A stretch of 64,000 nt of DNA, from contig CM051029.1 in NCBI GenBank assembly GCA_027627225.1, positions 16,575,956 to 16,639,955 of the forward strand. Reading direction: 5' to 3'. This document shows positions 1 to 64,000 of the stretch, one piece after another. Both the position numbers and the translations under genes were made by a program. Positions within the stretch are counted from its first letter, which is position 1. Every line of letters starts with the position of its first letter. The DNA comes from Congeria kusceri (Eukaryota > Mollusca > Bivalvia > Myida > Dreissenidae). The notes beneath the pieces are model-generated. The model was not told the origin of the DNA. It saw only the letters and a program-made list of their open reading frames with translations, and did not search any database.

Positions 1-1921
1 GCACAAATTAGTCAATGTATATGCAGATTTTCTGCACCTGGTGAATACACGCACGTTTCCCGTAAGGCGTCCGTAACCTTGCAGTATATAATGCGAATTT
101 CTAGCAAAACACGTTTTTATCATGGGAAATTAAATGTGTGTCACCAATGTTTCGTATTGTTCGCATCATTCAAAAGTATTACTTAAATCGACTATGGGCA
201 ATTAATATATATTGTGTCGAACCCACATATCGCTCGTACGCTAATAAACATAAGTTAAACACTTACCATATAATAATATATTTTATTTATATTTATTATG
301 ATTATATATTAATCACACAAACACTAAAACTTTTAAATGTAATTTTCATATTTGCAGACTACACACTTTACAGTTTTGAGCAGTTACTCGTCGAACGGAT
401 GTCGGCATTACGTCAAAGGCGTGTTTTGCACTTCGCTCAAACGGGCAGTTTAATTGAAAGCGCATCAAAGAAATGTTGTTATTGCTCAGAATGGGTGTCA
501 GCAAGTCCACGAGTAAATGCCTAAGTAGTATTTTAATGAACAAAGTTTAAACAGTTGGATTGAATAAGAAATTAATTTTGATTTCAATGCAATTCAAGGT
601 ATTTTTATGTTTGTATACCTAAATAGCCATTATGAATTTAAGGTTCTCACATAGACTGTCAAAGCGTGACTGCAAATGATTTTTTCCAAATTTTTTTAAT
701 TATGTTGCTCATAAAATTTATTATTAATTACATATCTCGATGATAAAATCGTGCTGTGCTACAAACGCGCGAACTATTTGTTAACGTCAGCGACGTCACG
801 AAATGCTCGTGGGAATGGTGCGTGTACAGAAGTTAAACACAATGTTTCATGATGTATATTTTTGACCACAGCCGTGTCCTGTAAAAAAAAGATGGCGTTA
901 AAAACTGTCGATGTGCCGTAATGCCAATATAAATATAAGCTCAAAACAGCGTGAAAGTGTGCTTTTAGAAATCTATTTTGAAAATACTGTTGATGTATGG
1001 TAATGCTAATCTGATAATTTGTATCTTCGTTTATTGTTACTAAGCTATATCATCTTCCACTGTATATTACTATCATTAAACTACTTGAACAGTCAAACAC
1101 TGTAATATGTTATAAATATGAATGTTTTCTATTTTATTTACAAATATTAAATAAGTTTTCCGTCACATATTTAAGTTAATTATTGAAATACCAACGTTTA
1201 GGACATCTACATTATTACTTGAACTGTACATGTTTTCGGACATTACATTTCGGATGTATGTGTATATAAAGCAAATACAACATAATGCATTTGATATATT
1301 TATGCAAGCTATAGACTATTTGATAATATGTGCAGGTAATTCTTGCAGATATTTTAATTAAATGCAGTTAAAGTTACCTAAAAAAAACAACTTAAAATAG
1401 AGGTGCTGAAAAATATGACTGTATGTTGCATTACAAAAATATTAATAATTATATTAAGCTATTTAGTATGGGTGATATTATATAGAACGAAAACTTTAAG
1501 AAATATATTATTGCTTAGTACATTTTATAATTTAGTATAAATATATTAACTTACAAAGAAAATGTATAACATATATATACATGAAAAAATAAGCAAAAAA
1601 AATAAACAAAACAAATATATAACCTGTTACACATATATATTCATATATCACCTTGAAAAATAAGTGCCCTTTTTTTTAGCAATTAGCACCCTGCCCTTTT
1701 TCAATCCTAGCTGGAGAACTGAGAAGGACAACGATGATGATGATTAATATTAGAGATATTAGACCATCACATGCCAAATGATTTCATGATTTAAAAAAAA
1801 ATCACAATCCAAGGGGAGCAACTCGTAATTGTTGTGAATGCATCCTTAACTGGATTGCCTTCCTTGTTATTTTGAAAAACACAATTTCCTTTAGATTTAC
1901 TCCCTAGTAAAGGGAATTATA
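1..1921. other. AT-rich intronic or upstream sequence, no gene seen
   Basis: I looked here for the missing 5' RB1 exons and saw none. A 128-codon reading frame at 138-524 has no recognisable domain. A CRE-like pair of ACGTCA/GACGTCAC motifs lies at 784-798 in a small CpG-richer patch. This may be a regulatory island, but there is nothing more to support it. Confidence 0.4.
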
Positions 1922-2304
1922 CAGGGCTTTGATTAACTTTTGAAAACTGGAAGTTTGAACTCCTGGCCCTTGATTTGGAAGTTTTGGCCATAATATTTGG
2001 AAATTCTGACAGTATACACAAGTACTGAGCATTTCAGAAATGAAATTATGTACTGTTTAAAATTCAAGGTGTTTTTAAGGCCAGTTCTTTTTCATCAAGT
2101 GTTTATATGCCAATTTATTCAGTGAAAGATGTTAACATTTAGATACATTACTTATTTGTTCTTCTAACCTGTTCATCCTTACATGATGGAACTTGCATGG
2201 CTGAAATTTTGGAAGATCTGCAACTTCCATGCCTGTAATTTTGGAAGTCCTGTGACAAAAACTGGGACTAAATTACTCCCAAACTTCCTTTAATGGAAGC
2301 CCTG
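1922..2304. mobile_element. hAT-type MITE-like element, copy 1
   Basis: The left end is CAGGGCTTTGATTAAC and the right end reads CAGGGCTTCCATTAAAG on the opposite strand, giving an imperfect terminal inverted repeat starting CAGGG, as in hAT transposons. The interior is non-coding and rich in 'ggaagtt'. A second copy lies inverted at 60754-61144. I could not see a target-site duplication. The right end is 50 bp before an RB1 exon. Confidence 0.65.
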
Positions 2305-2354
2305 GGGATAGCGTTGAAAGTATTAAAGGGTCAGTATGTATGTTGTACTTGCAG

Positions 2355-2441
2355 TCAGCCATATGGCCCTGATGATCCGCACATCGATAAATCCACACCG
2401 TGTTGCAGTCTTGGAGAAATACTGAAGGCTTCTGGTCTCAA
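2355..2441 (+). CDS. RB1: RB1 exon (window exon 1), N-terminal domain
   Basis: The exon encodes QPYGPDDPHID... then CCSLGEILKASGL, the counterpart of the SLTRIL segment of p107. The acceptor is tgtacttgcag and the donor is AA|GTCAGT. It ends two bases into a codon that the next exon completes as Asn (GLN-FIKFSEL). The short length and an alternative acceptor at 2408 make the 5' edge the least certain part. A hAT-like element ends only 50 bp upstream. Confidence 0.75.
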
Positions 2442-5400
2442 GTCAGTGGTGGCCAATGCACTGTCAGGGATTTCAATAGATTTTGAAATTTCAAACCAGG
2501 GCCAGAATAAAAATGTCAGGGGTCAAAATACTGAAGTCAAGGGAATGTTATTTCTGCTTATTTATTAAAATGCTCTGCAAATGGTAGTTTGTCACTTTGT
2601 GATAGTAAAGGTGAATAAACTTGAAGAGGTTGCAAAACAAAGACATAAATATGATAAAAATACATAATTTTCTAGTGCCTTTGATGTTGGCCTATGGGGA
2701 GAAATTGCATCAAAATGATGCCACTCAGATTATTTGCTCGAGTCAAAAATTTGTAAATTGCAATTTTCTTGCATCAAAAAGCAGGATTCAGCACTCCCTG
2801 AATATCTAAACATTGAGCACCGTCCTGACCGATATGTAAACATTGAGCACAGTCCTGACCGATATGTAAACATTGAGCACAGTCCTGACCGATGTGTAAA
2901 CATTGAGCACAGTCCTGACCGATGTGTAAACATTGAGCACAGTCCTGACCGATATGTAAACATTGAGCACAGTCCTGACCGATATCTAAACATTGAGCAC
3001 AGTCCTGACCGATATGTAAACATTGAGCACAGTACTGACCGATATGTAAACATTGAGCACAGTCCTGACCGATGTGTAAACATTGAGCACAGTCCTGACC
3101 GATATGTAAACATTGAGCACCGTCCTGACCGATATGTAAACATTGAGCACAGTCCTGACCGATATGTAAACATTGAGCACAGTCCTGACCGATATGTAAA
3201 CATTGAGCACAGTCCTGACCGATATGTAAACATTGAGCACAGTCCTGACCGATATGTAAACATTGAGCACAGTCCTGACCGATATGTAAACATTGAGCAC
3301 AGTCCTGACCGATATGTAAACATTGAGCACAGTCCTGACCGATATGTAAACATTGAGCACAGTCCTGACCGATATGTAAACATTGAGCACAGTCCTGACC
3401 GATATGTAAACATTGAGCACAGTCCTGACCGATATGTAAACATTGAGCACAGTCCTGACCGATATGTAAACATTGAGAACAGTCCTGACGGATATGTAAA
3501 CATTGAGCACAGTCCTGACCGATATGTAAACATTGAGCACAGTCCTGACCGATATGTAAACATTGAGCACAGTCCTGACTGATATGTAAACATTCAGCAC
3601 AGTCCTGACGGATATGTAAACATTGAGCACAGTCCTGACCGATATGTAAACATTGAGCACAGTCCTGACTGATATGTAAACATTGAGCACAGTCTTGACG
3701 GATATGTAAACATTCATCACAGTCCTGACCGATATGTAAACATTGAGCACAGTCCTGACCGATATGTAAACATTGAGTACAGTCCTGACCGATATGTAAA
3801 CATTGAGCACAGTCCTGACCGATATGTAAACATTGAGCACAGTCCTGACTGATATGTAAACATTGAGCACTGTCCTGACTGATATGTAAACATTGAGCAC
3901 AGTCCTGACGGATATGTAAACATTGAGCACAGTCCTGACCGATATGTAAACATTGAGCACAGTACTGACCGATATGTAAACATTGAGCACAGTCCTGGCC
4001 GATATGTAAACATTGAGCACAGTCCTGACGGATATGTAAACATTGAGCACAGTCCTGACCGATATGTAAACATTGAGCACAGTCCTGACCGATATGTAAA
4101 CATTGAGCACAGTCCTGACCGATATGTAAACATTGGGCACAGTCCTGACCGATATGTAAACATTGAGCACAGTCCTGACGGATATGTAAACATTGAGCAC
4201 AGTCCTGACCGATATGTAAACATTGAGCACAGTCCTGACCGATATGTAAACATTGAGCACAGTCCTGACTGATATGTAAACATTCAGCACAGTCCTGACC
4301 GATATGTAAACATTGAGCACAGTCCTGACCGATATGTAAACATTGAGCACAGTCCTGACGGATATGTAAACATTCAGCACAGTCCTGACGGATATGTAAA
4401 CATTGAGCACAGTCCTGACCGATATGTAAACATTGAGCACAGTCCTGACTGATATGTAAACATTGAGCACAGTCCTGACGGATATGTAAACATTGAGCAC
4501 AGTCCTGACCGATATGTAAACATTGAGCACAGTCCTGACCGATATGTAAACATTGAGCACAGTCCTGACCGATATGTAAACATTGATCACAGTCCTGACC
4601 GAAATGTAAACATTGAGCACAGTCCTGACCGATATGTAAACATTGAGCACAGTCCTGACCGATATGTAAACATTGAGCACAGTCCTGACCGATATGTAAA
4701 CATTCAGCACAGTCCTGACCGATATTGAGCACAGTCCTGACTGATATGTAAACATTGAGCACAGTCCTGACGGATATGTAAACATTGAGCACAGTCCTGA
4801 CTGATATGTAAACATTGAGCACAGTCCTGACGGATATGTAAACATTCATCACAGTCCTGATCGATATGTAAACATTGAGCACAGTCCTGACCGATATGTA
4901 AACATTGAGCACAGTCCTGACTGATATGTAAACATTGAGCACAGTCCTGACCGATATGTAAACATTGAGCACAGTACTGACCGATATGTAAACATTGAGC
5001 ACAGTCCTGACCGATATGTAAACATTGAGCACAGTCCTGACTGATATGTAAACATTGAGCACAGTCCTGACTGATATGTAAACATTGAGCACTGTCCTGA
5101 CGGATATGTAAACATTGAGCACAGTCCTGACCGATATGTAAACATTCAGCACAGTCCTGACCGAAATGTAAACATTGAGCACAGTCCTGACCGATATGTA
5201 AACATTGAGCACTGTCCTGATGGATATGTAAACATTGAGCACAGTCCTGACCGACATGTAAACATTGAGCACAGTCCTGACTGATATGTGAACATTGAGC
5301 ACAGTCCTGACCGATATGTAAACATTGAGCACAGTCCTGACCGATATGTAAACATTGAGCACAGTCCTGACCGATATGTAAACATTGAGCACAGTACTGA

Positions 5401-8400
5401 CCGATATGTAAACATTCAGCACAGTCCTGACCGATATGTACACATTCAGCACAGTCCTGACCAATATGTAAACATTCAGCACAGTCCTGACTGATATGTA
5501 AACATTGAGCACAGTCCTGACCGATATGTAAACATTGAGCACAGTCCTGACCGATAAGACTATAATTGGACTTTTATTGGATTAATTTGACTGAAGGTGT
5601 TGATCAATGCACTATTAAGGCTTTAGAATGGTCCTTGGCCATGGAGTTGGAAATATGAATTTACAACTATTTTACTGGGTTTAAAATATGAAGAAGTGAG
5701 GGAACAGATATAAATCAATGATTTTGAAGTAACTTTGCCAAGGCCAGTAGCGTTCATTGTATCGTATATCACAAGAGTTTTTAGTTTGGCTATTCACCAA
5801 ATTGTCCTAACTTTTCTACTTGGCCTAATGCTCTGGCTAAGGTTTGCAAGCAACAAGTACATATCTCTATATCTACCAAAGATATTCAATTAAAACTTTA
5901 CACATGTCTTCAGGGTTATTATGTAAGGTCACTGACCAAGGCCCGTAACTCGGAACTGCAATTTAGCAAAGTTATGCTCCTTTTTGTACTTAGAAAATTG
6001 AGGTTAAAGTTTGTGTGCTAGTTCTTATATCTATAGCTAGGAAAATTGAGGTTAAAATTTGCGTGCTAGTTCATATCTCTATAGCTAGGAAAATTGAGGT
6101 TAAAGTTTGCGTGCTAGTTCATATCTCTGTAGCTACTTCAGATATTCAATTGAAACTTCACAAGTTCACACATGTCTTCAGGGTCATTGCCCAAGGCCCA
6201 TAATCCTCATTTTAGCAGAATTATACCACTTTCTGTACTTGGAAATATTGAGGATAAAGTTTGCATGCAAGTACATATATCTGTAACTACTACAGATATT
6301 CAGTTGAAACTTCACAGATGTCTTCTGGCACATTATGTAAGGTCACTGACCAAGGCCCATAACTCTAACAATTATGTATGAATAGTGGAGCGCGCTGTCG
6401 TGAAACAGCTCTTGTTAAATTATAATCTTATTCATCAATTTTGTTCTATTGCCTTATAAACATTTTCACTTTGTTTTGAAATAATTTTTAGTTATAATGT
6501 TAAGAAAAAAACATTGAAGCACACATGCGTAATGATTTACAGAAAAAAATGTTTTCTATTGACAGTTTTATAAAGTTTTCGGAGTTGATGCGACAGTTCC
6601 GAGACAGAGTCGATCTCAGTGAGGTGGTTCGCCAACACTTCAGCAGCGTTGAGAAGCGATACTGCATCATCTCTCCACTGTTCCATAGGTTTGACAGGTA
6701 GGATGAGCCAAATGTGTATGCCCCTGGCATCTTAATGCTGGAGGCTTATAGTGATTGTCCTATCTTTCTGTCCCGCCGTCCTTACGAGGGTAACTAGAAG
6801 TTACTGTTTTGTTTAGCACCTACACTGCTTGCTACAACACTTGGATACTTACACAGTTGTTCCTTACACTGCTTGCTACAACACTTGGATACTTATACAG
6901 TTGTTCCTTACACTGCTTGCTACAACACTTGGATACTTACACAGGTGTTCCTTACACTGCTTGCTACAACAGTTGGATACTTACACAGTTGTTCCTTACA
7001 CTGCTTGCTACAACACTTGGATACTTACACAGTTGTTCCTTACACTGCTTGCTACAACACTTGGATACTTACACAGTTGTTCCTTACACTGCTTGCTACA
7101 ACACTTGAATACTTAACACAGTTGTTCCTTACACTGCTTGCTACAACACTTGGATACTAACACAGTTGTTCCTTACACTGCTTGCTACAACACTATGATA
7201 CTTACACAGTGTTCCTTACACTGCTTGCTACAACACTTGGATACTTACACAGTTGTTTCTTATGGCCATTCCTAATCTACCCATATCACCCAATCTCACT
7301 GTGAACTTGACCTAATTTGGACTTTTAATATTTCAAATGGGCTATTTCTTGGTTCTCTAGATTTTACTGTTTCATCTAGCATATTTAAACAATATTTGCT
7401 TGTGTATAATGACCATTTCCAATCCACCTATATCACCCAACCTCACTTTGACCTAGACCTTGACATAATTATGCCCCCTTCGAAGAAGTGGGGGTATATT
7501 GCTTTGCACCGTTGCGTCGGTCGGTCGGACGGTCGGTCTGTCCGTAGACCTTTTCGTTTCCGCGCGTTATCAAGAGAACGCTTTGACCTACAATCATTTT
7601 CTTTGGTATACTTGTTACTTGGGAGGAAAGGAAGACGCCTATTGATTTTGAGGTCAACAGGTCAAAGGTCAAGGTCACAGGGGCTTGTAACATGAAATTC
7701 GTTTCCGCACGATATCTAGAGAACGCTTTAACTTACGATCATTTAAGTTCGTATGCTGGTTACTCAGTAGGAAAGGAAGACGCCTATCAATTTTGAGGGC
7801 AGCAGGTTAAAGGTCAAGGTGACAGAGGTTTGTAACATGAAAACTTTTTCCTCTGTTGACCATTTCCTTTCCGCATGATATGTAGAATACCCTGTGACCT
7901 ACGATCATCCAAGTTAGTATGCTCGTTACTCGGGAGGAAAGAAAGATGCCTATCAATTTTGAGGTCAACAGGTCAAAGGTCAAGGTCACAGGGGCTTGTA
8001 ACATGAAAACTGTTTTCTCAGTAGACCATTTTGTTTCTGCAGGATATCCAGAGATGTTTTGGCCTATTTGATGTTTAAATCAAACAGAAAACAGGTATCC
8101 TCATATAATAGACTGTACAAATAAATTCATAATTATATTCTATCTTTCTTTTAGCTTTATATTTACTTTATAAAGCATCAACTTCAGTTTCCTCCCCATG
8201 TGTTAATGTGCACATACAATATTGAAAAAAATTGTTAACAATTGCACATATTCACGACTTCGCTGCAAGTCGGGGGGCCAGGCCTTTTTCTACTGCTCTC
8301 ACGGGTCCGATAGTCGGACCCGTTCTCAATGCCAAATATGCATTATTTTTCCCAATTCTGACCCAAAGATTCCCAATTGTAAAAAATCTGTATTTTTTTT

Positions 8401-11400
8401 TCGAAAATGAAAGTGAAAATAAGATTTGTTCAATACTTTACAGCCGATTTTTTCACACTGGCTTTACATTTTGATATCCTCTAATTTTATCGTTGACATT
8501 GTTTACAAGGGGAGAACACTCTGATAGCTGTGTAATAAAATGGGTAACACAAAGAAAAATGATTTGTTTGTCCTCTATCATGATGAAATTTAACATGAAT
8601 TATGGGCAAATATTTTGTTATTTACACAAGTGGATGTGTCAGTTAATGGAAGGATTTAAATATAAGGAAGTAAAGATTTCAGTTATGACATATTTTCGCG
8701 ACCTACGTAGTGTAGGCACTACACCATGTTTATGAACACATCATTAAAACTACATCATGTAGACAGTAGATCCCACAATTTTATTTTGGTGGAAGTTGGT
8801 CAGATTTGGTGATGCTTTCTTTTTAGAAATATAAACATACTTATAGTAGGGAAAGATCTACAGCAGAATAACAGGGTGCTGCACCCTGCTCCTTATTTAG
8901 AGTTAAATTAAAATTATAAGTGCTGTTAAATTCTTATTTATTGATTTTAAACTGTACATTTCTTCATTATACTTATGATTTAGCGATACAAAATTTTCCC
9001 ATTTTTGAAAATTTTACTTAGTGAATTTCCCAATTTAACCAAGGTACTTTTTCCCAAAAAGTTCAGAAAAAGGCCTGGGGGCATACATGTTTTACAAACA
9101 TCTCTTGTTTACAATTAGAATAATTCATTGTCCTGTCTGTTCATCAAGGTGGCCATCAGATAATATTACATTTTCCAGTTTTTATACTTTTTTATTGACT
9201 CACACAAATATAAAAATAATAAATATAAATTATACTTAAGTTCATGACTTATAAATATTTGTATACTGTGTAAAGGTCAACCAATCGTTATGCAGTCAAA
9301 AATAAATATTTGTATACAGTGTAAAGGTCAACCAATCGTTATGCAGTCAAAAAATAATCATGATTGTAAAAATGTATTTCATACATGTATTTCATAAACA
9401 ACTATTTTATAAATAACATTGCATGTTTTGCAGTATTCGATAAACACATCAACTATGTAAAAATGAAATGGTCTAAAATTGCATTTCTGATATTATATTT
9501 ATGTACAAATGTTTATTTTATAACTGAAAGACTATCTGTCTGTTGTCACACAATGTATTAAAATAGAAACTGTGAACTCATTTCTGTTAAACATAAAATG
9601 TAAGTCACAATGTCGAAAGAGCCGCTGTTATTTATACAAAAATCTAATCAATGTAGAAATGCGCTATTGCACTTCAAACACCAGGATTGTGTTGCCCTGC
9701 GATTGTCCCACTAAGATGGAGGCCGTGTGCCTGTTGGAGCCAACTGACCATGGGCTCCTCACTCCATCCCTCTGTGTAGCCAGAGTGGCCAGCTTCTGTC
9801 TGCCCTCCCTATCAACCTGAATGACAGTGTGGGAGTAGTGTCCACAGACCAACACCTGGCCAGCAGGTGTTACATTAACACCCCATGGGCCTTGTAGTTC
9901 AGGGTCAGTGAAGCTGTTCAGCACTGACCCATCCCTGGCCAGGGTGAGGAGCTTGTGCTGGGCATAGCTGGTCACATAGATCACGTCACCTGTGGGGCTC
10001 ACAGCACATCTATATACTGCAAAACAGAGTTACATCAAGATATTTAAATACTTTAATAATGTTTATAAAAAACTGCAGTGACGTATTTTCTTTAATGTGT
10101 GTTTGGTTTACAACATAGATAATAACAATTCTGCATAAAATTCAATAATAGATTTTAAGTATAACTGGAAGAACCTGCATTAGTAAATTGAATGAAAGTT
10201 TGATGTACTCATATGCACCTGAATTAATGTTAAAGAATAAGAACACTAACACATTCTATGTATATACATGCTATGTTCTAACAGAACACTGACACATTCT
10301 ATGTATATACATGCTATGTTCTAACAGAACACTAACACATTCTATGTATATACATGCTATGTTCTAACAGTAACACACAGAAGTACTCTTTCATAAGGCG
10401 AGAGTGTTTTTTTTCTTGGTTCTCGGATCCGCCGACCCGATTTTTTCCAAAAAGCAAAACAATATATAATTGTTGATTGTACTCGATATTGTAAAAATTA
10501 CCATGTAAAAAAATGCTGAAGAAATGACAAAATTTTATGTTACATGCATTGTGTCTGTATATCACTGTATGATTAACATGTTCTGCTCTCTGTTATTTTA
10601 TAAAACACTTAGTCAGAAGAAAATACTCAGTAAAACAAATTAAGATCTTAGAATAATTGTATTAAATGCACATTTATAATTTTATATAAATATTATAATA
10701 ACAAATTTCATTGGTCTATATTGATTTATTAATAATATATATTCAGTTAGTTTTCACTTTATTAAACATGCTGTTATACATATAATATGGCCAGTGCCCA
10801 GCTATATCTGACGTTCTGTGTTTTAAGTGTAAGCATATTTTAACAGTAGTTTTTATATGTGAATGACTGCCTTTTAATGTGACTATTATTGTTATTAATG
10901 TCATGTCTATCATGCAGTGATTAAGTTAATGTTATGTATTATGTTTAAGTGTTAGCATATTTGAACAGTAGTTTTTATATGATAAGCAATGCCTTTCACT
11001 GTTACTATTATTAATTAACTGTATAATATTAGACGAGACTCTGGTCAGTTTGTTCGCTTGATACGATGTAAACCTCGCCAAAAAAATTCAAAAGTCGGCC
11101 AATACGGAAAAAAAACTCGGCAAATATGGAAAAACGTGGCCAATATGAGATTCAGCCAATCAGGATTCAGGATTAGCTCGGCCTTATACGAGCTGGCAAG
11201 TTTTTGACGCCATTTTGAAAACGCTAAGCATATTTAACTTGGCACTTTGTATTTTTTACTAAAAGTTTATAAATGTAGCACTCCCTCAAAATAATGTTAG
11301 CAAGGGCAACATTCGTCCTTATTAAAGTGTTGGACCGAATCTACAGAGTGACGAATAATATACTCCAGACGACATCGACCACGAAAACATAATTTACTTC

Positions 11401-14400
11401 CCTTGACAAATTTATGGTTTGTTGATATGAATTTCACATGATGAAATGATTTGTTAATATTTGGAATAAAATTGGATGCTGGATGCACGTCAGAAAGGGA
11501 AGGGAATGGGCGAGTTAGCTGAGCGTTTGCTCTGTCAACTCGCCGACAGCATCTTCACACTGACAAGAGAGCATTCAGCTGAAAAGAGGCTGGTGGAAGG
11601 CTAAACATAAGGAATTAGAAAATGTTCTTAAAAACTAAGTAAGTTATATGTTCTTTCACATCTAGTCGTCATCTTTAAATTTTCAAGAATGTCTTAAGCA
11701 TACGCTGGAGCATACTTGGACTTTTTAAGAATATTCTTAAACAAAATGCTTTGGTGAATTAGACATGAGTATATTTTCTGGAGTCAGAGTCTATTCTTTA
11801 TTTTTAAGTCTAAGAATGGTTATAGAATGTGTTGGTGAATACTGGCAGGTTTGGCAAGACTTAGTCAGAATGGTTATATAATGTGTTGGTGAATACTGGC
11901 AGGTTTGGCAAGACTAGGTCAGAATGGTTATAGAATGTGTTGGTGAATACAGACAGGTTTGGCAAGACTCGGTCAGAATGGTTATAGAATGTGTTGGTGA
12001 ATACAGACAGGTTTGGCAAGACTCGGTCAGAATGGTTATAGAATGTGTTGGTGAATACTAACAGGTTTGGCAAGACTTGGTCAGAATGGTTATAGAATGT
12101 GTTGGTGAATACTGACAGGTTTGCCAAGACTCGGTCAGAATGGTTATAGAATGTGTTGGTGAATACTGGCAGGTTTGGCAAGACTCGGTCAGGATGGTTA
12201 TAGAATGTGTTGGTGAATACTAACAGGTTTGGCAAGACTTGGTCAGAATGGTTATAGAATGTGTTGGTGAATACTGGCAGGTTTGCCAAGACTCGGTCAG
12301 AATGGTTATAGAATGTGTTGGTGAATACTGGCAGGTTTGGCAAGACTCGGTCAGAATGGTTATAGAATGTGTTGGTGAATACTGACAGGTTTGGCAAGAC
12401 TCGGTCAGAATGGTTATAGAATGTGTTGGTGAATACTGACGGGTTTGGCAAGACTCGGTCAGAATGGTTATAGAATGTGTTGGTGAATACTGACAGGTTT
12501 GGCAAGACTTGGTCAGAATGGTTATAGAATGTGTTGGTGAATACTGACAGGTTTGGCAAGACTCGGTCAGAATGGTTATAGAATGTGTTGGTGAATACTG
12601 GCAGGTTTGGCAAGACTTGGTCAGAATGGTTATAGAATGTGTTGGTGAATACTGACGGGTTTGCCAAGACTTGGTCAGAATGGTTATAGAATGTGTTGGT
12701 GAATACTGGCAGGTTTGGCAAGACTCAGTCAGAATGGTTATAGAATGTGTTGGTGAATACTGGCAGGTTTGGCAAGACTTGGTCAGGATGGTTATAGAAT
12801 GTGTTGGTGAATACTGGCAGGTTTGGCAAGACTCGGTCAGAATGGTTATAGAATGTGTTGGTGAATACTGACGGGTTTGGCAAGACTGGGTCAGAATGGT
12901 TATAGAATGTGTTGGTGAATACTGGCAGGTTTGGCAAGACTCGGTCAGAATGGTTATAGAATGTGTTGGTGAATACTGACGGGTTTGGCAAGACTGGGTC
13001 AGAATGGTTATAGAATGTGTTGGTGAATACTGGCAGGTTTGGCAAGACTCGGTCATAATGGTTATAGAATGTGTTGGTGAATACTGGCAGGTTTGGCAAG
13101 ACTCAGTCAGAATGGTTATAGAATGTGTTGGTGAATACTGGCAGGTTTGGCAAGACTCGGTCAGATAAAAGTGCATATCGATTGTGGGTGTTAAACCTTT
13201 TGTGACTTTATCTATAAATTTATTTTAGCAAATATTTTATGTACTGTTTGGTTGTTATATTTCACATTACACAGTTACAAGAATAAAAACATAGTAAATA
13301 ATTTATGCTGGCGTTGTTACATTTTATTATTTATATCGCCTATCAAAACAATAGTTATGATAGTTCTAACTTGTACTATTAAAACTGAACGATGCTGCAT
13401 ACTATTTCTATTTATATCGAAACAATAGTTCTGATACTATTAAAACTGAAATATGCTGCATAATATTATAAAGTTAATTAATAAAATGGTCATTAATTAG
13501 TTGAATTTATATTGGCCTTGTTTTTGGGCTTCAGACGGCCGTATTAGCCCCTGTTTCCTACAGCCTCAGGCCAATACGGCTGTCTTCAGCCCAATAACAA
13601 GGCCAATATGAATTCAACTAATTAATAACATTATATTATTACATCCCCTCAAACGAAGTTTAAGGGGGGGAGGGTATTTTGCAGTGAGCTTGTCTGTCCG
13701 TCCGTCTGTTGGTTTTTGGTTTCTGGATGATAACTCAAGAAAGTCTTGACAAATAATTTTTGGTACACAGGTGTAACATCATAGAATACTTTTCGATGTT
13801 GGTTAGAAACCACTAAATTTTGACAGAGTTAAAAACATGTTTACTGGAGAATAACTCATTACTCAAGAAATGCTTGACATATTCAGATAATGTTAGGTAC
13901 ACATGCGTAACATCATAGAATACAAGTCAAGTGCGATGCTTGTTACAAACCACAAAATTTTGACAGAGTTATGGCCCCTTTTCGACTTAAAAATCCTTTA
14001 AAAACCTGATTTCCAGACGATAAGTCAAGAATGGGTAGACATATTCAAATAATTCTTATTATACATGTGCATCATCATAAAATATGGGTCAAGTTCGACT
14101 TTGGTTACAAACCACTAAATTGTGACAGAGTTATGGCCCTTTATTTTACTTAAATTCCCTAAAAACATGGTTTCCTGATGATGACTCAAAAATGGCTTGA
14201 CATATTTAAATAATGAATGGTACACATGTGTAGCCTCATAAAATACAGGTCAAGTTCACCTTTGGTTACAAACCACTAAATTTTGACAGAGTTATGACTC
14301 CTATTGAAATTTTTCCAAATACACTGTTGACCATTTACAAATTGAAGCATTCTCTCTCTGTCCTTTTTCTTTCGAATGGTTGCCATAGTTTTGTGACAAG

Positions 14401-17400
14401 GCCATATTGTGGATGTGTATCCGTCACTCTTGTGACAATTCTAGTTGGTATTAATGTCATGTTTATCAAACAGTGATTACATTTAGGTTGTCTGATATGT
14501 TTTTTTGTAAGTAATAAAGCATAACAATTTTAATGTCACTGCCCATTTGCATTTGTAAAATTTTCTAGTCATTAATTTACTCCATTCTGTATTGTTGTTT
14601 TAAGCTCGACTATTCGAATAATATGTGAGCTATCCTACTACCCCCGGCGTCGGCGTATGCGTCTGACTTTGGTTAAAGTTTTTATTCTAAAGTCTTGTAA
14701 CTTCAAAACTACATAGGTTATTCACTTGAAACTTGTAACTAACCTTTGTCATCAACTCCAGTATCAAGGGCAACATTCCCTAGACTCTGTTTTGTATTTT
14801 GACAGAGTTATGCACCTTATTCACATATATTTTCTGGTTAAAGTTTATATTCAAAAGTTTTGTATCTTCAAATCTATAAAAGTTATTCACTTGAAACTAA
14901 CTTGGAACTAACCTCTGTCATCAACTCCAGTGTCAGGGGCAACATTCCCCATAACTATGTTTTGTATTTTGACAGATTTATGCCCCTTTTTCACTTCGAT
15001 TTTCTGGTTAAAGTTTTTATTCAAAAGTTTTGTGAGTTCAAAACTACATAAGTTATTCACTTGAAACTTGGAACTAACCTTTGTCATCAACTCCAGTATT
15101 AAGGGCAACATTTCCCATAACTCTGTTTTGTATTTGACAGAGTTATGCCCCTTTTTCAAATGGATTTTCTGGTTAAAGTTAATATTCAAACGTTTTGTAA
15201 CTGCAATACGACAAAAGCTATTCACTTGAAACTTGGAATATACCTTTGTCATCAACTCCAGTATCAGGGTGAATATTTCACATAACTCTATTTTGTATTT
15301 TTTAAGAGTTATGTCCCTTTTTCACATAGATTTTCTGTTTAAAGTTTATATTCAAAAGTTTTGTAACTTCAAAACTACATAACTTATTCACTTGAAACTT
15401 AGAACTAACCTTTAACTTTAGTACCAGAGCCAACATTACCTATAACTCTATTTTGTATTTTGACAGAGTTATGCCCTCTTTTCACTTATATTTTCTGTTT
15501 AAAGTTTATATTCAAAAGTTTGGTAACTTCAAAACTACATAAATTATTAACTTGAAACTTGGAACTAACCTTTGTCATCAACTCCAGTACCAAGGGCAAC
15601 ATTCGCCATAACTCTGTTTTGTATTTGACAGAGTTATGCCCCCTTTTCACATAGATATTCTGGTTAAAGTTAATATTCAAAAGTTTTGTAACTTAAATAC
15701 TACAAAAGCTATTCACTTGAAACTTGGAATACACCTTTGTCATCAACTCCAGTATCAGAGTGAACATTCCCCATAACTATGTTTGGTATTTTGATAGAGT
15801 TATGTCTCTTTTTCATATAGATTTTCTGTTTTAAGTTTATATTCAAAAGTTTTGTGACTTCAAAACTACATACGTTATTCAGTTAAAACTTGGAACGAAC
15901 CTTTATCTTCAACTCTAGTACCAGGGGCAACATTACCCATAACTCTATTTTGTATTTTGACATAGTTATGCCCCCTTTGCACTTAGATTTTCTGTTTAAA
16001 GTTTATATTCAAACGTTTGGTTTTTTCAAAACTACATAAGTTATTCACTTGAAAGTTGTAACTAACATTTGTCATCAACTCTAGTATCAGGGGCAACATA
16101 ACTATGTTTTGTATTTTGACAGAGGTATGCCCCTTTTTCACATAAATTTTCTGGTTGAAGGTTATATTCAAAAGGTTTGTTACTTAACAGCTACATAAGT
16201 TATTCACTTGAAACTTGGAACTAACCTTTGTCATCAGCTCTAGTATCAGGGGCAACATTACCCGTAACTCTGTTTTGTATTTTGACAGAGTTAGCACACT
16301 TTTAACATAGACTTTCAGGAATCTCGGAAACACAAAATCAAGCGTATTTGGACGCATATTTTTTCAAAAGGACGCATGTCAAACCCATGCCAAGAGTCCA
16401 TGAGACGCATGCTTTTTTGATTACTGCGTATACCCTGTTATTTAACACATACATGAGTGCCTGCAGTAAACTCGGCAGTACTCGCGATAACAATCAATAT
16501 TGGCCCCAGTGCACACTGCAGCTGTCAAAGTCTTTGTGCTTTAGCTCCGCCCACAGCAGTCCCTTAGCTCCGTCCACAGCATTCTAGACAGTTACTGTTA
16601 ATTTTCATTGGTAAATTACATTTGTCACTCATTGATGTGCGTTAATCAACAAGTCAATCAGAATGTGCTAAATCGCCGAAATGTGACAAAAGGCGTCCTC
16701 AATTAAGAACAATTAGAAAATAGTTGACAAATTGAAACAAACAGCATTGTTAAAATGAGTGAGAAACAGCTTCAGCTGATTTCATTAATTTATATTGCCT
16801 CGTGAAAATTTTCGTCCCCGACTTTTCCGATCACAAACATTTGTAAAACACATGCAAACACATATTTTGGTGTTTAATATCACCAATAATTGCTCCTTTT
16901 TAACATGTTTGTTTTCTTGTTAACCTGTTTCACAATTAGTGTACTTGACAGTAACTTATGCTTTGGTACCTGCCTGTTGTACTGTAATCACCGCATCATA
17001 ACTTTTTACTAGGCCTACACATAACGAATCAATCAACAAGTTTAGACCATCAATTGCTTATTGTCCAGAATTTGCCTGTTTTAAGATTAATTATTGGTAC
17101 AAAAATATTGTTTTGATTACATAACCAAATAATAATAATAATAAAAATAACATTATTATTATTATTATTTTATTTATAACTTTCATATATTGTATAAATT
17201 GTAAAAATTCCATTCACTCACGCGCGTCACATACTTAACTTTTAACTTTATTTTCTATTTGGGACTCCTACTTTTTAGGGGGGAGGAGTCCCAGGACTCC
17301 TATTTTAAAATCCTAGTGAGATCCCTGGACTTTGTGGTTAAAGTTTTTGTTCCAAACATTTATAAAATATACAAGGCTTCACTTACAAATATTGTATTTT

Positions 17401-20400
17401 AACAAATTTATGTCCCTTTCACTATCCAAAATATGTACCAACTGAAATACTTAGAATAGTCGAGTGCACTGTCTTCTGACAGATCTTGTTTATTTGTATT
17501 TTAATTTTTTTCCCTCCTCAAACCGGACACTTTTCCAAAAATGTACGAGAACCAAGAAATAAAACAAACTCTGGCCTAAACTAGATAACGAAAATCATGT
17601 TTAACTGCAGAATTCACATGTGTACCTTGTACAACCAGGTGGTCTTACAATTACATGATATTAAAATCTAAAATGAATCCACCATGATTCTTACCTGTAG
17701 ACCTACCTGATGTATCCTCATACAGCTTGCTGACCAGTTTCCCACTCAAAGTGTACTTGTACAGTGCAGTATTATCAGTGACATACAGGTCTCCATTGTG
17801 GTGGGCAATACCTCTACAGGAATGTTGTAACTGAAGCTTATTGCTCTTTACCAGCTGCCCATTGTTGACAGATATAAACTGGACCTCATGAGTGTTACCT
17901 AGATCATTCACAGTGACAGCCACTTCACATGGAGAGATCTGACACATGTCCAGTGGATAAGCAGACATGTCACTGACACTGACCACCTGGTACTGCTGGT
18001 CCAGCAGCTTTACTCTATTATTAATATTGTCAGCAACAAGGATCTGACCATTTGAGAGTGCACAGATGCCTGTGATACAGCATAACTGGCTTGAATCACC
18101 TGATACTGTCACATTATACTCAGACTTGTGCTTCACAGTAAATGCCTGGTCAGGATTTCCCTGTACTGTCAGTGTCTGAGTACTGTGTACAATCCTCCCC
18201 AGACCTGACAGCTTGGACAAGTACTGCTCAATCACACTGTTTTCATGGAATGAAAGTGAATGTTCAACTTGAACAGATTTCTCCTTCAGATATGCTTCTG
18301 ACTGTTGTATCTTATCCAGGCATTTCTTGCTGGCTATAAAGGAGAGTTCCTCCTTGCTCTTATCACTGATGTCCTGCATGGCTTCACGGAGTTGTTTTAC
18401 TTCATCTTGAAGCCTCGTACAGTTTTCCACGTCATTATTGAGGGAAGCTTGAAGGCTATTCAGTGTTTCTTTCATTTGCTTCAGGGTGGTTTTTTCTATT
18501 TCATCAAGAGCTGCATTTATTTTCCTGCGGGTTTCCCATACTTTTTGTAACTGTTCATCGTATGAACCCTGCAAAGACTGAATGTTTGTCTCCCAATTAG
18601 TTTGAAGCTTCTTTATATCTTCTAGGAGAGTTTGAAGTTTGGCAGACAGTTGCTGGAGGTCTGTTGAACGGTTTTTCACTGACTCCGAAATAAGTGTCAC
18701 TTTTGTGCATATTCTGAAAGAATAATGAATAGAATATAATATATTTTGTAATTACATAAAAAAACATTTATATGACGCTCTATCAATACTAAATTAGCGA
18801 TAGGAAATAAAAATTAGTAGCCAAATTTTTAGATCTTGCAAAAATACTTGTCATTTTGAAATAATTTTCCAAAAATAGTGAAAATATACGTCATTTTCTA
18901 ATAATTTTCAAAAGTTTAATATAAACACAAGATGTACTTTTTTTTCAAAAGTATAGGGGACATACATGCAGAGCTCCAGATGAGGTTTTAGCCTAAAGGG
19001 TATTTTGCCCCGTTTTTTTTGGTTAAAGGGTATTTTACTGCCTGATTTTTTGGTTAAAGGGTATTTTACCCCCTGATTTTTTGGTTAAAGGGTATTTTAC
19101 CCCCAGTCTGTCAGCTTTTAAGGGTATTTGAGAAATTTAAAGGGTATTTTCATTTTTTATACAAGATCAAGAGTATTTTATGTGCTTGTATTGGCAAATG
19201 GAATAAATAGAATGTAAACAATAATCTGTAGGTCTATCAAAACATAACATTTACTTAGCAAAGTAGTAGTAGTCATTTGCCCAGATACTTCGTACTTTTT
19301 TTTCAGTGCAAATCCTACAAGGTAACCTGATTTCTGGTCCTTCCTGCTTGACAATTAGCCAATGATAATTTCTTTTCAGGATTACAGCAATTTTTCATAC
19401 AATTTTGCACTCACATGATGCTTGTGTTTCCTGTTCGATTTTTCAACTGCTGTGACAATAACATCGCCACTTACCACCTTTTAAATAGGAGAAGCATCAT
19501 AAAACTCATTCTTATTAACATTTTTCAAGATATTGCTTACTGGAACTGGCTGAATGGGCTTAAAACGTTCCGTTTTCGACCCACATACACAATGCGAAGC
19601 CATTTTGAGTAGAAAGATTCGCTTTATTCACTTTTAATCGATTCAAAGGCTAACTTGAACCATTAGCTGAACCGGTTACGCAGTTTAGGCGAATAAAAAT
19701 ACGTACCGAGATTTGCAATGCGTAACGTTATGCGCTGGGCAGATTTTCAATGCGTTTTTCTTTATTTTCAATGCTTAAATTCGCGGATACGCGTCTTATC
19801 TGGAGCTCTGCATACATGTATACAACTTATAATTTGATGTACTCAATGTTGATTCCGAAATATAATATATTATTATACTGAATCTTTTATAATTTAGGCA
19901 CATGTATTATAGGCATAACTGATATAAATGTAAGGTTTCATTTAAGTAAACATCAAATCATATTTATCGACTTTACACCTAAGGTATCAGTTCGCATGTG
20001 GTATCCACTTGTATCTAGCGAAGTATTGTGATCAGTCATTTCTGTTCACATACTGATGTGAGGATGATGTTTTTGTTGTTATTGTCCTAAATTTGATTCT
20101 ACAGTTACTTATTTGTGTTCATTTCAATACTGATATACAATCACAATACAACAATATGCTCAGTAACATTAAAATTATCAACATTAAAAATATAGCTTTG
20201 TCATTGCCCAAGACTTCCATCAAACAAATGTGTATGTTTCTTTTAATTTGTAATGGTTGTTGATATTTTTGTAATTGTGTCAATTGTGTTACAATATTGA
20301 TATTCTAAGAAGACCGTAAATGTCCTTATTGACGCCCATGCCCTAATAGACGCGCATGGGGTATTTTTCGGTCCCGAAATATTTGTTTTCAATCTATTTT

Positions 20401-23400
20401 TTCGAAAATTTACGAAAAACTAAAGTGTATTTCGATAGAAACGATTAAATAGACCGCAATATTTATGTATCCGGAATTGCATAATATATAAATAAACCTA
20501 TGCCCCACTAAACGGGTTACACGCAACCATATATGACGCAAGTGAATGGGACCACAAGAATTCCTTTCGATATTATGAATATTTATTATAAGAACATGTA
20601 ATAACAGTTTGCGCACGCAAAGCAAGTTTCACGCTTCCCACGTGGAGGTTTCAACAACAAGCGCTGTCAAAAGCAGTCAACCAGAATGTGCGTCTGCAGT
20701 GTCACATTTCATTACGTCGATCATGTTAATAATTTAGACTGCACCATTGTGCATTATGTCGTGCGAGTGAGCTCGTCGTGTCGATCGATGATATTAATTT
20801 AGACAGTACCATCGTGAATTTTCTCTTGCGGACAAAGCCCTTCGGCCGTATTTAGACTATACCAATGTGTATTACATCATTGGAAAGTGCGCGTACATGA
20901 AAACTCGATTTCTGGATAATGGCAGAATTAACAAAAAATGGCTCTATTTAAATGCGCAGGGGTCCTAAAATGAGGTATCAGTTCGCATGTGGTATCCACT
21001 TGTATTGAGCTCAGTATTGCGAACCGTTCTTTCTGTTAACATACTGGTTTCTGCAGGATATTTTTGTTGTTTTTGTCCTCAATCTGATGCTACTCCTACT
21101 TATTTGTGTTCATTTCAATACTGATATAAAGTCACAATAAAACAATATGCTCAGTAACATTAAAATTATCATTAAAAATATAACCGTTTCATTGACCAAG
21201 ACTTCAATCAAACGAATGGGTATATTTCTTTTAAAGGATTTGTAATGGTTGTAAATGTTTTTGTAAGTGTCTCAATAGTGTAACACATTGACATTCTAAG
21301 AATAATTGAATCGAAACAAGTCTAGGTTACCTGTGATTAAGGAAAACACAGTTAGTGCAGCACAACAGACTGTGGTCTTCGCAAAACATTTTCAGCTTTT
21401 TATCTGTGTGAACTTCACATTTCTGCAGAAAATCCTCCACTTCCTTGGAAACTGGCCACTTGTTGATTTCAGCCCTTCCATAGTTGACATGATTTGCAAA
21501 CAACTGATCATGTAGCCCAACACACTTTCCACAATAAAACTTTTGACAAGTTTCACAGTAATTATCTGCACTCTCAACTATATTTTTCAATTCGCAAGTT
21601 GAACAACAAAAGTCTTTAACCACATCTGAACCTTTATCAAGTGTAGACTGCGAAAATGTCGCCATTTTGTTGACAGGTTTCAACAAGCTAACTTGATAAA
21701 TTTAAATCACAATATCTTAATAAGATCACTGTGAATCAGTTTAAATTTTTCACAAAATACACAATGCTGTAGAGTGTCCTAAGGCAAGCAACAAAGACAC
21801 TTAATAGAACTGAAACTGAAATAAACGTTCAATAACTTTGAAGGTTAAGATACCACAAGTTTCACTCATGTGACTGTAGAAACTTCCTCCTTGTCACGTG
21901 ATGTGTAGGTTACAATACACCTGATTGTCACTGAACTGCAGTTGGTTTATAAAGGGTACTGATAACAGGAAATGTGAGATCTTTCAAAAGTTTAACATTT
22001 ATAGAGTCCAGTTTGTGGCAGTGGGTAGGAAAGCAATGAAGATAGGAAGATATAGGGAAAGATCTAGAGCAAAATAGCAGGGTGCTGCACCCTGCTCCTT
22101 TTTGGCTCCCCCCTGCTGCCCCTCTGGGCTGGTCAACACAGAAATGCATAATATTTTTTGAAATTTAATATATTTTTGCAAATATCCAATGACAAATTAA
22201 TAGACTATGCTTAAAAACCTTAATTACAAGCATTAGACTAATAAATACACTGGATTTAGTAAATTATTAGAAAATGTCAACAGACTGGTCCGGATTGCCA
22301 CCCTGCTCCTTTAAAGCAGCACCCTGTACCTTTTGTGACCCCAGATCTTCCCCTAAAGATATGAATATCCTTTAAAGCAGCACCCTGTACCTTTTGTGAC
22401 CCCAGATCTTCCCCTAAAGATATGAATATCCTTTAAAGCAGCACCCTGTACCTTTTGTGACCCCAGATCTTCCCCTAAAGATATGAATATCCTTTAAAGC
22501 AGCACCCTGTACCTTTTGTGACCCCAGATCTTCCCCTAAAGATATGAATATCCTTTAAAGCAGTACCCCGGTACCTTTTGTGACCCCAGATCTTCCCCTA
22601 AAGATATGAATATCCTTTAAAGCAGCACCCTGTACCTTTTGTGACTCCAGATCTCTCCCGAAAGATATGAATATCCTTTAAAGCAGCACCCTGTACCTTT
22701 TGTGACCCCAGATCTTCCCCTAAAGATATGAATATTTTGGTTGAATCGTAATGTCTAGTACATCGTTGAAGTCTGCATCAATGAGTGGGTAAACAATGCA
22801 GATAGGAAAATACGAATATTTAATTATAATGTTTAGGTCACCTTTAAAGTCTGCCACCATAAAGTGGTAAACAATGCAGATAGGAAAATGCGATTATTTA
22901 ATTTTAATGTTTAGGTCACCTTTAAAGTCTGCATCAATGAGTGTGTAAACAATGCAGATAGGAAAATACGATTATATAATTTTAATGTTTAGGTCACCTT
23001 TAAAGTCTGCCACCATAAAGTGGTAAACAATGCAGAGAGGAAAGTATGAATATTTAATTTTAATGTTTAGGTCACCTTTAAGTCTGCCACTGTAAGTTGG
23101 TAAACAATGTAATTGATGAAGTTAAGAGTTATAAATAGGTTTATTAAATACACATCTTTAATCACATAAACAATTGTAAAGCTCAATAATAGAATGCAAC
23201 AATTGTTTTAAACTGATAAATTTAATACTGAAATATGAAACAATAATTTTATACTGAGAAATTTCAATATACAAAATACAAATAATAAGACAAAATATAA
23301 TTAGAATGCACATATAAAGCGATCAATATATATTTGTATTGTTTGACATGTCATTTATATGACATTGATCAACTATTACGAATTGAGCACTTCTTGTGTT

Positions 23401-26400
23401 ACTGAAGTTAACAAACAACAAAAAATATATACACACAATACATGTACTAAAATGTCCAGAATAATGCATCCCACAGATTCATTGGGATACAATTCAACCA
23501 CAAACTGTATTAACCTGCACCCAACAAGATGTGTATGATAATGCTTGAACTAACAGAAATAATTGTAAAACAGGTGTTTATATTATCATGTTAAGTATGT
23601 TGTAAAATACTGAATATTTCAGGGCACTGGCAGGACCCAATGGAAGTCGAATATCAATGTCATACGGGAAATTATGAAAATTTAGAAAAACAAAACAATG
23701 ATCTATTTCATATAACTTTTATATGCTATTATGTATACAAGCAGTATACACAGGTTTTTCTCATGTTTTAACTTTAAAATACTTGGTTGGTTTTCATATC
23801 ATGAGACCACTTAAGACCTAAGAGTCAATATTTTGAGACTTGGGATGAAAAATATATACTCAAGAGGGGAATGGGACCCAATTTTGGCCCCAAACTGGCC
23901 CTACAAAAATAACTGCTTTGTCACTTGAATGTTGATTTTGCTTTCAGAGAATGGGGCACAGTGTTTCGAGAAGAAGATGAACAGCAGTAAGATATCTCTT
24001 TTCCTTATAGTACTCTTGATTTTTTATGATGAGCATAGTATTTAAGAAAAAAACAAGGATAAAAAAGGTACAGGGTGCAGCTTAAAAGGAGCCTGGGGGT
24101 GGGGGTGGGGGTGGGTAGGGGAATGTTGGAATAGTACTTAGAAACTTAAAACTAGGTTAAAAGATCTAGGATCAAAATAGGTACCGGGTGCTGCTTAAAG
24201 GTGCCTGGGGTTGGGGTGGGGGTGGGGAATGTTGGACTAGTACTTGGAAACTTTCAACTAGGGTCAAAAGATCTAATAGGGTGCTGCTGAAAAGGAGCAT
24301 GGGGGGAAGCCAGATCAGATCGTTGGCATTTTATGATAATTGGGTAAACCCATGGTTTTTATTCCTTTAAAGCTTCAAGTAATATTTTTGAGCAAGATCT
24401 TTTATATTGTAATGGTGATAAAAAAGTGAATGGGGGCAGCATCCAGCTATTTCACTGTGTGTCTTTCCTTTGTTAAGTTGTTTACATGCATGCTTTGAAG
24501 TTTCGTTTCTATCCTGCAGGTCAGTGCAGTTGGATGAGACAGAAAGTGTTTACATGCATGCTTTGAAGTTTTGTTTCTATCTTGCAGGTCAGTGCAGTTG
24601 GATGAGACAGAAAGTGTTTACATGCATGCTTTGAAGTTTTGTTTGTATCCTGCAGGTCAGTGCAGTTGGATGAGACAGAAAGTGTTTACATGCATGCTTT
24701 GAAGTTTTGTTTGTATCCTGCAGGTCAGTGCAGTTGGATGAGACAGAAAGTGTTTACATGCGTGCTTTGAAGTTTTGTTTGTATCCTGCAGGTCAGTGCA
24801 GTTGGATGAGACAGAAAGTGTTTACATGCATGCTTTGAAGTTTTGTTTGTATCCTGCAGGTCAGTGCAGTTGGATGAGACAGAAAGTGTTTACATGCATG
24901 CTTTGAAGTTTTGTTTGTATCCTGCAGGTCAGTGCAGTTGGTTGAGACAGAAAGTGTTTACATGCATGCTTTGAAGTTTTGTTTGTATCCTGCAGGTCAG
25001 TGCAGTTGGATGAGACAGAAAGTGTTTACATGCATGCTTTGAAGTTTTGTTTGTATCCTGCAGGTCAGTGCAGTTGGTTGAGACAGAAAGTGTTTACATG
25101 CATGCTTTGAAGTTTTGTTTGTATCCTGCAGGTCAGTGCAGTTGGTTGAAGTTTTGTTTGTATCCTGCAGGTCAGTGCAGTTGGTTGAAGTTTTGTTTCT
25201 ATCCTGCAGGTCAGTGCAGTTGGATGAGACAGAAAGTGTTCAGGACCCTAAGAAACTTTGTTGGCTGCTGTTTTTAAATGCACAAGGTATGTGTTAAACA
25301 TTTATTTACTGGATAGATACAAATGTCCAAAGTAACGTTTAAAACAGTCTATTTAATAATCAATAACGTCCTTCATTTCACTTAAATTGTTAAATCAGAC
25401 TTTAAGTGATGAACAAAAAGAAGTCAAACTTCAATTAGAAAATATTTTTAACTGAACATTTCAGCCTTGTTAGCCTTAATTAGGGGTGTCACGATATTAG
25501 AAATCTATATTGCAATGTTTGCAATATTTTTTAATTTATTAGCTCACCTGAGCACAACGTGCTCATGGTGAGCTTTTAGGATCGCCTTTTATCCGTTGTG
25601 CGTCGTCCGTCGTGTGTGAACATTTTCATTCAAACAACATCTCCTCATAAACCGCTGGGCAGATTTTCACCAAACTTCACAAGAATTATCCTTGGGTGAC
25701 CCTCTTTCAGAATTGTTCAAATCATTTCAGTCCGCTGCATATGTAGGTCACCAGAGCTAAAAATAGATTTAAAAAGTCAAAACTTTAAAAATCTTTTTCT
25801 CTGAAACTGCATTGCTGAGAGCTTTTATATTTGGTATTTGGCATCCTCTAGTGGTCCTCTACAAAGATTGTTCAAATGATGCCCCTAGGATCAAAACTTG
25901 CCACGCCCCGGGGGTCATATGGTTTATATAGACTTACATAGCACAATGACTGAAAATTTCTTTTCTGAATCTGCAGGGCCCGGAGGTTTCATATTTGGTT
26001 TGTAAGATTGCATAGTGGTCGTCTACAAAGAATGTTCAAATGATGCTCCTGGGGTCAAAACTGGCCACACCCCGGGGGGCACATTGATTATATAGACCTA
26101 AATACTAAAATTACAGCAAAAAGCTTGTCCTCTGAAACCGCAAGGCCCAGTGGTTTCATATTTGGTATGTGGCATCCTCTAGTGGTTCTCTTCAAAGATT
26201 GTTCAAATGAAATGATGCCCCTGGGGTCAAAACTGGCCACGTCCCAGGGGTCACATTGTTTATATAGACTTAAATAGCAAAATGACTGAAAATTTCTTTT
26301 CTGAATCTGCAGGGCCCGGAGGTTTCATATTTGGTTTGTAAGATTGCATAGTGGTCCTCTACAAAGATTGTTCAAATGATGCCCCTGTGGTCAAAACTGG

Positions 26401-29400
26401 CAACAACCCGGGGGTCACATTGTTTTTATAGACTTAAATAGCAAAATTACAGCAAAAAGCTTGTCCTCTGAAACCCCAAAGCCTAGTGGTTTAATATTTG
26501 GCACGTGGCATCCTCTAGTGGTCTTCTACAAAGATTGTTCAAATGATGCCCCTGGGGTCAAAACTGGCCACGCCCGGGGGTCACGTTGTTTTAATAGACT
26601 TAAATAGCAAAATGACTTTAAAAATCTTCTCCTCTGAAACCACAAGGCCCAGAGGTTTCATATTTGGTATGTAACATTGCATAGTGGTCCTCTACACAGA
26701 TTGTTCAAATGATGCCCCTGTGGTCAAAACTGGTCACGCCCCAGGGACAACATTGTTTATATAGACTTAAATAGCAAAATGACTTTACAAATCTCCTCTG
26801 AAACTGCAAGGCCCAGAGGTTTCATATTTGGTATGTAATATTGCATAGTCGTCCTCTACAAAGATTGTTCAAATGATGCCCCTGGGGTAAAACTGGCAAC
26901 ACCCTGGTGGTAACATGGTTTATATAGACTTAAATTGCTAAATGACTGTGAAAATCTTCTCCGAAACCGCAAGGCTCAGAGGTTTGGTATTTGGTTGATA
27001 ACATTGTATAGTGGTCCTCAACAAAGAGTGTTCAAATGATACCCCTGGGGTCAAAACTGGCCACGCCCCGGGGGTCACATTGTTTATATAGAATTAAATA
27101 GCAAAATAACTGCAAAAATCTCCTCTGAAACCGCGATGCCTAGTGGTTTCATATTTGGTATGTGGCATCCTCTAGTGGTCGTCTACAAAGAGTGTTCAAA
27201 TGATGCCCAGGGGTCAAAACTGGCCACGCCCTGGGGGTCACATTGTTTGTATAGACTTAAATTGCAAAACTACTTCAAGAATCTTCTCCTTTGAAACCGC
27301 AAGGCCCAGTGGTTTCATATTTGCTATGTAAGAATGCATACTGGTCTTCTACAAAGATTGTTCAAATGATGCCCCTGGGGTCAAAACTGGGATTCGTTAA
27401 ACTCAGTTGAGTGACCTAGGGCCATCGTGGCCCTCTTGTTGCGATATTTATTGCCTGTCAGTGCTGTTCACTGTATTTATTATAGTACATTCAGAGAGAT
27501 TTTTTACACGTACATGCACTTTATTTATGTATACTTGTTTTGTGCATAAACTATATATGTATTACATTCTTTGTTTGAACTGGAAACAATGTCAGGTTTG
27601 ATGTATTATTAAGCATAAACGTAAAAGAGAAAACATGTATACCAAACATAAATGGAATATTATTGGTCGCAAGTACAGTCTATATATAATGGTCGCACTA
27701 TTGACCTTCACCCCTACACAACTATCAACTTTACAAAATGATACTGTCTTTCAATTGTTTATCACTGAAAATAAGCACGTTTTATTTCAGTCAAAAGTTT
27801 TGCAATCAACGTAATAAAAATAAATAAATCCAAAACTGTAAAAAGACCAAATAAATAATGCAATATATCGGTATGGACATTCATATTGCAATATTTTATT
27901 GTAGATTAAAAGATTGCAATAAACCAATATACCAGTAAATTGTGAGACCCCTAGCCTTAATCAGGTTTGTTGCGATAAATTGGAAATGACGTTGACGTCA
28001 TCTGACGGCAACGGTAACGTCAAAGTATGACATACAAAATCAGAACATTAAATCAGAACTTTAAACTGTTATTTATTAGCATATCAACAATGCTAAGTCG
28101 AAGAAAACTATTTCTTATTCGCCCCCCTTGCAGATGACATACTGTCGCGTACTGAGGAGTTGATCCAGACCTACCACCTACTGCTGTGCTGCCTGGAATT
28201 CGTCCTGAGGGATTCTCCCGCCTTCCAGTTACAGTCTCCGTTCGGTAAAACATCAGTCTAGCTCTGTTGATGTCACGGTACCGAACTAAAGCGGGATTAA
28301 TTAGTGTGTAAGTGGCCCGGTTAGCTCACTCGATAGAGCACTCGCCCTGTCCTGGGTCCGAGTCCTGGACTGGCTGCACACTTTTCAACACCCGGCGACA
28401 TTTGGTGCCCAACCTTGGACCGTGACGTTACCTGGGTATACCCTCACAAGCCCGTGGTTAATTATATAACACCCTGAATTCGAGGACAAACGAATTCATA
28501 TTTGAGCGAGAACGGCATGTACTTGGTCACTTAAAGGGAGAAGTTGTGTGGCGGCCCAGTTAGCTCAGCCGGGTTTGAGTCCCGGACTGGCCGCACAATT
28601 TTTTCTTCCTGTGACATTAGTGTGAATGTTGGTAATACAATCCTGCGCAGTTAGTCGTGATATTCCTAAGCAGTTTAGATTCATATCTTACCCAGCAAGT
28701 CATTGAACGGTGTTTTTGTAACTCCATCAGAGATGTTATGTCTCGTTAGATTGAAAGTCAGTTGTACAATTCTGCTGCATGAAAGGTGAAAATGGCCAAA
28801 CTGAAATTCTACAATAAAACGGTTATCTTTTTGTCTATCTCAGCATGTGTTTATGCCAGAAACATTTGGTTTGCTGGATACTGTGTATTGCAAAAACACT
28901 GATCATCCGATTAAAACTGCTAACAAATACTAGCTTTATTTACTGCCGAACTTCGTGGCGATGTGGATTAAATCCGACTATTCACTGTTAAGATTTGTAG
29001 AGCTGCACGATCTTCTACATAAAACACAAAGAACTTCTTCTAGTTTCGTAGTGTCGAAAATGTAAACACCAAACTGAACTTCAAACTGTTCAAATTCCAT
29101 TCAAATTATGAACATGTGTATAAGTTATTAGCTCATAATGCATTATTTTATATGTTTATTATCTCTACATTTAACTTTTAATGTTTAGTTTAACGTGGAT
29201 CACCTTGTTAGTGCCTTGAAAAGATCGAAATATTTTGTTCAAAATGTAAACACCAAACTAAACTTCAAACTGTTCAAATTCCATTTAAATAATGAACATG
29301 TGTATAAGTTATTAGCACATAATGCATTATTTTATATGTTTGTTATCTCTACATTTAACATTTAATGTTTAGTTTAAAATGGATCACCTTGTTAGTGCCT

Positions 29401-32400
29401 TTAAGATCTATCAGACACGACGAATGACCGTCAAAATTTACAGGCCAGTCTGTCCTACGAAAGGAAAAAAATTACAGGCAAGTTGTAGATTTTTCCGGCC
29501 TAAATTGAGTTTGAATTACGTTTTGTATTTACGGATACGAAACAATTTACCGAACAGTAAGTCCGGCATATTTGATTTCACTGCCAAACTGTTACATTTT
29601 TACCGGCAATGTCCGGCGGGCCTGCTTTTGCCATGTCTGTTCTAAGCCAACAAATGCTGCTTTGATAGGTGAAAACAGATTTTTGTGCATTGACCAAATG
29701 AATAGATTTTGGTGATCCCAGTCAGTGGGAAAGGATTTTTCCTTACGAGATAATTTCTTATGTAGACAAAAATATGTGGACTTTTTCAAAAATCGATGGG
29801 ATTTTCTCTGATTTTTATGAGATGTACACCAATTACATTTATATTTCAATCAAGAAAAATGCACCATGGAAACCGTTCAAGGTTAGGTTTAATTAGCGTC
29901 TTATGATGTTAATTTTTCAGACTGCACAATAAATTTTATGGATAAAATCTCACAGCATAGTGACAAAACTGCAAACAAGACTGAGCTTTGTGTTTTGTAC
30001 GGCAGCGTTTTTTCAATTCAAAATTTGTCTCAGAAGAAAGGTTATTGTATTGTCTAGAGTGATTTGAAAAAGTGAGTTAATGTTTATTCCAGACTCGTTA
30101 AAACTAGAGCGCAGTGCCATAGGTGGAAGTCCTCCGAGCCTCAACTTTGTGCGGACATTGGCAGAGAAATTTCACACAAGTTTAGACGAGGTAGGCTAGT
30201 GGCTGTTAAAAAACTATACGCTTCACAAGTAATGCTATGAGAAATTCTTGTTAAGCCAGATATTTGATAAATTGTTTGAATGTTTTATGATTCATGCCAT
30301 CTCACAACTATACAACTTCAATCTAATTGACTGCACAGTTGAGATATAAAACAGATCTTTTGATCCAGTCATCAACATTTGCTGTTTGGCCAAGCAAGGG
30401 CGAATAACTTGAGAGCAAGAAAATGCTACAATCCCACCTATATAAAACTAAGAAACTGAACAAGTCTGGTTCAAAAATTATCAGTGCAAGGCTTACGGGC
30501 TTGTACTCTATTTAACCACTGTTTGATACAGTTTATTTTGAATACATCGAGGCAATAATGCCCATGAGTATACATTTACATAATTTCCATAAATACATAT
30601 CGAAAATAATCATACAAAAGTATGATACTATGCATAGTATGTAATTTAAATATTTATTGATGTGACAGTGTATACGAATAAATTTACCAATGTTAAAATA
30701 ACACTCTTATCGCAAAAAGCCCCTAGGCAAACAAACAATAAAATATAGACATGATAATATTAACAAAAATATATAAATTTGTGGTTTAAATTAGAAACCT
30801 GTTTGACTAGTTTAGCGAGAAGTACAAAACAACATACTGACATCAAGTGATGTATATCCGGTAATACTTATAAAGTGCATCTCTTACTTTCATTGCATTG
30901 AAAACGTATACTGAAAGATTATATGAGCCCATATGAAAACCTTCACCACATGTCAAGCTGACATTTGCCAAATTAGCCTTGCTACAATTGTATAAATCCG
31001 ATTGGTGACAACATTTTTTCAAATAATTCTTTAATATACCCCCAAGTTAGAATGATTTTAGCTAAAAAATGTAAGCTCGTCTAAAGAGGCCTGCTTCACA
31101 TTAATGTGAACATTTTTCAGCTCAAGGCAATGCAGACCTCCACCCAGCCGTACTTTGAGAGTCTGAAGGCAGCAAATGGCAACCTCGATGTAAGTAGTGG
31201 TGTGTTCTGTTCTGTTTATTAAAACTGGGGGTTTAAAAGAGAAGTCATTAAATCCCCATATAGTTAATTTAGCACTATATTTTGCTACCCATATTTAGTG
31301 CAGTTTCTAATTGTTACGTCCACAATCAAAGATGGCAGTGTTTATTGGTTCGCTAATGTCGGTCGGTCTTGTGGTCTCTCCTGTCAGTCGGTAGACCACA
31401 TTCATTTCCATTCTTTAAGTCCAACAGTTTTTATCCAATCTTCACCGAACTTGATAGAAATCTTTGTGGGCATATTATCTTAACCAAGTTTGATGATCAA
31501 CCAAATCGCCCTATGAACTGCAGAATTATGGCCCTTGATTTATATGAAATTACCATTTTTAGCAGTTAGGCTCTCTATGTCCAACAGTTTTCAATCCATC
31601 TTCACCAAACTTGATTTAAAGATTGTTTTTATCCTTGTGGGGGCGTACCTGTTTTACAGCTCTCGTAATAACATGAAATCATGTTGAGTTTAAACCTATT
31701 TATTTTAGCTCTATCAAAGCCTGATGCTGACTGATACACGTTAGTTTCTGTTATGAGGATAGAACCAGTACTTGGTGTCTTTCCAGAAAGGTCATGGACT
31801 CATTCAAACGCTACCTGAGTAGGGATCGTGACCTCCTGACCCCATCTTCACAATACCGCTTGAGTCTGATTTTCAGGTTTAAGGTTAACTTTGGCCAGAT
31901 ATTTCAGGATCAGGCTCAAAAACCTGGATGATTTTTACTTGTTGGTCAAATATATATTGTACATGATTATAATATCCTGACAGCGTACATTTGCTATTTG
32001 ACAGGAATATTTTTTTCTAAACCAAATACGTGTAATTATTCATGTTGCTTTATGTAGAAGAGAAATTATTTTGAAAATATTATTTTGAGATCCCACTCAT
32101 TTGAGCTGGAACATCAACATCAGCAATGATTAGTCTTGATCCTGTAGTTAATCTAGTGAACACGGGGCCTGCTGTCAATGCGGAAACACGGGGCCTGATG
32201 TCAATGCGGAAACACGGGGCCTGATGTCAATGCGGACACCATGTCCATTTGAGCACTGCGACACATTCAAGTCATTTAGCCGTTCTAAACATAATATTTG
32301 TAATTTATTCATATGTTAAAATGGAAACAGTACCCCGGGTTGCACTGCATCTTTTATTCAGGTCACTTCCCTGGAGGACCAGTACCATGCTCGGCAGAAG

Positions 32401-35400
32401 GAATGCGGAGGTCTGGACGAGCTGTTATTCCTTCAACATGAGCCTACCCTGATGCCCAACAATTTTTCACGGTACACAATTCTTGCTTATCTCAGTACTG
32501 CAAATTTATTAATTTTTATGCCCCCACTTTAGAGGGGGGGGGGGCATATAGATTTGCACTTGTCCGCCGGTCCGTCCATCCGTCCGTTGGATTTTTGTGT
32601 CAGGCATAACTCAAGAAGTATGACTGCTAGAGTGATGAAACTTTTTAAGCATATTTATCGGCATCGAGGCTTGTGCACCTGGGTATTTTGGTGCAGTTTT
32701 TTTCCGACATCAGCGGATTTAGTACTCAATAATAGTCTCCCAACTCTTGTCATTTAGCGTGCATGTATTTATTGTATGTTAGTATAGTACTCAATAAGAG
32801 TCTCCCAACTCTTGTCATTTAGCGTAGTTATGGCCCTTTTTTAGCAAAAAATGATATTTTTGGACTTGAGTCGTGCGTAACTCAAAAAGTATTGCTGCCT
32901 GAGTTATGAAACTTTACAAACATATTCATCAGCATGTGAACTTGTGCACCTGGGTATTTTGGTGCAGTTTTTTGCGACATCAGCGGAGTTAAGGCCCTTT
33001 TTATAGCAAAAAATGACATGTTTGGACATGTGTCGCATGTAACTTAAAAAGTATTACTGCTACAGTGATGTCACTTTAAAAACGTATTAATCAGCATGTG
33101 TACTTGTGCACCTGAATATTTTGGTGCAGTTTTTTTCAGACCTGAGTGGAGTTATGACCCATTTTTAGCCAAAAAAATGAAATTTTGGACTTGTGTCGCA
33201 CATAACTCAAAACGTTTCACTGCTACAGTGATGAAACTTTATATACATATTAATCAACATTTGAGCTGGTGCACCTGGGTATTTTGGTGTAGTCTTTTCG
33301 GAACTTCAGCGGAGTTATGGCCCTTTTTTTATGAAAAAATGACATTTTTGTTACTTATGTCGCGTGTAACTCAAGAAGTATTATTGCTACAGTGATGGGA
33401 CTTTATAAACATATTAATCAGTGTGTGAACTTGTTCACCTGGGTATTTTGGTGCATGTTTGTTTGCCATCAGTGGAGTTATGACCCTTTTTTAGCAAAAA
33501 ATGACATTTTTTGGATTTGTGTCGCGTGTTACTTAAAAAGTTTAACTGCTCGACTGATGAAACTTTATAAACATATTCATCAGCATGTGCATGTGAATGT
33601 GTGCACCTGGGTATTTTGGTGCATTTTTTTGTGACAACCAGCGGAATGTGGGGGCATACGTGTCAAACGCACACATGTCTAGTTTTTAAAAAGAACTGAG
33701 TTGCATCTCTTATTTCATCGATGAAAATAATTATTTTCAAATTGCTGTTACAACACAATTATTGTATTCTCCAAATCTTGCTCTCAAGGCTATTAAATGT
33801 TTTCACTTCTTTTTGACAGTGTGCAATCCGGTATCACCAACAACGGCCTTGATACCCCGGTGACGCCAGTGCGGGCGGCCATGAACACTATACAGCAGTT
33901 GAAAAACCTGATCTCGGCCAACACAGACCATTTACAGCTACTCAGAGAACATTTCCAAGTATGTTTGTGTGAGTGTTTCTGTGTGCATTGTTCACTTGTT
34001 TATATGTTGAGAGTAGATAGCCAACACAGACCATCTACAGCTTCACCGGGAACATTTCCTGATGTGTGTCAGAGGCCAAGATCAGGCGTGTACACGTGTA
34101 AATTATGTGTACACTATTGGACGATACGCTGTGAATAATGACATTTGGGAGTACATATACACAGAGAGAATAAAGTTTGGGTGTACATTTATGCACAATG
34201 TCCTCCATTAATACATAACATCACATTTTAGTGATGATAAGCTATATAGAAGATAGAAGTGTTCACAGGTCTGCACTACAGTATGTGCAATAAAAACATA
34301 AACGTGTAAAATGAATTCTTACTTGTAACATTATTGTATTCAAAGGTTGTTGCTACATTACTAGTATTATGGATAATATTAATAATAAGCCATTGTTTAT
34401 TCTCCATCGTTGATACTGTACTCTTTAGGTTGGTGTAAATAAACCACCAATTATCCTACATAGAGTGTATATTTACCCCCATAAATTCAAGAGAGTGTTC
34501 ACTTACTCCCAAATTTTCAGACGTAAGCGTACATTTACCCCCAGTAAATATCTCAACCACTACAGACCATCTATAACTACTCAGGGAACATTTCCTGGTA
34601 TGTGTGTGTGTGAGTGTCTATGCATTGCTTACATGTTTATATGAGTGTGGGGAGTAAATATCTCAACCACTACAGACCATCTACAAGTCCACAGAGAGCA
34701 TTTCCAGCTGTGTGTTTGTGTGCATTGCTTACTTATTTATATGAGTGTTAGTGGGGTTGGATGGATATCTTAGCCAATGCAGACCATCTACAACTCCACA
34801 GAGAACATTTCCAGGTTAGTGTATGAGTGTGTGGCCAGTGTTATGTGAGTGTGTATGTTTGGGGGAGGAGGGGGGGGTAGATACCTCAACCATGAACCAA
34901 CTACAATTCCTCAGGCAACATTTCCAGGTTAGTGTATGAGTGTGTGGCCAGTGTTATATGAGTATGTGTGTGTGTGGGGTGGAGGCGGGGGGGTAGATAC
35001 CTCAACCATGAACCAACTACAATTCCTCAGAGAACATTTCCAGGTTAGTGTATGAGTGTGTGGCCAGTGTTATATGAGTATGTGCGGCGGGGGGGAGGGG
35101 GGGGGTAGATACCTCAACCATGAACCAACTACAATTCCTCAGGGAACATTTCCGGGCTCGTTTGTTGTTTATTCAGCATTCAGATATCTCGGGCATAAGA
35201 ATTTACCTCTGTTTAGCAGATTTCCTTGTTTTATTGAAAATTTTAATCAGAAAAGTGTTTTTAATGTTTTGTCTGATTTGTGAAGATTTCATGGTGGTGG
35301 GGTATGTGTGTGTGTGTGTGTGGGGGGGTGGGTGGGGTGTCAGCTGTTCTACAAAATTTCCATTATGGTAATGGCTCATAATTGGACAGCCCCCTCTGGC

Positions 35401-38400
35401 TGAAACATTTCTGTAGCCAAATTACCTTACTATGTTGAAAATGTGCTAATTATGACAAATTTTGAGGTTTTGATGAATAAACACTCGTTCTCATTTTTTG
35501 GGCTGAAAAGCATAACATAAATATGAAATTTATGACTTCTCATTTCCATACAAATTTATGTTAAATATGAAAATGGAACTTATCTGTGTTGAGGTTTAAG
35601 TGATGTCCATATTGTGCAAGTTTTATTTTTTGCTGTAGTACGCTGTCAACATATGCATGAGTTTTACTTATGTATTTTACGTGACAGTGATACCAGCCAA
35701 ATGACAGATACAGGTGATACCAGCCAAATGACAGATACAGATTATGAACATACATAAGAGATGCACTTTTTTGTCTTTATTAAATTATCAACACAGCAAT
35801 TTCTATTATTTAACTTCTTGAAAACACTTAACTGATAACATTGTCGAACAATGGACACTTAAAATGGAAAATTGGGCTGAAGAAACAGTAATTTCTTGCA
35901 TTATTGTCCTTTTGTTTTTTTCATATATTCTCACACCTAAAATTAACCGTAAATACATAGTCAAGTATAATAGTAGTGCTCACAAACCCTTTATAAACCC
36001 TAAAGCAGAAATAATAGAGCTCAACTGATGTAAAACCATTTTACAGGAATGTGCTTTTGTCACGTTAAATTCATTAAACAATTAACACATTGTACAAGTA
36101 CGTACTTCAGCAGAAAATGGGTTAATCTATCGTAGAAGTGGGGAAAATAACTTGCAAACTTAAAAATTTGTAGAAAAATAAAGATTGTAATTGACATAGA
36201 ACCATTAAAATGCTAAATCAATACCAATTGTCATGTAAAATTCAATGAACTCAACTGTTACATTTAACGGACATCACATGTGGTAAAACTATTGCAAACT
36301 CTTTTGAAATGACATCCTTGTTTTCTGAATAACTAGATTTACCAATATAAATGTGATAGATGATGGATAATTGTAGAGTATTTGACATTTTAATGACATA
36401 ACTCAGTTCATATTTGTCACGTAAAATTCAACTAACTTTTTCAAGATTTCAGCTATTTTAGCCTTGTCTTTGTCAATATACGTTTGTATTATTGGACAAA
36501 CAAGATTATTTAAACATATTATTAGTGAAATTAAAACAAACAAAACCAATAAGTTGAACGTTTTATGTTTGAATTTTACGTGACATTTTATGAATTTTAC
36601 TAATTTTACGTGACATTTTAATATATGCTCTATATGTGCACCAGACCCTGATAATCAACCATGCGTCATAACAGTACTTATCTTTAATTATTTCTTAGCA
36701 TAAGTGCAATTAAAACACATTCTTTCTATAAAGTTATCACGTTATATTTGACAAAACAAAAACAAGGGGAGTTCAAATAAGTAACCTAACACAATAGATC
36801 ATGTGTCATTGATTTCAACTAAATGGCCCTAGAAAAACATTCAATGACGTCATAAATATCACGGCATAAACCGAAAATACCGAACGAATTATTTGGTCAC
36901 TGTCTACACCGCGGGAAGCGCACGTTTCATAAAATTGTCACGTAAGTATTCAGTCACGTAAACTTCAAGTTTACCTTTCCAATAACCAAAATCTGTAATA
37001 TTTTTGATAACTCGTCACTCTATTTGTCATAATATACATTTCTCAGTAAGAGATTACATATAACACTGTCAATTTTATAGAGAAAAGTGTGGCAAGAGAC
37101 AAACAGTCGTCACGTAAAGCTTCACAGAAAAAATTCCCCCATATGAGCTTAGACCATTAATGGCTTAAATCTTTTGTATGATAAGGTTGATAAAAACTTT
37201 GTTTTTTCAAAAGAAGTTGTGTAAAGTCTTATCAATTGAAATGTTAAACCATGATTTTCTTCAAAACAATTTTATGATAGCACAGCAAATAAGTTAGTGT
37301 CACGTAAACTTCAAGCATCTTGTGACACGAATAAAATATTAATTTTTTAGCTCACCTGAGCACAACGTGCTCATGGTGAGCTTATGTGATCGCCTTTTGT
37401 CCGTCGTGCGTCAACATTTCATATAATCGACATCTCCTAAACCGCTTGGCAGAGTGTCACAAAACTTCACAGGAATGATCCTTGGGTGACCCTCTTTCAA
37501 AGTTGTTCAAATCGTTTCGGTCCGCTACATATGTAGGTCACCAGAGCTAAAAATAGATTTCAAAAGTGAAAACTTTAAAATTCTTCTCTGAAACCACAAG
37601 GCTTGGAGCTGTCATATTTGATATCTGACATCCTCTAGTGGTCCTCTACAAAGATTGTTCAAATTATGCCCCGGGGGTCACATTGTTGATATAGACTTGT
37701 ATAGCAAAATAACTTTAAAAATCGTCTTCTCTGAAACCGCAAGGCCTGGAGGTTTCATATTTGGTATGTAACATTGTAAAGTGGCCCTCTACAAAGATTG
37801 TTCAAATGATGCCCCTGGGGTCAAAACTGGCCATACCCCGGGGGTCACATGGTTTATATAGACTTGAATAGCAAAATGACTTTCAAAATGTTATCCTCTG
37901 AAACTGCAAGGCCCAGAGGTTTCATATTTGGTATATAACATTGTAAAGTGGTCCTCTACAAAGATTGTTCAAATGATGCCCCTGGGGTCAAAACTGGCCA
38001 CACCCCGGGGGTCACATGGTTTATATAGACTTGAATAGCAAAATGACTTTAAAAATCTTCTCCTCTGAAACCGCAAGGCCCAGAGGTTTCATATTTGGTA
38101 TTTAACATTTTGTAGTGGTCCTCTATAAAGATTGTTGAAATGATGCCCCTGGGGTCACAGCTGGGCACAACCCGGGGCTCACATGGTTTATATAGACGTA
38201 AATGGCAAAATGATTAAAAATTCTTCTCTGAAACCACAAGGCCCAGAGGTTTCATATTTGGTTAAAACATAATCGAGACCTCGATTGGGATTGCATATGG
38301 GATGGGTGGGGTCAAGGTCACTGTTACTAAAAATAGAAAAACGGTTTCCACTCAGTAACTTTAGAACGCATTGAGATATTTTAATGAAACTTAATACATA

Positions 38401-41400
38401 GATACCTTATATTGACACCTCGCATGGGATTGCATATGGGGTGGGTGGAGTCAAGGTCAAGGTCACTGTTACTAAAAATAGACAAACAGTTTTCGCTCAA
38501 TAACTTGAAAACCTATTGAGATATTTTAATGAAACTTCATACATAGATATCAGGTGAGCGACCTAGGGCCGTAGTGGCCCTCTTGTTTAATGATATAATT
38601 CTGCAGTATTTTTTTTCTATCTTGAAACTGCATTGTACAAACAATAACCAATCAAGTATTAAACAAAACTTATTGAACTCGGTCAAAATGGAGAATAAAT
38701 GACCCATTTAAAATATGGCATTATGATAGTGACTGTAGATTTTATAGGGGGGTATGTTGATAAAGGACACGTTTAATTAATATAAAAGAGTTTCTGATAC
38801 ATCATTTTTGGTTTCATTTAAAACAAATACATTGTGCTTGTAAAACAAGGTGCTACATAACTCATTTATATGGAAATACACATTTTGTGATAGTTATTGT
38901 ACCTGTGACATGTATTATGCCGAAAAAAATGAGAATGAGTGAAAATGTTGTAGACAAACCGATTTTTCATTCGCAAACTATTCATATGTGTATCTCTGGT
39001 TTTATTTGTCAAATGGCAGCCTAAGCCCTATACATCATTAGCCATCATATTGAAATCAATTGTATACATCATATAACCTTCCCAACAATAACAATCTTGG
39101 TCCTTCTGCGCCCAATGAAATTGCTTGTTGCACAGCAAACCATTGTGTAATATGCTTAGAAAACATATGGCCATAATGGGAAGTAAAATTCTTTGTCCGC
39201 AATTCATTGTAAATTTTTGCTAGGCTACTATGCATGCACCGATTTATCATGAACAATTTCATTGGACAGTAAAAGTCACAAGCCATTTAACTTTGCTCAC
39301 CTTACCTCATCACAAATTTCTAATGGTACTTTCTTGAATTTACTTGGGGTTTAAGCAAACTCAATCAGTCCTGAGGTTTGCTAGACATGTTCCTGTTGTA
39401 TACTAATTATGTGTATCCGAATACTAATTACCACGGGGCGGGGGTATTTTCCTTATATGACTATATATAAAATTGTGAAAACCTTGTTGTCAGGAATCAC
39501 TGGTTGGATTTCGAAATAATATCACAGAAATGGTATATGGGTAGTTCTCTACCAAAGTTGCTCAAATGGTTCCGCTCCTTTGAAAAACATGGCCATCAAG
39601 GGGCGGGGGTATTTTTCCTTATATGACTATATAAAATAATTTGAAAACCTTGTCAGAAATAACTGGTTGGATTTCGAAATTATTTCACAGAAATGGTATA
39701 TGGGTGGTTCTCTACCAAAGTTTCTGAAATAGTTCCGCACCATTTTAAAACATGGCTGCCAAGGGCATTTTTTTCTTATATGGATTTCGAAATAATTAAT
39801 CCACAGCTTTGATTTCAAAATAAATCCACAAAAATGTTCCTTAGGTGCTAATTTACCAAAATAATTTGAATTATTTTGATGATCATGGCTGCCATAAAGC
39901 ATGGCCTTTTTAGCTCACCTGAGCACAAAGTGCTCATGGTGAGCTTTTGTGATCGCCCGTTGTCCGTCGTCTGTCTGTCTGTGCTTGCGTCGATCGTCAA
40001 CTTTTCATTCAAACAACATCTCCTTCTAAACCACTTGGCAGATTTTTACCAAACTTCACAGGAATGATCATTGGGCGACCCTCTTTCAAAGTTGTTCCAA
40101 ACGTTACGGTCAGCTGCAAATGTAGGTTAACAGAGCTAAAAATAGATTTAAAAAGTGAAAACTTTCAAAATCTTCTCTGAAACCACAGGGCCCAGATGTT
40201 TCATATTTGGTATGTAACATCATATAGTGATCCTCTACAAAGATTGTTCAAATTATGCCCCTGGGGTCAAAACGGGCCGCGCCCCGGGGGTAACATGGTT
40301 TATATAGAATATAGCAAAATGACTTTAAAAATCTTCTCCTCTGAAACTGCAAGGCCCAGAGGTTTCATATTTGGTATGTAACATCCTCAAGTGGTCCTTT
40401 ACAAAGTTTGTTCAAATTATGCCCTTGGAGTCTAAACGATCACATGGTTTATTAGTTCACCTGAGCACGAAGTGCACAAGGATGAAATATTGTGGTCAGT
40501 CTGTGTCCGGCGTCCACATTTTACTTCAAACAACTTCTTCTCTGAAACCACTAGGCAGATTTTAACCTAACTTGGCAGGAATGTTCCTGGGATGGTCCTT
40601 GACCAAATTCCTTCAATTTATTAATATATATTGAAAACTCTGGTTGTCATGGCAACCAAAATCTTAAAAACTTGAGAACTTAGAAAATCAGAAACCACTG
40701 GCTGGATTTGAAAATAGTTTTCACAGAAATGCTCCTCATTTTGATTTGTTAAAAAACTTGGCCACCAGGGGGCGGGGCCGTTTTCCTTATATGGCTATAT
40801 TGAAAACTGTAAAAACTTGGTGTCAAAACTTGCCAAGCCCCGGGGGTCACATGGTTTATATAAACTTCAATAGCAAAATGTCGTTAAAAATCTTCTTATC
40901 TGAAACCGCAAGGCCGAGAGGTTTCATATTTTCTATGTAACATCCTATACTGGTCCTCTACAATTGCCGTTCAATTTAATCCCGTGGGGTCAAAACTGGC
41001 CACGCCCGGTGGTCACATGATTTCTATAGACATAAATAGCAAAATGACTTTAAAAATCTTCAAGGTTTCATATTTGATATGTTACGTCATATAGTAGTCC
41101 TCTACAAAGATTGTTGAAATTATGCCCCTGGGGTCAAAACTGGCAACGCCGCGGTATGTAACATTGTAAAGTGGTCCTCTACAAAGATTGTTAAATGCCC
41201 CTGGGGTTAAAACTAGCCATACCCCGGGAGTCACATGGTTTATTTAAACTTAAATAGCAAAATGTCTTTAAAAATATTTCCACTGAAACCGCAAGGCCCA
41301 GAGGTTTCGTATTTGGTATGTAACAGGGGTCACATGGTTTATATAGACTTAAATAGCAAAATGACTTCGAAAATCTTTACCTGAAACCGCAATGCCCAGA

Positions 41401-44400
41401 AGTTTGTTCAAGATTGTTGAAATTATGCCCCTGGGATAAATATAAGCCACGCCTTGGAGATGCATATTCCAGTTGGGTAGCAAGGTCTCAGGTGAGCGTC
41501 CTAGGGCCCTCTTGTTTTCTGATAAAGCATACCAGGGTGCTTTCACTTCTGACACTCCTTACTTAATAAGGCAGTGGAGCGATACAGGCACTTTTGTGCC
41601 TCTTGTTTAAAAAATATATAATATATATCAGTATTAAATGTATCATTCTAAATCACTTAATTCATCCATGAATTCATCCATTTATTGAGATTTACGGTTT
41701 CTATAATGATAAAGATCTGTATTTAAAAGACTTGTGTAACTTAACTTAATCAATTACTTTGTTTACCCACCTGGTCATTGTGGCAGATTTATTATGGAAA
41801 TTTATAATAATCTTTGAGAATAATAAATTATTCAAACATTGATAGTGGTTTAATGATATAAAACATTAAACTTAAAGCAATCTGATATTTCATATTATTT
41901 GTACACGGGGTCTGAACTCCCTGCCTATGTACTCTGTGACAATATGGTGTAATATAACCCTCTGGATCACGTGGTAGTTTACATAGTGACTTCGTTTACT
42001 GACGGTAAACAGCTGGAATCATATGAGTCTTAACCTCGAAGTTTGTTCGAAATTATCTTCGTTTCAATATTAATTTAACTTCTTGCGTCGCTTTACAATG
42101 GACAATAGCTAGATATCTATGTTTTGTGGAATACGTTAATATATTGATCAGAGATACGTACGTCATTCACTCGATTTAAAGTAAAAAAGGTTGGTTTGTG
42201 ATAACGAGCAATCTACAAAATGGCGACATTTTCTCCGCAGTCTTCAATAGATAAGGGTTCTGATGCAGTTAAGGAGTACAGTTGTACTACTGGTGAAGAG
42301 AAGAATCTTGAGAAATGTGCTGACTTCTATTGTGTGGCATGTCTAAGGTTTTTTTGCGGAAAATGTATTCAACCTCATGATCAGGCGTTTACGAAACGTA
42401 CCACATATGGAAAAGGGGACACGAAGAAGTGGCCAGTATCCGAGGAAGTTGAGGACTTTCTTCAGAAATGTGATGTACACAAAGATGAAAAATTGAAAAT
42501 GTTCTGTGAAGACCACAATAAGCTGTGCTGCACTGACTGTGCTTTCCTTAATCACAGGTACCGTGGACATGCACTAACTGTGCTTTCCTTAATCACAGGT
42601 ACCGTAGATATGCACTAACTGTGCTTTCCTTAATCACAGGTACCGTAGACATGCACTAACTGTGCTTTTCTTAATTACAGTACCGTAGACATGCACTAAC
42701 TGTGCTTTCCTTAATCACAGGTACCGTAGATATGCACTGACTGTGCTTTCCTTAATCACAGGTACCGTAGACATGCACAAACTGTGCTTTCCTTAATCAC
42801 AGGTACTGTAGACATGCACTAACTGTGCTTTCCTTAATCACAGGTACCGTATGCTGCACTAACTGTGCTTTCTTAATCACAGGAACCGTATGCTGCACTA
42901 ACTGTGCTTTCCTTAATCACAGGTACCGTAAACATGCACTAACTGTGCTTTACTTAATCACAGGTACCGTATGATGCACTAACTGTGCTTTCCTTAATCA
43001 CAGGTACCGTAGACATGTTTACCATAGACATGCACTAACTGTGCTTTCCTTAATCACAGGTACCGTAGACATGTTTACCGTAGACAGGCACTAACTGTGC
43101 TTTCCTTAATCACAGGTACCGTAGACATGTTTTCATTCAGTTATTATGGTAAATATGTGACACAATTGAGGCACGTAAAACAATATTTTTGTAATTATTG
43201 ACACGCTCTTAAAACGAAACTTACAAATTTGGTTGATTTAAAAGTCTTGGTCAATTGAAAGGCTGTATATTTTATAATAACTTGAGTGTTACTGAGATTT
43301 TAGGTTTACCTCTGAAATCAGTATTGAATGAACACAGATAATTTGCTGAAGAATCAAATTCAGGACAACTACATCAAAATGGTGTCTTGAGAAATGTATG
43401 TTAACCGAAATGACACATTTGAGTTTTAAACTTCCTGTTATTAGCTAGATACTAATGGTTAGCAGGTAAACTGAATACCTGGGTGTTAGATAACATCAAT
43501 GAATATGTTTAACGAGTTTAAGGTTTACTTAAATTTCACCCTGCATTAAAACCAGTTACACATTTTATGAATGCCCTTTCTTCACTATTTCCCAAACACA
43601 CAAATCTTTCATTCAAAGTAATAATACATGTTCCTTAAATAAGTTTCATAAAAGATTCAGTAGAAGAATATATTATCTTCGAAAATTTTAAGAGCATCCA
43701 ACTATTTTCTGTTTGTATGTAAATCACATAGTTTTATATCAAGCCGTGCATCTTGTCGTGTTATTGATAGCATTTTACTTAAATGTTCTTAATCTTTAAG
43801 TATAATATAATGTTTATGTTATTCTTTCAGACAGTGCACAAAAGTTACACTTATTTCGGAGTCAGTGAAAAAACATTCAACAGACCTCCAGCACCTGTCA
43901 GTTAAACTTCAAACTATCCTAGAAGAAATAAAGAAGCTTCAAACTAATTGGGAGATAAACATTCATTCTTTGCAGAGCTCATACGATAAACAATTACACA
44001 AGGTACGAGAAACCCGCAGGAAAATAAATGCAGCTTTTGATGAAATAGAAAAAAACACCCTGAAGCAAATGAAAGAAACACTGAATAGCCTTCAAGCTTC
44101 CCTCAAGAATGATGTGGAAAACTGTACGAGGCTTCGAGATGAATTAAAACGACTCCGCGAAGTCATACAGGACATCAGTGATAAGAGCAAGGAGGAACTC
44201 TCCTTTATTGCCAGCAAAAAATGCCTGGATAAGATACAACAGTCAGAAGCATATCTGAAGGAGAAATCTGTTCAAGTTAAACATTCACTTTCATTCCAGG
44301 CTAACGGTGACATTGAGCAGTACTTGTCCAAACTGTCAGGTCTGGGGAGGATTGTACACAGTAATCAAACATTGACAGTACAGGGAAATCCAGACCAGGC

Positions 44401-47400
44401 ATTTACTGTGAAGCACAAGTCTGAGTATAATGTGAAAGTAACAGTTGATTCAAACCAGTTATGCTGTATCGCAGGCATCTGTGCACTCTCAAATGGTCAG
44501 ATCCTTGTTGCTGACCAGAGTAATAAGAGAGTAAAGCTGCTGGACCAGCAGTACCAGGTGGTCTGTGTCAGTGACATGTCTGCTTATCCAGAGGACATGT
44601 GTCAGATCTCTCCATGTGAAGTGGCTGTCACTGTGGATGATGGTGTTAACACTCGTGAGGTCCAGTTTATATCTGTCAACAATGGGCGGCTGGTAAAGAG
44701 CAATAAGCTTCAGTTACAACATCACTGTGTAGGTATCGCCCACCACCAGGGGGAGCTGTATGTCACTGATCGTACTGCACTGTACAAGTACACGCTGAGT
44801 GGGAAACTGGTCAGCAAGCTGTATAAGGGTACATCAGGTAGAGTTACAAGTAAGAATCATGGTGGATTCATTTTAGTTTCGTTTTAGTAATTTTAAACTA
44901 CCTGGTTGTGCAAGATATACTTGTGAGTTAATTATTCAATACACATTTAGAAATGATTTCCATCATGTATTTATATGTAAGAGCAACTATTAAAACATGT
45001 TAAGTCTATAAATAGAATTTGTCAGTATTTTTGCCTTTAATTTTAATTCATCATACATCTATCAACTCATAATAACAATCATGTATTAAACCTGCTACTT
45101 CACAGATGACATATATAACTGGGGCCAAAATTGATGTTTGTAATGTAAATAATACTATACTCATCAAATGCAATCAATAAAGCATCACTTAAAATATGAT
45201 AACAATACAAATTATAACAGACTAACTGACTCTTTTGGGAAAGCCCTTCTAAAAATATACTAGGAATTTGCGGTGTGTGGTATTGAGTTATTGTAATTTC
45301 GGACCGTTTATGAAGATGTCAGATGCGATTCCAATAGCTTATTTAAAGACAAATGTCACTATTCATAAAAACACAGTGGTGATTTCACAAGTTCCATGCC
45401 TTTCATGAATAACTGTACTTCTAACAGTGATATCAGTTGTCATAAATTGGACAATTAATTTTGAGGTCAGTCTATGAAACATGTTCTACAGGTATTTAAG
45501 TTTAAAATATATAATACATTCAACAATTTACATACTAAATCACTTGGTAAGTTTGTGTCCACTAATAAGCAAATTTGAATAGAAAAAACCCATGTTAATT
45601 GGTTTAAAATTACCTGTTTTCTCAATTGGTTGTACCAATGTCTTTATTCAAATTTTGATACCCTCGAAAGTGAAACACTTTACTGACCACAATAACGGTA
45701 TTTCTTCGTGCAAAAATCACGCATGTGATTTACATTCCTTTTACGGGAAACTAGGACACAAATGTCTTTAAACGAGAGATTATATGGTATATTTAATGAT
45801 TTTATTAATTTAAGGATTTCTTAATAACCTGAAATATATTAGAAAATTGTCGTGCAAACAAAGATTTCTTCTAACACTACTGAAATGAAAAAAGTCTGAG
45901 CACTTGCGGGGGATTGAATCCGGGTCCTCGGCGTTAGAGGCAGATGCACTTTGCGCTATTTGTAATTTGGGGCATATGTTTTGTAAACAACGGGACTCCG
46001 AAAGTGAAATTGATTGGCTGTTTGGAACACGTGGTGATTTCACAACAACAACCTAAGAGTTATAAATACTTGAAATGTGTATCGAGACGCTTTTGAAATT
46101 GGTTTGAATGCGTTGTAATGATTAAACCAAGGTGTTTGGAACTTTTGTAAATGTGCCAACAATGTTATTTCAGTCATTTCTATTTAATGATATTGTGTTT
46201 TACTAGATTTGAAACAATGTTTAACATTTTTGTCATTTTCCCTATCTATGACATAGCAGCTTTAATAATACTATTATAATAAATTAACTAATGCTTAGTG
46301 TTCCAGTCATACTAAAATGTATGATTATTGAATTTTATGTAAAATTGTTATTGTCTATTTTGAAAAACCAAACACAAATTAAGGAAAATACATCACTTCA
46401 GTTTGTTTATAAACATTACAGTATTTAAATATCTTGATGTAACTCTGTTTTGCAGTAAATAGTTGTGCTGTGAGCCCCACAGGTGACGTGATCTATGTGA
46501 CCAACAATGCCCAGCACAAGCTCCTCACCCTGGCCAGGGATGGGTCAGTGCTGAACAGCTTCACTGACCCTGAACTACAACAGCCACTTGGTGTACATGT
46601 AACACCTGCTGGCCAAGTGTTGGTATGTGGATTCTTATCCAACACTATAATTCAGGTGGATAGCCAGGGCAGGAAGAAGCTGGCCACTGTGGCAACACTG
46701 AGGGATGGAGTGAGGAGCCCATTGTCAGTCTGCTACAACAACAACACAGCCTCCATCATTGTGGGACAGAATAATAACAACAAAATCCTGGTGTTTGAAG
46801 TGCAATAGCACACTTCCACATTTATCAGATACTTTTATTAATAAATGTTTTATCTGACAATAACAATGTTTCTTTGAACATTGACACGGATGCTCTGTAT
46901 TACAGATTGAGTTTGCAGTTTCTATTACAATGTACTGTGTTATCAAGCAAGTATGTTATGTATACGATATTTTTTTTTGAAAGGTCAAACATGTTTTTCT
47001 TATCTGACAAACAGTAACAGTTCTTGTCAATTTGAGAATCATTGTCAGCAATGATAATGCATGCAGACAAACACCGGAGCTGTGAATTTTGGTCGTTATT
47101 CTGAGTTTAATCACCTCATATTTAGCGATGTATTTTTACTTAATGAATTACTGATAATGATACAAACTTACCTGCTGTGTTTTTGCATCATTTAGTTTGG
47201 ATAATTGTGATATAAAGTCAAATAAATAATATGCTGCATTTTCTGATGATAGCGGTTGGAAAATATCATGGTTATAAAATAGAAACTTGAAATGTTCCAG
47301 TTTTGAATATACTGAGAACAAAACCTGTTGTTGTTTATTCTGCGATCTTTAACGGATGAAAAGTAACCGGGATCATATGTGGAAAACAAAGTAATATTGC

Positions 47401-50400
47401 TTGACAATCATATATAATATTATGTGGTGTGATCTTGTCAGTTAATTGTTTGCTTTTAAAATAATTGCTGAGTGCCATTGAATTACATGATTGTATTTTT
47501 GTTAATAATTGTTTGCTGTAAAAAAGGGTTCATGTAAAATGTGTTGTTGTTATTTATAAAATGATCAGATCTTTATAAATAATAAACCTGTAGTGTTTAT
47601 GCATATAGGTGGATTTCCTTTGCAAGTACAAGGATAGACCGCATTATAGGTTGGATGGTTTGGAACACAGTGTCTCTCTGTCATTTGTTGAATTAGCCAG
47701 TGATTTTTACAGATTTAAATCTTTGGCTAAAGAAATGTATAGGTTGGCAACAACTGTTAGTTCATTAACCCATATAAAATACCCACACTGAGTACGATTT
47801 CAACATAGTACAGTAAATATTGCTAAAAAAACAACATCGTACTGTACATATGGCTAAAGTAGTTTAGTAAATATGGTTTAAGTACAACACTTAACAGGAA
47901 ATATGGCTACAGAAAAACATTGTAAAGTACAAATGGCTAAAGAACAACACAGTACAGGAAATATGTCTAAAGAACAACAAACAACATGGTACCGAAAATA
48001 CAGGTTAAAAACACTGTACAATTAATAAATCTAAAGAACAACACAGTACAGTACATTTGGTTTAAATTCAACAAAGTACAGTAAATATAGGTAAAGTACA
48101 GCACAGTACAGTAAATATAGATAAAGAATATCACAGTACAGTCAATATGGCTAAAGTTTAAAACAGTACAGTAAATGTGGCTAAAGTTCAACACAGTACA
48201 TTAAATATGGCTAAAGAACAACACAGTATAGTAAATATGTCTAAAGAACAACAAACAACATAGTATCGAAAATATGGCTTTAGAACAACACTGTACAGTT
48301 GATATGGTTAAAAACCAACAAAGAACTTATTACAGTAAATATGGCTAAAGAACAACACAGTATGGTAAATATGGCTAAAGAACAACAAAGAACATATTAC
48401 TGTAAATATGGCAAAGGAACAACACAGTGTAGCAAAAATGGCTCAAGAACAACAAAGAAGATAATACACTAATATGGCTAAAGAACAACACAGTACAGTC
48501 ATAGATAAAGAACAACACAGTACAGTACTTATGGCTAAAGACAACAAAGTACATGAAATATATTAAAAGGACAACACAGAACATATTAGAACATTATATA
48601 GCTACGGGTAATGAACAATATACTACAGTACTATACAGTAGAGTGAATATGGCTGTAGAACATCAAAGAACATATTAGAACATATATAGCTACGGGTAAT
48701 GAACAATATACTACAGTACTATACAATAGAGTAAATATGGCTGTAGAACATCAAAGAACATATTAGAACATATATAGCTACGGGTAATGAACAATATACT
48801 ACAGTACTATACAATAGAGTAAATATGGCTGTAGAACATCAAAGAACATATTAGAACATATATAGCTACGGGTAATGAACAATATACTACAGTACTGTAC
48901 AGTAGAGTAAATATGGCTGAAGAACATCAAAGAACATATTAGAACATATATAGCTACGGGTAATGAACAGTATACTACAGTACTGTACAGTAAAGTAAAT
49001 ATGGCTGAAGAACATATTAGAACATATATAGCTACGGGTAATGAACAATATATTACAGTACTGTACAGTAGAGTAAATATGGCTTTAGAACATCAAAGAA
49101 CATATTAAAACATATATAGCTACGGGTAATGAACAATATACTACAGTACTGTACAGTAGAGTAAATATGGCTGTAGAACATCAAAGAACATTTGAGAACA
49201 TATATAGCTACCGGTAATGAACAATATACTAGAGTACTATTCAGCAGAGTGAATATGGCTCAAGAACATCAAAGAACATATTAGAACATAAATAGCTACT
49301 GGTAATGAACAGTATACTACAGTACTGTACAATAGAGTAAATATGGCTAAAGAACAGCATAGTAAAGGACATTTGGCTAAATTACATCACAGAAGAGTAA
49401 ATATGGCTAAAGAACAACACAGTACTATTAGTTACACTGTTCGTAACTGATGGTGTATGGGATAACACCCTCAGTGGCTTTATACCATACGAGAGCGCAG
49501 CTCGAGTATGGTTTGAAGCCACTGAGGGTGTATATCCCATACACCATCAGTTACGAACAGTGTAACGAATATATCTCACCGACTACCTTTCATTGGTTTC
49601 TTTTAATTTGATCTAGGAACGCACATGTAGGTCCTTTAATAATAAATAATTATTTATAAAAGCTGCGTTTTTTAAATCTTATTTAATTTTTTAATGGTCG
49701 TCCATGGTTCGAATTAGTAAAGATATTAAAAATGTTACAATATTCAATTGTTATTTTATTCAAGAGTGTCCCTTTAACAAACTGGAACTGACTGTAAGCA
49801 ATGCGTCTTCCAAGAAACAGACAATACCAGTAGACCTACGTCATTTAAGGTGCGTCATCTTTAGTAAACAAATGGAGTGTCAAGCAGTAAGTCATCTTTA
49901 GTAAACAAATGGAGTGTCAAGCAGTACAGTATACTGCAGTACAAATGGAGTGTCAAGCAGTACAGTAATACTGCAGTACAAATGGAGTGTCAAGCAGTAC
50001 AGTAATACTGCAGTACAAATGGAGTGTCAAGCAGTACAGTAATACTGCAGTACACATTGGAAATGGAGTGTCAAGCAGTACAGTAATACTGCAGTACACA
50101 TTGGAAATGGAGTGTCAAGCAGTACAGTAATACTGCAGTACAAATGGAGTGTGAAGCAGTACAGTAATACTGCAGTACACATTGGAAATGGAGTGTCAAG
50201 CAGTACAGTAATACTGCAGTACACATTGGAAATTGAAGACATTTTAACCAGACTAATCATAGACAATCAATGAAATGAGCGCGTGAACTGTGGATATTAT
50301 ATGCTGATGTGGAAATGGATTTATTAAATCGGATTTATTATAATATTACAAGAACAAAGCAGTATTTTGTTTTTGTCAGTCACACTGTCGAGGTTGATAA

Positions 50401-53400
50401 ACAGCAAAAACACCGAGATAAGATTACTTAATTTTTATAGCTGGTGCACGTTAGACAGTTCTTTCACAGTATTAAGATACATTTGTTTGGAATCTGTATT
50501 TAAACATAAAAAATATGCCATGCAACGTCAAGTTGATATAAAATTACTAAACAAAACAACAGATTATCCAGCAGTTGCCATTTTGTTTTACTTTCTATGG
50601 AGTATTGAAAATTAGCCATGGTGTATGGTAAATACACCACGGTCACGTGACCGCTCTTAGCCAATCGGATCACGTCATTTATGTAGGAGGTGAGATATAG
50701 TTTATATATGGCTATCAAAAGAACATTGTAGTTAAGTAAATATGGCTAAAGAACAACATTGTGCAGTACATGCGGCTTTAAGAACAGCTTATAACAGTAA
50801 ATATGGCTAAAGACCAACACAGTACAGAAAATAACATTCATTCCATATATTCACAGAACTGTGCCAGCAATCCCGAGAGGTCTATCACAGAACGGGTGTC
50901 ACAGATGAAGCTAAAGTTCCTCTCCCACTACCTCGAGACGGCGGGGACAGGACAGGGCGCGGTGGCAGAGCAGCGCTACAGGCAGGCCTCCAACCTGTAC
51001 TATCGGGTCATGAAGAGGCTGCTGGACATAGTGAGTAGTCATGGCTGAACAATCATAGGCTGGACATAGTGAGTAGTTATGGCTGAACAATCATAGGGTG
51101 GACATAGTGAGTAGTTATGGCTGAACAATCATAGGCTGGACATAGTGAGTAGTTATGGCTCAACAATCATATGCTGGACATAGTGAGTAGTTATGGCTGA
51201 ACAATCATGGGTTGGACATAGTGAGTAGTTATGGCTGAACAATCATAGGCTGGACATAATGAGTAGTTATGGCTGAACAATCATAGGCTGGACATAGTGA
51301 GTAGTCATGGCTGAACAATCATGGGTTGGACATAATGAGTAGTTATGGCTGAACAATCATAGGCTGGTCATAGTGAGTAGTCATGGCTGAACAATCATAG
51401 GCTGGACATAATGAGTAGTTATGGCTGAACAATCATAGGCTGGACATAGTGAGTAGTTATGGCTGAACAATCATGGGTTGGACATAATGAGTAGTTATGG
51501 CTGAACAATCATAGGCTGGACATAGTGAGTAGTCATGGCTGAACAATCATAGGCTGGACATAGTGAGTAGTCATGGATAAACAATCATAGGCTGGACATA
51601 GTGAGTAGTCATGGCTGAACAATCATGGGCTGGACATAGTGAGTAGTCATGGCTAAACAATCATGGGCTGGACATAGTGAGTAGTCATGGCTGAACAATC
51701 ATAGGCTGGACATAGTGATTAGTCATGGCTGAACAATCATGGGCTGGACATAGTGAGTAGTCATGGCTGAACAATCATAGGCTGGACATAGTGAGTAGTT
51801 ATGGCTGAACAATCATGCGCTGGACATAGTGAGTAGTTATGGCTGAACAATCATGGGCTGGACATAGTGAGTAGTTATGGCTGAACAATCATGGGGTGGA
51901 CATAGTGAGTAGTCAAGGCTGAACAATCATGGGCTGGACATAGTGAGTAGTTATGGCTGGAAAATCATGGGCTGGACATAGTCAGTAGTTATGGCTGAAC
52001 AATCATGGGCTGAACATAGTTAGTAGTTATCGCTGAACAATCATGGGCTGGACATAGTCAGTAGTTGTGGCTGAATAATCAGGGGCTGGACATAGTGAGT
52101 AGTAATGGCTGAACAATCATGGGCTGGACATAGTCAGTAGTTATGGCTGAACAATCATGGGCTGGACATAGTCAGTAGTCATGGATGAACAATCATGGGC
52201 TGGACATAGTCAGTAATTATGGCTGAACAATCATGGGCTGGACATAGTCAGTAGTTATGGCTGAACAATCATGGGCTGGACATAGTGAGTAGTTATGGCT
52301 GAACAATCATGGGCTGGACATAGTGAGTAGTTATGGCTGAACAATCATTGGCTGGACATAGTGAGTAGTTATGGCTGAACAATCATACGGTGGACATAGT
52401 GAGTAGTTATGGCTGAACAATCATGGGCTGGACATAGTGAGTAGTTATGGCTGAACAATCATAGGGTGGACATAGCGAGTAGTTATGGCAGAACAATCAT
52501 AGGGCTGGACATAGTGAGTAGTTATGGCTGAACAATCATAGGGTGGACATAGTGAGTAGTTATGGATGAACAATCATAGGCTGGACATAGTGAGTAGTTA
52601 TGGCTGAACAATCATAGGCTGGACATAGTGAGTAGTCATGGCTGAACAATCATAGGCTGGACATAGTGAGTAGTTATGGCTGAACAATCATGGGCTGGAC
52701 ATAGTGAGTAGTCATGGCTGAACAATCATGGGCTGGACATAGCGAATCATAGGGTGGACATAGCGAGTAGTTATGGCAGAACAATCATAGGGCTGGACAT
52801 AGTGAGTAGTTATGGCTGAACAATCATAGGCTGGACATAGTGAGTAGTTATTGCTGAACAATCATGGGCTGGACATAGTGAGTAGTCATGGCTGAACAAT
52901 CATGGGCTGGACAAAGCGAGTAGTTATGGCAAAACAATCATAGGGTGGACATAGCGAGTAGTTATGGCAGAACAATCATAGGGCTGTACATAGCGAGTAG
53001 TTATGGCTGAACAATCATGGGCTGGACATAGTGAGTAGTTATGGCTGAACAATCATAGGGTGGACATAGCGAGTAGTTATGGCAGAACAATCATAGGGCT
53101 GGACATAGTGAGTAGTTATGGCTGAACAATCATAGGGTGGACATAGTGAGTAGTTATGGCTGAACAATCATCGGCTGGACATAGTGAGTAGTTATGGCTG
53201 AACAATCATAGGCGTAACATAGTGAGTAGTTATGGCTGAACAATCATATGCTGGACATAGTGAGTAGTTATGGCTGAACAATCATAGACTGGACATAGTG
53301 AGTAGTTATGGCTGAACAATCATGGGCTGGACATAGTGAGTAGTTATGGCTGAACAATCATAGGCTGGACATAGTGAGTAGTTGTGGCTGAACAATCATA

Positions 53401-56400
53401 TGCTGGACATAGTGAGTAGTTATGGCAGAACAATCATAGGGCTGGACATAGTGAGTAGTTATGGCTGAACAATCATGGGCTGGACATAGTGAGTAGTTAT
53501 GGCTGAACAATCATAGGGTGGACATAGCGAGTAGTTATGGCAGAACAATCATAGGGCTGGACATAGTGAGTAGTTATGGCTGAACAATCATAGGGTGGAC
53601 ATAGTGAGTAGTTATGGCTGAACAATCATAGGCTGGACATAGTGAGTAGTTATGGCTGAACAATCATAGGCTGGACATAGTGAGTAGTTATGGCTGAACA
53701 ATCATATGCTGGACATAGTGAGTAGTTATGGCTGAACAATCATAGACTGGACATAGTGAGTAGTTATGGCTGAACAATCATGGGCTGGACATAGTGAGTT
53801 TTTATGGCTGAACAATCATGGGCTGGACATAGTCAGTAGTCATGGCTGAACAATCATGGGCTGGACATAGTGAGTAGTTATGGCTGAACAATCATAGGCT
53901 GGACATAGTGAGTAGATATGGCTGAACAGTCATGGGCTGGACATAGTCAGTAGTCATGGCTGAACAATCATAGGCTGGACATAGTCAGTAGTTATGGCTG
54001 AACAATCACGGGCTGGACATAGTGAGTAGTTATGGCTGAACAATCATAGGCTGGACATAGTGAGTAGTTATGGGTGAACAATCATGGGCTGGACATACAT
54101 AGTAGTTATGGCTGAACAATCATGGACTGGACATACATAGTGAGTTGTCATGGCTGAACAATCATAGGGTGGACATAGTGAGTAGTTATGGCTGAAAAAT
54201 CATAGGCTGGACATAGTGAGTAGTCATGGCTGAACAATCATAGGGTGGACATAGTGAGTAGTCATGGCTAAACAATCATAGGCTGGACATAGTGACTAGT
54301 TATGGCTGAACAATCATAGGCTGGACATAGTGAGTAGCTATGGCTGAACAATCATAGGCTGGACATAGTGAGTAGTTATTGCTGAACAATCATAGGCTGG
54401 ACATAGTGAGTAGCTATGGCTGAACAATCATAGGCTGGACATAGTGAGTAGTCATGGCTGAACAATCATAGGCTGGACATAGTGAGTAGTTATTGCTGAA
54501 CAATCATAGGCTGGACATAGTGAGTAGTTATTGCTGAACAATCATAGGCTGGACATAGTGAGTAGTTATGGCTGAACAATCATGGGCTGGATATATTGAG
54601 TAGTTATGGCTGAACAATCATAGGGTGGACATAGTGAGTAGTCATGGCTGAACAATCATAGGCTGGACATAGTGAGTAGTTATTGCTGAACAATCATAGG
54701 CTGGACATAGTGAGTAGTCATGGCTGAACAATCATTGGCTGGACATAGTGAGTAGTTATGGCTGAACAATCATGGGCTGGATATATTGAGTAGTTATGGC
54801 TGAACAATCATATGCTGGACATAGTGAGTAGTCATGGCTGAACAATCATAGGCTGGACATAGTGAGTAGTTATGGCTGAACAATCATCGGCTGGACATAG
54901 TGAGTAGTTATGGCTTAACAATCATAGGCTGGACATAGTGAGTAGTCATGGCTGAACAATCATAGGCTGGACATAGTGAGTAGTTATGGCTGAACAATCA
55001 TAGGCTGGACATAGTGAGTAGTTATGGCTGAACAATCATAGGCTGGACATAGTGAGTAGTTATGGCTGAACAATCATAGGCTGGACATAATGAGTAGTTA
55101 TTGCTGAACAATCATAGACTGGACATAGTGAGTAGTTATGGCTGAACAATCATAGGCTGGACATAGTGAGTAGTCATGGCTGAACAATCATAGGCTGGAC
55201 ATAGTGAGTAGTTATGGCTGAACAATCAGGGGCTGGTATTAATAGAGCTGCGTATTGAAACACTTCAGTAAAATTCTTAAAATCTTAAAATTCCTTAAGG
55301 CTTTGATGGGTTCATTTAAAGTTTATTTTATATTGAATGGTTTTAATCCGGTAAAGAATCACTAATTGTTTCCTTTATACCATATTTCAAATATAAAATA
55401 TAGATTTTCACATAAAAAAGTTTGTTTGAACTGTTCACTTAAATATGTTTTAATTTAAGAGCTTTGTGGATATATGGCCCCTGGGCAGGTATTCACAAAG
55501 CTCCTAAGAGAATCTTAACTTGTAGTTGTACTCAAGTGAAAATTTCAGATAAAATTTTATCTGGTAATTACATTGTGTTAATTAATGTAAAGAACTTTGC
55601 ATAGTTCACCATTATTGTGATAGAACTAATCGTTCTGAAGTTGTCAAATGGAAAACAAGTGCCTCAAAACGATGTAAGGCAGATAAATGTGTAAGTTGCT
55701 GTTTGCTAACATAAAAAGCAGGATTTTGCATCAGTTGAAAACGCCGTTAGGCAAACTTGGAATGGCTAAAAAAATTTAACATATTAATATTTCTTGATTG
55801 ACAATTTGATGAATTTGGGGATTTCTTGAGTCACAGTTACCTTGATGTTTGGTTTGATGGTTCATTAGGAGAATTGATTAGCTAAATACACAGATTTTTT
55901 TTAAAGTTTGTTAATTAATTAACTAGTTACACACTGACATAGCAATAAATTTAAAACAAACTGGTAAAAACAACAACTTAAACAAACTGATACAAATATA
56001 TGTCACCTCAACTTAAAACACTAATGCAAACGCTTTCATCAATTACTACTAGTATACATTACTAATTAACTGTGTATATATACAAATTAGGCCTACATGT
56101 TGGTATACCCCTGCCTATTTTACATTGTTACTACATGCATACCTTTCCTTTTCTGATATTCTTTCAGGAGAAGGAAAGGGTAGCATAGAAAGTTTCCAGT
56201 TGTCTCCATAACAACGACGTCTTTCATCACTCACTGCTTGTTAGTACATGCATACCTCATATTTTCTACTATTCTTTGAGGAGAGGGAACAGGTAAGCAC
56301 AGAAGGATTTAAGCAGTCTCCTCAACAACGACGTATTTCATCGCTCACTGCTTGTTAGTTCATGTATACCTTTCTCTTTCTACTATTCTTTCAGGAGAGG

Positions 56401-59400
56401 GAAAGGTTAGCACAGAAAGACTTCAGCAGTCTACTCAACAACGACGTCTTTCATCGCTCACTGCTGGCGTGTTCTACGGAGATCGTCCTCACAACATACA
56501 ATGTCTCTTGTTAGTATATAGTTTAATAGTATGTGTTTACTGCAATTTTTGGTATATAATATGCTTGTGCTTGGGTCCAAAAAATAATTTATGTGTTTCT
56601 GGCAACCCGACTACCTAGCGAAAAAAACACCGATCCTAAGGTTTCTAGCAAAATTTTTAGTTACAATTGTTTTCTGTGAAATCCATATTTTTGTCAGATT
56701 TTAGATAATTTTCAATCATTTTTTTTTATCAAAACGTGTCTTTAAAAAAAAGGTAAACAACTCCATTGGATGTGGTGTGACTGGGAGATCATGTTTTCAA
56801 TCCCTACTCAGGAAACATTCCAGTTTTTCGAAAAACAAGTACATGTTCAACACAGAAAAAGTGTTTAAATTCCTTTTTGATTTCATACAAAGATGCAATA
56901 TTTTCAGGGTCCATGACTCACTCGGTTCTCAACAGCAGCGACAGCAAGTTCCTGTTCCCGTGGGTACTCGACGTGTTCGAACTCTACGCCTTCGACTTCT
57001 ACAAAGTGCTGGAGAGCTATCTGAAAGCAGAGCCAAATCTGACCAGGGATATAATAAAGGTTAGTTTCCTGAGGAACTGTTGTATTCATACACGATTGTA
57101 CATGCTTTTGTGTGTATATAGAAAATTAGTAGGTTAGTGTCTTTGTGTACTTGAATTTATCTGACGAGTTGTGGAAAGGTTTACAAGGCGAGGCTTGTTT
57201 ATGACGTCACTAATTTTCATGGAAAAAAAAGTCCTTCAAAAGAATAAACATGAAAAGGTCTGATATTCCCTAGTAGCCATATTAGCATTTCAAAATGACA
57301 AATACTACTTTGGCATAGAGAAAATGACTTGCATTACTTGTGTATAAAATTGTTTTGTTCATAGAAATGAAAACAGCAATTTTCATTCATAATTTTAAAA
57401 ACTTATTTGCCTCATGAAAATATGTATTTGAGTACTTCTAAATTGGACTTTTGTTTATATTTTTGTTGTTTGTTTTTCAGCATTTGACGTCTATAGAGAA
57501 CAGAATACTTGACAGTGTTGCATGGCAGTCAGTAAGTAAATAAGGACTGTTGGGATGATGATGGATGATGATGATGATTATCATTATTATTACAGTAGAT
57601 TCCACTTAATTGAATATCAGATAATTAAACATATTTGGCTTAATTGAATGAAGATTGAAAACACCAAAGCATTTGCATTCATTCCCATTGTAAAAACACT
57701 GCCTAATCTGATAGAAAATATGGTATCCTCCAGTTAATTGAATAGCCAATTATCAGTTGTAGATGTATAGTCCGCTCGATAATCTCATAATCTCCGAAGA
57801 TACGTATCTTATCGCTAGTTTTGACAGCCACGCTTCAATGACCGCCTTTGTTATCATTACACGCCACGCATGTATGCAGCGTCTGTTGAATGTCACGTGA
57901 CTAATAGGTGTACTCTGCGGGCCAAGTATAGTGCATACACTGGAGTCTCCAGTTACAAAACAGCGTGTGTCTGCATTGTCTGTAAATCTGATTGACCAAG
58001 GATTCCTTATTTTAAGCCATTTTTTAGTTAAGAGTTTGCCCCGTTTACTATTGTCAAGTATTTTTAAGCCCCATTTTATTGCAGACTTTACATAATATGG
58101 AGAGGACACAGTTATCCATTTTTTAATGTGTACTATACATTGTTTTAACCTTCATGGGTAGTAAGTTTCTTAATTTTATGGCAAGTATTTGGATCATATT
58201 GTTAATAATGATTAAGTTGCCATTATTTCTTTGTGGTATTACATATTTAGATTTTCTGCAGTTATTCTTAATGTAGAATTTTGTATATTTTTAACAAATA
58301 ACTGTTTCATAGAAGTGGTTATCCACATTTAAACTTTTAAAGTGTTGAACTACATGTTTTAAGTATCCCTATCTATGTAGAGCATGTAAACCTGTGCGCC
58401 CCCCTGGTCCCAGTATCTCAAAATACCATTCAAGTACTGCCGGCCAAAATTCCCCTCCCCCACCGGTGCTATCCCTTCTTTTAATAATCACGAACGAGAC
58501 AAAATCTTCCTTTCATGTGCTCCCCACTGTGATTTTCTTTTATTTGTATATATCTATACAGTCTAGACAGTTGCTTTTATTAGTTATATCTTGTTTTATT
58601 TGTGTTATTTTAAAAGGCCCTAAAAAGTAAGCCGTTTGATAGTGCCGGAAGGGTGTAATATATGTTTTATTCTTAATTTTACTGTATATTGGATTCTCAT
58701 CCTGTTATGTTGATCATTTTCTTAAATTGTCACCCTGGGGTAGGCTACATTCCACAAAATTGCCCAACAATTATGCATAAAACTCAAAAGACAGGGTATC
58801 AGGTTGGAGCAACAAGTTATGTTCCTGTCTACAGGAGTTCAGCATTAGTTAAAAGCATGTCATGCAATTGTAACATCCATCATTAAAATATATATACCCA
58901 TTATAAAGAAAATATTACATACCAACCAACATATACTTGCAGATGCGAGTTACTTTAACAATCTCACATTAATTTACTTGCTATTAATTGAATAGTCCAT
59001 CTTCATTGTATATTCAACTATCACTGCTTGAACCTTATAATAAATAAAGCTAAGAAAGCATATTTTAACCTTTTTTCTCTATCTCCATATATAAAGGCAT
59101 GCAAATTATAAAGATGTTGTAAAACAATGCTGAACCACTTAGAGATCTGGATATAATTAACATTGTTTACAGTCGTTATTATAATATCATTACACGTGCA
59201 TTTGCACATCGGTTTTAAATTTAATATTACATATTGTATATGTTATGTTTTACCCGAGTTTGACCCAGATCTTTAAGTAAGAAAGACTCCAACAACACTG
59301 TTGCAGCATTTGCTGCATAACAGGTTTTGAAAAATGATGATACACATAAAATTATGTGTTTCCACCATTTAACTGTTATTCCAGTTGGGCTATTTTCTCC

Positions 59401-62400
59401 AATCTTCACTTTCTCACGTTAATATAGGTTAATCTCTGTTTGTTTGTTGTTGTTTTTTTGGCGTAGCTGTCTAAGATCACTTTTGACCTAGATTTCTTTC
59501 GATAATTATGCAGCGGGAAAATTGAATGCCAATAGAATTGGGCAAATTTTCTAATTTTAGGGAATGCAAACTTCAAACAATGGTTTAACGTATACCAATA
59601 ACTGTTGCATACTTTTGGGGATTAAAAATTTACATAATTGTTTACATAAGCGGTTAAATTAAAGTGATAAACATATCTTCGACATACACTATAGAAATGA
59701 ACATAATTATGAAAAATTTTACTCACTGTATGTCATAATCAGAATGTTATATTCATTCACATAATAAAATAACTATATAGTTTAGCCTACATAATCGGCG
59801 CGCTCTATAAATAGCAATAACAATCCTACAATTCACGGGTACGACACTCGGTCACAATGTACAATGTTGCCTGTTGAGCTCGCAAGCACAAAATATTAAG
59901 TGGTAAATTTCTGGTATTTATCTGATAAATAAGCAAAACAAATATTAGCAAATTTGATTGAGCTTATATTTCCTATTATTTTATCAATGTGTAAAAATAT
60001 TATTGTACGCTGTAACCGACTGTCGTCCCCGTGAATTAATTCTAGCGAGTACAATTCCAGCAGGAGAATCATTCTAAAATTAGCGTCTGGAGAATCCTAA
60101 ACCCGAGAAATGCAATAAATGGGGAATTAATAAACTTACTGCTCATTAATTCGCGCTATTATTTTCTGGCAATGTTAATTTGTTAACTTTGCCTGACAAA
60201 TTCATGTATCAATTATGATTACGTCAATTAAAAGTATTTAGCGTATTCATGTATCACTGGTGAAAACATGGTTTTTTTTTTACGGTACAGATATTAATAA
60301 TTATTGAGTTTATCTCAAATAAATTTTGGGGGCCGATACGTTTTCTTATAGTGTCCGAAAAATCTAGTGTCCGAGAAGTCTTCTTAGTAGGGACCGAAAC
60401 ATCTGGGGTCTGAGAAGTCTCCTTAGTAGGGAACGAAAAATATGGGGTCCGTGAAGTCACAGCTTGGTCCTCTTGTATAATATTAAGGGCAAAAAAATGA
60501 CATCTCAATATTAATTTCTACGCCGATTGTCTGTTTTAAAGACATTTCCTGTTTTTTCCTTTTTTTCCCTGTTTGCAAAGAAACTTTTACTTATTTACTC
60601 CTATTGTCAAACATAAATATCTTAATAATAAATATAATAGTCTATTACACATTTCCGCTTAATATATTTTTACTGTTATGTCTCTCATAATATCAATTTT
60701 GCAAGTGAAGGGAGACAATCTGATTAAATACTTGTTTGCTTGGCTGTTTTACACAGGGCTTTCATTAAGGAAAGTTTGGGAGTAATTTACTCACAGATTT
60801 TGTCACAGGACTTCCAAAATTGCAGTCATGGAAGTTGCAGAACTTCCAAAATTTCAGCCATGGAAGTTCCATCATGTAAGGATGAACAAGTTAGAAGAAA
60901 CATTAAGTAATTTATCGAAATGTTAACCTATTTCACTGAATACATCGGCATATAAACACTTGATTAAAAAGAACTGGCCTTAAAATCACCTTGAATTTTT
61001 TACATTACTTAATATCTTTTCTGAAATAATCAGGACTTATGTAGCGCAATACTGTCAAAACTTCCAAATATTATGAGCAAAACTTCCAAAATCAGAGGCC
61101 AGGAAGTTCAAACTTCCAGTTTTCAAAAGTTAATGAAAGCCATGTTTACAGTGTAGTTCTATAATAGTATAAGGGAGGCAACTCCTGTTGACTAATAAAA
61201 GGTAATTGCAGAATTACTCCCCTTTAAACTGTGTATACCTTGTTATTTGATTTCTTTATATAAGAACAGAGTGCTATTAAGTGAAATGTAGGAAATCCTC
61301 AATATTATTACTATATATTATGGTATTATTATGCTCTGTAGTGATAAATATGCAGAGTATTTGTTTGTGTAAAGTACACAATACAGTTTTATACAATAGT
61401 ATATTGTTCTTTATGAAAATTATTGAAAAGTTTTACAAATTTTTATATTTTTAAAGCATATATTTATATTATTAGCACCGCACCCACACTGCAAAGTTTT
61501 ACATATGTTACTTTCCCGCCATATTAAGGGAATTGTATAGTTTATTTTATTTATGCAAAGTATTTATGTGAAGCAGTGTGCTAGGACAATGGTTTTCAAC
61601 CGAAGTCCCGAGGGTGAACAACTCCAATCATTCATATCACACCAAATCAAAATCAATTTTTGTTAAATATGGTTATTAAATGCTGTAAATATTACGTGTA
61701 CTAAATAAAGCACATAAAGTAATCCAATGAGTTTTATTACATGTAATACGAGCAAAGCGCAAATACACGTCATTTTTACTCTAGAACGCAATGTTGCCTG
61801 TGAGTGATTATCACACGTGAAATATTTTTCAAATGCACCTTAAAATGGATAACAAACAACTATGAGCGCTTTTCTGCATGTTTATTAGCATTCTAAAGTA
61901 TGAAACACTTTGTTACATAACAGGTTTGGCAATATATCATCAAAATGGATTAAATAAGACCATAACATATCTGATTAACATTAAAATAATTGAAAATGTG
62001 ACTGATTCCGTATGTATGAATACTCCGGATATTTGAATATTCGGACGTGACAAATTAGCTATTCATTTAAGCGAAATCTACTGTATTATTATTATTATTA
62101 AAAAACTACTAAAAATTCAAAATGTAGAAAATATATTACATGTATTTCTTCTGCATTTCTTCAGTGCGTGGGAAAAGCCGCAATTGGAGGTATAGAAAAG
62201 AGCGGTTATCTTTAATATATAAACTAGGTTCATAGCATGCTGCGTATTGGTCCACCATAAAGTCTCGTATCATTATTTGCAATATTTTCCCTCAGCTGAC
62301 TGACTGAGCAATGGCTGAGTGCACTGTTTCAATTGTAGCAGTGTACTGATCTCAGCTGATAAGGGTCGCCACACTATTACCACAGACTGTCTTTAACTGA

Positions 62401-64000
62401 GTAGATTGTCCTTGGTTTACAGTCCAGTATATGTAAACAGGATTGCAATACTTTTATTCCATATTCGTATATGCCGAGTCTGTATTCGTATATGCCGAGT
62501 CTGTATTCGTATATGCCGTGTCTGTATTCTTATATGCCGAGTCTGTATTCGTATATGCCGAGTCTGTATTCGTATATGCCGAGTCTGTATTCGTATATGC
62601 CGAGTCTGTATTCGTATATGCCAAACTTTGGATAAGTTGAAGTCATATCCCTGCGACTTTGAGATAATGAGGTTCATCTGTAAGTTAGAGTGTTACCTTG
62701 TGTTGCCATTAGAGCGTTAGGATTTCAAGTCCTCTTGTTCAGTTTAGTTTAAACCTATTTATTTAAGCGATTGTATCAAAAGCTACAGACTTAATTAGAA
62801 ACCTTTGAGTCTGTTTTCTGGGTTAACGAGTACTTTATGACTTAAGAAAGGTCACTCAAACTCTATTGAGTAGGGATAGAACTCAAATGATTACTTGAGA
62901 CCCTGTCGAATCTGTTTTCTGGGTTGAACAAGTAGATCTACTTGATGACTTAAGAACGGTAACTCGAACTCTGTTGAGCAAGGATGAAACTCAAATGATT
63001 ACAGAAACCCTGTCGAATTTTCTGGGTCGAACCACTGCTTGACTCGAGAACGGTCACTCACTAAGCAGGGATGGAAATCACATGCTGAATGAGACACTTT
63101 CAAGTCCATATTCTGGGTCAAACCACTACTTGATTCGAGAAAGGTCACTCAAAGTCTATTGAGCAGGGATGGAACTCATATGCTGAATGAGACACTTTCA
63201 AGTCCATATTCTGGGTAGAACCAATACTTGATGAAAAGGTAACTTGATATCTTCTGAGAAGGGATGGAACTGACAGTCGCCTGATTGCATTGTGGACACC
63301 ATAACCATTACACTTGCCGAATGCCTCTTTTGCATATTTCAGGATTCCCCGGTGTTTGATATCTTATCCCGATGCGGTGCCATTAGCAGTGCCTACGTCT
63401 CTCCGTGCAATGACCTCATATCCGCTGAGAACAACAACGCAGCCAAGGCAGCTGAAATGTAAGTGTGGTACATGAAATTGTCGCCAAATTCGTTGTATTC
63501 TACTATAGGTTGTTTATTAATGAATTGTAAATTCTTTGTCAATCTTCTTGGCGTTTTATGCGTTAAGATTGAGATTTTCAACTTGTGCAGTGTCATTAAG
63601 ACTTAACTCCGTTAGAATGAAATCAGTCATCACGAACATCAAAGTAGTATGTAGTAACTCCGTTAGAATGAAATCAGTCATCACAAACATCAAAGTAGTA
63701 TTTAGGTTTCAACCAAGATTAGATCGTCATATGAACACAGTGTTTTGAACTGAACAAAAATGAATTTTTCATAGAGCAAAGGAGAAGCGAGACATTTATG
63801 AATTTTCATTTGCTATTTTCATGTCTTTGTTCACCTCAATTTAGTATTCTGTTTGCTATCTATACTTCATAACGAAATTTTCCACTCCAGTTACATGTCG
63901 CCCAGTCGCGGCCAGGCTAGCAAGGGAACTAACTCAGGCCACATCGTGGTTATGTCCCCTCGTAAGGGCGGGGTCACCATGGCCTACAGCAGAGACAGCC
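2355..64000 (+). CDS. RB1: Retinoblastoma-associated protein (RB1/pRB), 14 internal exons, both ends outside window
   Basis: The gene encodes the nuclear pocket protein that binds E2F-DP and chromatin cofactors, restrains G1/S entry and is inactivated by CDK phosphorylation. Coding exons: 2355-2441, 6566-6697, 25210-25286, 28134-28244, 30093-30190, 31121-31189, 32362-32471, 33820-33958, 50857-51030, 56395-56509, 56908-57059, 57481-57531, 63343-63458 and 63891-64000+. Every junction is GT-AG and in phase, giving about 513 residues. The order is N-terminal cyclin-like domain (SLGEILKASGL, QTYHLLLCCLEF), linker, pocket A (TPVRAAMNTIQQL, LLNNDVFHRSLLAC, AFDFYKVLE) and spacer (YMSPSR). Wording matches RB1 rather than p107/p130. 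CDK-type sites aligned with human S249, T373, S567 and S608/S612 are present. The 5' exons and pocket B are missing because of the window limits. Introns of 18.5 and 16.9 kb each host a TRIM-like gene. Confidence 0.93.
2801..5555. repeat. 30-bp minisatellite, about 92 copies
   Basis: The unit is cattgagcacagtcctgacc followed by gatatgtaaa. Copies differ at only a few positions, mostly at the base after TGAC and in GAG/CAG. One 8-bp deletion near 4725 shifts the register. Because 30 is divisible by three and several frames lack stops, long false reading frames appear on both strands. It lies in the RB1 intron 2442-6565. Confidence 0.97.
5740..6418 (+). mobile_element. Hairpin-ended tandem-core element (Helentron/HINE-like), 5' end unclear
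   Basis: The core has diverged units containing 'cagatattcaattgaaactt' and 'tgaccaaggcccataact'. The 3' end is aatagtggagcgc, then the small stem GCTGT-cgtgaa-ACAGC and the terminus tcttgtt. This end structure is shared with several other elements in the window. The start is approximate. Confidence 0.5.
6566..6697 (+). CDS. RB1: RB1 exon (window exon 2), N-terminal domain
   Basis: The exon reads FIKFSELMRQFRDRVDL then VEKRYCIISPLFHRFDR. It aligns with the p107 helix pair LSLIQFFSKMKKWMDM / FEVSTVIFKKYEPIF and with human RB1 FTFTELQKN / LLKKYDVLFALFSKLER. The acceptor is ctattgacag and the donor is CAG|GTAGGA. An alternative GT at 6689 would break the frame to the next exon. Entry phase is 2 and exit phase is 2. 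Confidence 0.88.
6815..7258. repeat. 44-bp minisatellite, about 10 copies
   Basis: The unit is acacttggatacttacacag followed by ttgttccttacactgcttgctaca. It starts about 118 bp after the donor of RB1 window exon 2. Each unit contains an acceptor-like tract ending in acacag, but it is not derived from the exon. Confidence 0.92.
7471..9110 (+). mobile_element. Hairpin-ended ATGCCCCC-family element, interrupted by a hAT element
   Basis: It begins ATGCCCCCTTCGAAG with a nearby GTCGGTCGGTCGG tract and about 240-bp core repeats ('gaggtcaacaggtcaaaggtca'). The matching end GGGGGCAT is followed by the stem ATGTT-ttac-AAACAT and ctcttgttt. A hAT-type element occupies 8279-9077. Confidence 0.6.
8279..9077. 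mobile_element. hAT-type non-autonomous element nested in the ATGCCCCC element
   Basis: Perfect 13-bp terminal inverted repeats CAGGCCTTTTTCT bound about 799 bp of non-coding AT-rich DNA. The bases GGGGC flank both ends, consistent with a short target-site duplication inside the G-run of the host element. The interior shares an 'agggtgctgcaccctgctcc' palindrome with the repeat at 22050. Confidence 0.65.
9244..9352. repeat. Direct duplication, two copies of about 53 bp
   Basis: The unit contains tgtgtaaaggtcaaccaatc and 'gttatgcagtcaaaa'. It sits just downstream of the 3' end of TRIM-like gene A. Confidence 0.85.
9664..10016 (-). CDS. TRIM-like gene A, coding exon 3 (C-terminal NHL units)
   Basis: The acceptor is ctgttttgcag. 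The exon encodes VYRCAVSPTGDVIYVT..., GVNVTPAGQVLVCG... and ends ILVFEVQ with a TAG stop. This is the typical closing block of bivalve RING-less TRIM-NHL proteins. Confidence 0.93.
9664..21665 (-). CDS. TRIM-like B-box/coiled-coil/NHL protein, gene A (nested antisense in RB1 intron)
   Basis: There are three coding exons on the minus strand: 21665-21331, 18713-17695 and 10016-9664. They total 1707 bp (568 residues plus stop) and all junctions are in frame. There is no RING. B-box 1 uses C21/C24, C37/C40, C45/C48, H52 and H59. B-box 2 uses C83, H86, C95, H98, C103, C106, H111 and C114 and is split by intron 1. A coiled coil follows (about 125-270), then an NHL-type beta-propeller (GICALSNGQILVADN..., CAVSPTGDVIYVT..., GVNVTPAGQVLVCG...). 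I chose MATFS as the start because paralog B begins there; an in-frame ATG lies 21 bp upstream. A TTTATT at 9512-9517 (AATAAA on this strand) could be its polyadenylation signal. The family acts as scaffolds or ubiquitin-pathway adaptors and is expanded in bivalves; the ligand is unknown. Confidence 0.92.
10230..10372. repeat. Short tandem repeat, three copies of about 44-54 bp
   Basis: The unit is acattctatgtatatacatg followed by ctatgttctaacag, containing the palindrome atgtatatacat. It lies in intron 2 of TRIM-like gene A. Confidence 0.85.
10380..11810. other. Intronic sequence of TRIM-like gene A, no gene seen
   Basis: Mostly AT-rich. Two diverged copies of a segment containing 'agtgttagcatatttgaaca' and 'gtagtttttatatg' occur at 10820-10990. 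At 11070-11160 there is a run of short 'cggccaatacgg/ggcaaatatgg' words alternating with A-tracts. I see no coding potential beyond short random frames. Confidence 0.4.
11815..13164. repeat. 54-bp minisatellite, exactly 25 units
   Basis: The unit is aatggttatagaatgtgttg followed by gtgaatactggcaggtttggcaagactcggtcag. The span of 1350 bp equals 25 x 54 with no length change, and variation is confined to a few positions (ggc/gac, cgg/tgg/ggg). The frame-preserving unit gives a long false minus-strand reading frame. It lies in intron 2 of gene A and in an RB1 intron. Confidence 0.96.
13492..13626. mobile_element. 135-bp near-perfect palindrome (fold-back element)
   Basis: The left arm attaattagttgaatttata... 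and the right arm ...aattcaactaattaat pair over about 58 bp around a loop of roughly 19 bases. The arms include 'ggccaatacggc'. It looks like a hairpin MITE; I see no target-site duplication. Confidence 0.75.
13636..14446 (+). mobile_element. Hairpin-ended CCCCTCAAA-family element with tandem core
   Basis: The 5' palindrome CCCCTCAAACGAAGTTTAAG is followed by a GTCCGTCCGTCTG tract and four diverged units of about 150 bp ('accactaaattttgacagag'). The 3' end has the stem GTCAC-tctt-GTGAC followed by aattctagtt. Confidence 0.6.
14605..17491 (+). mobile_element. Hairpin-ended CTCGACTATTC-family element, interrupted by a nested transposon
   Basis: Subterminal inverted repeats CTCGACTATTCGAA and TTAGAATAGTCGAG bracket the element. 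The core is about ten diverged units of 150-170 bp ('ttattcacttgaaacttgga', 'catcaactccagtatcaggg'). The 3' end is the stem CTGTC-ttct-GACAG then atcttgttt. The insertion at 16316-17327 interrupts it. Confidence 0.75.
16316..17327. mobile_element. hAT-like element nested in the CTCGACTATTC element, with 6-bp target duplication
   Basis: The ends are CAGGAATCTC and GAGATCCCTG (10-bp inverted repeat, one mismatch). The target duplication GACTTT occurs at 16310-16315 and 17328-17333. Joining the flanks restores the host unit 'tagactttgtggttaaag' seen in sister repeats. The interior holds an ATT/AAT microsatellite at 17128-17170 and no transposase frame. Confidence 0.8.
17695..18713 (-). CDS. TRIM-like gene A, coding exon 2 (coiled coil and first NHL units)
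   Basis: The acceptor on the minus strand is attctttcag and the donor is CTACAG|GTAAGA. The exon encodes ICTKVTLISESV..., which completes B-box 2. A long heptad-rich segment (LQTLLEDIKKLQTNWE..., LKQMKETLNSLQASL) follows, then propeller blades (GQILVADN, GIAHHNGDLYVTD). By-eye identity with gene B exon 2 is about 85%. Confidence 0.92.
18969..19810. mobile_element. hAT non-autonomous transposon with perfect 8-bp target duplication
   Basis: Terminal inverted repeats CAGAGCTCCAGAT (13 bp, perfect) bound 842 bp. The 8-bp duplication CATACATG lies at 18961-18968 and 19811-19818, the hAT signature. The interior has four 'ggttaaagggtattttac' units near the left end. It sits in intron 1 of TRIM-like gene A. 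Confidence 0.88.
19978..21305. repeat. Direct duplication of about 320 bp flanking 660 bp of unique DNA
   Basis: The segment beginning ggtatcagttcgcatgtggt recurs at about 20972 and runs to 'attctaagaa' in both copies (19981-20310 and 20970-21304), with about 15-20% divergence. The DNA between has no clear terminal repeats. It lies in intron 1 of gene A. Confidence 0.75.
21331..21665 (-). CDS. TRIM-like gene A, coding exon 1 (two B-boxes)
   Basis: The exon starts caaaATGGCG and ends CTTAATCACAG|GTAACC. It carries a complete B-box 1 and most of B-box 2, and breaks after two bases of the Arg codon in NHR. Unlike gene B there is no tandem array after the donor. Confidence 0.92.
22045..22740. 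repeat. Element with inverted ends whose right end is a 61-bp x 7 array
   Basis: The left end 'gggaaagatctagagcaaaa' / 'cagggtgctgc' is inverted relative to 'gcagcaccctgtaccttttg' / 'ccagatcttcccct'. The right end is amplified as seven 61-bp units from about 22311 to 22737. Related sequence lies inverted at 24050-24310 and inside the hAT element at 8845-8935. Confidence 0.7.
22750..23112. repeat. 78-bp tandem repeat, 4-5 units, alternating subtypes
   Basis: Units contain 'aaacaatgcagataggaaaa' and 'tttaatgtttaggtcacctt'. Two unit types alternate ('gcatcaatgagtg' and 'gccaccataaagtgg'), suggesting a 156-bp higher-order unit. Downstream to about 24030 I see only AT-rich DNA. Confidence 0.8.
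24480..25209 (+). repeat. Splice-acceptor tandem array before RB1 window exon 3 (68-bp unit)
   Basis: Each unit holds 'gttttgtttgtatcctgcag' and the first 23 or so exon bases (gtcagtgcagttggatgaga). Acceptor cuts fall before 24520, 24588, 24656 and so on every 68 bp to 25132, then 25171 and the genuine 25210, 12 in all. The last two steps are 39 bp. The unit is therefore part intron, part coding exon. Confidence 0.95.
25210..25286 (+). CDS. RB1: RB1 exon (window exon 3), N-terminal domain, preceded by an acceptor array
   Basis: The exon encodes SVQLDETESVQDPKKL then CWLLFLNAQ, matching human VSWITFLLAKG and p107 FCWTLFVYTKG. The acceptor tatcctgcag|G is the last of 12 near-identical acceptors repeated from 24520. 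Only this copy runs into the conserved CWLLFLNAQ codons. The donor is CAAG|GTATGT. Acceptors at 25132 and 25171 would extend the exon by 78 or 39 bp with no stop and in the same frame. Confidence 0.9.
25481..27953. mobile_element. hAT element with 8-bp target duplication, split by a nested hairpin-ended element
   Basis: The ends are TAGGGGTGTCACG and TGTGAGACCCCTA. The 8-bp duplication GCCTTAAT flanks it at 25473-25480 and 27954-27961. Removing the nested element leaves about 590 bp of AT-rich DNA with 'attgcaatattt' words. It lies in the RB1 intron between window exons 3 and 4. Confidence 0.85.
25549..27436 (+). mobile_element. AGCTCACCTGAG-family hairpin-ended element, copy 1 (nested)
   Basis: The start is AGCTCACCTGAGCACAACGT with an internal hairpin and a CCGTCGTGTGTG tract. 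The core is about ten units of roughly 165 bp ('caaagattgttcaaatgatg', 'ccacgccccgggggtcac'). The 3' subterminal repeat cagttgagtg is followed by the stem GGGCCatcgtGGCCC and tcttgtt. Confidence 0.82.
28134..28244 (+). CDS. RB1: RB1 exon (window exon 4), N-terminal domain
   Basis: The exon reads DDILSRTEELIQTYHLLLC then CLEFVLRDSPAFQLQSPF. The QTYHLLLCCLEF core matches p107 NSYHLLLCCLDL and human ISFQLMLCVLDYFI. The acceptor is gccccccttgcag and the donor is TTCG|GTAAAA. It exits in phase 1, joining the next exon as Asp. Confidence 0.93.
28312..28597 (+). repeat. tRNA-derived SINE-like pair
   Basis: At 28312-28380 there is a tRNA-like head: acceptor GTGGCCCGG, A box TTAGCTCACTCGATAGAGC, B box GGGTCCGAGTCC and tail CTGGCTGCACA. 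At 28551-28597 a second copy keeps GCGGCCCAGTTAGCTCAG and GGGTTTGAGTCCCGG but has lost the anticodon arm. Neither folds as an intact tRNA gene. They lie between RB1 window exons 4 and 5. Confidence 0.7.
29057..29402. repeat. Direct duplication, two copies of about 163 bp
   Basis: The segment from 'aaaatgtaaacaccaaact' to 'caccttgttagtgcctt' occurs at 29057-29218 and 29241-29401 with few differences. The rest of this RB1 intron (28598-30092) shows no gene. Confidence 0.88.
30093..30190 (+). CDS. RB1: RB1 exon (window exon 5), end of N domain and linker
   Basis: The exon encodes DSLKLERSAIGGSPPSLN then FVRTLAEKFHTSLDE. GGSP sits where human RB1 has the S249 CDK site (NGSPRTP). The following helix matches human [20 protein letters not shown]. 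The acceptor is ttattccag and the donor is GAG|GTAGGC. It exits in phase 0. Confidence 0.9.
31121..31189 (+). CDS. RB1: RB1 exon (window exon 6), linker
   Basis: This short exon (23 codons) reads LKAMQTSTQPYFESLKAANG then NLD. It corresponds to human VKNVYFKNFIPFMNSLGLV. The acceptor is catttttcag and the donor is GAT|GTAAGT. Both ends are phase 0, so skipping it would keep the frame. Confidence 0.88.
31310..31670 (+). mobile_element. Truncated hairpin-ended element
   Basis: Units 'ttcaccgaacttgatagaaa' and 'ccaacagtttt...ccatcttcacc' are followed by 'gtgggggcgtacctgttttacagctctcg', a GGGGGC end with a small CTG-tttta-CAG stem. The 5' part is unclear. Confidence 0.45.
31689..31880. repeat. 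Interspersed repeat related to 62740-63330
   Basis: It shares 'gtttaaacctatttatttta', 'gaaaggtca', 'gagtagggatcgtgacctcc' and the general layout of the tandem block before RB1 window exon 13. Confidence 0.5.
32146..32240. repeat. 25-bp tandem repeat, about 3.5 copies
   Basis: The unit is acacggggcctgatgtcaat followed by gcgga. It is GC-richer than its surroundings and sits 120 bp upstream of RB1 window exon 7. Confidence 0.88.
32362..32471 (+). CDS. RB1: RB1 exon (window exon 7), linker before pocket A
   Basis: The exon encodes VTSLEDQYHARQKECGGLDE then LLFLQHEPTLMPNNFSR. It corresponds to human [20 protein letters not shown] / FLDHDKTLQTD. The acceptor is cttttattcag and the donor is CACG|GTACAC. 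It exits in phase 2, completing an Arg codon in the next exon. Confidence 0.92.
32518..33687 (+). mobile_element. ATGCCCCC-family hairpin-ended element, second copy
   Basis: It begins ATGCCCCCACTTTAGAGGGG with a GTCCGCCGGTCCGTCC tract. The core is about six units of roughly 145 bp ('cttgtgcacctgggtatttt', 'ggtgcagttttttt'). It ends GGGGGCATAC, stem GTGT-caaacgc-ACAC, then atgtctagttttt. It fills most of the RB1 intron between window exons 7 and 8. Confidence 0.75.
33820..33958 (+). CDS. RB1: RB1 exon (window exon 8), start of pocket A with T373-type CDK site
   Basis: The exon contains DTPVTPVRAAMNTIQQLKNL then ISANTDHLQLLREHFQ. VTPVR aligns with human HTPVR (T373), whose phosphorylation docks the N domain onto the pocket. 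MNTIQQL is diagnostic of RB1. The acceptor is ttttgacag and the donor is CAA|GTATGT. Decayed copies of the exon 3' end plus donor recur seven times downstream (34019-35160). Confidence 0.94.
34019..35160 (+). repeat. Seven decayed copies of the RB1 window-exon-8 3' end with donor
   Basis: Copies begin near 34019, 34552, 34663, 34769, 34889, 35001 and 35116. Each carries 'cagaccatctacaactccac' or a close variant and 'gaacatttccag', usually followed by GTTAGT or GTATGT. Spacers are GT- and G-rich (for example near 34861 and 35090). The genuine copy is 33920-33958. Confidence 0.88.
35670..37316. other. Cluster of ten TGTCACGTAAAATTCA-like motifs
   Basis: The motif occurs near 35674 (reverse), 36058, 36229, 36415, 36571 (reverse), 36602 (reverse), 36936, 36953, 37108 and 37298, with no constant spacing. 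The sequence between is AT-rich and unremarkable. It lies in the RB1 intron between window exons 8 and 9. The function is unknown. Confidence 0.7.
37349..38587 (+). mobile_element. AGCTCACCTGAG-family hairpin-ended element, copy 2
   Basis: It starts AGCTCACCTGAGCACAACGT. The core has units with 'ctctacaaagattgttcaaa' and two extra units 'cactgttactaaaaatagac'. It ends caggtgagcgacctaGGGCC-gtagt-GGCCC tcttgtt. Confidence 0.82.
39425..39905 (+). mobile_element. Fragment of a GGGGCGGGG-type tandem-core element
   Basis: Units of about 190 bp contain 'ggggcgggggtattttcctt' and 'tggttggatttcgaaat'. They match the foreign block inside the next element (40690-40820). No clear ends. The preceding 38590-39424 shows no gene. 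Confidence 0.55.
39912..41516 (+). mobile_element. AGCTCACCTGAG-family hairpin-ended element, copy 3, composite
   Basis: It starts AGCTCACCTGAGCACAAAGT and ends tcaggtgagcgtcctagggc cctcttgtt. From about 40455 a second start-like block ('agttcacctgagcacgaagt') and a GGGGCGGGG unit interrupt the usual 165-bp units, so it looks like a fusion or nested insertion of two related families. Confidence 0.75.
41540..41608 (+). mobile_element. Solo 3' end of a hairpin-ended element
   Basis: The segment 'aaggcagtggagcgatacag' is followed by the stem GGCAC-tttt-GTGCC and tcttgttt. Only the terminus is present. From here to 42219 I see AT-rich sequence that may include the gene B promoter, with no clear TATA box. 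Confidence 0.5.
42220..42557 (+). CDS. TRIM-like gene B, coding exon 1 (B-boxes)
   Basis: The exon starts caaaATGGCGACATTT and ends CTTAATCACAG|GTACCG. The last roughly 22 exon bases and the donor are repeated about 13 more times immediately downstream. The first copy is the coding one because it continues the reading frame from MATFSPQSS to FLNHR. Confidence 0.92.
42220..46808 (+). CDS. TRIM-like B-box/coiled-coil/NHL protein, gene B (nested sense in RB1 intron)
   Basis: There are three coding exons: 42220-42557, 43831-44849 and 46456-46808. They total 1710 bp (569 residues plus stop) and all are in frame. Exon 2 and exon 3 are exactly the same lengths as in gene A and exon 1 is one codon longer, so these are paralogs. 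B-box 1 is damaged: the second Cys of the first pair is Gly25 and the last His position is Arg60. B-box 2 is intact (C84, H87, C96, H99, C104, C107, H112, C115). Coiled coil and NHL propeller follow. AATAAA at 46840-46845 lies 32 bp after the stop. The gene lies in sense orientation inside the RB1 intron 33959-50856, so its exons are present in RB1 pre-mRNA. Substrate and partners are unknown. Confidence 0.92.
42536..43125 (+). repeat. Splice-donor tandem array after TRIM-like gene B exon 1 (about 41-bp unit, 14 donors)
   Basis: The unit is actaactgtgctttccttaa followed by tcacag|gtaccgtagacatgc, so each copy repeats the last 20 or so exon bases plus the donor. The first junction (42557) is the coding one and about 13 follow. 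Two copies carry damaged donors (attacag|tacc, cacag|gaacc). Gene A has no such array. Confidence 0.95.
43831..44849 (+). CDS. TRIM-like gene B, coding exon 2 (coiled coil and NHL)
   Basis: The acceptor is attctttcag and the donor is TTACAA|GTAAGA. The exon opens QCTKVTLISESV, completing B-box 2, followed by the coiled coil and blades GQILVADQSNKRVKLLD and GIAHHQGELYVTD. Length is 1019 bp, as in gene A. Reading through the donor reaches a stop 32 bp later. Confidence 0.93.
45880..45962 (-). repeat. tRNA-like fragment, probably SINE-derived
   Basis: On the minus strand the segment reads agcgcaaagtgcatctgcct ... ggacccggattcaatccccc, resembling a D arm, anticodon arm and B box. The acceptor stem is not convincing. 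It lies in intron 2 of TRIM-like gene B, where I see nothing else (44850-46455). Confidence 0.4.
46456..46808 (+). CDS. TRIM-like gene B, coding exon 3 (C-terminal NHL units)
   Basis: The acceptor is ctctgttttgcag. The exon encodes NSCAVSPTGDVIYVTNN..., GVHVTPAGQVLVCG... and ends ILVFEVQ with TAG. It is about 77% identical to gene A exon 3 by eye. Confidence 0.93.
47800..49430. repeat. Degenerate 'gtaaatatggctaaagaaca' array with an 88-bp higher-order block
   Basis: Irregular units of about 35-50 bp contain 'taaatatggctaaagaacaa' and 'cacagtacagta'. From about 48570 to 49345 an 88-bp higher-order unit ('tatagctacgggtaatgaac', 'aatatactacagtactgtac') repeats about nine times. The array resumes at 50705-50830 after an insertion. 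Confidence 0.88.
49431..50699. mobile_element. Candidate insertion with 136-bp palindromic end, inside the satellite
   Basis: The palindrome 49431-49566 has arms of about 65 bp (gttacactgttcgtaactga... and its complement) with centre gagcgcagctcgag. An 11-bp inverted pair tatatctcacc (49570-49580) / ggtgagatata (50689-50699) follows. The 'gtaaatatggctaaagaac' satellite continues on both sides, so 49431-50699 looks inserted. No known coding domain; a 9-copy repeat occupies 49860-50235. Confidence 0.6.
49860..50235. repeat. 34/44-bp tandem repeat, about 9 copies
   Basis: The unit is aaatggagtgtcaagcagta followed by cagtaatactgcagta, with or without the 10-bp 'cacattggaa' piece, so two length classes are interspersed. 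Confidence 0.88.
50857..51030 (+). CDS. RB1: RB1 exon (window exon 9), pocket A
   Basis: The exon reads NCASNPERSITERVSQMKLK ... AEQRYRQASNLYYRVMKRLL. It aligns with human NCTVNPKESILKRVKD and [20 protein letters not shown]. The acceptor is tatattcacag and the donor is ATA|GTGAGT. The last nine exon bases and the donor form the start of a 38-bp unit repeated about 110 times downstream. Both ends are phase 0. Confidence 0.95.
51021..55236 (+). repeat. Splice-donor tandem array after RB1 window exon 9 (38-bp unit, about 110 copies)
   Basis: The unit is gctggacata|gtgagtagtt followed by atggctgaacaatcatag. The first unit contains the genuine last codons (LLDI) and donor at 51030/51031. Most units keep ATA|GTGAGT; some read GTCAGT, ATGAGT or GCGAGT. 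The span of about 4.2 kb gives roughly 110 units with a few one-base insertions and one short deletion near 52742. Confidence 0.96.
55237..56126. other. Intronic AT-rich sequence, no gene seen
   Basis: This is the remainder of the RB1 intron between the 38-bp array and the exon 10 copies. I find no coding frame, repeat unit or RNA-like fold worth naming. Confidence 0.5.
56127..56394 (+). repeat. Two mini-copies of RB1 window exon 10 with both splice sites
   Basis: Copies with exon-like starts at 56168 and 56281 resemble the exon from 'gagaaggaaagg' to 'catcgctcactgc'. The next 40 or so exon bases are deleted, and they end TT|GTTAGT like the real donor. Spacing is about 113 bp. The nearer copy has a mutated acceptor (tttgag); the farther has tttcag but an early in-frame stop. 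Confidence 0.88.
56395..56509 (+). CDS. RB1: RB1 exon (window exon 10), pocket A
   Basis: The exon reads ERERLAQKDFSSLLNNDVFH then RSLLACSTEIVLTTYNVS. It aligns with human [20 protein letters not shown] / MSLLACALEVVMATYS. The acceptor is tattctttcag. The donor TCTT|GTTAGT is preferred because it exits in phase 1 and keeps frame with the next exon; the nearer AAT|GTCTCT would not. Two degenerate, internally deleted copies lie directly upstream at about 113-bp spacing. Confidence 0.9.
56908..57059 (+). CDS. RB1: RB1 exon (window exon 11), pocket A
   Basis: The exon encodes SMTHSVLNSSDSKFL, then FPWVLDVFELYAFDFYKVLE and SYLKAEPNLTRDIIK. This is very close to human [20 protein letters not shown] / SFIKAEGNLTREMIK. 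The acceptor is atattttcag and the donor is AAG|GTTAGT. It exits in phase 0. Confidence 0.95.
57481..57531 (+). CDS. RB1: RB1 exon (window exon 12), end of pocket A
   Basis: This 17-codon exon reads HLTSIENRILDSVAWQS, matching human HLERCEHRIMESLAWLS. The acceptor is gtttttcag and the donor is TCA|GTAAGT. Both ends are phase 0. Confidence 0.93.
57532..60753. other. RB1 intron, mostly unique, no supported gene
   Basis: A 'gatgatgat' microsatellite lies at 57557-57590. A 118-codon minus-strand frame at 57753-58109 has no domain I recognise. Short tandem words 'gtccgagaagtcttcttagt' / 'agggaacgaaa' occur at 60350-60470. Otherwise AT-rich. Confidence 0.45.
60754..61144. mobile_element. hAT-type MITE-like element, copy 2 (inverted relative to 1922-2304)
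   Basis: It begins CAGGGCTTTCATTAAGG and ends TTAATGAAAGCCATG, and over its length is the reverse complement of the copy at 1922-2304 (shared 'ggaagttccatcatgtaagg' and 'catataaacacttgat'). The flanks GTTTTACA and GTTTACA are a likely degenerate target duplication. Confidence 0.7.
62455..62625. repeat. 21-bp tandem repeat, 8 copies
   Basis: The unit is tattcgtatatgccgagtct followed by g, with one or two variants. It is frame-preserving, so it gives short false reading frames on both strands. The preceding 61145-62454 shows no gene. Confidence 0.93.
62740..63330. repeat. Diverged tandem block of about 115-bp units before RB1 window exon 13
   Basis: About five units contain 'tattctgggt', 'acttgattcgagaaaggtca', 'gagcagggatggaactca' and 'gagacactttcaagtc'. 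It begins with 'gtttaaacctatttattt', also present at 31689. It ends about a dozen bases before the exon 13 acceptor. Confidence 0.75.
63343..63458 (+). CDS. RB1: RB1 exon (window exon 13), pocket A to spacer with S567-type site
   Basis: The exon begins DSPVFDILSRCGAISS and ends NNNAAKAAE. S-DSPVFD aligns with human SDSPLFD (S567), and NNNAAKAAE with human NNHTAADM. The acceptor is tatttcag and the donor is AAAT|GTAAGT. It exits in phase 2. Confidence 0.93.
63608..63703. repeat. Direct duplication, two copies of about 48 bp
   Basis: The unit contains aactccgttagaatgaaatc and 'agtcatcac.aacatcaaagtagtat'. It lies in the RB1 intron between window exons 13 and 14. Confidence 0.9.
63891..64000 (+). 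CDS. RB1: RB1 exon (window exon 14), A/B spacer, cut by window edge
   Basis: The exon starts YMSPSRGQASKG and continues VVMSPRKGG to the last base of the window. The SPSR and SPRK motifs are full CDK consensus sites corresponding to the human S608/S612 pair in YLSPVRSPKKK. The acceptor is tccactccag. The exon is open to the edge, so pocket B follows outside the window. Confidence 0.92.

Follow-up and report, generated by a model that had tools for sequence, protein, structure and literature searches.

Tandem arrays lie on exon-intron junctions more often than chance placement gives in other genes of Congeria kusceri, as we show in a small sample drawn from outside the stretch of DNA in which such arrays were originally predicted. 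In that stretch (the window, 64,000 nucleotides of contig CM051029.1), 5 of the 31 modelled splice junctions sit within a tandem array, four in the tumour-suppressor gene RB1 and one in a TRIM-like gene. The explanation we consider probable is tandem duplication of the ordinary kind, which unusually often begins or persists at junctions and is tolerated via a likely working outermost site.

Five arrays carry a coding exon edge as their outermost unit

Using TRF and an exon model with AG/GT borders, we recovered all five predicted junction-seeded arrays (Table 1). In each of them the coding exon edge forms the outermost unit, with 10-71 bp of coding exon included, and all are located in existing introns. 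The RB1 model comprises 12 exons with AG/GT borders and consistent phases, and reads 461 codons without a stop. Its protein matches Pfam RB_A (E 1.7e-51) and a solved RB structure (E 3.5e-46), and is 60% identical to a Mya arenaria RB-like protein at 100% query coverage. The e1|e2 and e8|e9 joins are gap-free against the Mya protein and the e9|e10 join against an Ostrea protein; an additional exon between e4 and e7 was ruled out, since the Mya protein joins directly there. The TRIM-like genes have B-box and NHL matches.

Table 1. Junction-spanning arrays and related exons (window positions)
Feature	Coordinates	Strand	Unit	Junction	Coding exon in array	Coding copy
Array 1	24479..25240	+	68 bp, 39-bp variant near end	e2 acceptor 25209|25210	31 bp	last
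Array 2	33920..35160 (approximate start)	+	degenerate, ~103-116 bp	e8 donor 33958|33959	~39 bp	first
Array 3	42529..43132	+	41 bp	TRIM-B exon 1 donor 42557|42558	29 bp	first
Array 4	51021..55236	+	38 bp, ~111 units	RB1 e9 donor 51030|51031	10 bp	first
Array 5	56125..56465	+	113 bp x3	e10 acceptor 56394|56395	71 bp	last
RB1 exon e2	25210..25286	+				
RB1 exon e8	33820..33958	+				
RB1 exon e9	50857..51030	+				
RB1 exon e10	56395..56509	+				
TRIM-like gene B exon 1 (B-box)	42205..42557	+				
TRIM-like gene A exon 1 (paralogue, unexpanded site)	21331..21701	-				

Array 1 repeats TGCAG|GTCAGT in 12/12 window copies, and AGGTCAGT is present in 56/57 copies across three RB1 loci. Array 3 has ATCACAG|GT in 12 copies, and array 4 keeps the GT in 94/110 inner units. 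Array 2 had been predicted to start at 34019; the array stands but this start does not, since the exon edge itself, before 34019, is the first unit. TRF starts the array only at 34783 and we extended it by eye, the other four being detectable without this step; it has 8 recognisable copies and one 536 bp gap. Array 5 had been thought to include both an acceptor and a donor: the acceptor is indeed repeated together with its stretch of exon, but the real e10 donor, at 56509, lies outside the array, and the unit join CTTGTTAGTA resembles that donor.

The prediction that the five arrays are independent of one another is supported. The TRIM-A paralogue has a single copy at the donor matching the expanded one of TRIM-B, and its intron is alignable beyond the array. 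We also considered whether array 4 is kin to an array at 47866-49424, upstream of e9; the two have a TATGGCT..GAACAA core in common (pair P 0.003), yet by z the pair comes no higher than sixth among 380, and the kinship is no more than a possible one.

All five arrays recur, each with its coding copy kept beside it, at two more RB1 loci of this contig. The RB1 exons of the three loci are 97-100% identical, and the unit counts are 12/12/33 for array 1, 8/8/8 for array 2, 13/19/20 for array 3, 110/73/21 for array 4 and 3/3/2 for array 5. Unit number thus differs among loci for 4/5 arrays, array 2 being constant. Their presence in three loci marks the arrays as old, and the differing unit counts show that most of them have not stopped changing.

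Junction-spanning arrays exceed chance placement in a small sample

Within the window, which a reader had picked for its arrays, we tested 31 junctions against 40 TRF arrays, the outcome depending on which array set counts. The 5 junction-spanning arrays compare with 0.4-2.0 expected (Poisson P(>=5) 0.052 to 0.0001), and permutation gave P values from 0.0145 to 0 of 20000, again by array set. When 140-170 bp satellites were left out, P was 0.0026 or less. The excess in the window alone is therefore modest and array-set dependent. By raw coverage, a measure that scores expanded length and not array origins, near copies were found at 213/573 intron points vs 5/31 junctions and 4/187 exon-interior points. 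Mere proximity to exons, as opposed to spanning, was ruled out in the window: of the 35 arrays that remain there, 5 come within 150 bp of an exon, where chance would give 4.7.

Outside the window, myosin and kinesin genes were sampled by homology, without looking at repeats. The myosin sample covered 60 regions (64 of 82 matches) and the kinesin sample 28 of 125 matches, from a homology search that scored the best 65 of 268 myosin and the best 122 of 242 kinesin candidates, a procedure in which repeated exon edges might raise a locus into the scored set. Before counting we excluded TRF rows with a unit <20 bp or <2.9 copies (such as L066, L072, L083 and one L126 row) and two-copy duplications off edges (L029, L041, L043, L062, L068, L069, L087, L110, L112). 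Two-copy edge cases (L051, L057, L086, L109 and RB1 e17) stand outside the counts, and L058 was too weak. Scored as abutting, not spanning, were L063 and the RB1 e16 array, which begin at the donor with ~1 bp of exon. Two pairs of myosin arrays lie close together (within ~10 and ~22 kb), each pair likely belonging to one gene.

Nine arrays were found in the myosin genes, 7 strictly spanning an exon edge, 1 abutting a donor and 1 off the edge, where 1.2 spanning arrays are expected (P 1.6e-5); with one array per gene cluster, 5/7 span (P 7e-4). The kinesins alone gave 1/4 (P 0.27, not significant), and their single case, L124, depends on which of two acceptors is chosen. Together, 8/13 near-exon arrays of the myosin and kinesin genes strictly span an exon edge vs 1.5 expected (P 1.7e-5), so that the predicted preference for junctions finds support, in a small sample. 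Across ~17 edges of the RB1 3' region no array was strictly spanning; of two arrays counted there, one abuts a donor and the other is off the edge, and inclusion of this region gives 8/15 (P 8.8e-5). In 10 random kb we found one array with 2.9 or more copies.

Inner splice sites are not preferentially conserved

Inner splice dinucleotides are intact at 246/291 positions vs 259.3 expected, no better than other sites, and 9/13 rows fall under expectation; the e9 array makes up three of these rows, and arrays 2 and 5, L063 and L124 were omitted. Use of inner sites is predicted to meet stops in arrays 4 and 5 (both upstream units of array 5 read into stops), in later units of array 3 and, within array 1, at the copies lying far upstream. 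However, use of either of the two upstream acceptors closest to e2 in array 1 would add 13 or 26 codons, all of them open, and array 2 would be read through its first unit without a stop, so that, judged from the reading frames, some inner sites may be usable.

An AG|GT occurs in register in nearly all units of arrays 1 and 3 and in three copies of array 2, whereas arrays 4 and 5 have none in register. The units of arrays 1 and 3 are accordingly candidate mini-introns. Both have the YAG|GT of recursive splice sites; CAG|GTCAGT of array 1 matches 8/9 donor consensus positions in 12/12 window copies, and CAG|GTACCG of array 3 only 6/9. Self-erasure by AG|GT as a general rule was ruled out, the register being found in nearly all units only in arrays 1 and 3.

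Discussion

We propose that an exon edge with its splice site was duplicated in tandem repeatedly at the DNA level, giving a local array. A duplication with its ends in exon and intron would leave one intact exon outermost, and the coding sequence would be unharmed if that copy is used. Coding copies are retained at all five arrays in the three RB1 loci, in keeping with the predicted tolerance via the outermost site. The arrays then expand and contract independently of one another, the unit counts of four of the five differing between loci. Most simply, the junction excess would mean that duplications begin or persist preferentially there, rather than that the extra sites are selected, since their splice dinucleotides decay as the remaining positions of the unit do. 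In arrays 1 and 3, where AG|GT is in register in nearly all units, each unit may act as a GT-AG mini-intron, and recursive splicing could then remove an inner site used by mistake.

The main competing account is chance: in a genome so rich in minisatellites some arrays would lie on junctions, and a window with several of them was picked for that reason. Array sequence fills 36% of the window, more than a third of its intron points lie in near copies, the all-array null gives a Poisson P of 0.05 under the loosest rule and the kinesins alone show no significant excess. Against this, most near-exon arrays outside the window strictly span an edge, 10 random kb yielded one array, and the window P falls once the satellites are removed; we regard chance as unlikely. 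Dosage matters for RB1, and extra donor or acceptor copies might instead be kept for splicing tuning, for example as poison sites lowering product. Recurrence of arrays in RB1 would suit such selection, as would the stops predicted for inner-site use in arrays 4 and 5 and for the more remote upstream copies of array 1. But some inner sites meet no stop, unit counts range from 21 to 110 between near-identical loci, and the shortfall of intact inner dinucleotides speaks against the original suggestion that extra copies are selected, making this account improbable. That the arrays were collapsed or inflated by the assembler is least credible of all. Unit counts do differ between loci with nearly identical exons, and uncollapsed haplotypes might be among the three RB1 loci, but units diverge by substitutions and indels, all five arrays appear in three separate loci, and similar arrays occur at unrelated myosin exons.

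Beyond the bias in duplication that we favor, a broader reading is conceivable, though we doubt it: junctions would be a genome-wide birthplace of arrays via a junction-tied process, with AG|GT-phased arrays acting as self-erasing ladders of removable mini-introns that let essential genes bear dozens of splice-site copies.

The original prediction knew of no named class for such arrays, but boundary repeats and boundary-crossing duplication are already in print. In human segmental-duplication genes, De Grassi and Ciccarelli (2009; PMC2812944) used TRF to find internal tandem repeats (ITRs) at exon-intron boundaries; their study, which rests on transcripts, reports 27 intron modifications and ITR numbers that vary between recent paralogues. 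As in those ITRs, a minisatellite unit spans the boundary and, array 2 excepted, unit number varies between recent loci. Unlike the ITRs as described there, the present arrays, known from sequence, reach ~110 units, occupy several junctions in one gene, apparently leave the coding sequence unchanged and show an excess of junction-spanning among near-exon arrays. In potato RdRp, as reported in PMC4974935, an intron was gained by tandem duplication over an intron-exon boundary, the segment running from the 3' end of an intron into the 5' end of the exon that follows. The AGGT model of intron gain (Rogers 1989, as cited in PMC4974935) has AG|GT in the duplicated segment, as do arrays 1 and 3 and three copies of array 2, but not arrays 4 and 5. 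The potato case as given there is one duplication yielding a new intron with an inserted exonic piece, whereas here the units are numerous and the gene model gains no exon. We found no new intron position in the RB1 coding sequence at the joins compared, e1|e2 and e8|e9 apparently joining as in Mya and e9|e10 as in Ostrea. Novel Drosophila introns attributed to tandem duplication of AG/GY proto-splice sites (PMC2891723) originate, by that account, in coding sequence, whereas the Congeria arrays are on existing junctions. Recursive splice sites, reviewed as YAG|GT in PMC5126111, resemble the units of arrays 1 and 3 in joining acceptor to donor with no exon between; these units are candidates by sequence and, unlike the sites of that review, stand by the dozen in tandem. 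An ordinary intronic minisatellite is wholly intronic, from which all five arrays differ by their coding exon. What is new here is the recurrence, the copy number and the junction excess, within a related class already published.

If tandem duplication preferentially starts at junctions, the boundaries a gene can least do without also rank among its most labile sites, and in repeat-rich genomes a single source would underlie intron gain, alternative splice sites and gene-model errors. The three RB1 loci, with ~21, 73 and 110 donor copies, offer a natural test of how the spliceosome chooses among near-identical sites.

Tandem arrays occupy exon edges in RB1 and a nested TRIM-like gene

The window is part of contig C6 in a 1.55 Gb genome. 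Its RB1 model comprises 12 exons, labelled e1-e4 and e7-e14; the borders are AG/GT, the phase is consistent and the 461 codons include no stop. Its pocket-A part matches RB_A (E 1.7e-51) and solved RB structures (E 3.5e-46), while the best among 26 proteins listed is an RB-like protein of Mya arenaria (60% identity, 100% of the query covered), which points to the animal being a bivalve. Two TRIM-like paralogues, A and B, are nested in opposite orientations in two different RB1 introns.

The original prediction, that five tandem arrays sit on exon edges with the coding copy outermost, was confirmed. Five of the 31 modelled junctions (23 RB1, 8 TRIM-like) fall within a tandem array, and in all five arrays the outermost unit is the coding copy. 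Less than 1.5 kb from each of these junctions lies a shifted copy that matches it at 26 or more of 32 bases, while no other junction does better than 20/32. The inner copies show decay: both upstream units of the e10 array run into stops when read, and GT is lost in 16 of the 110 inner units of the e9 array, having become GC in seven. Junction arrays are a true, recurrent feature.

Features and coordinates (window positions, except RB1 loci, which are positions on C6)
Feature	Position	Strand	Core counts (window/second/third locus)	Remarks
TRIM-like gene A	9664-21701	-		B-box and NHL matches; inside RB1 intron
TRIM-like gene B	42205-46808	+		B-box and NHL matches; inside RB1 intron
Array 1	24479-25240		12/12/33	RB1 e2 acceptor
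Array 2	33920-35160		8/8/8	RB1 e8 donor
Array 3	42529-43132		13/19/20	TRIM-B exon 1 donor
Array 4	51021-55236		110/73/21	RB1 e9 donor
Array 5	56125-56465		3/3/2	RB1 e10 acceptor
Exons e9-e10	50857-56509			array-bearing edges
54-bp array	11813-13165			1.35 kb
Arrays just upstream of e9	47866-50233			core TATGGCT..GAACAA
Repeats of about 160-167 bp	25782-27390; 37669-38270			core AAACCGCAAGGCCCAGAGGTTTCATATTTGGTAT
RB1 locus, window	16575956-16639955
RB1 locus, second	about 16701000-16780999
RB1 locus, third	about 15772000-15851999

Other repeats accompany these arrays. Those just upstream of e9 and array 4, on the opposite side of that exon, have a core in common; this pairing has P 0.003 and ranks sixth of 380 pairs. 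The AAACCGCAAGGCCCAGAGGTTTCATATTTGGTAT-core repeats form a dispersed satellite-like family with two sites in the window. Two RB-like models of Mya arenaria (P0001 and P0002) both lack the end of e9 and the entire e10, the two exons with array-bearing edges here; this absence may reflect gene models that failed at an array.

The arrays predate the copying of the RB1 locus

C6 carries two further RB1 loci, either paralogues or uncollapsed haplotypes, at distances of about 130 kb (downstream) and 798 kb (upstream) from the window. The RB1 exons recovered there are 97-100% identical (e1 of the second locus is outside the fetched part or was not found there). All five arrays are present at both loci and are therefore older than the locus copies; after copying, four of the five were altered in number, with exon edges retained. 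The nested TRIM-like pair accompanies RB1 at all three loci, and the 54-bp array of the window compares with about 11 kb opening the second-locus stretch. Between the two TRIM-like paralogues, the TRIM-A donor is single-copy, whereas the same donor in TRIM-B has about 13-15 copies, the intron beyond being alignable.

Splice sites in the inner copies are not conserved

Selection for extra splice sites, one reading of the original prediction, found no support: the splice dinucleotide is intact in 246 of 291 inner units, below the 259.3 that an average dinucleotide in these units would predict, and 9 of 13 rows fall under their own expectation; the rows cover 11 distinct arrays, that of e9 being entered once for each of three loci. 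Inner copies are thus not maintained as splice sites. Splicing at inner sites would lead to a stop for arrays 4 and 5, for the later units of array 3 and for the two distant upstream acceptors read in array 1. An in-frame extension of 13 or 26 codons would instead follow from use of the two upstream acceptors of array 1 closest to the coding copy, and array 2 has no stop in its first unit. In array 1, AGGTCAGT is exact in 56 of 57 copies across the three loci, though the whole array is near-uniform (98% identity). Its units, and most of those in array 3, run GT to AG in register, so that, judging from sequence, recursive splicing could trim transcripts in which an inner site had been used.

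Arrays on junctions exceed chance in a small sample

The original prediction also suggested, as one reading, that junctions are favoured sites for arrays to start. Random placement of 40 arrays as single units over the collapsed window gave 1.6-2.0 expected junction overlaps, or 0.4-0.9 without 140-170 bp satellites or without low-copy arrays. The Poisson probability of at least five junctions in arrays ranged from 0.052 to 0.0001 across array sets, values subject to selection bias because the window was picked for its arrays. The remaining 35 window arrays are no closer to exons than expected. Raw coverage shows no junction enrichment (near copy at 213 of 573 intron points in the window), because coverage measures the extent of array growth. 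The excess in the window alone is suggestive, not decisive. Among about 17 more RB1 edges 3' of the window no array strictly spans an edge; there are arrays beginning at the e16 donor (35-bp units) and some 55 bp beyond the e18 donor, and the e17 acceptor lies in a two-copy duplication.

Other genes were sampled by counting TRF arrays with units of at least 20 bp and at least 2.9 copies; exon edges were match ends, read base by base in regions flagged near an edge. From 82 Myosin_head matches, 64 were fetched as 60 regions (match plus 300-350 bp), some of the 18 left out scoring the same as a fetched one. These 52,950 bases hold nine arrays. Seven cross an exon edge and include 8 bp or more of exon, four at donors (L030, L038, L055 and L078) and three at acceptors (L039, L070 and L075), against 1.2 expected by uniform placement (P 1.6e-5; 5/7 with one array per gene cluster, P 7e-4). 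An additional stretch read at L078 places the coding copy as the first unit. The other two arrays start at the donor itself (L063) or lie off exon edges (L049). The myosin-like exon at 301-444 of region L086, possibly a pseudogene, contains a stop in frame and has its acceptor duplicated (two copies). For kinesins, 28 of 125 matches were fetched (plus 200 bp, in rank order, skipping duplicating matches), yielding four arrays, one spanning (L124, depending on the choice of acceptor), with P 0.27 for kinesins alone. Ten random kilobases contain one array meeting the TRF rule. Together, myosins and kinesins give 8/13 spanning arrays against 1.5 expected (P 1.7e-5), in a search that scores best candidates only and may favour loci with repeated exon edges; adding the RB1 3' region gives 8/15 (P 8.8e-5, two RB1 placement probabilities being set by eye). 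The claim of favoured sites is thus supported as an excess in this small sample, but not for kinesins alone, and in the window it is only suggestive.

Boundary-crossing tandem duplication (PMC4974935), repeats at exon-intron boundaries (PMC2812944), proto-splice-site duplication (PMC2891723) and YAG|GT recursive sites (PMC5126111) have been described. The accessible portions of these four papers report no excess of arrays on junctions, in a search mostly outside the subscription literature. The excess is supported in our small sample and calls for a whole-genome count; the base mechanism of the junction arrays is likely ordinary duplication together with tolerance.
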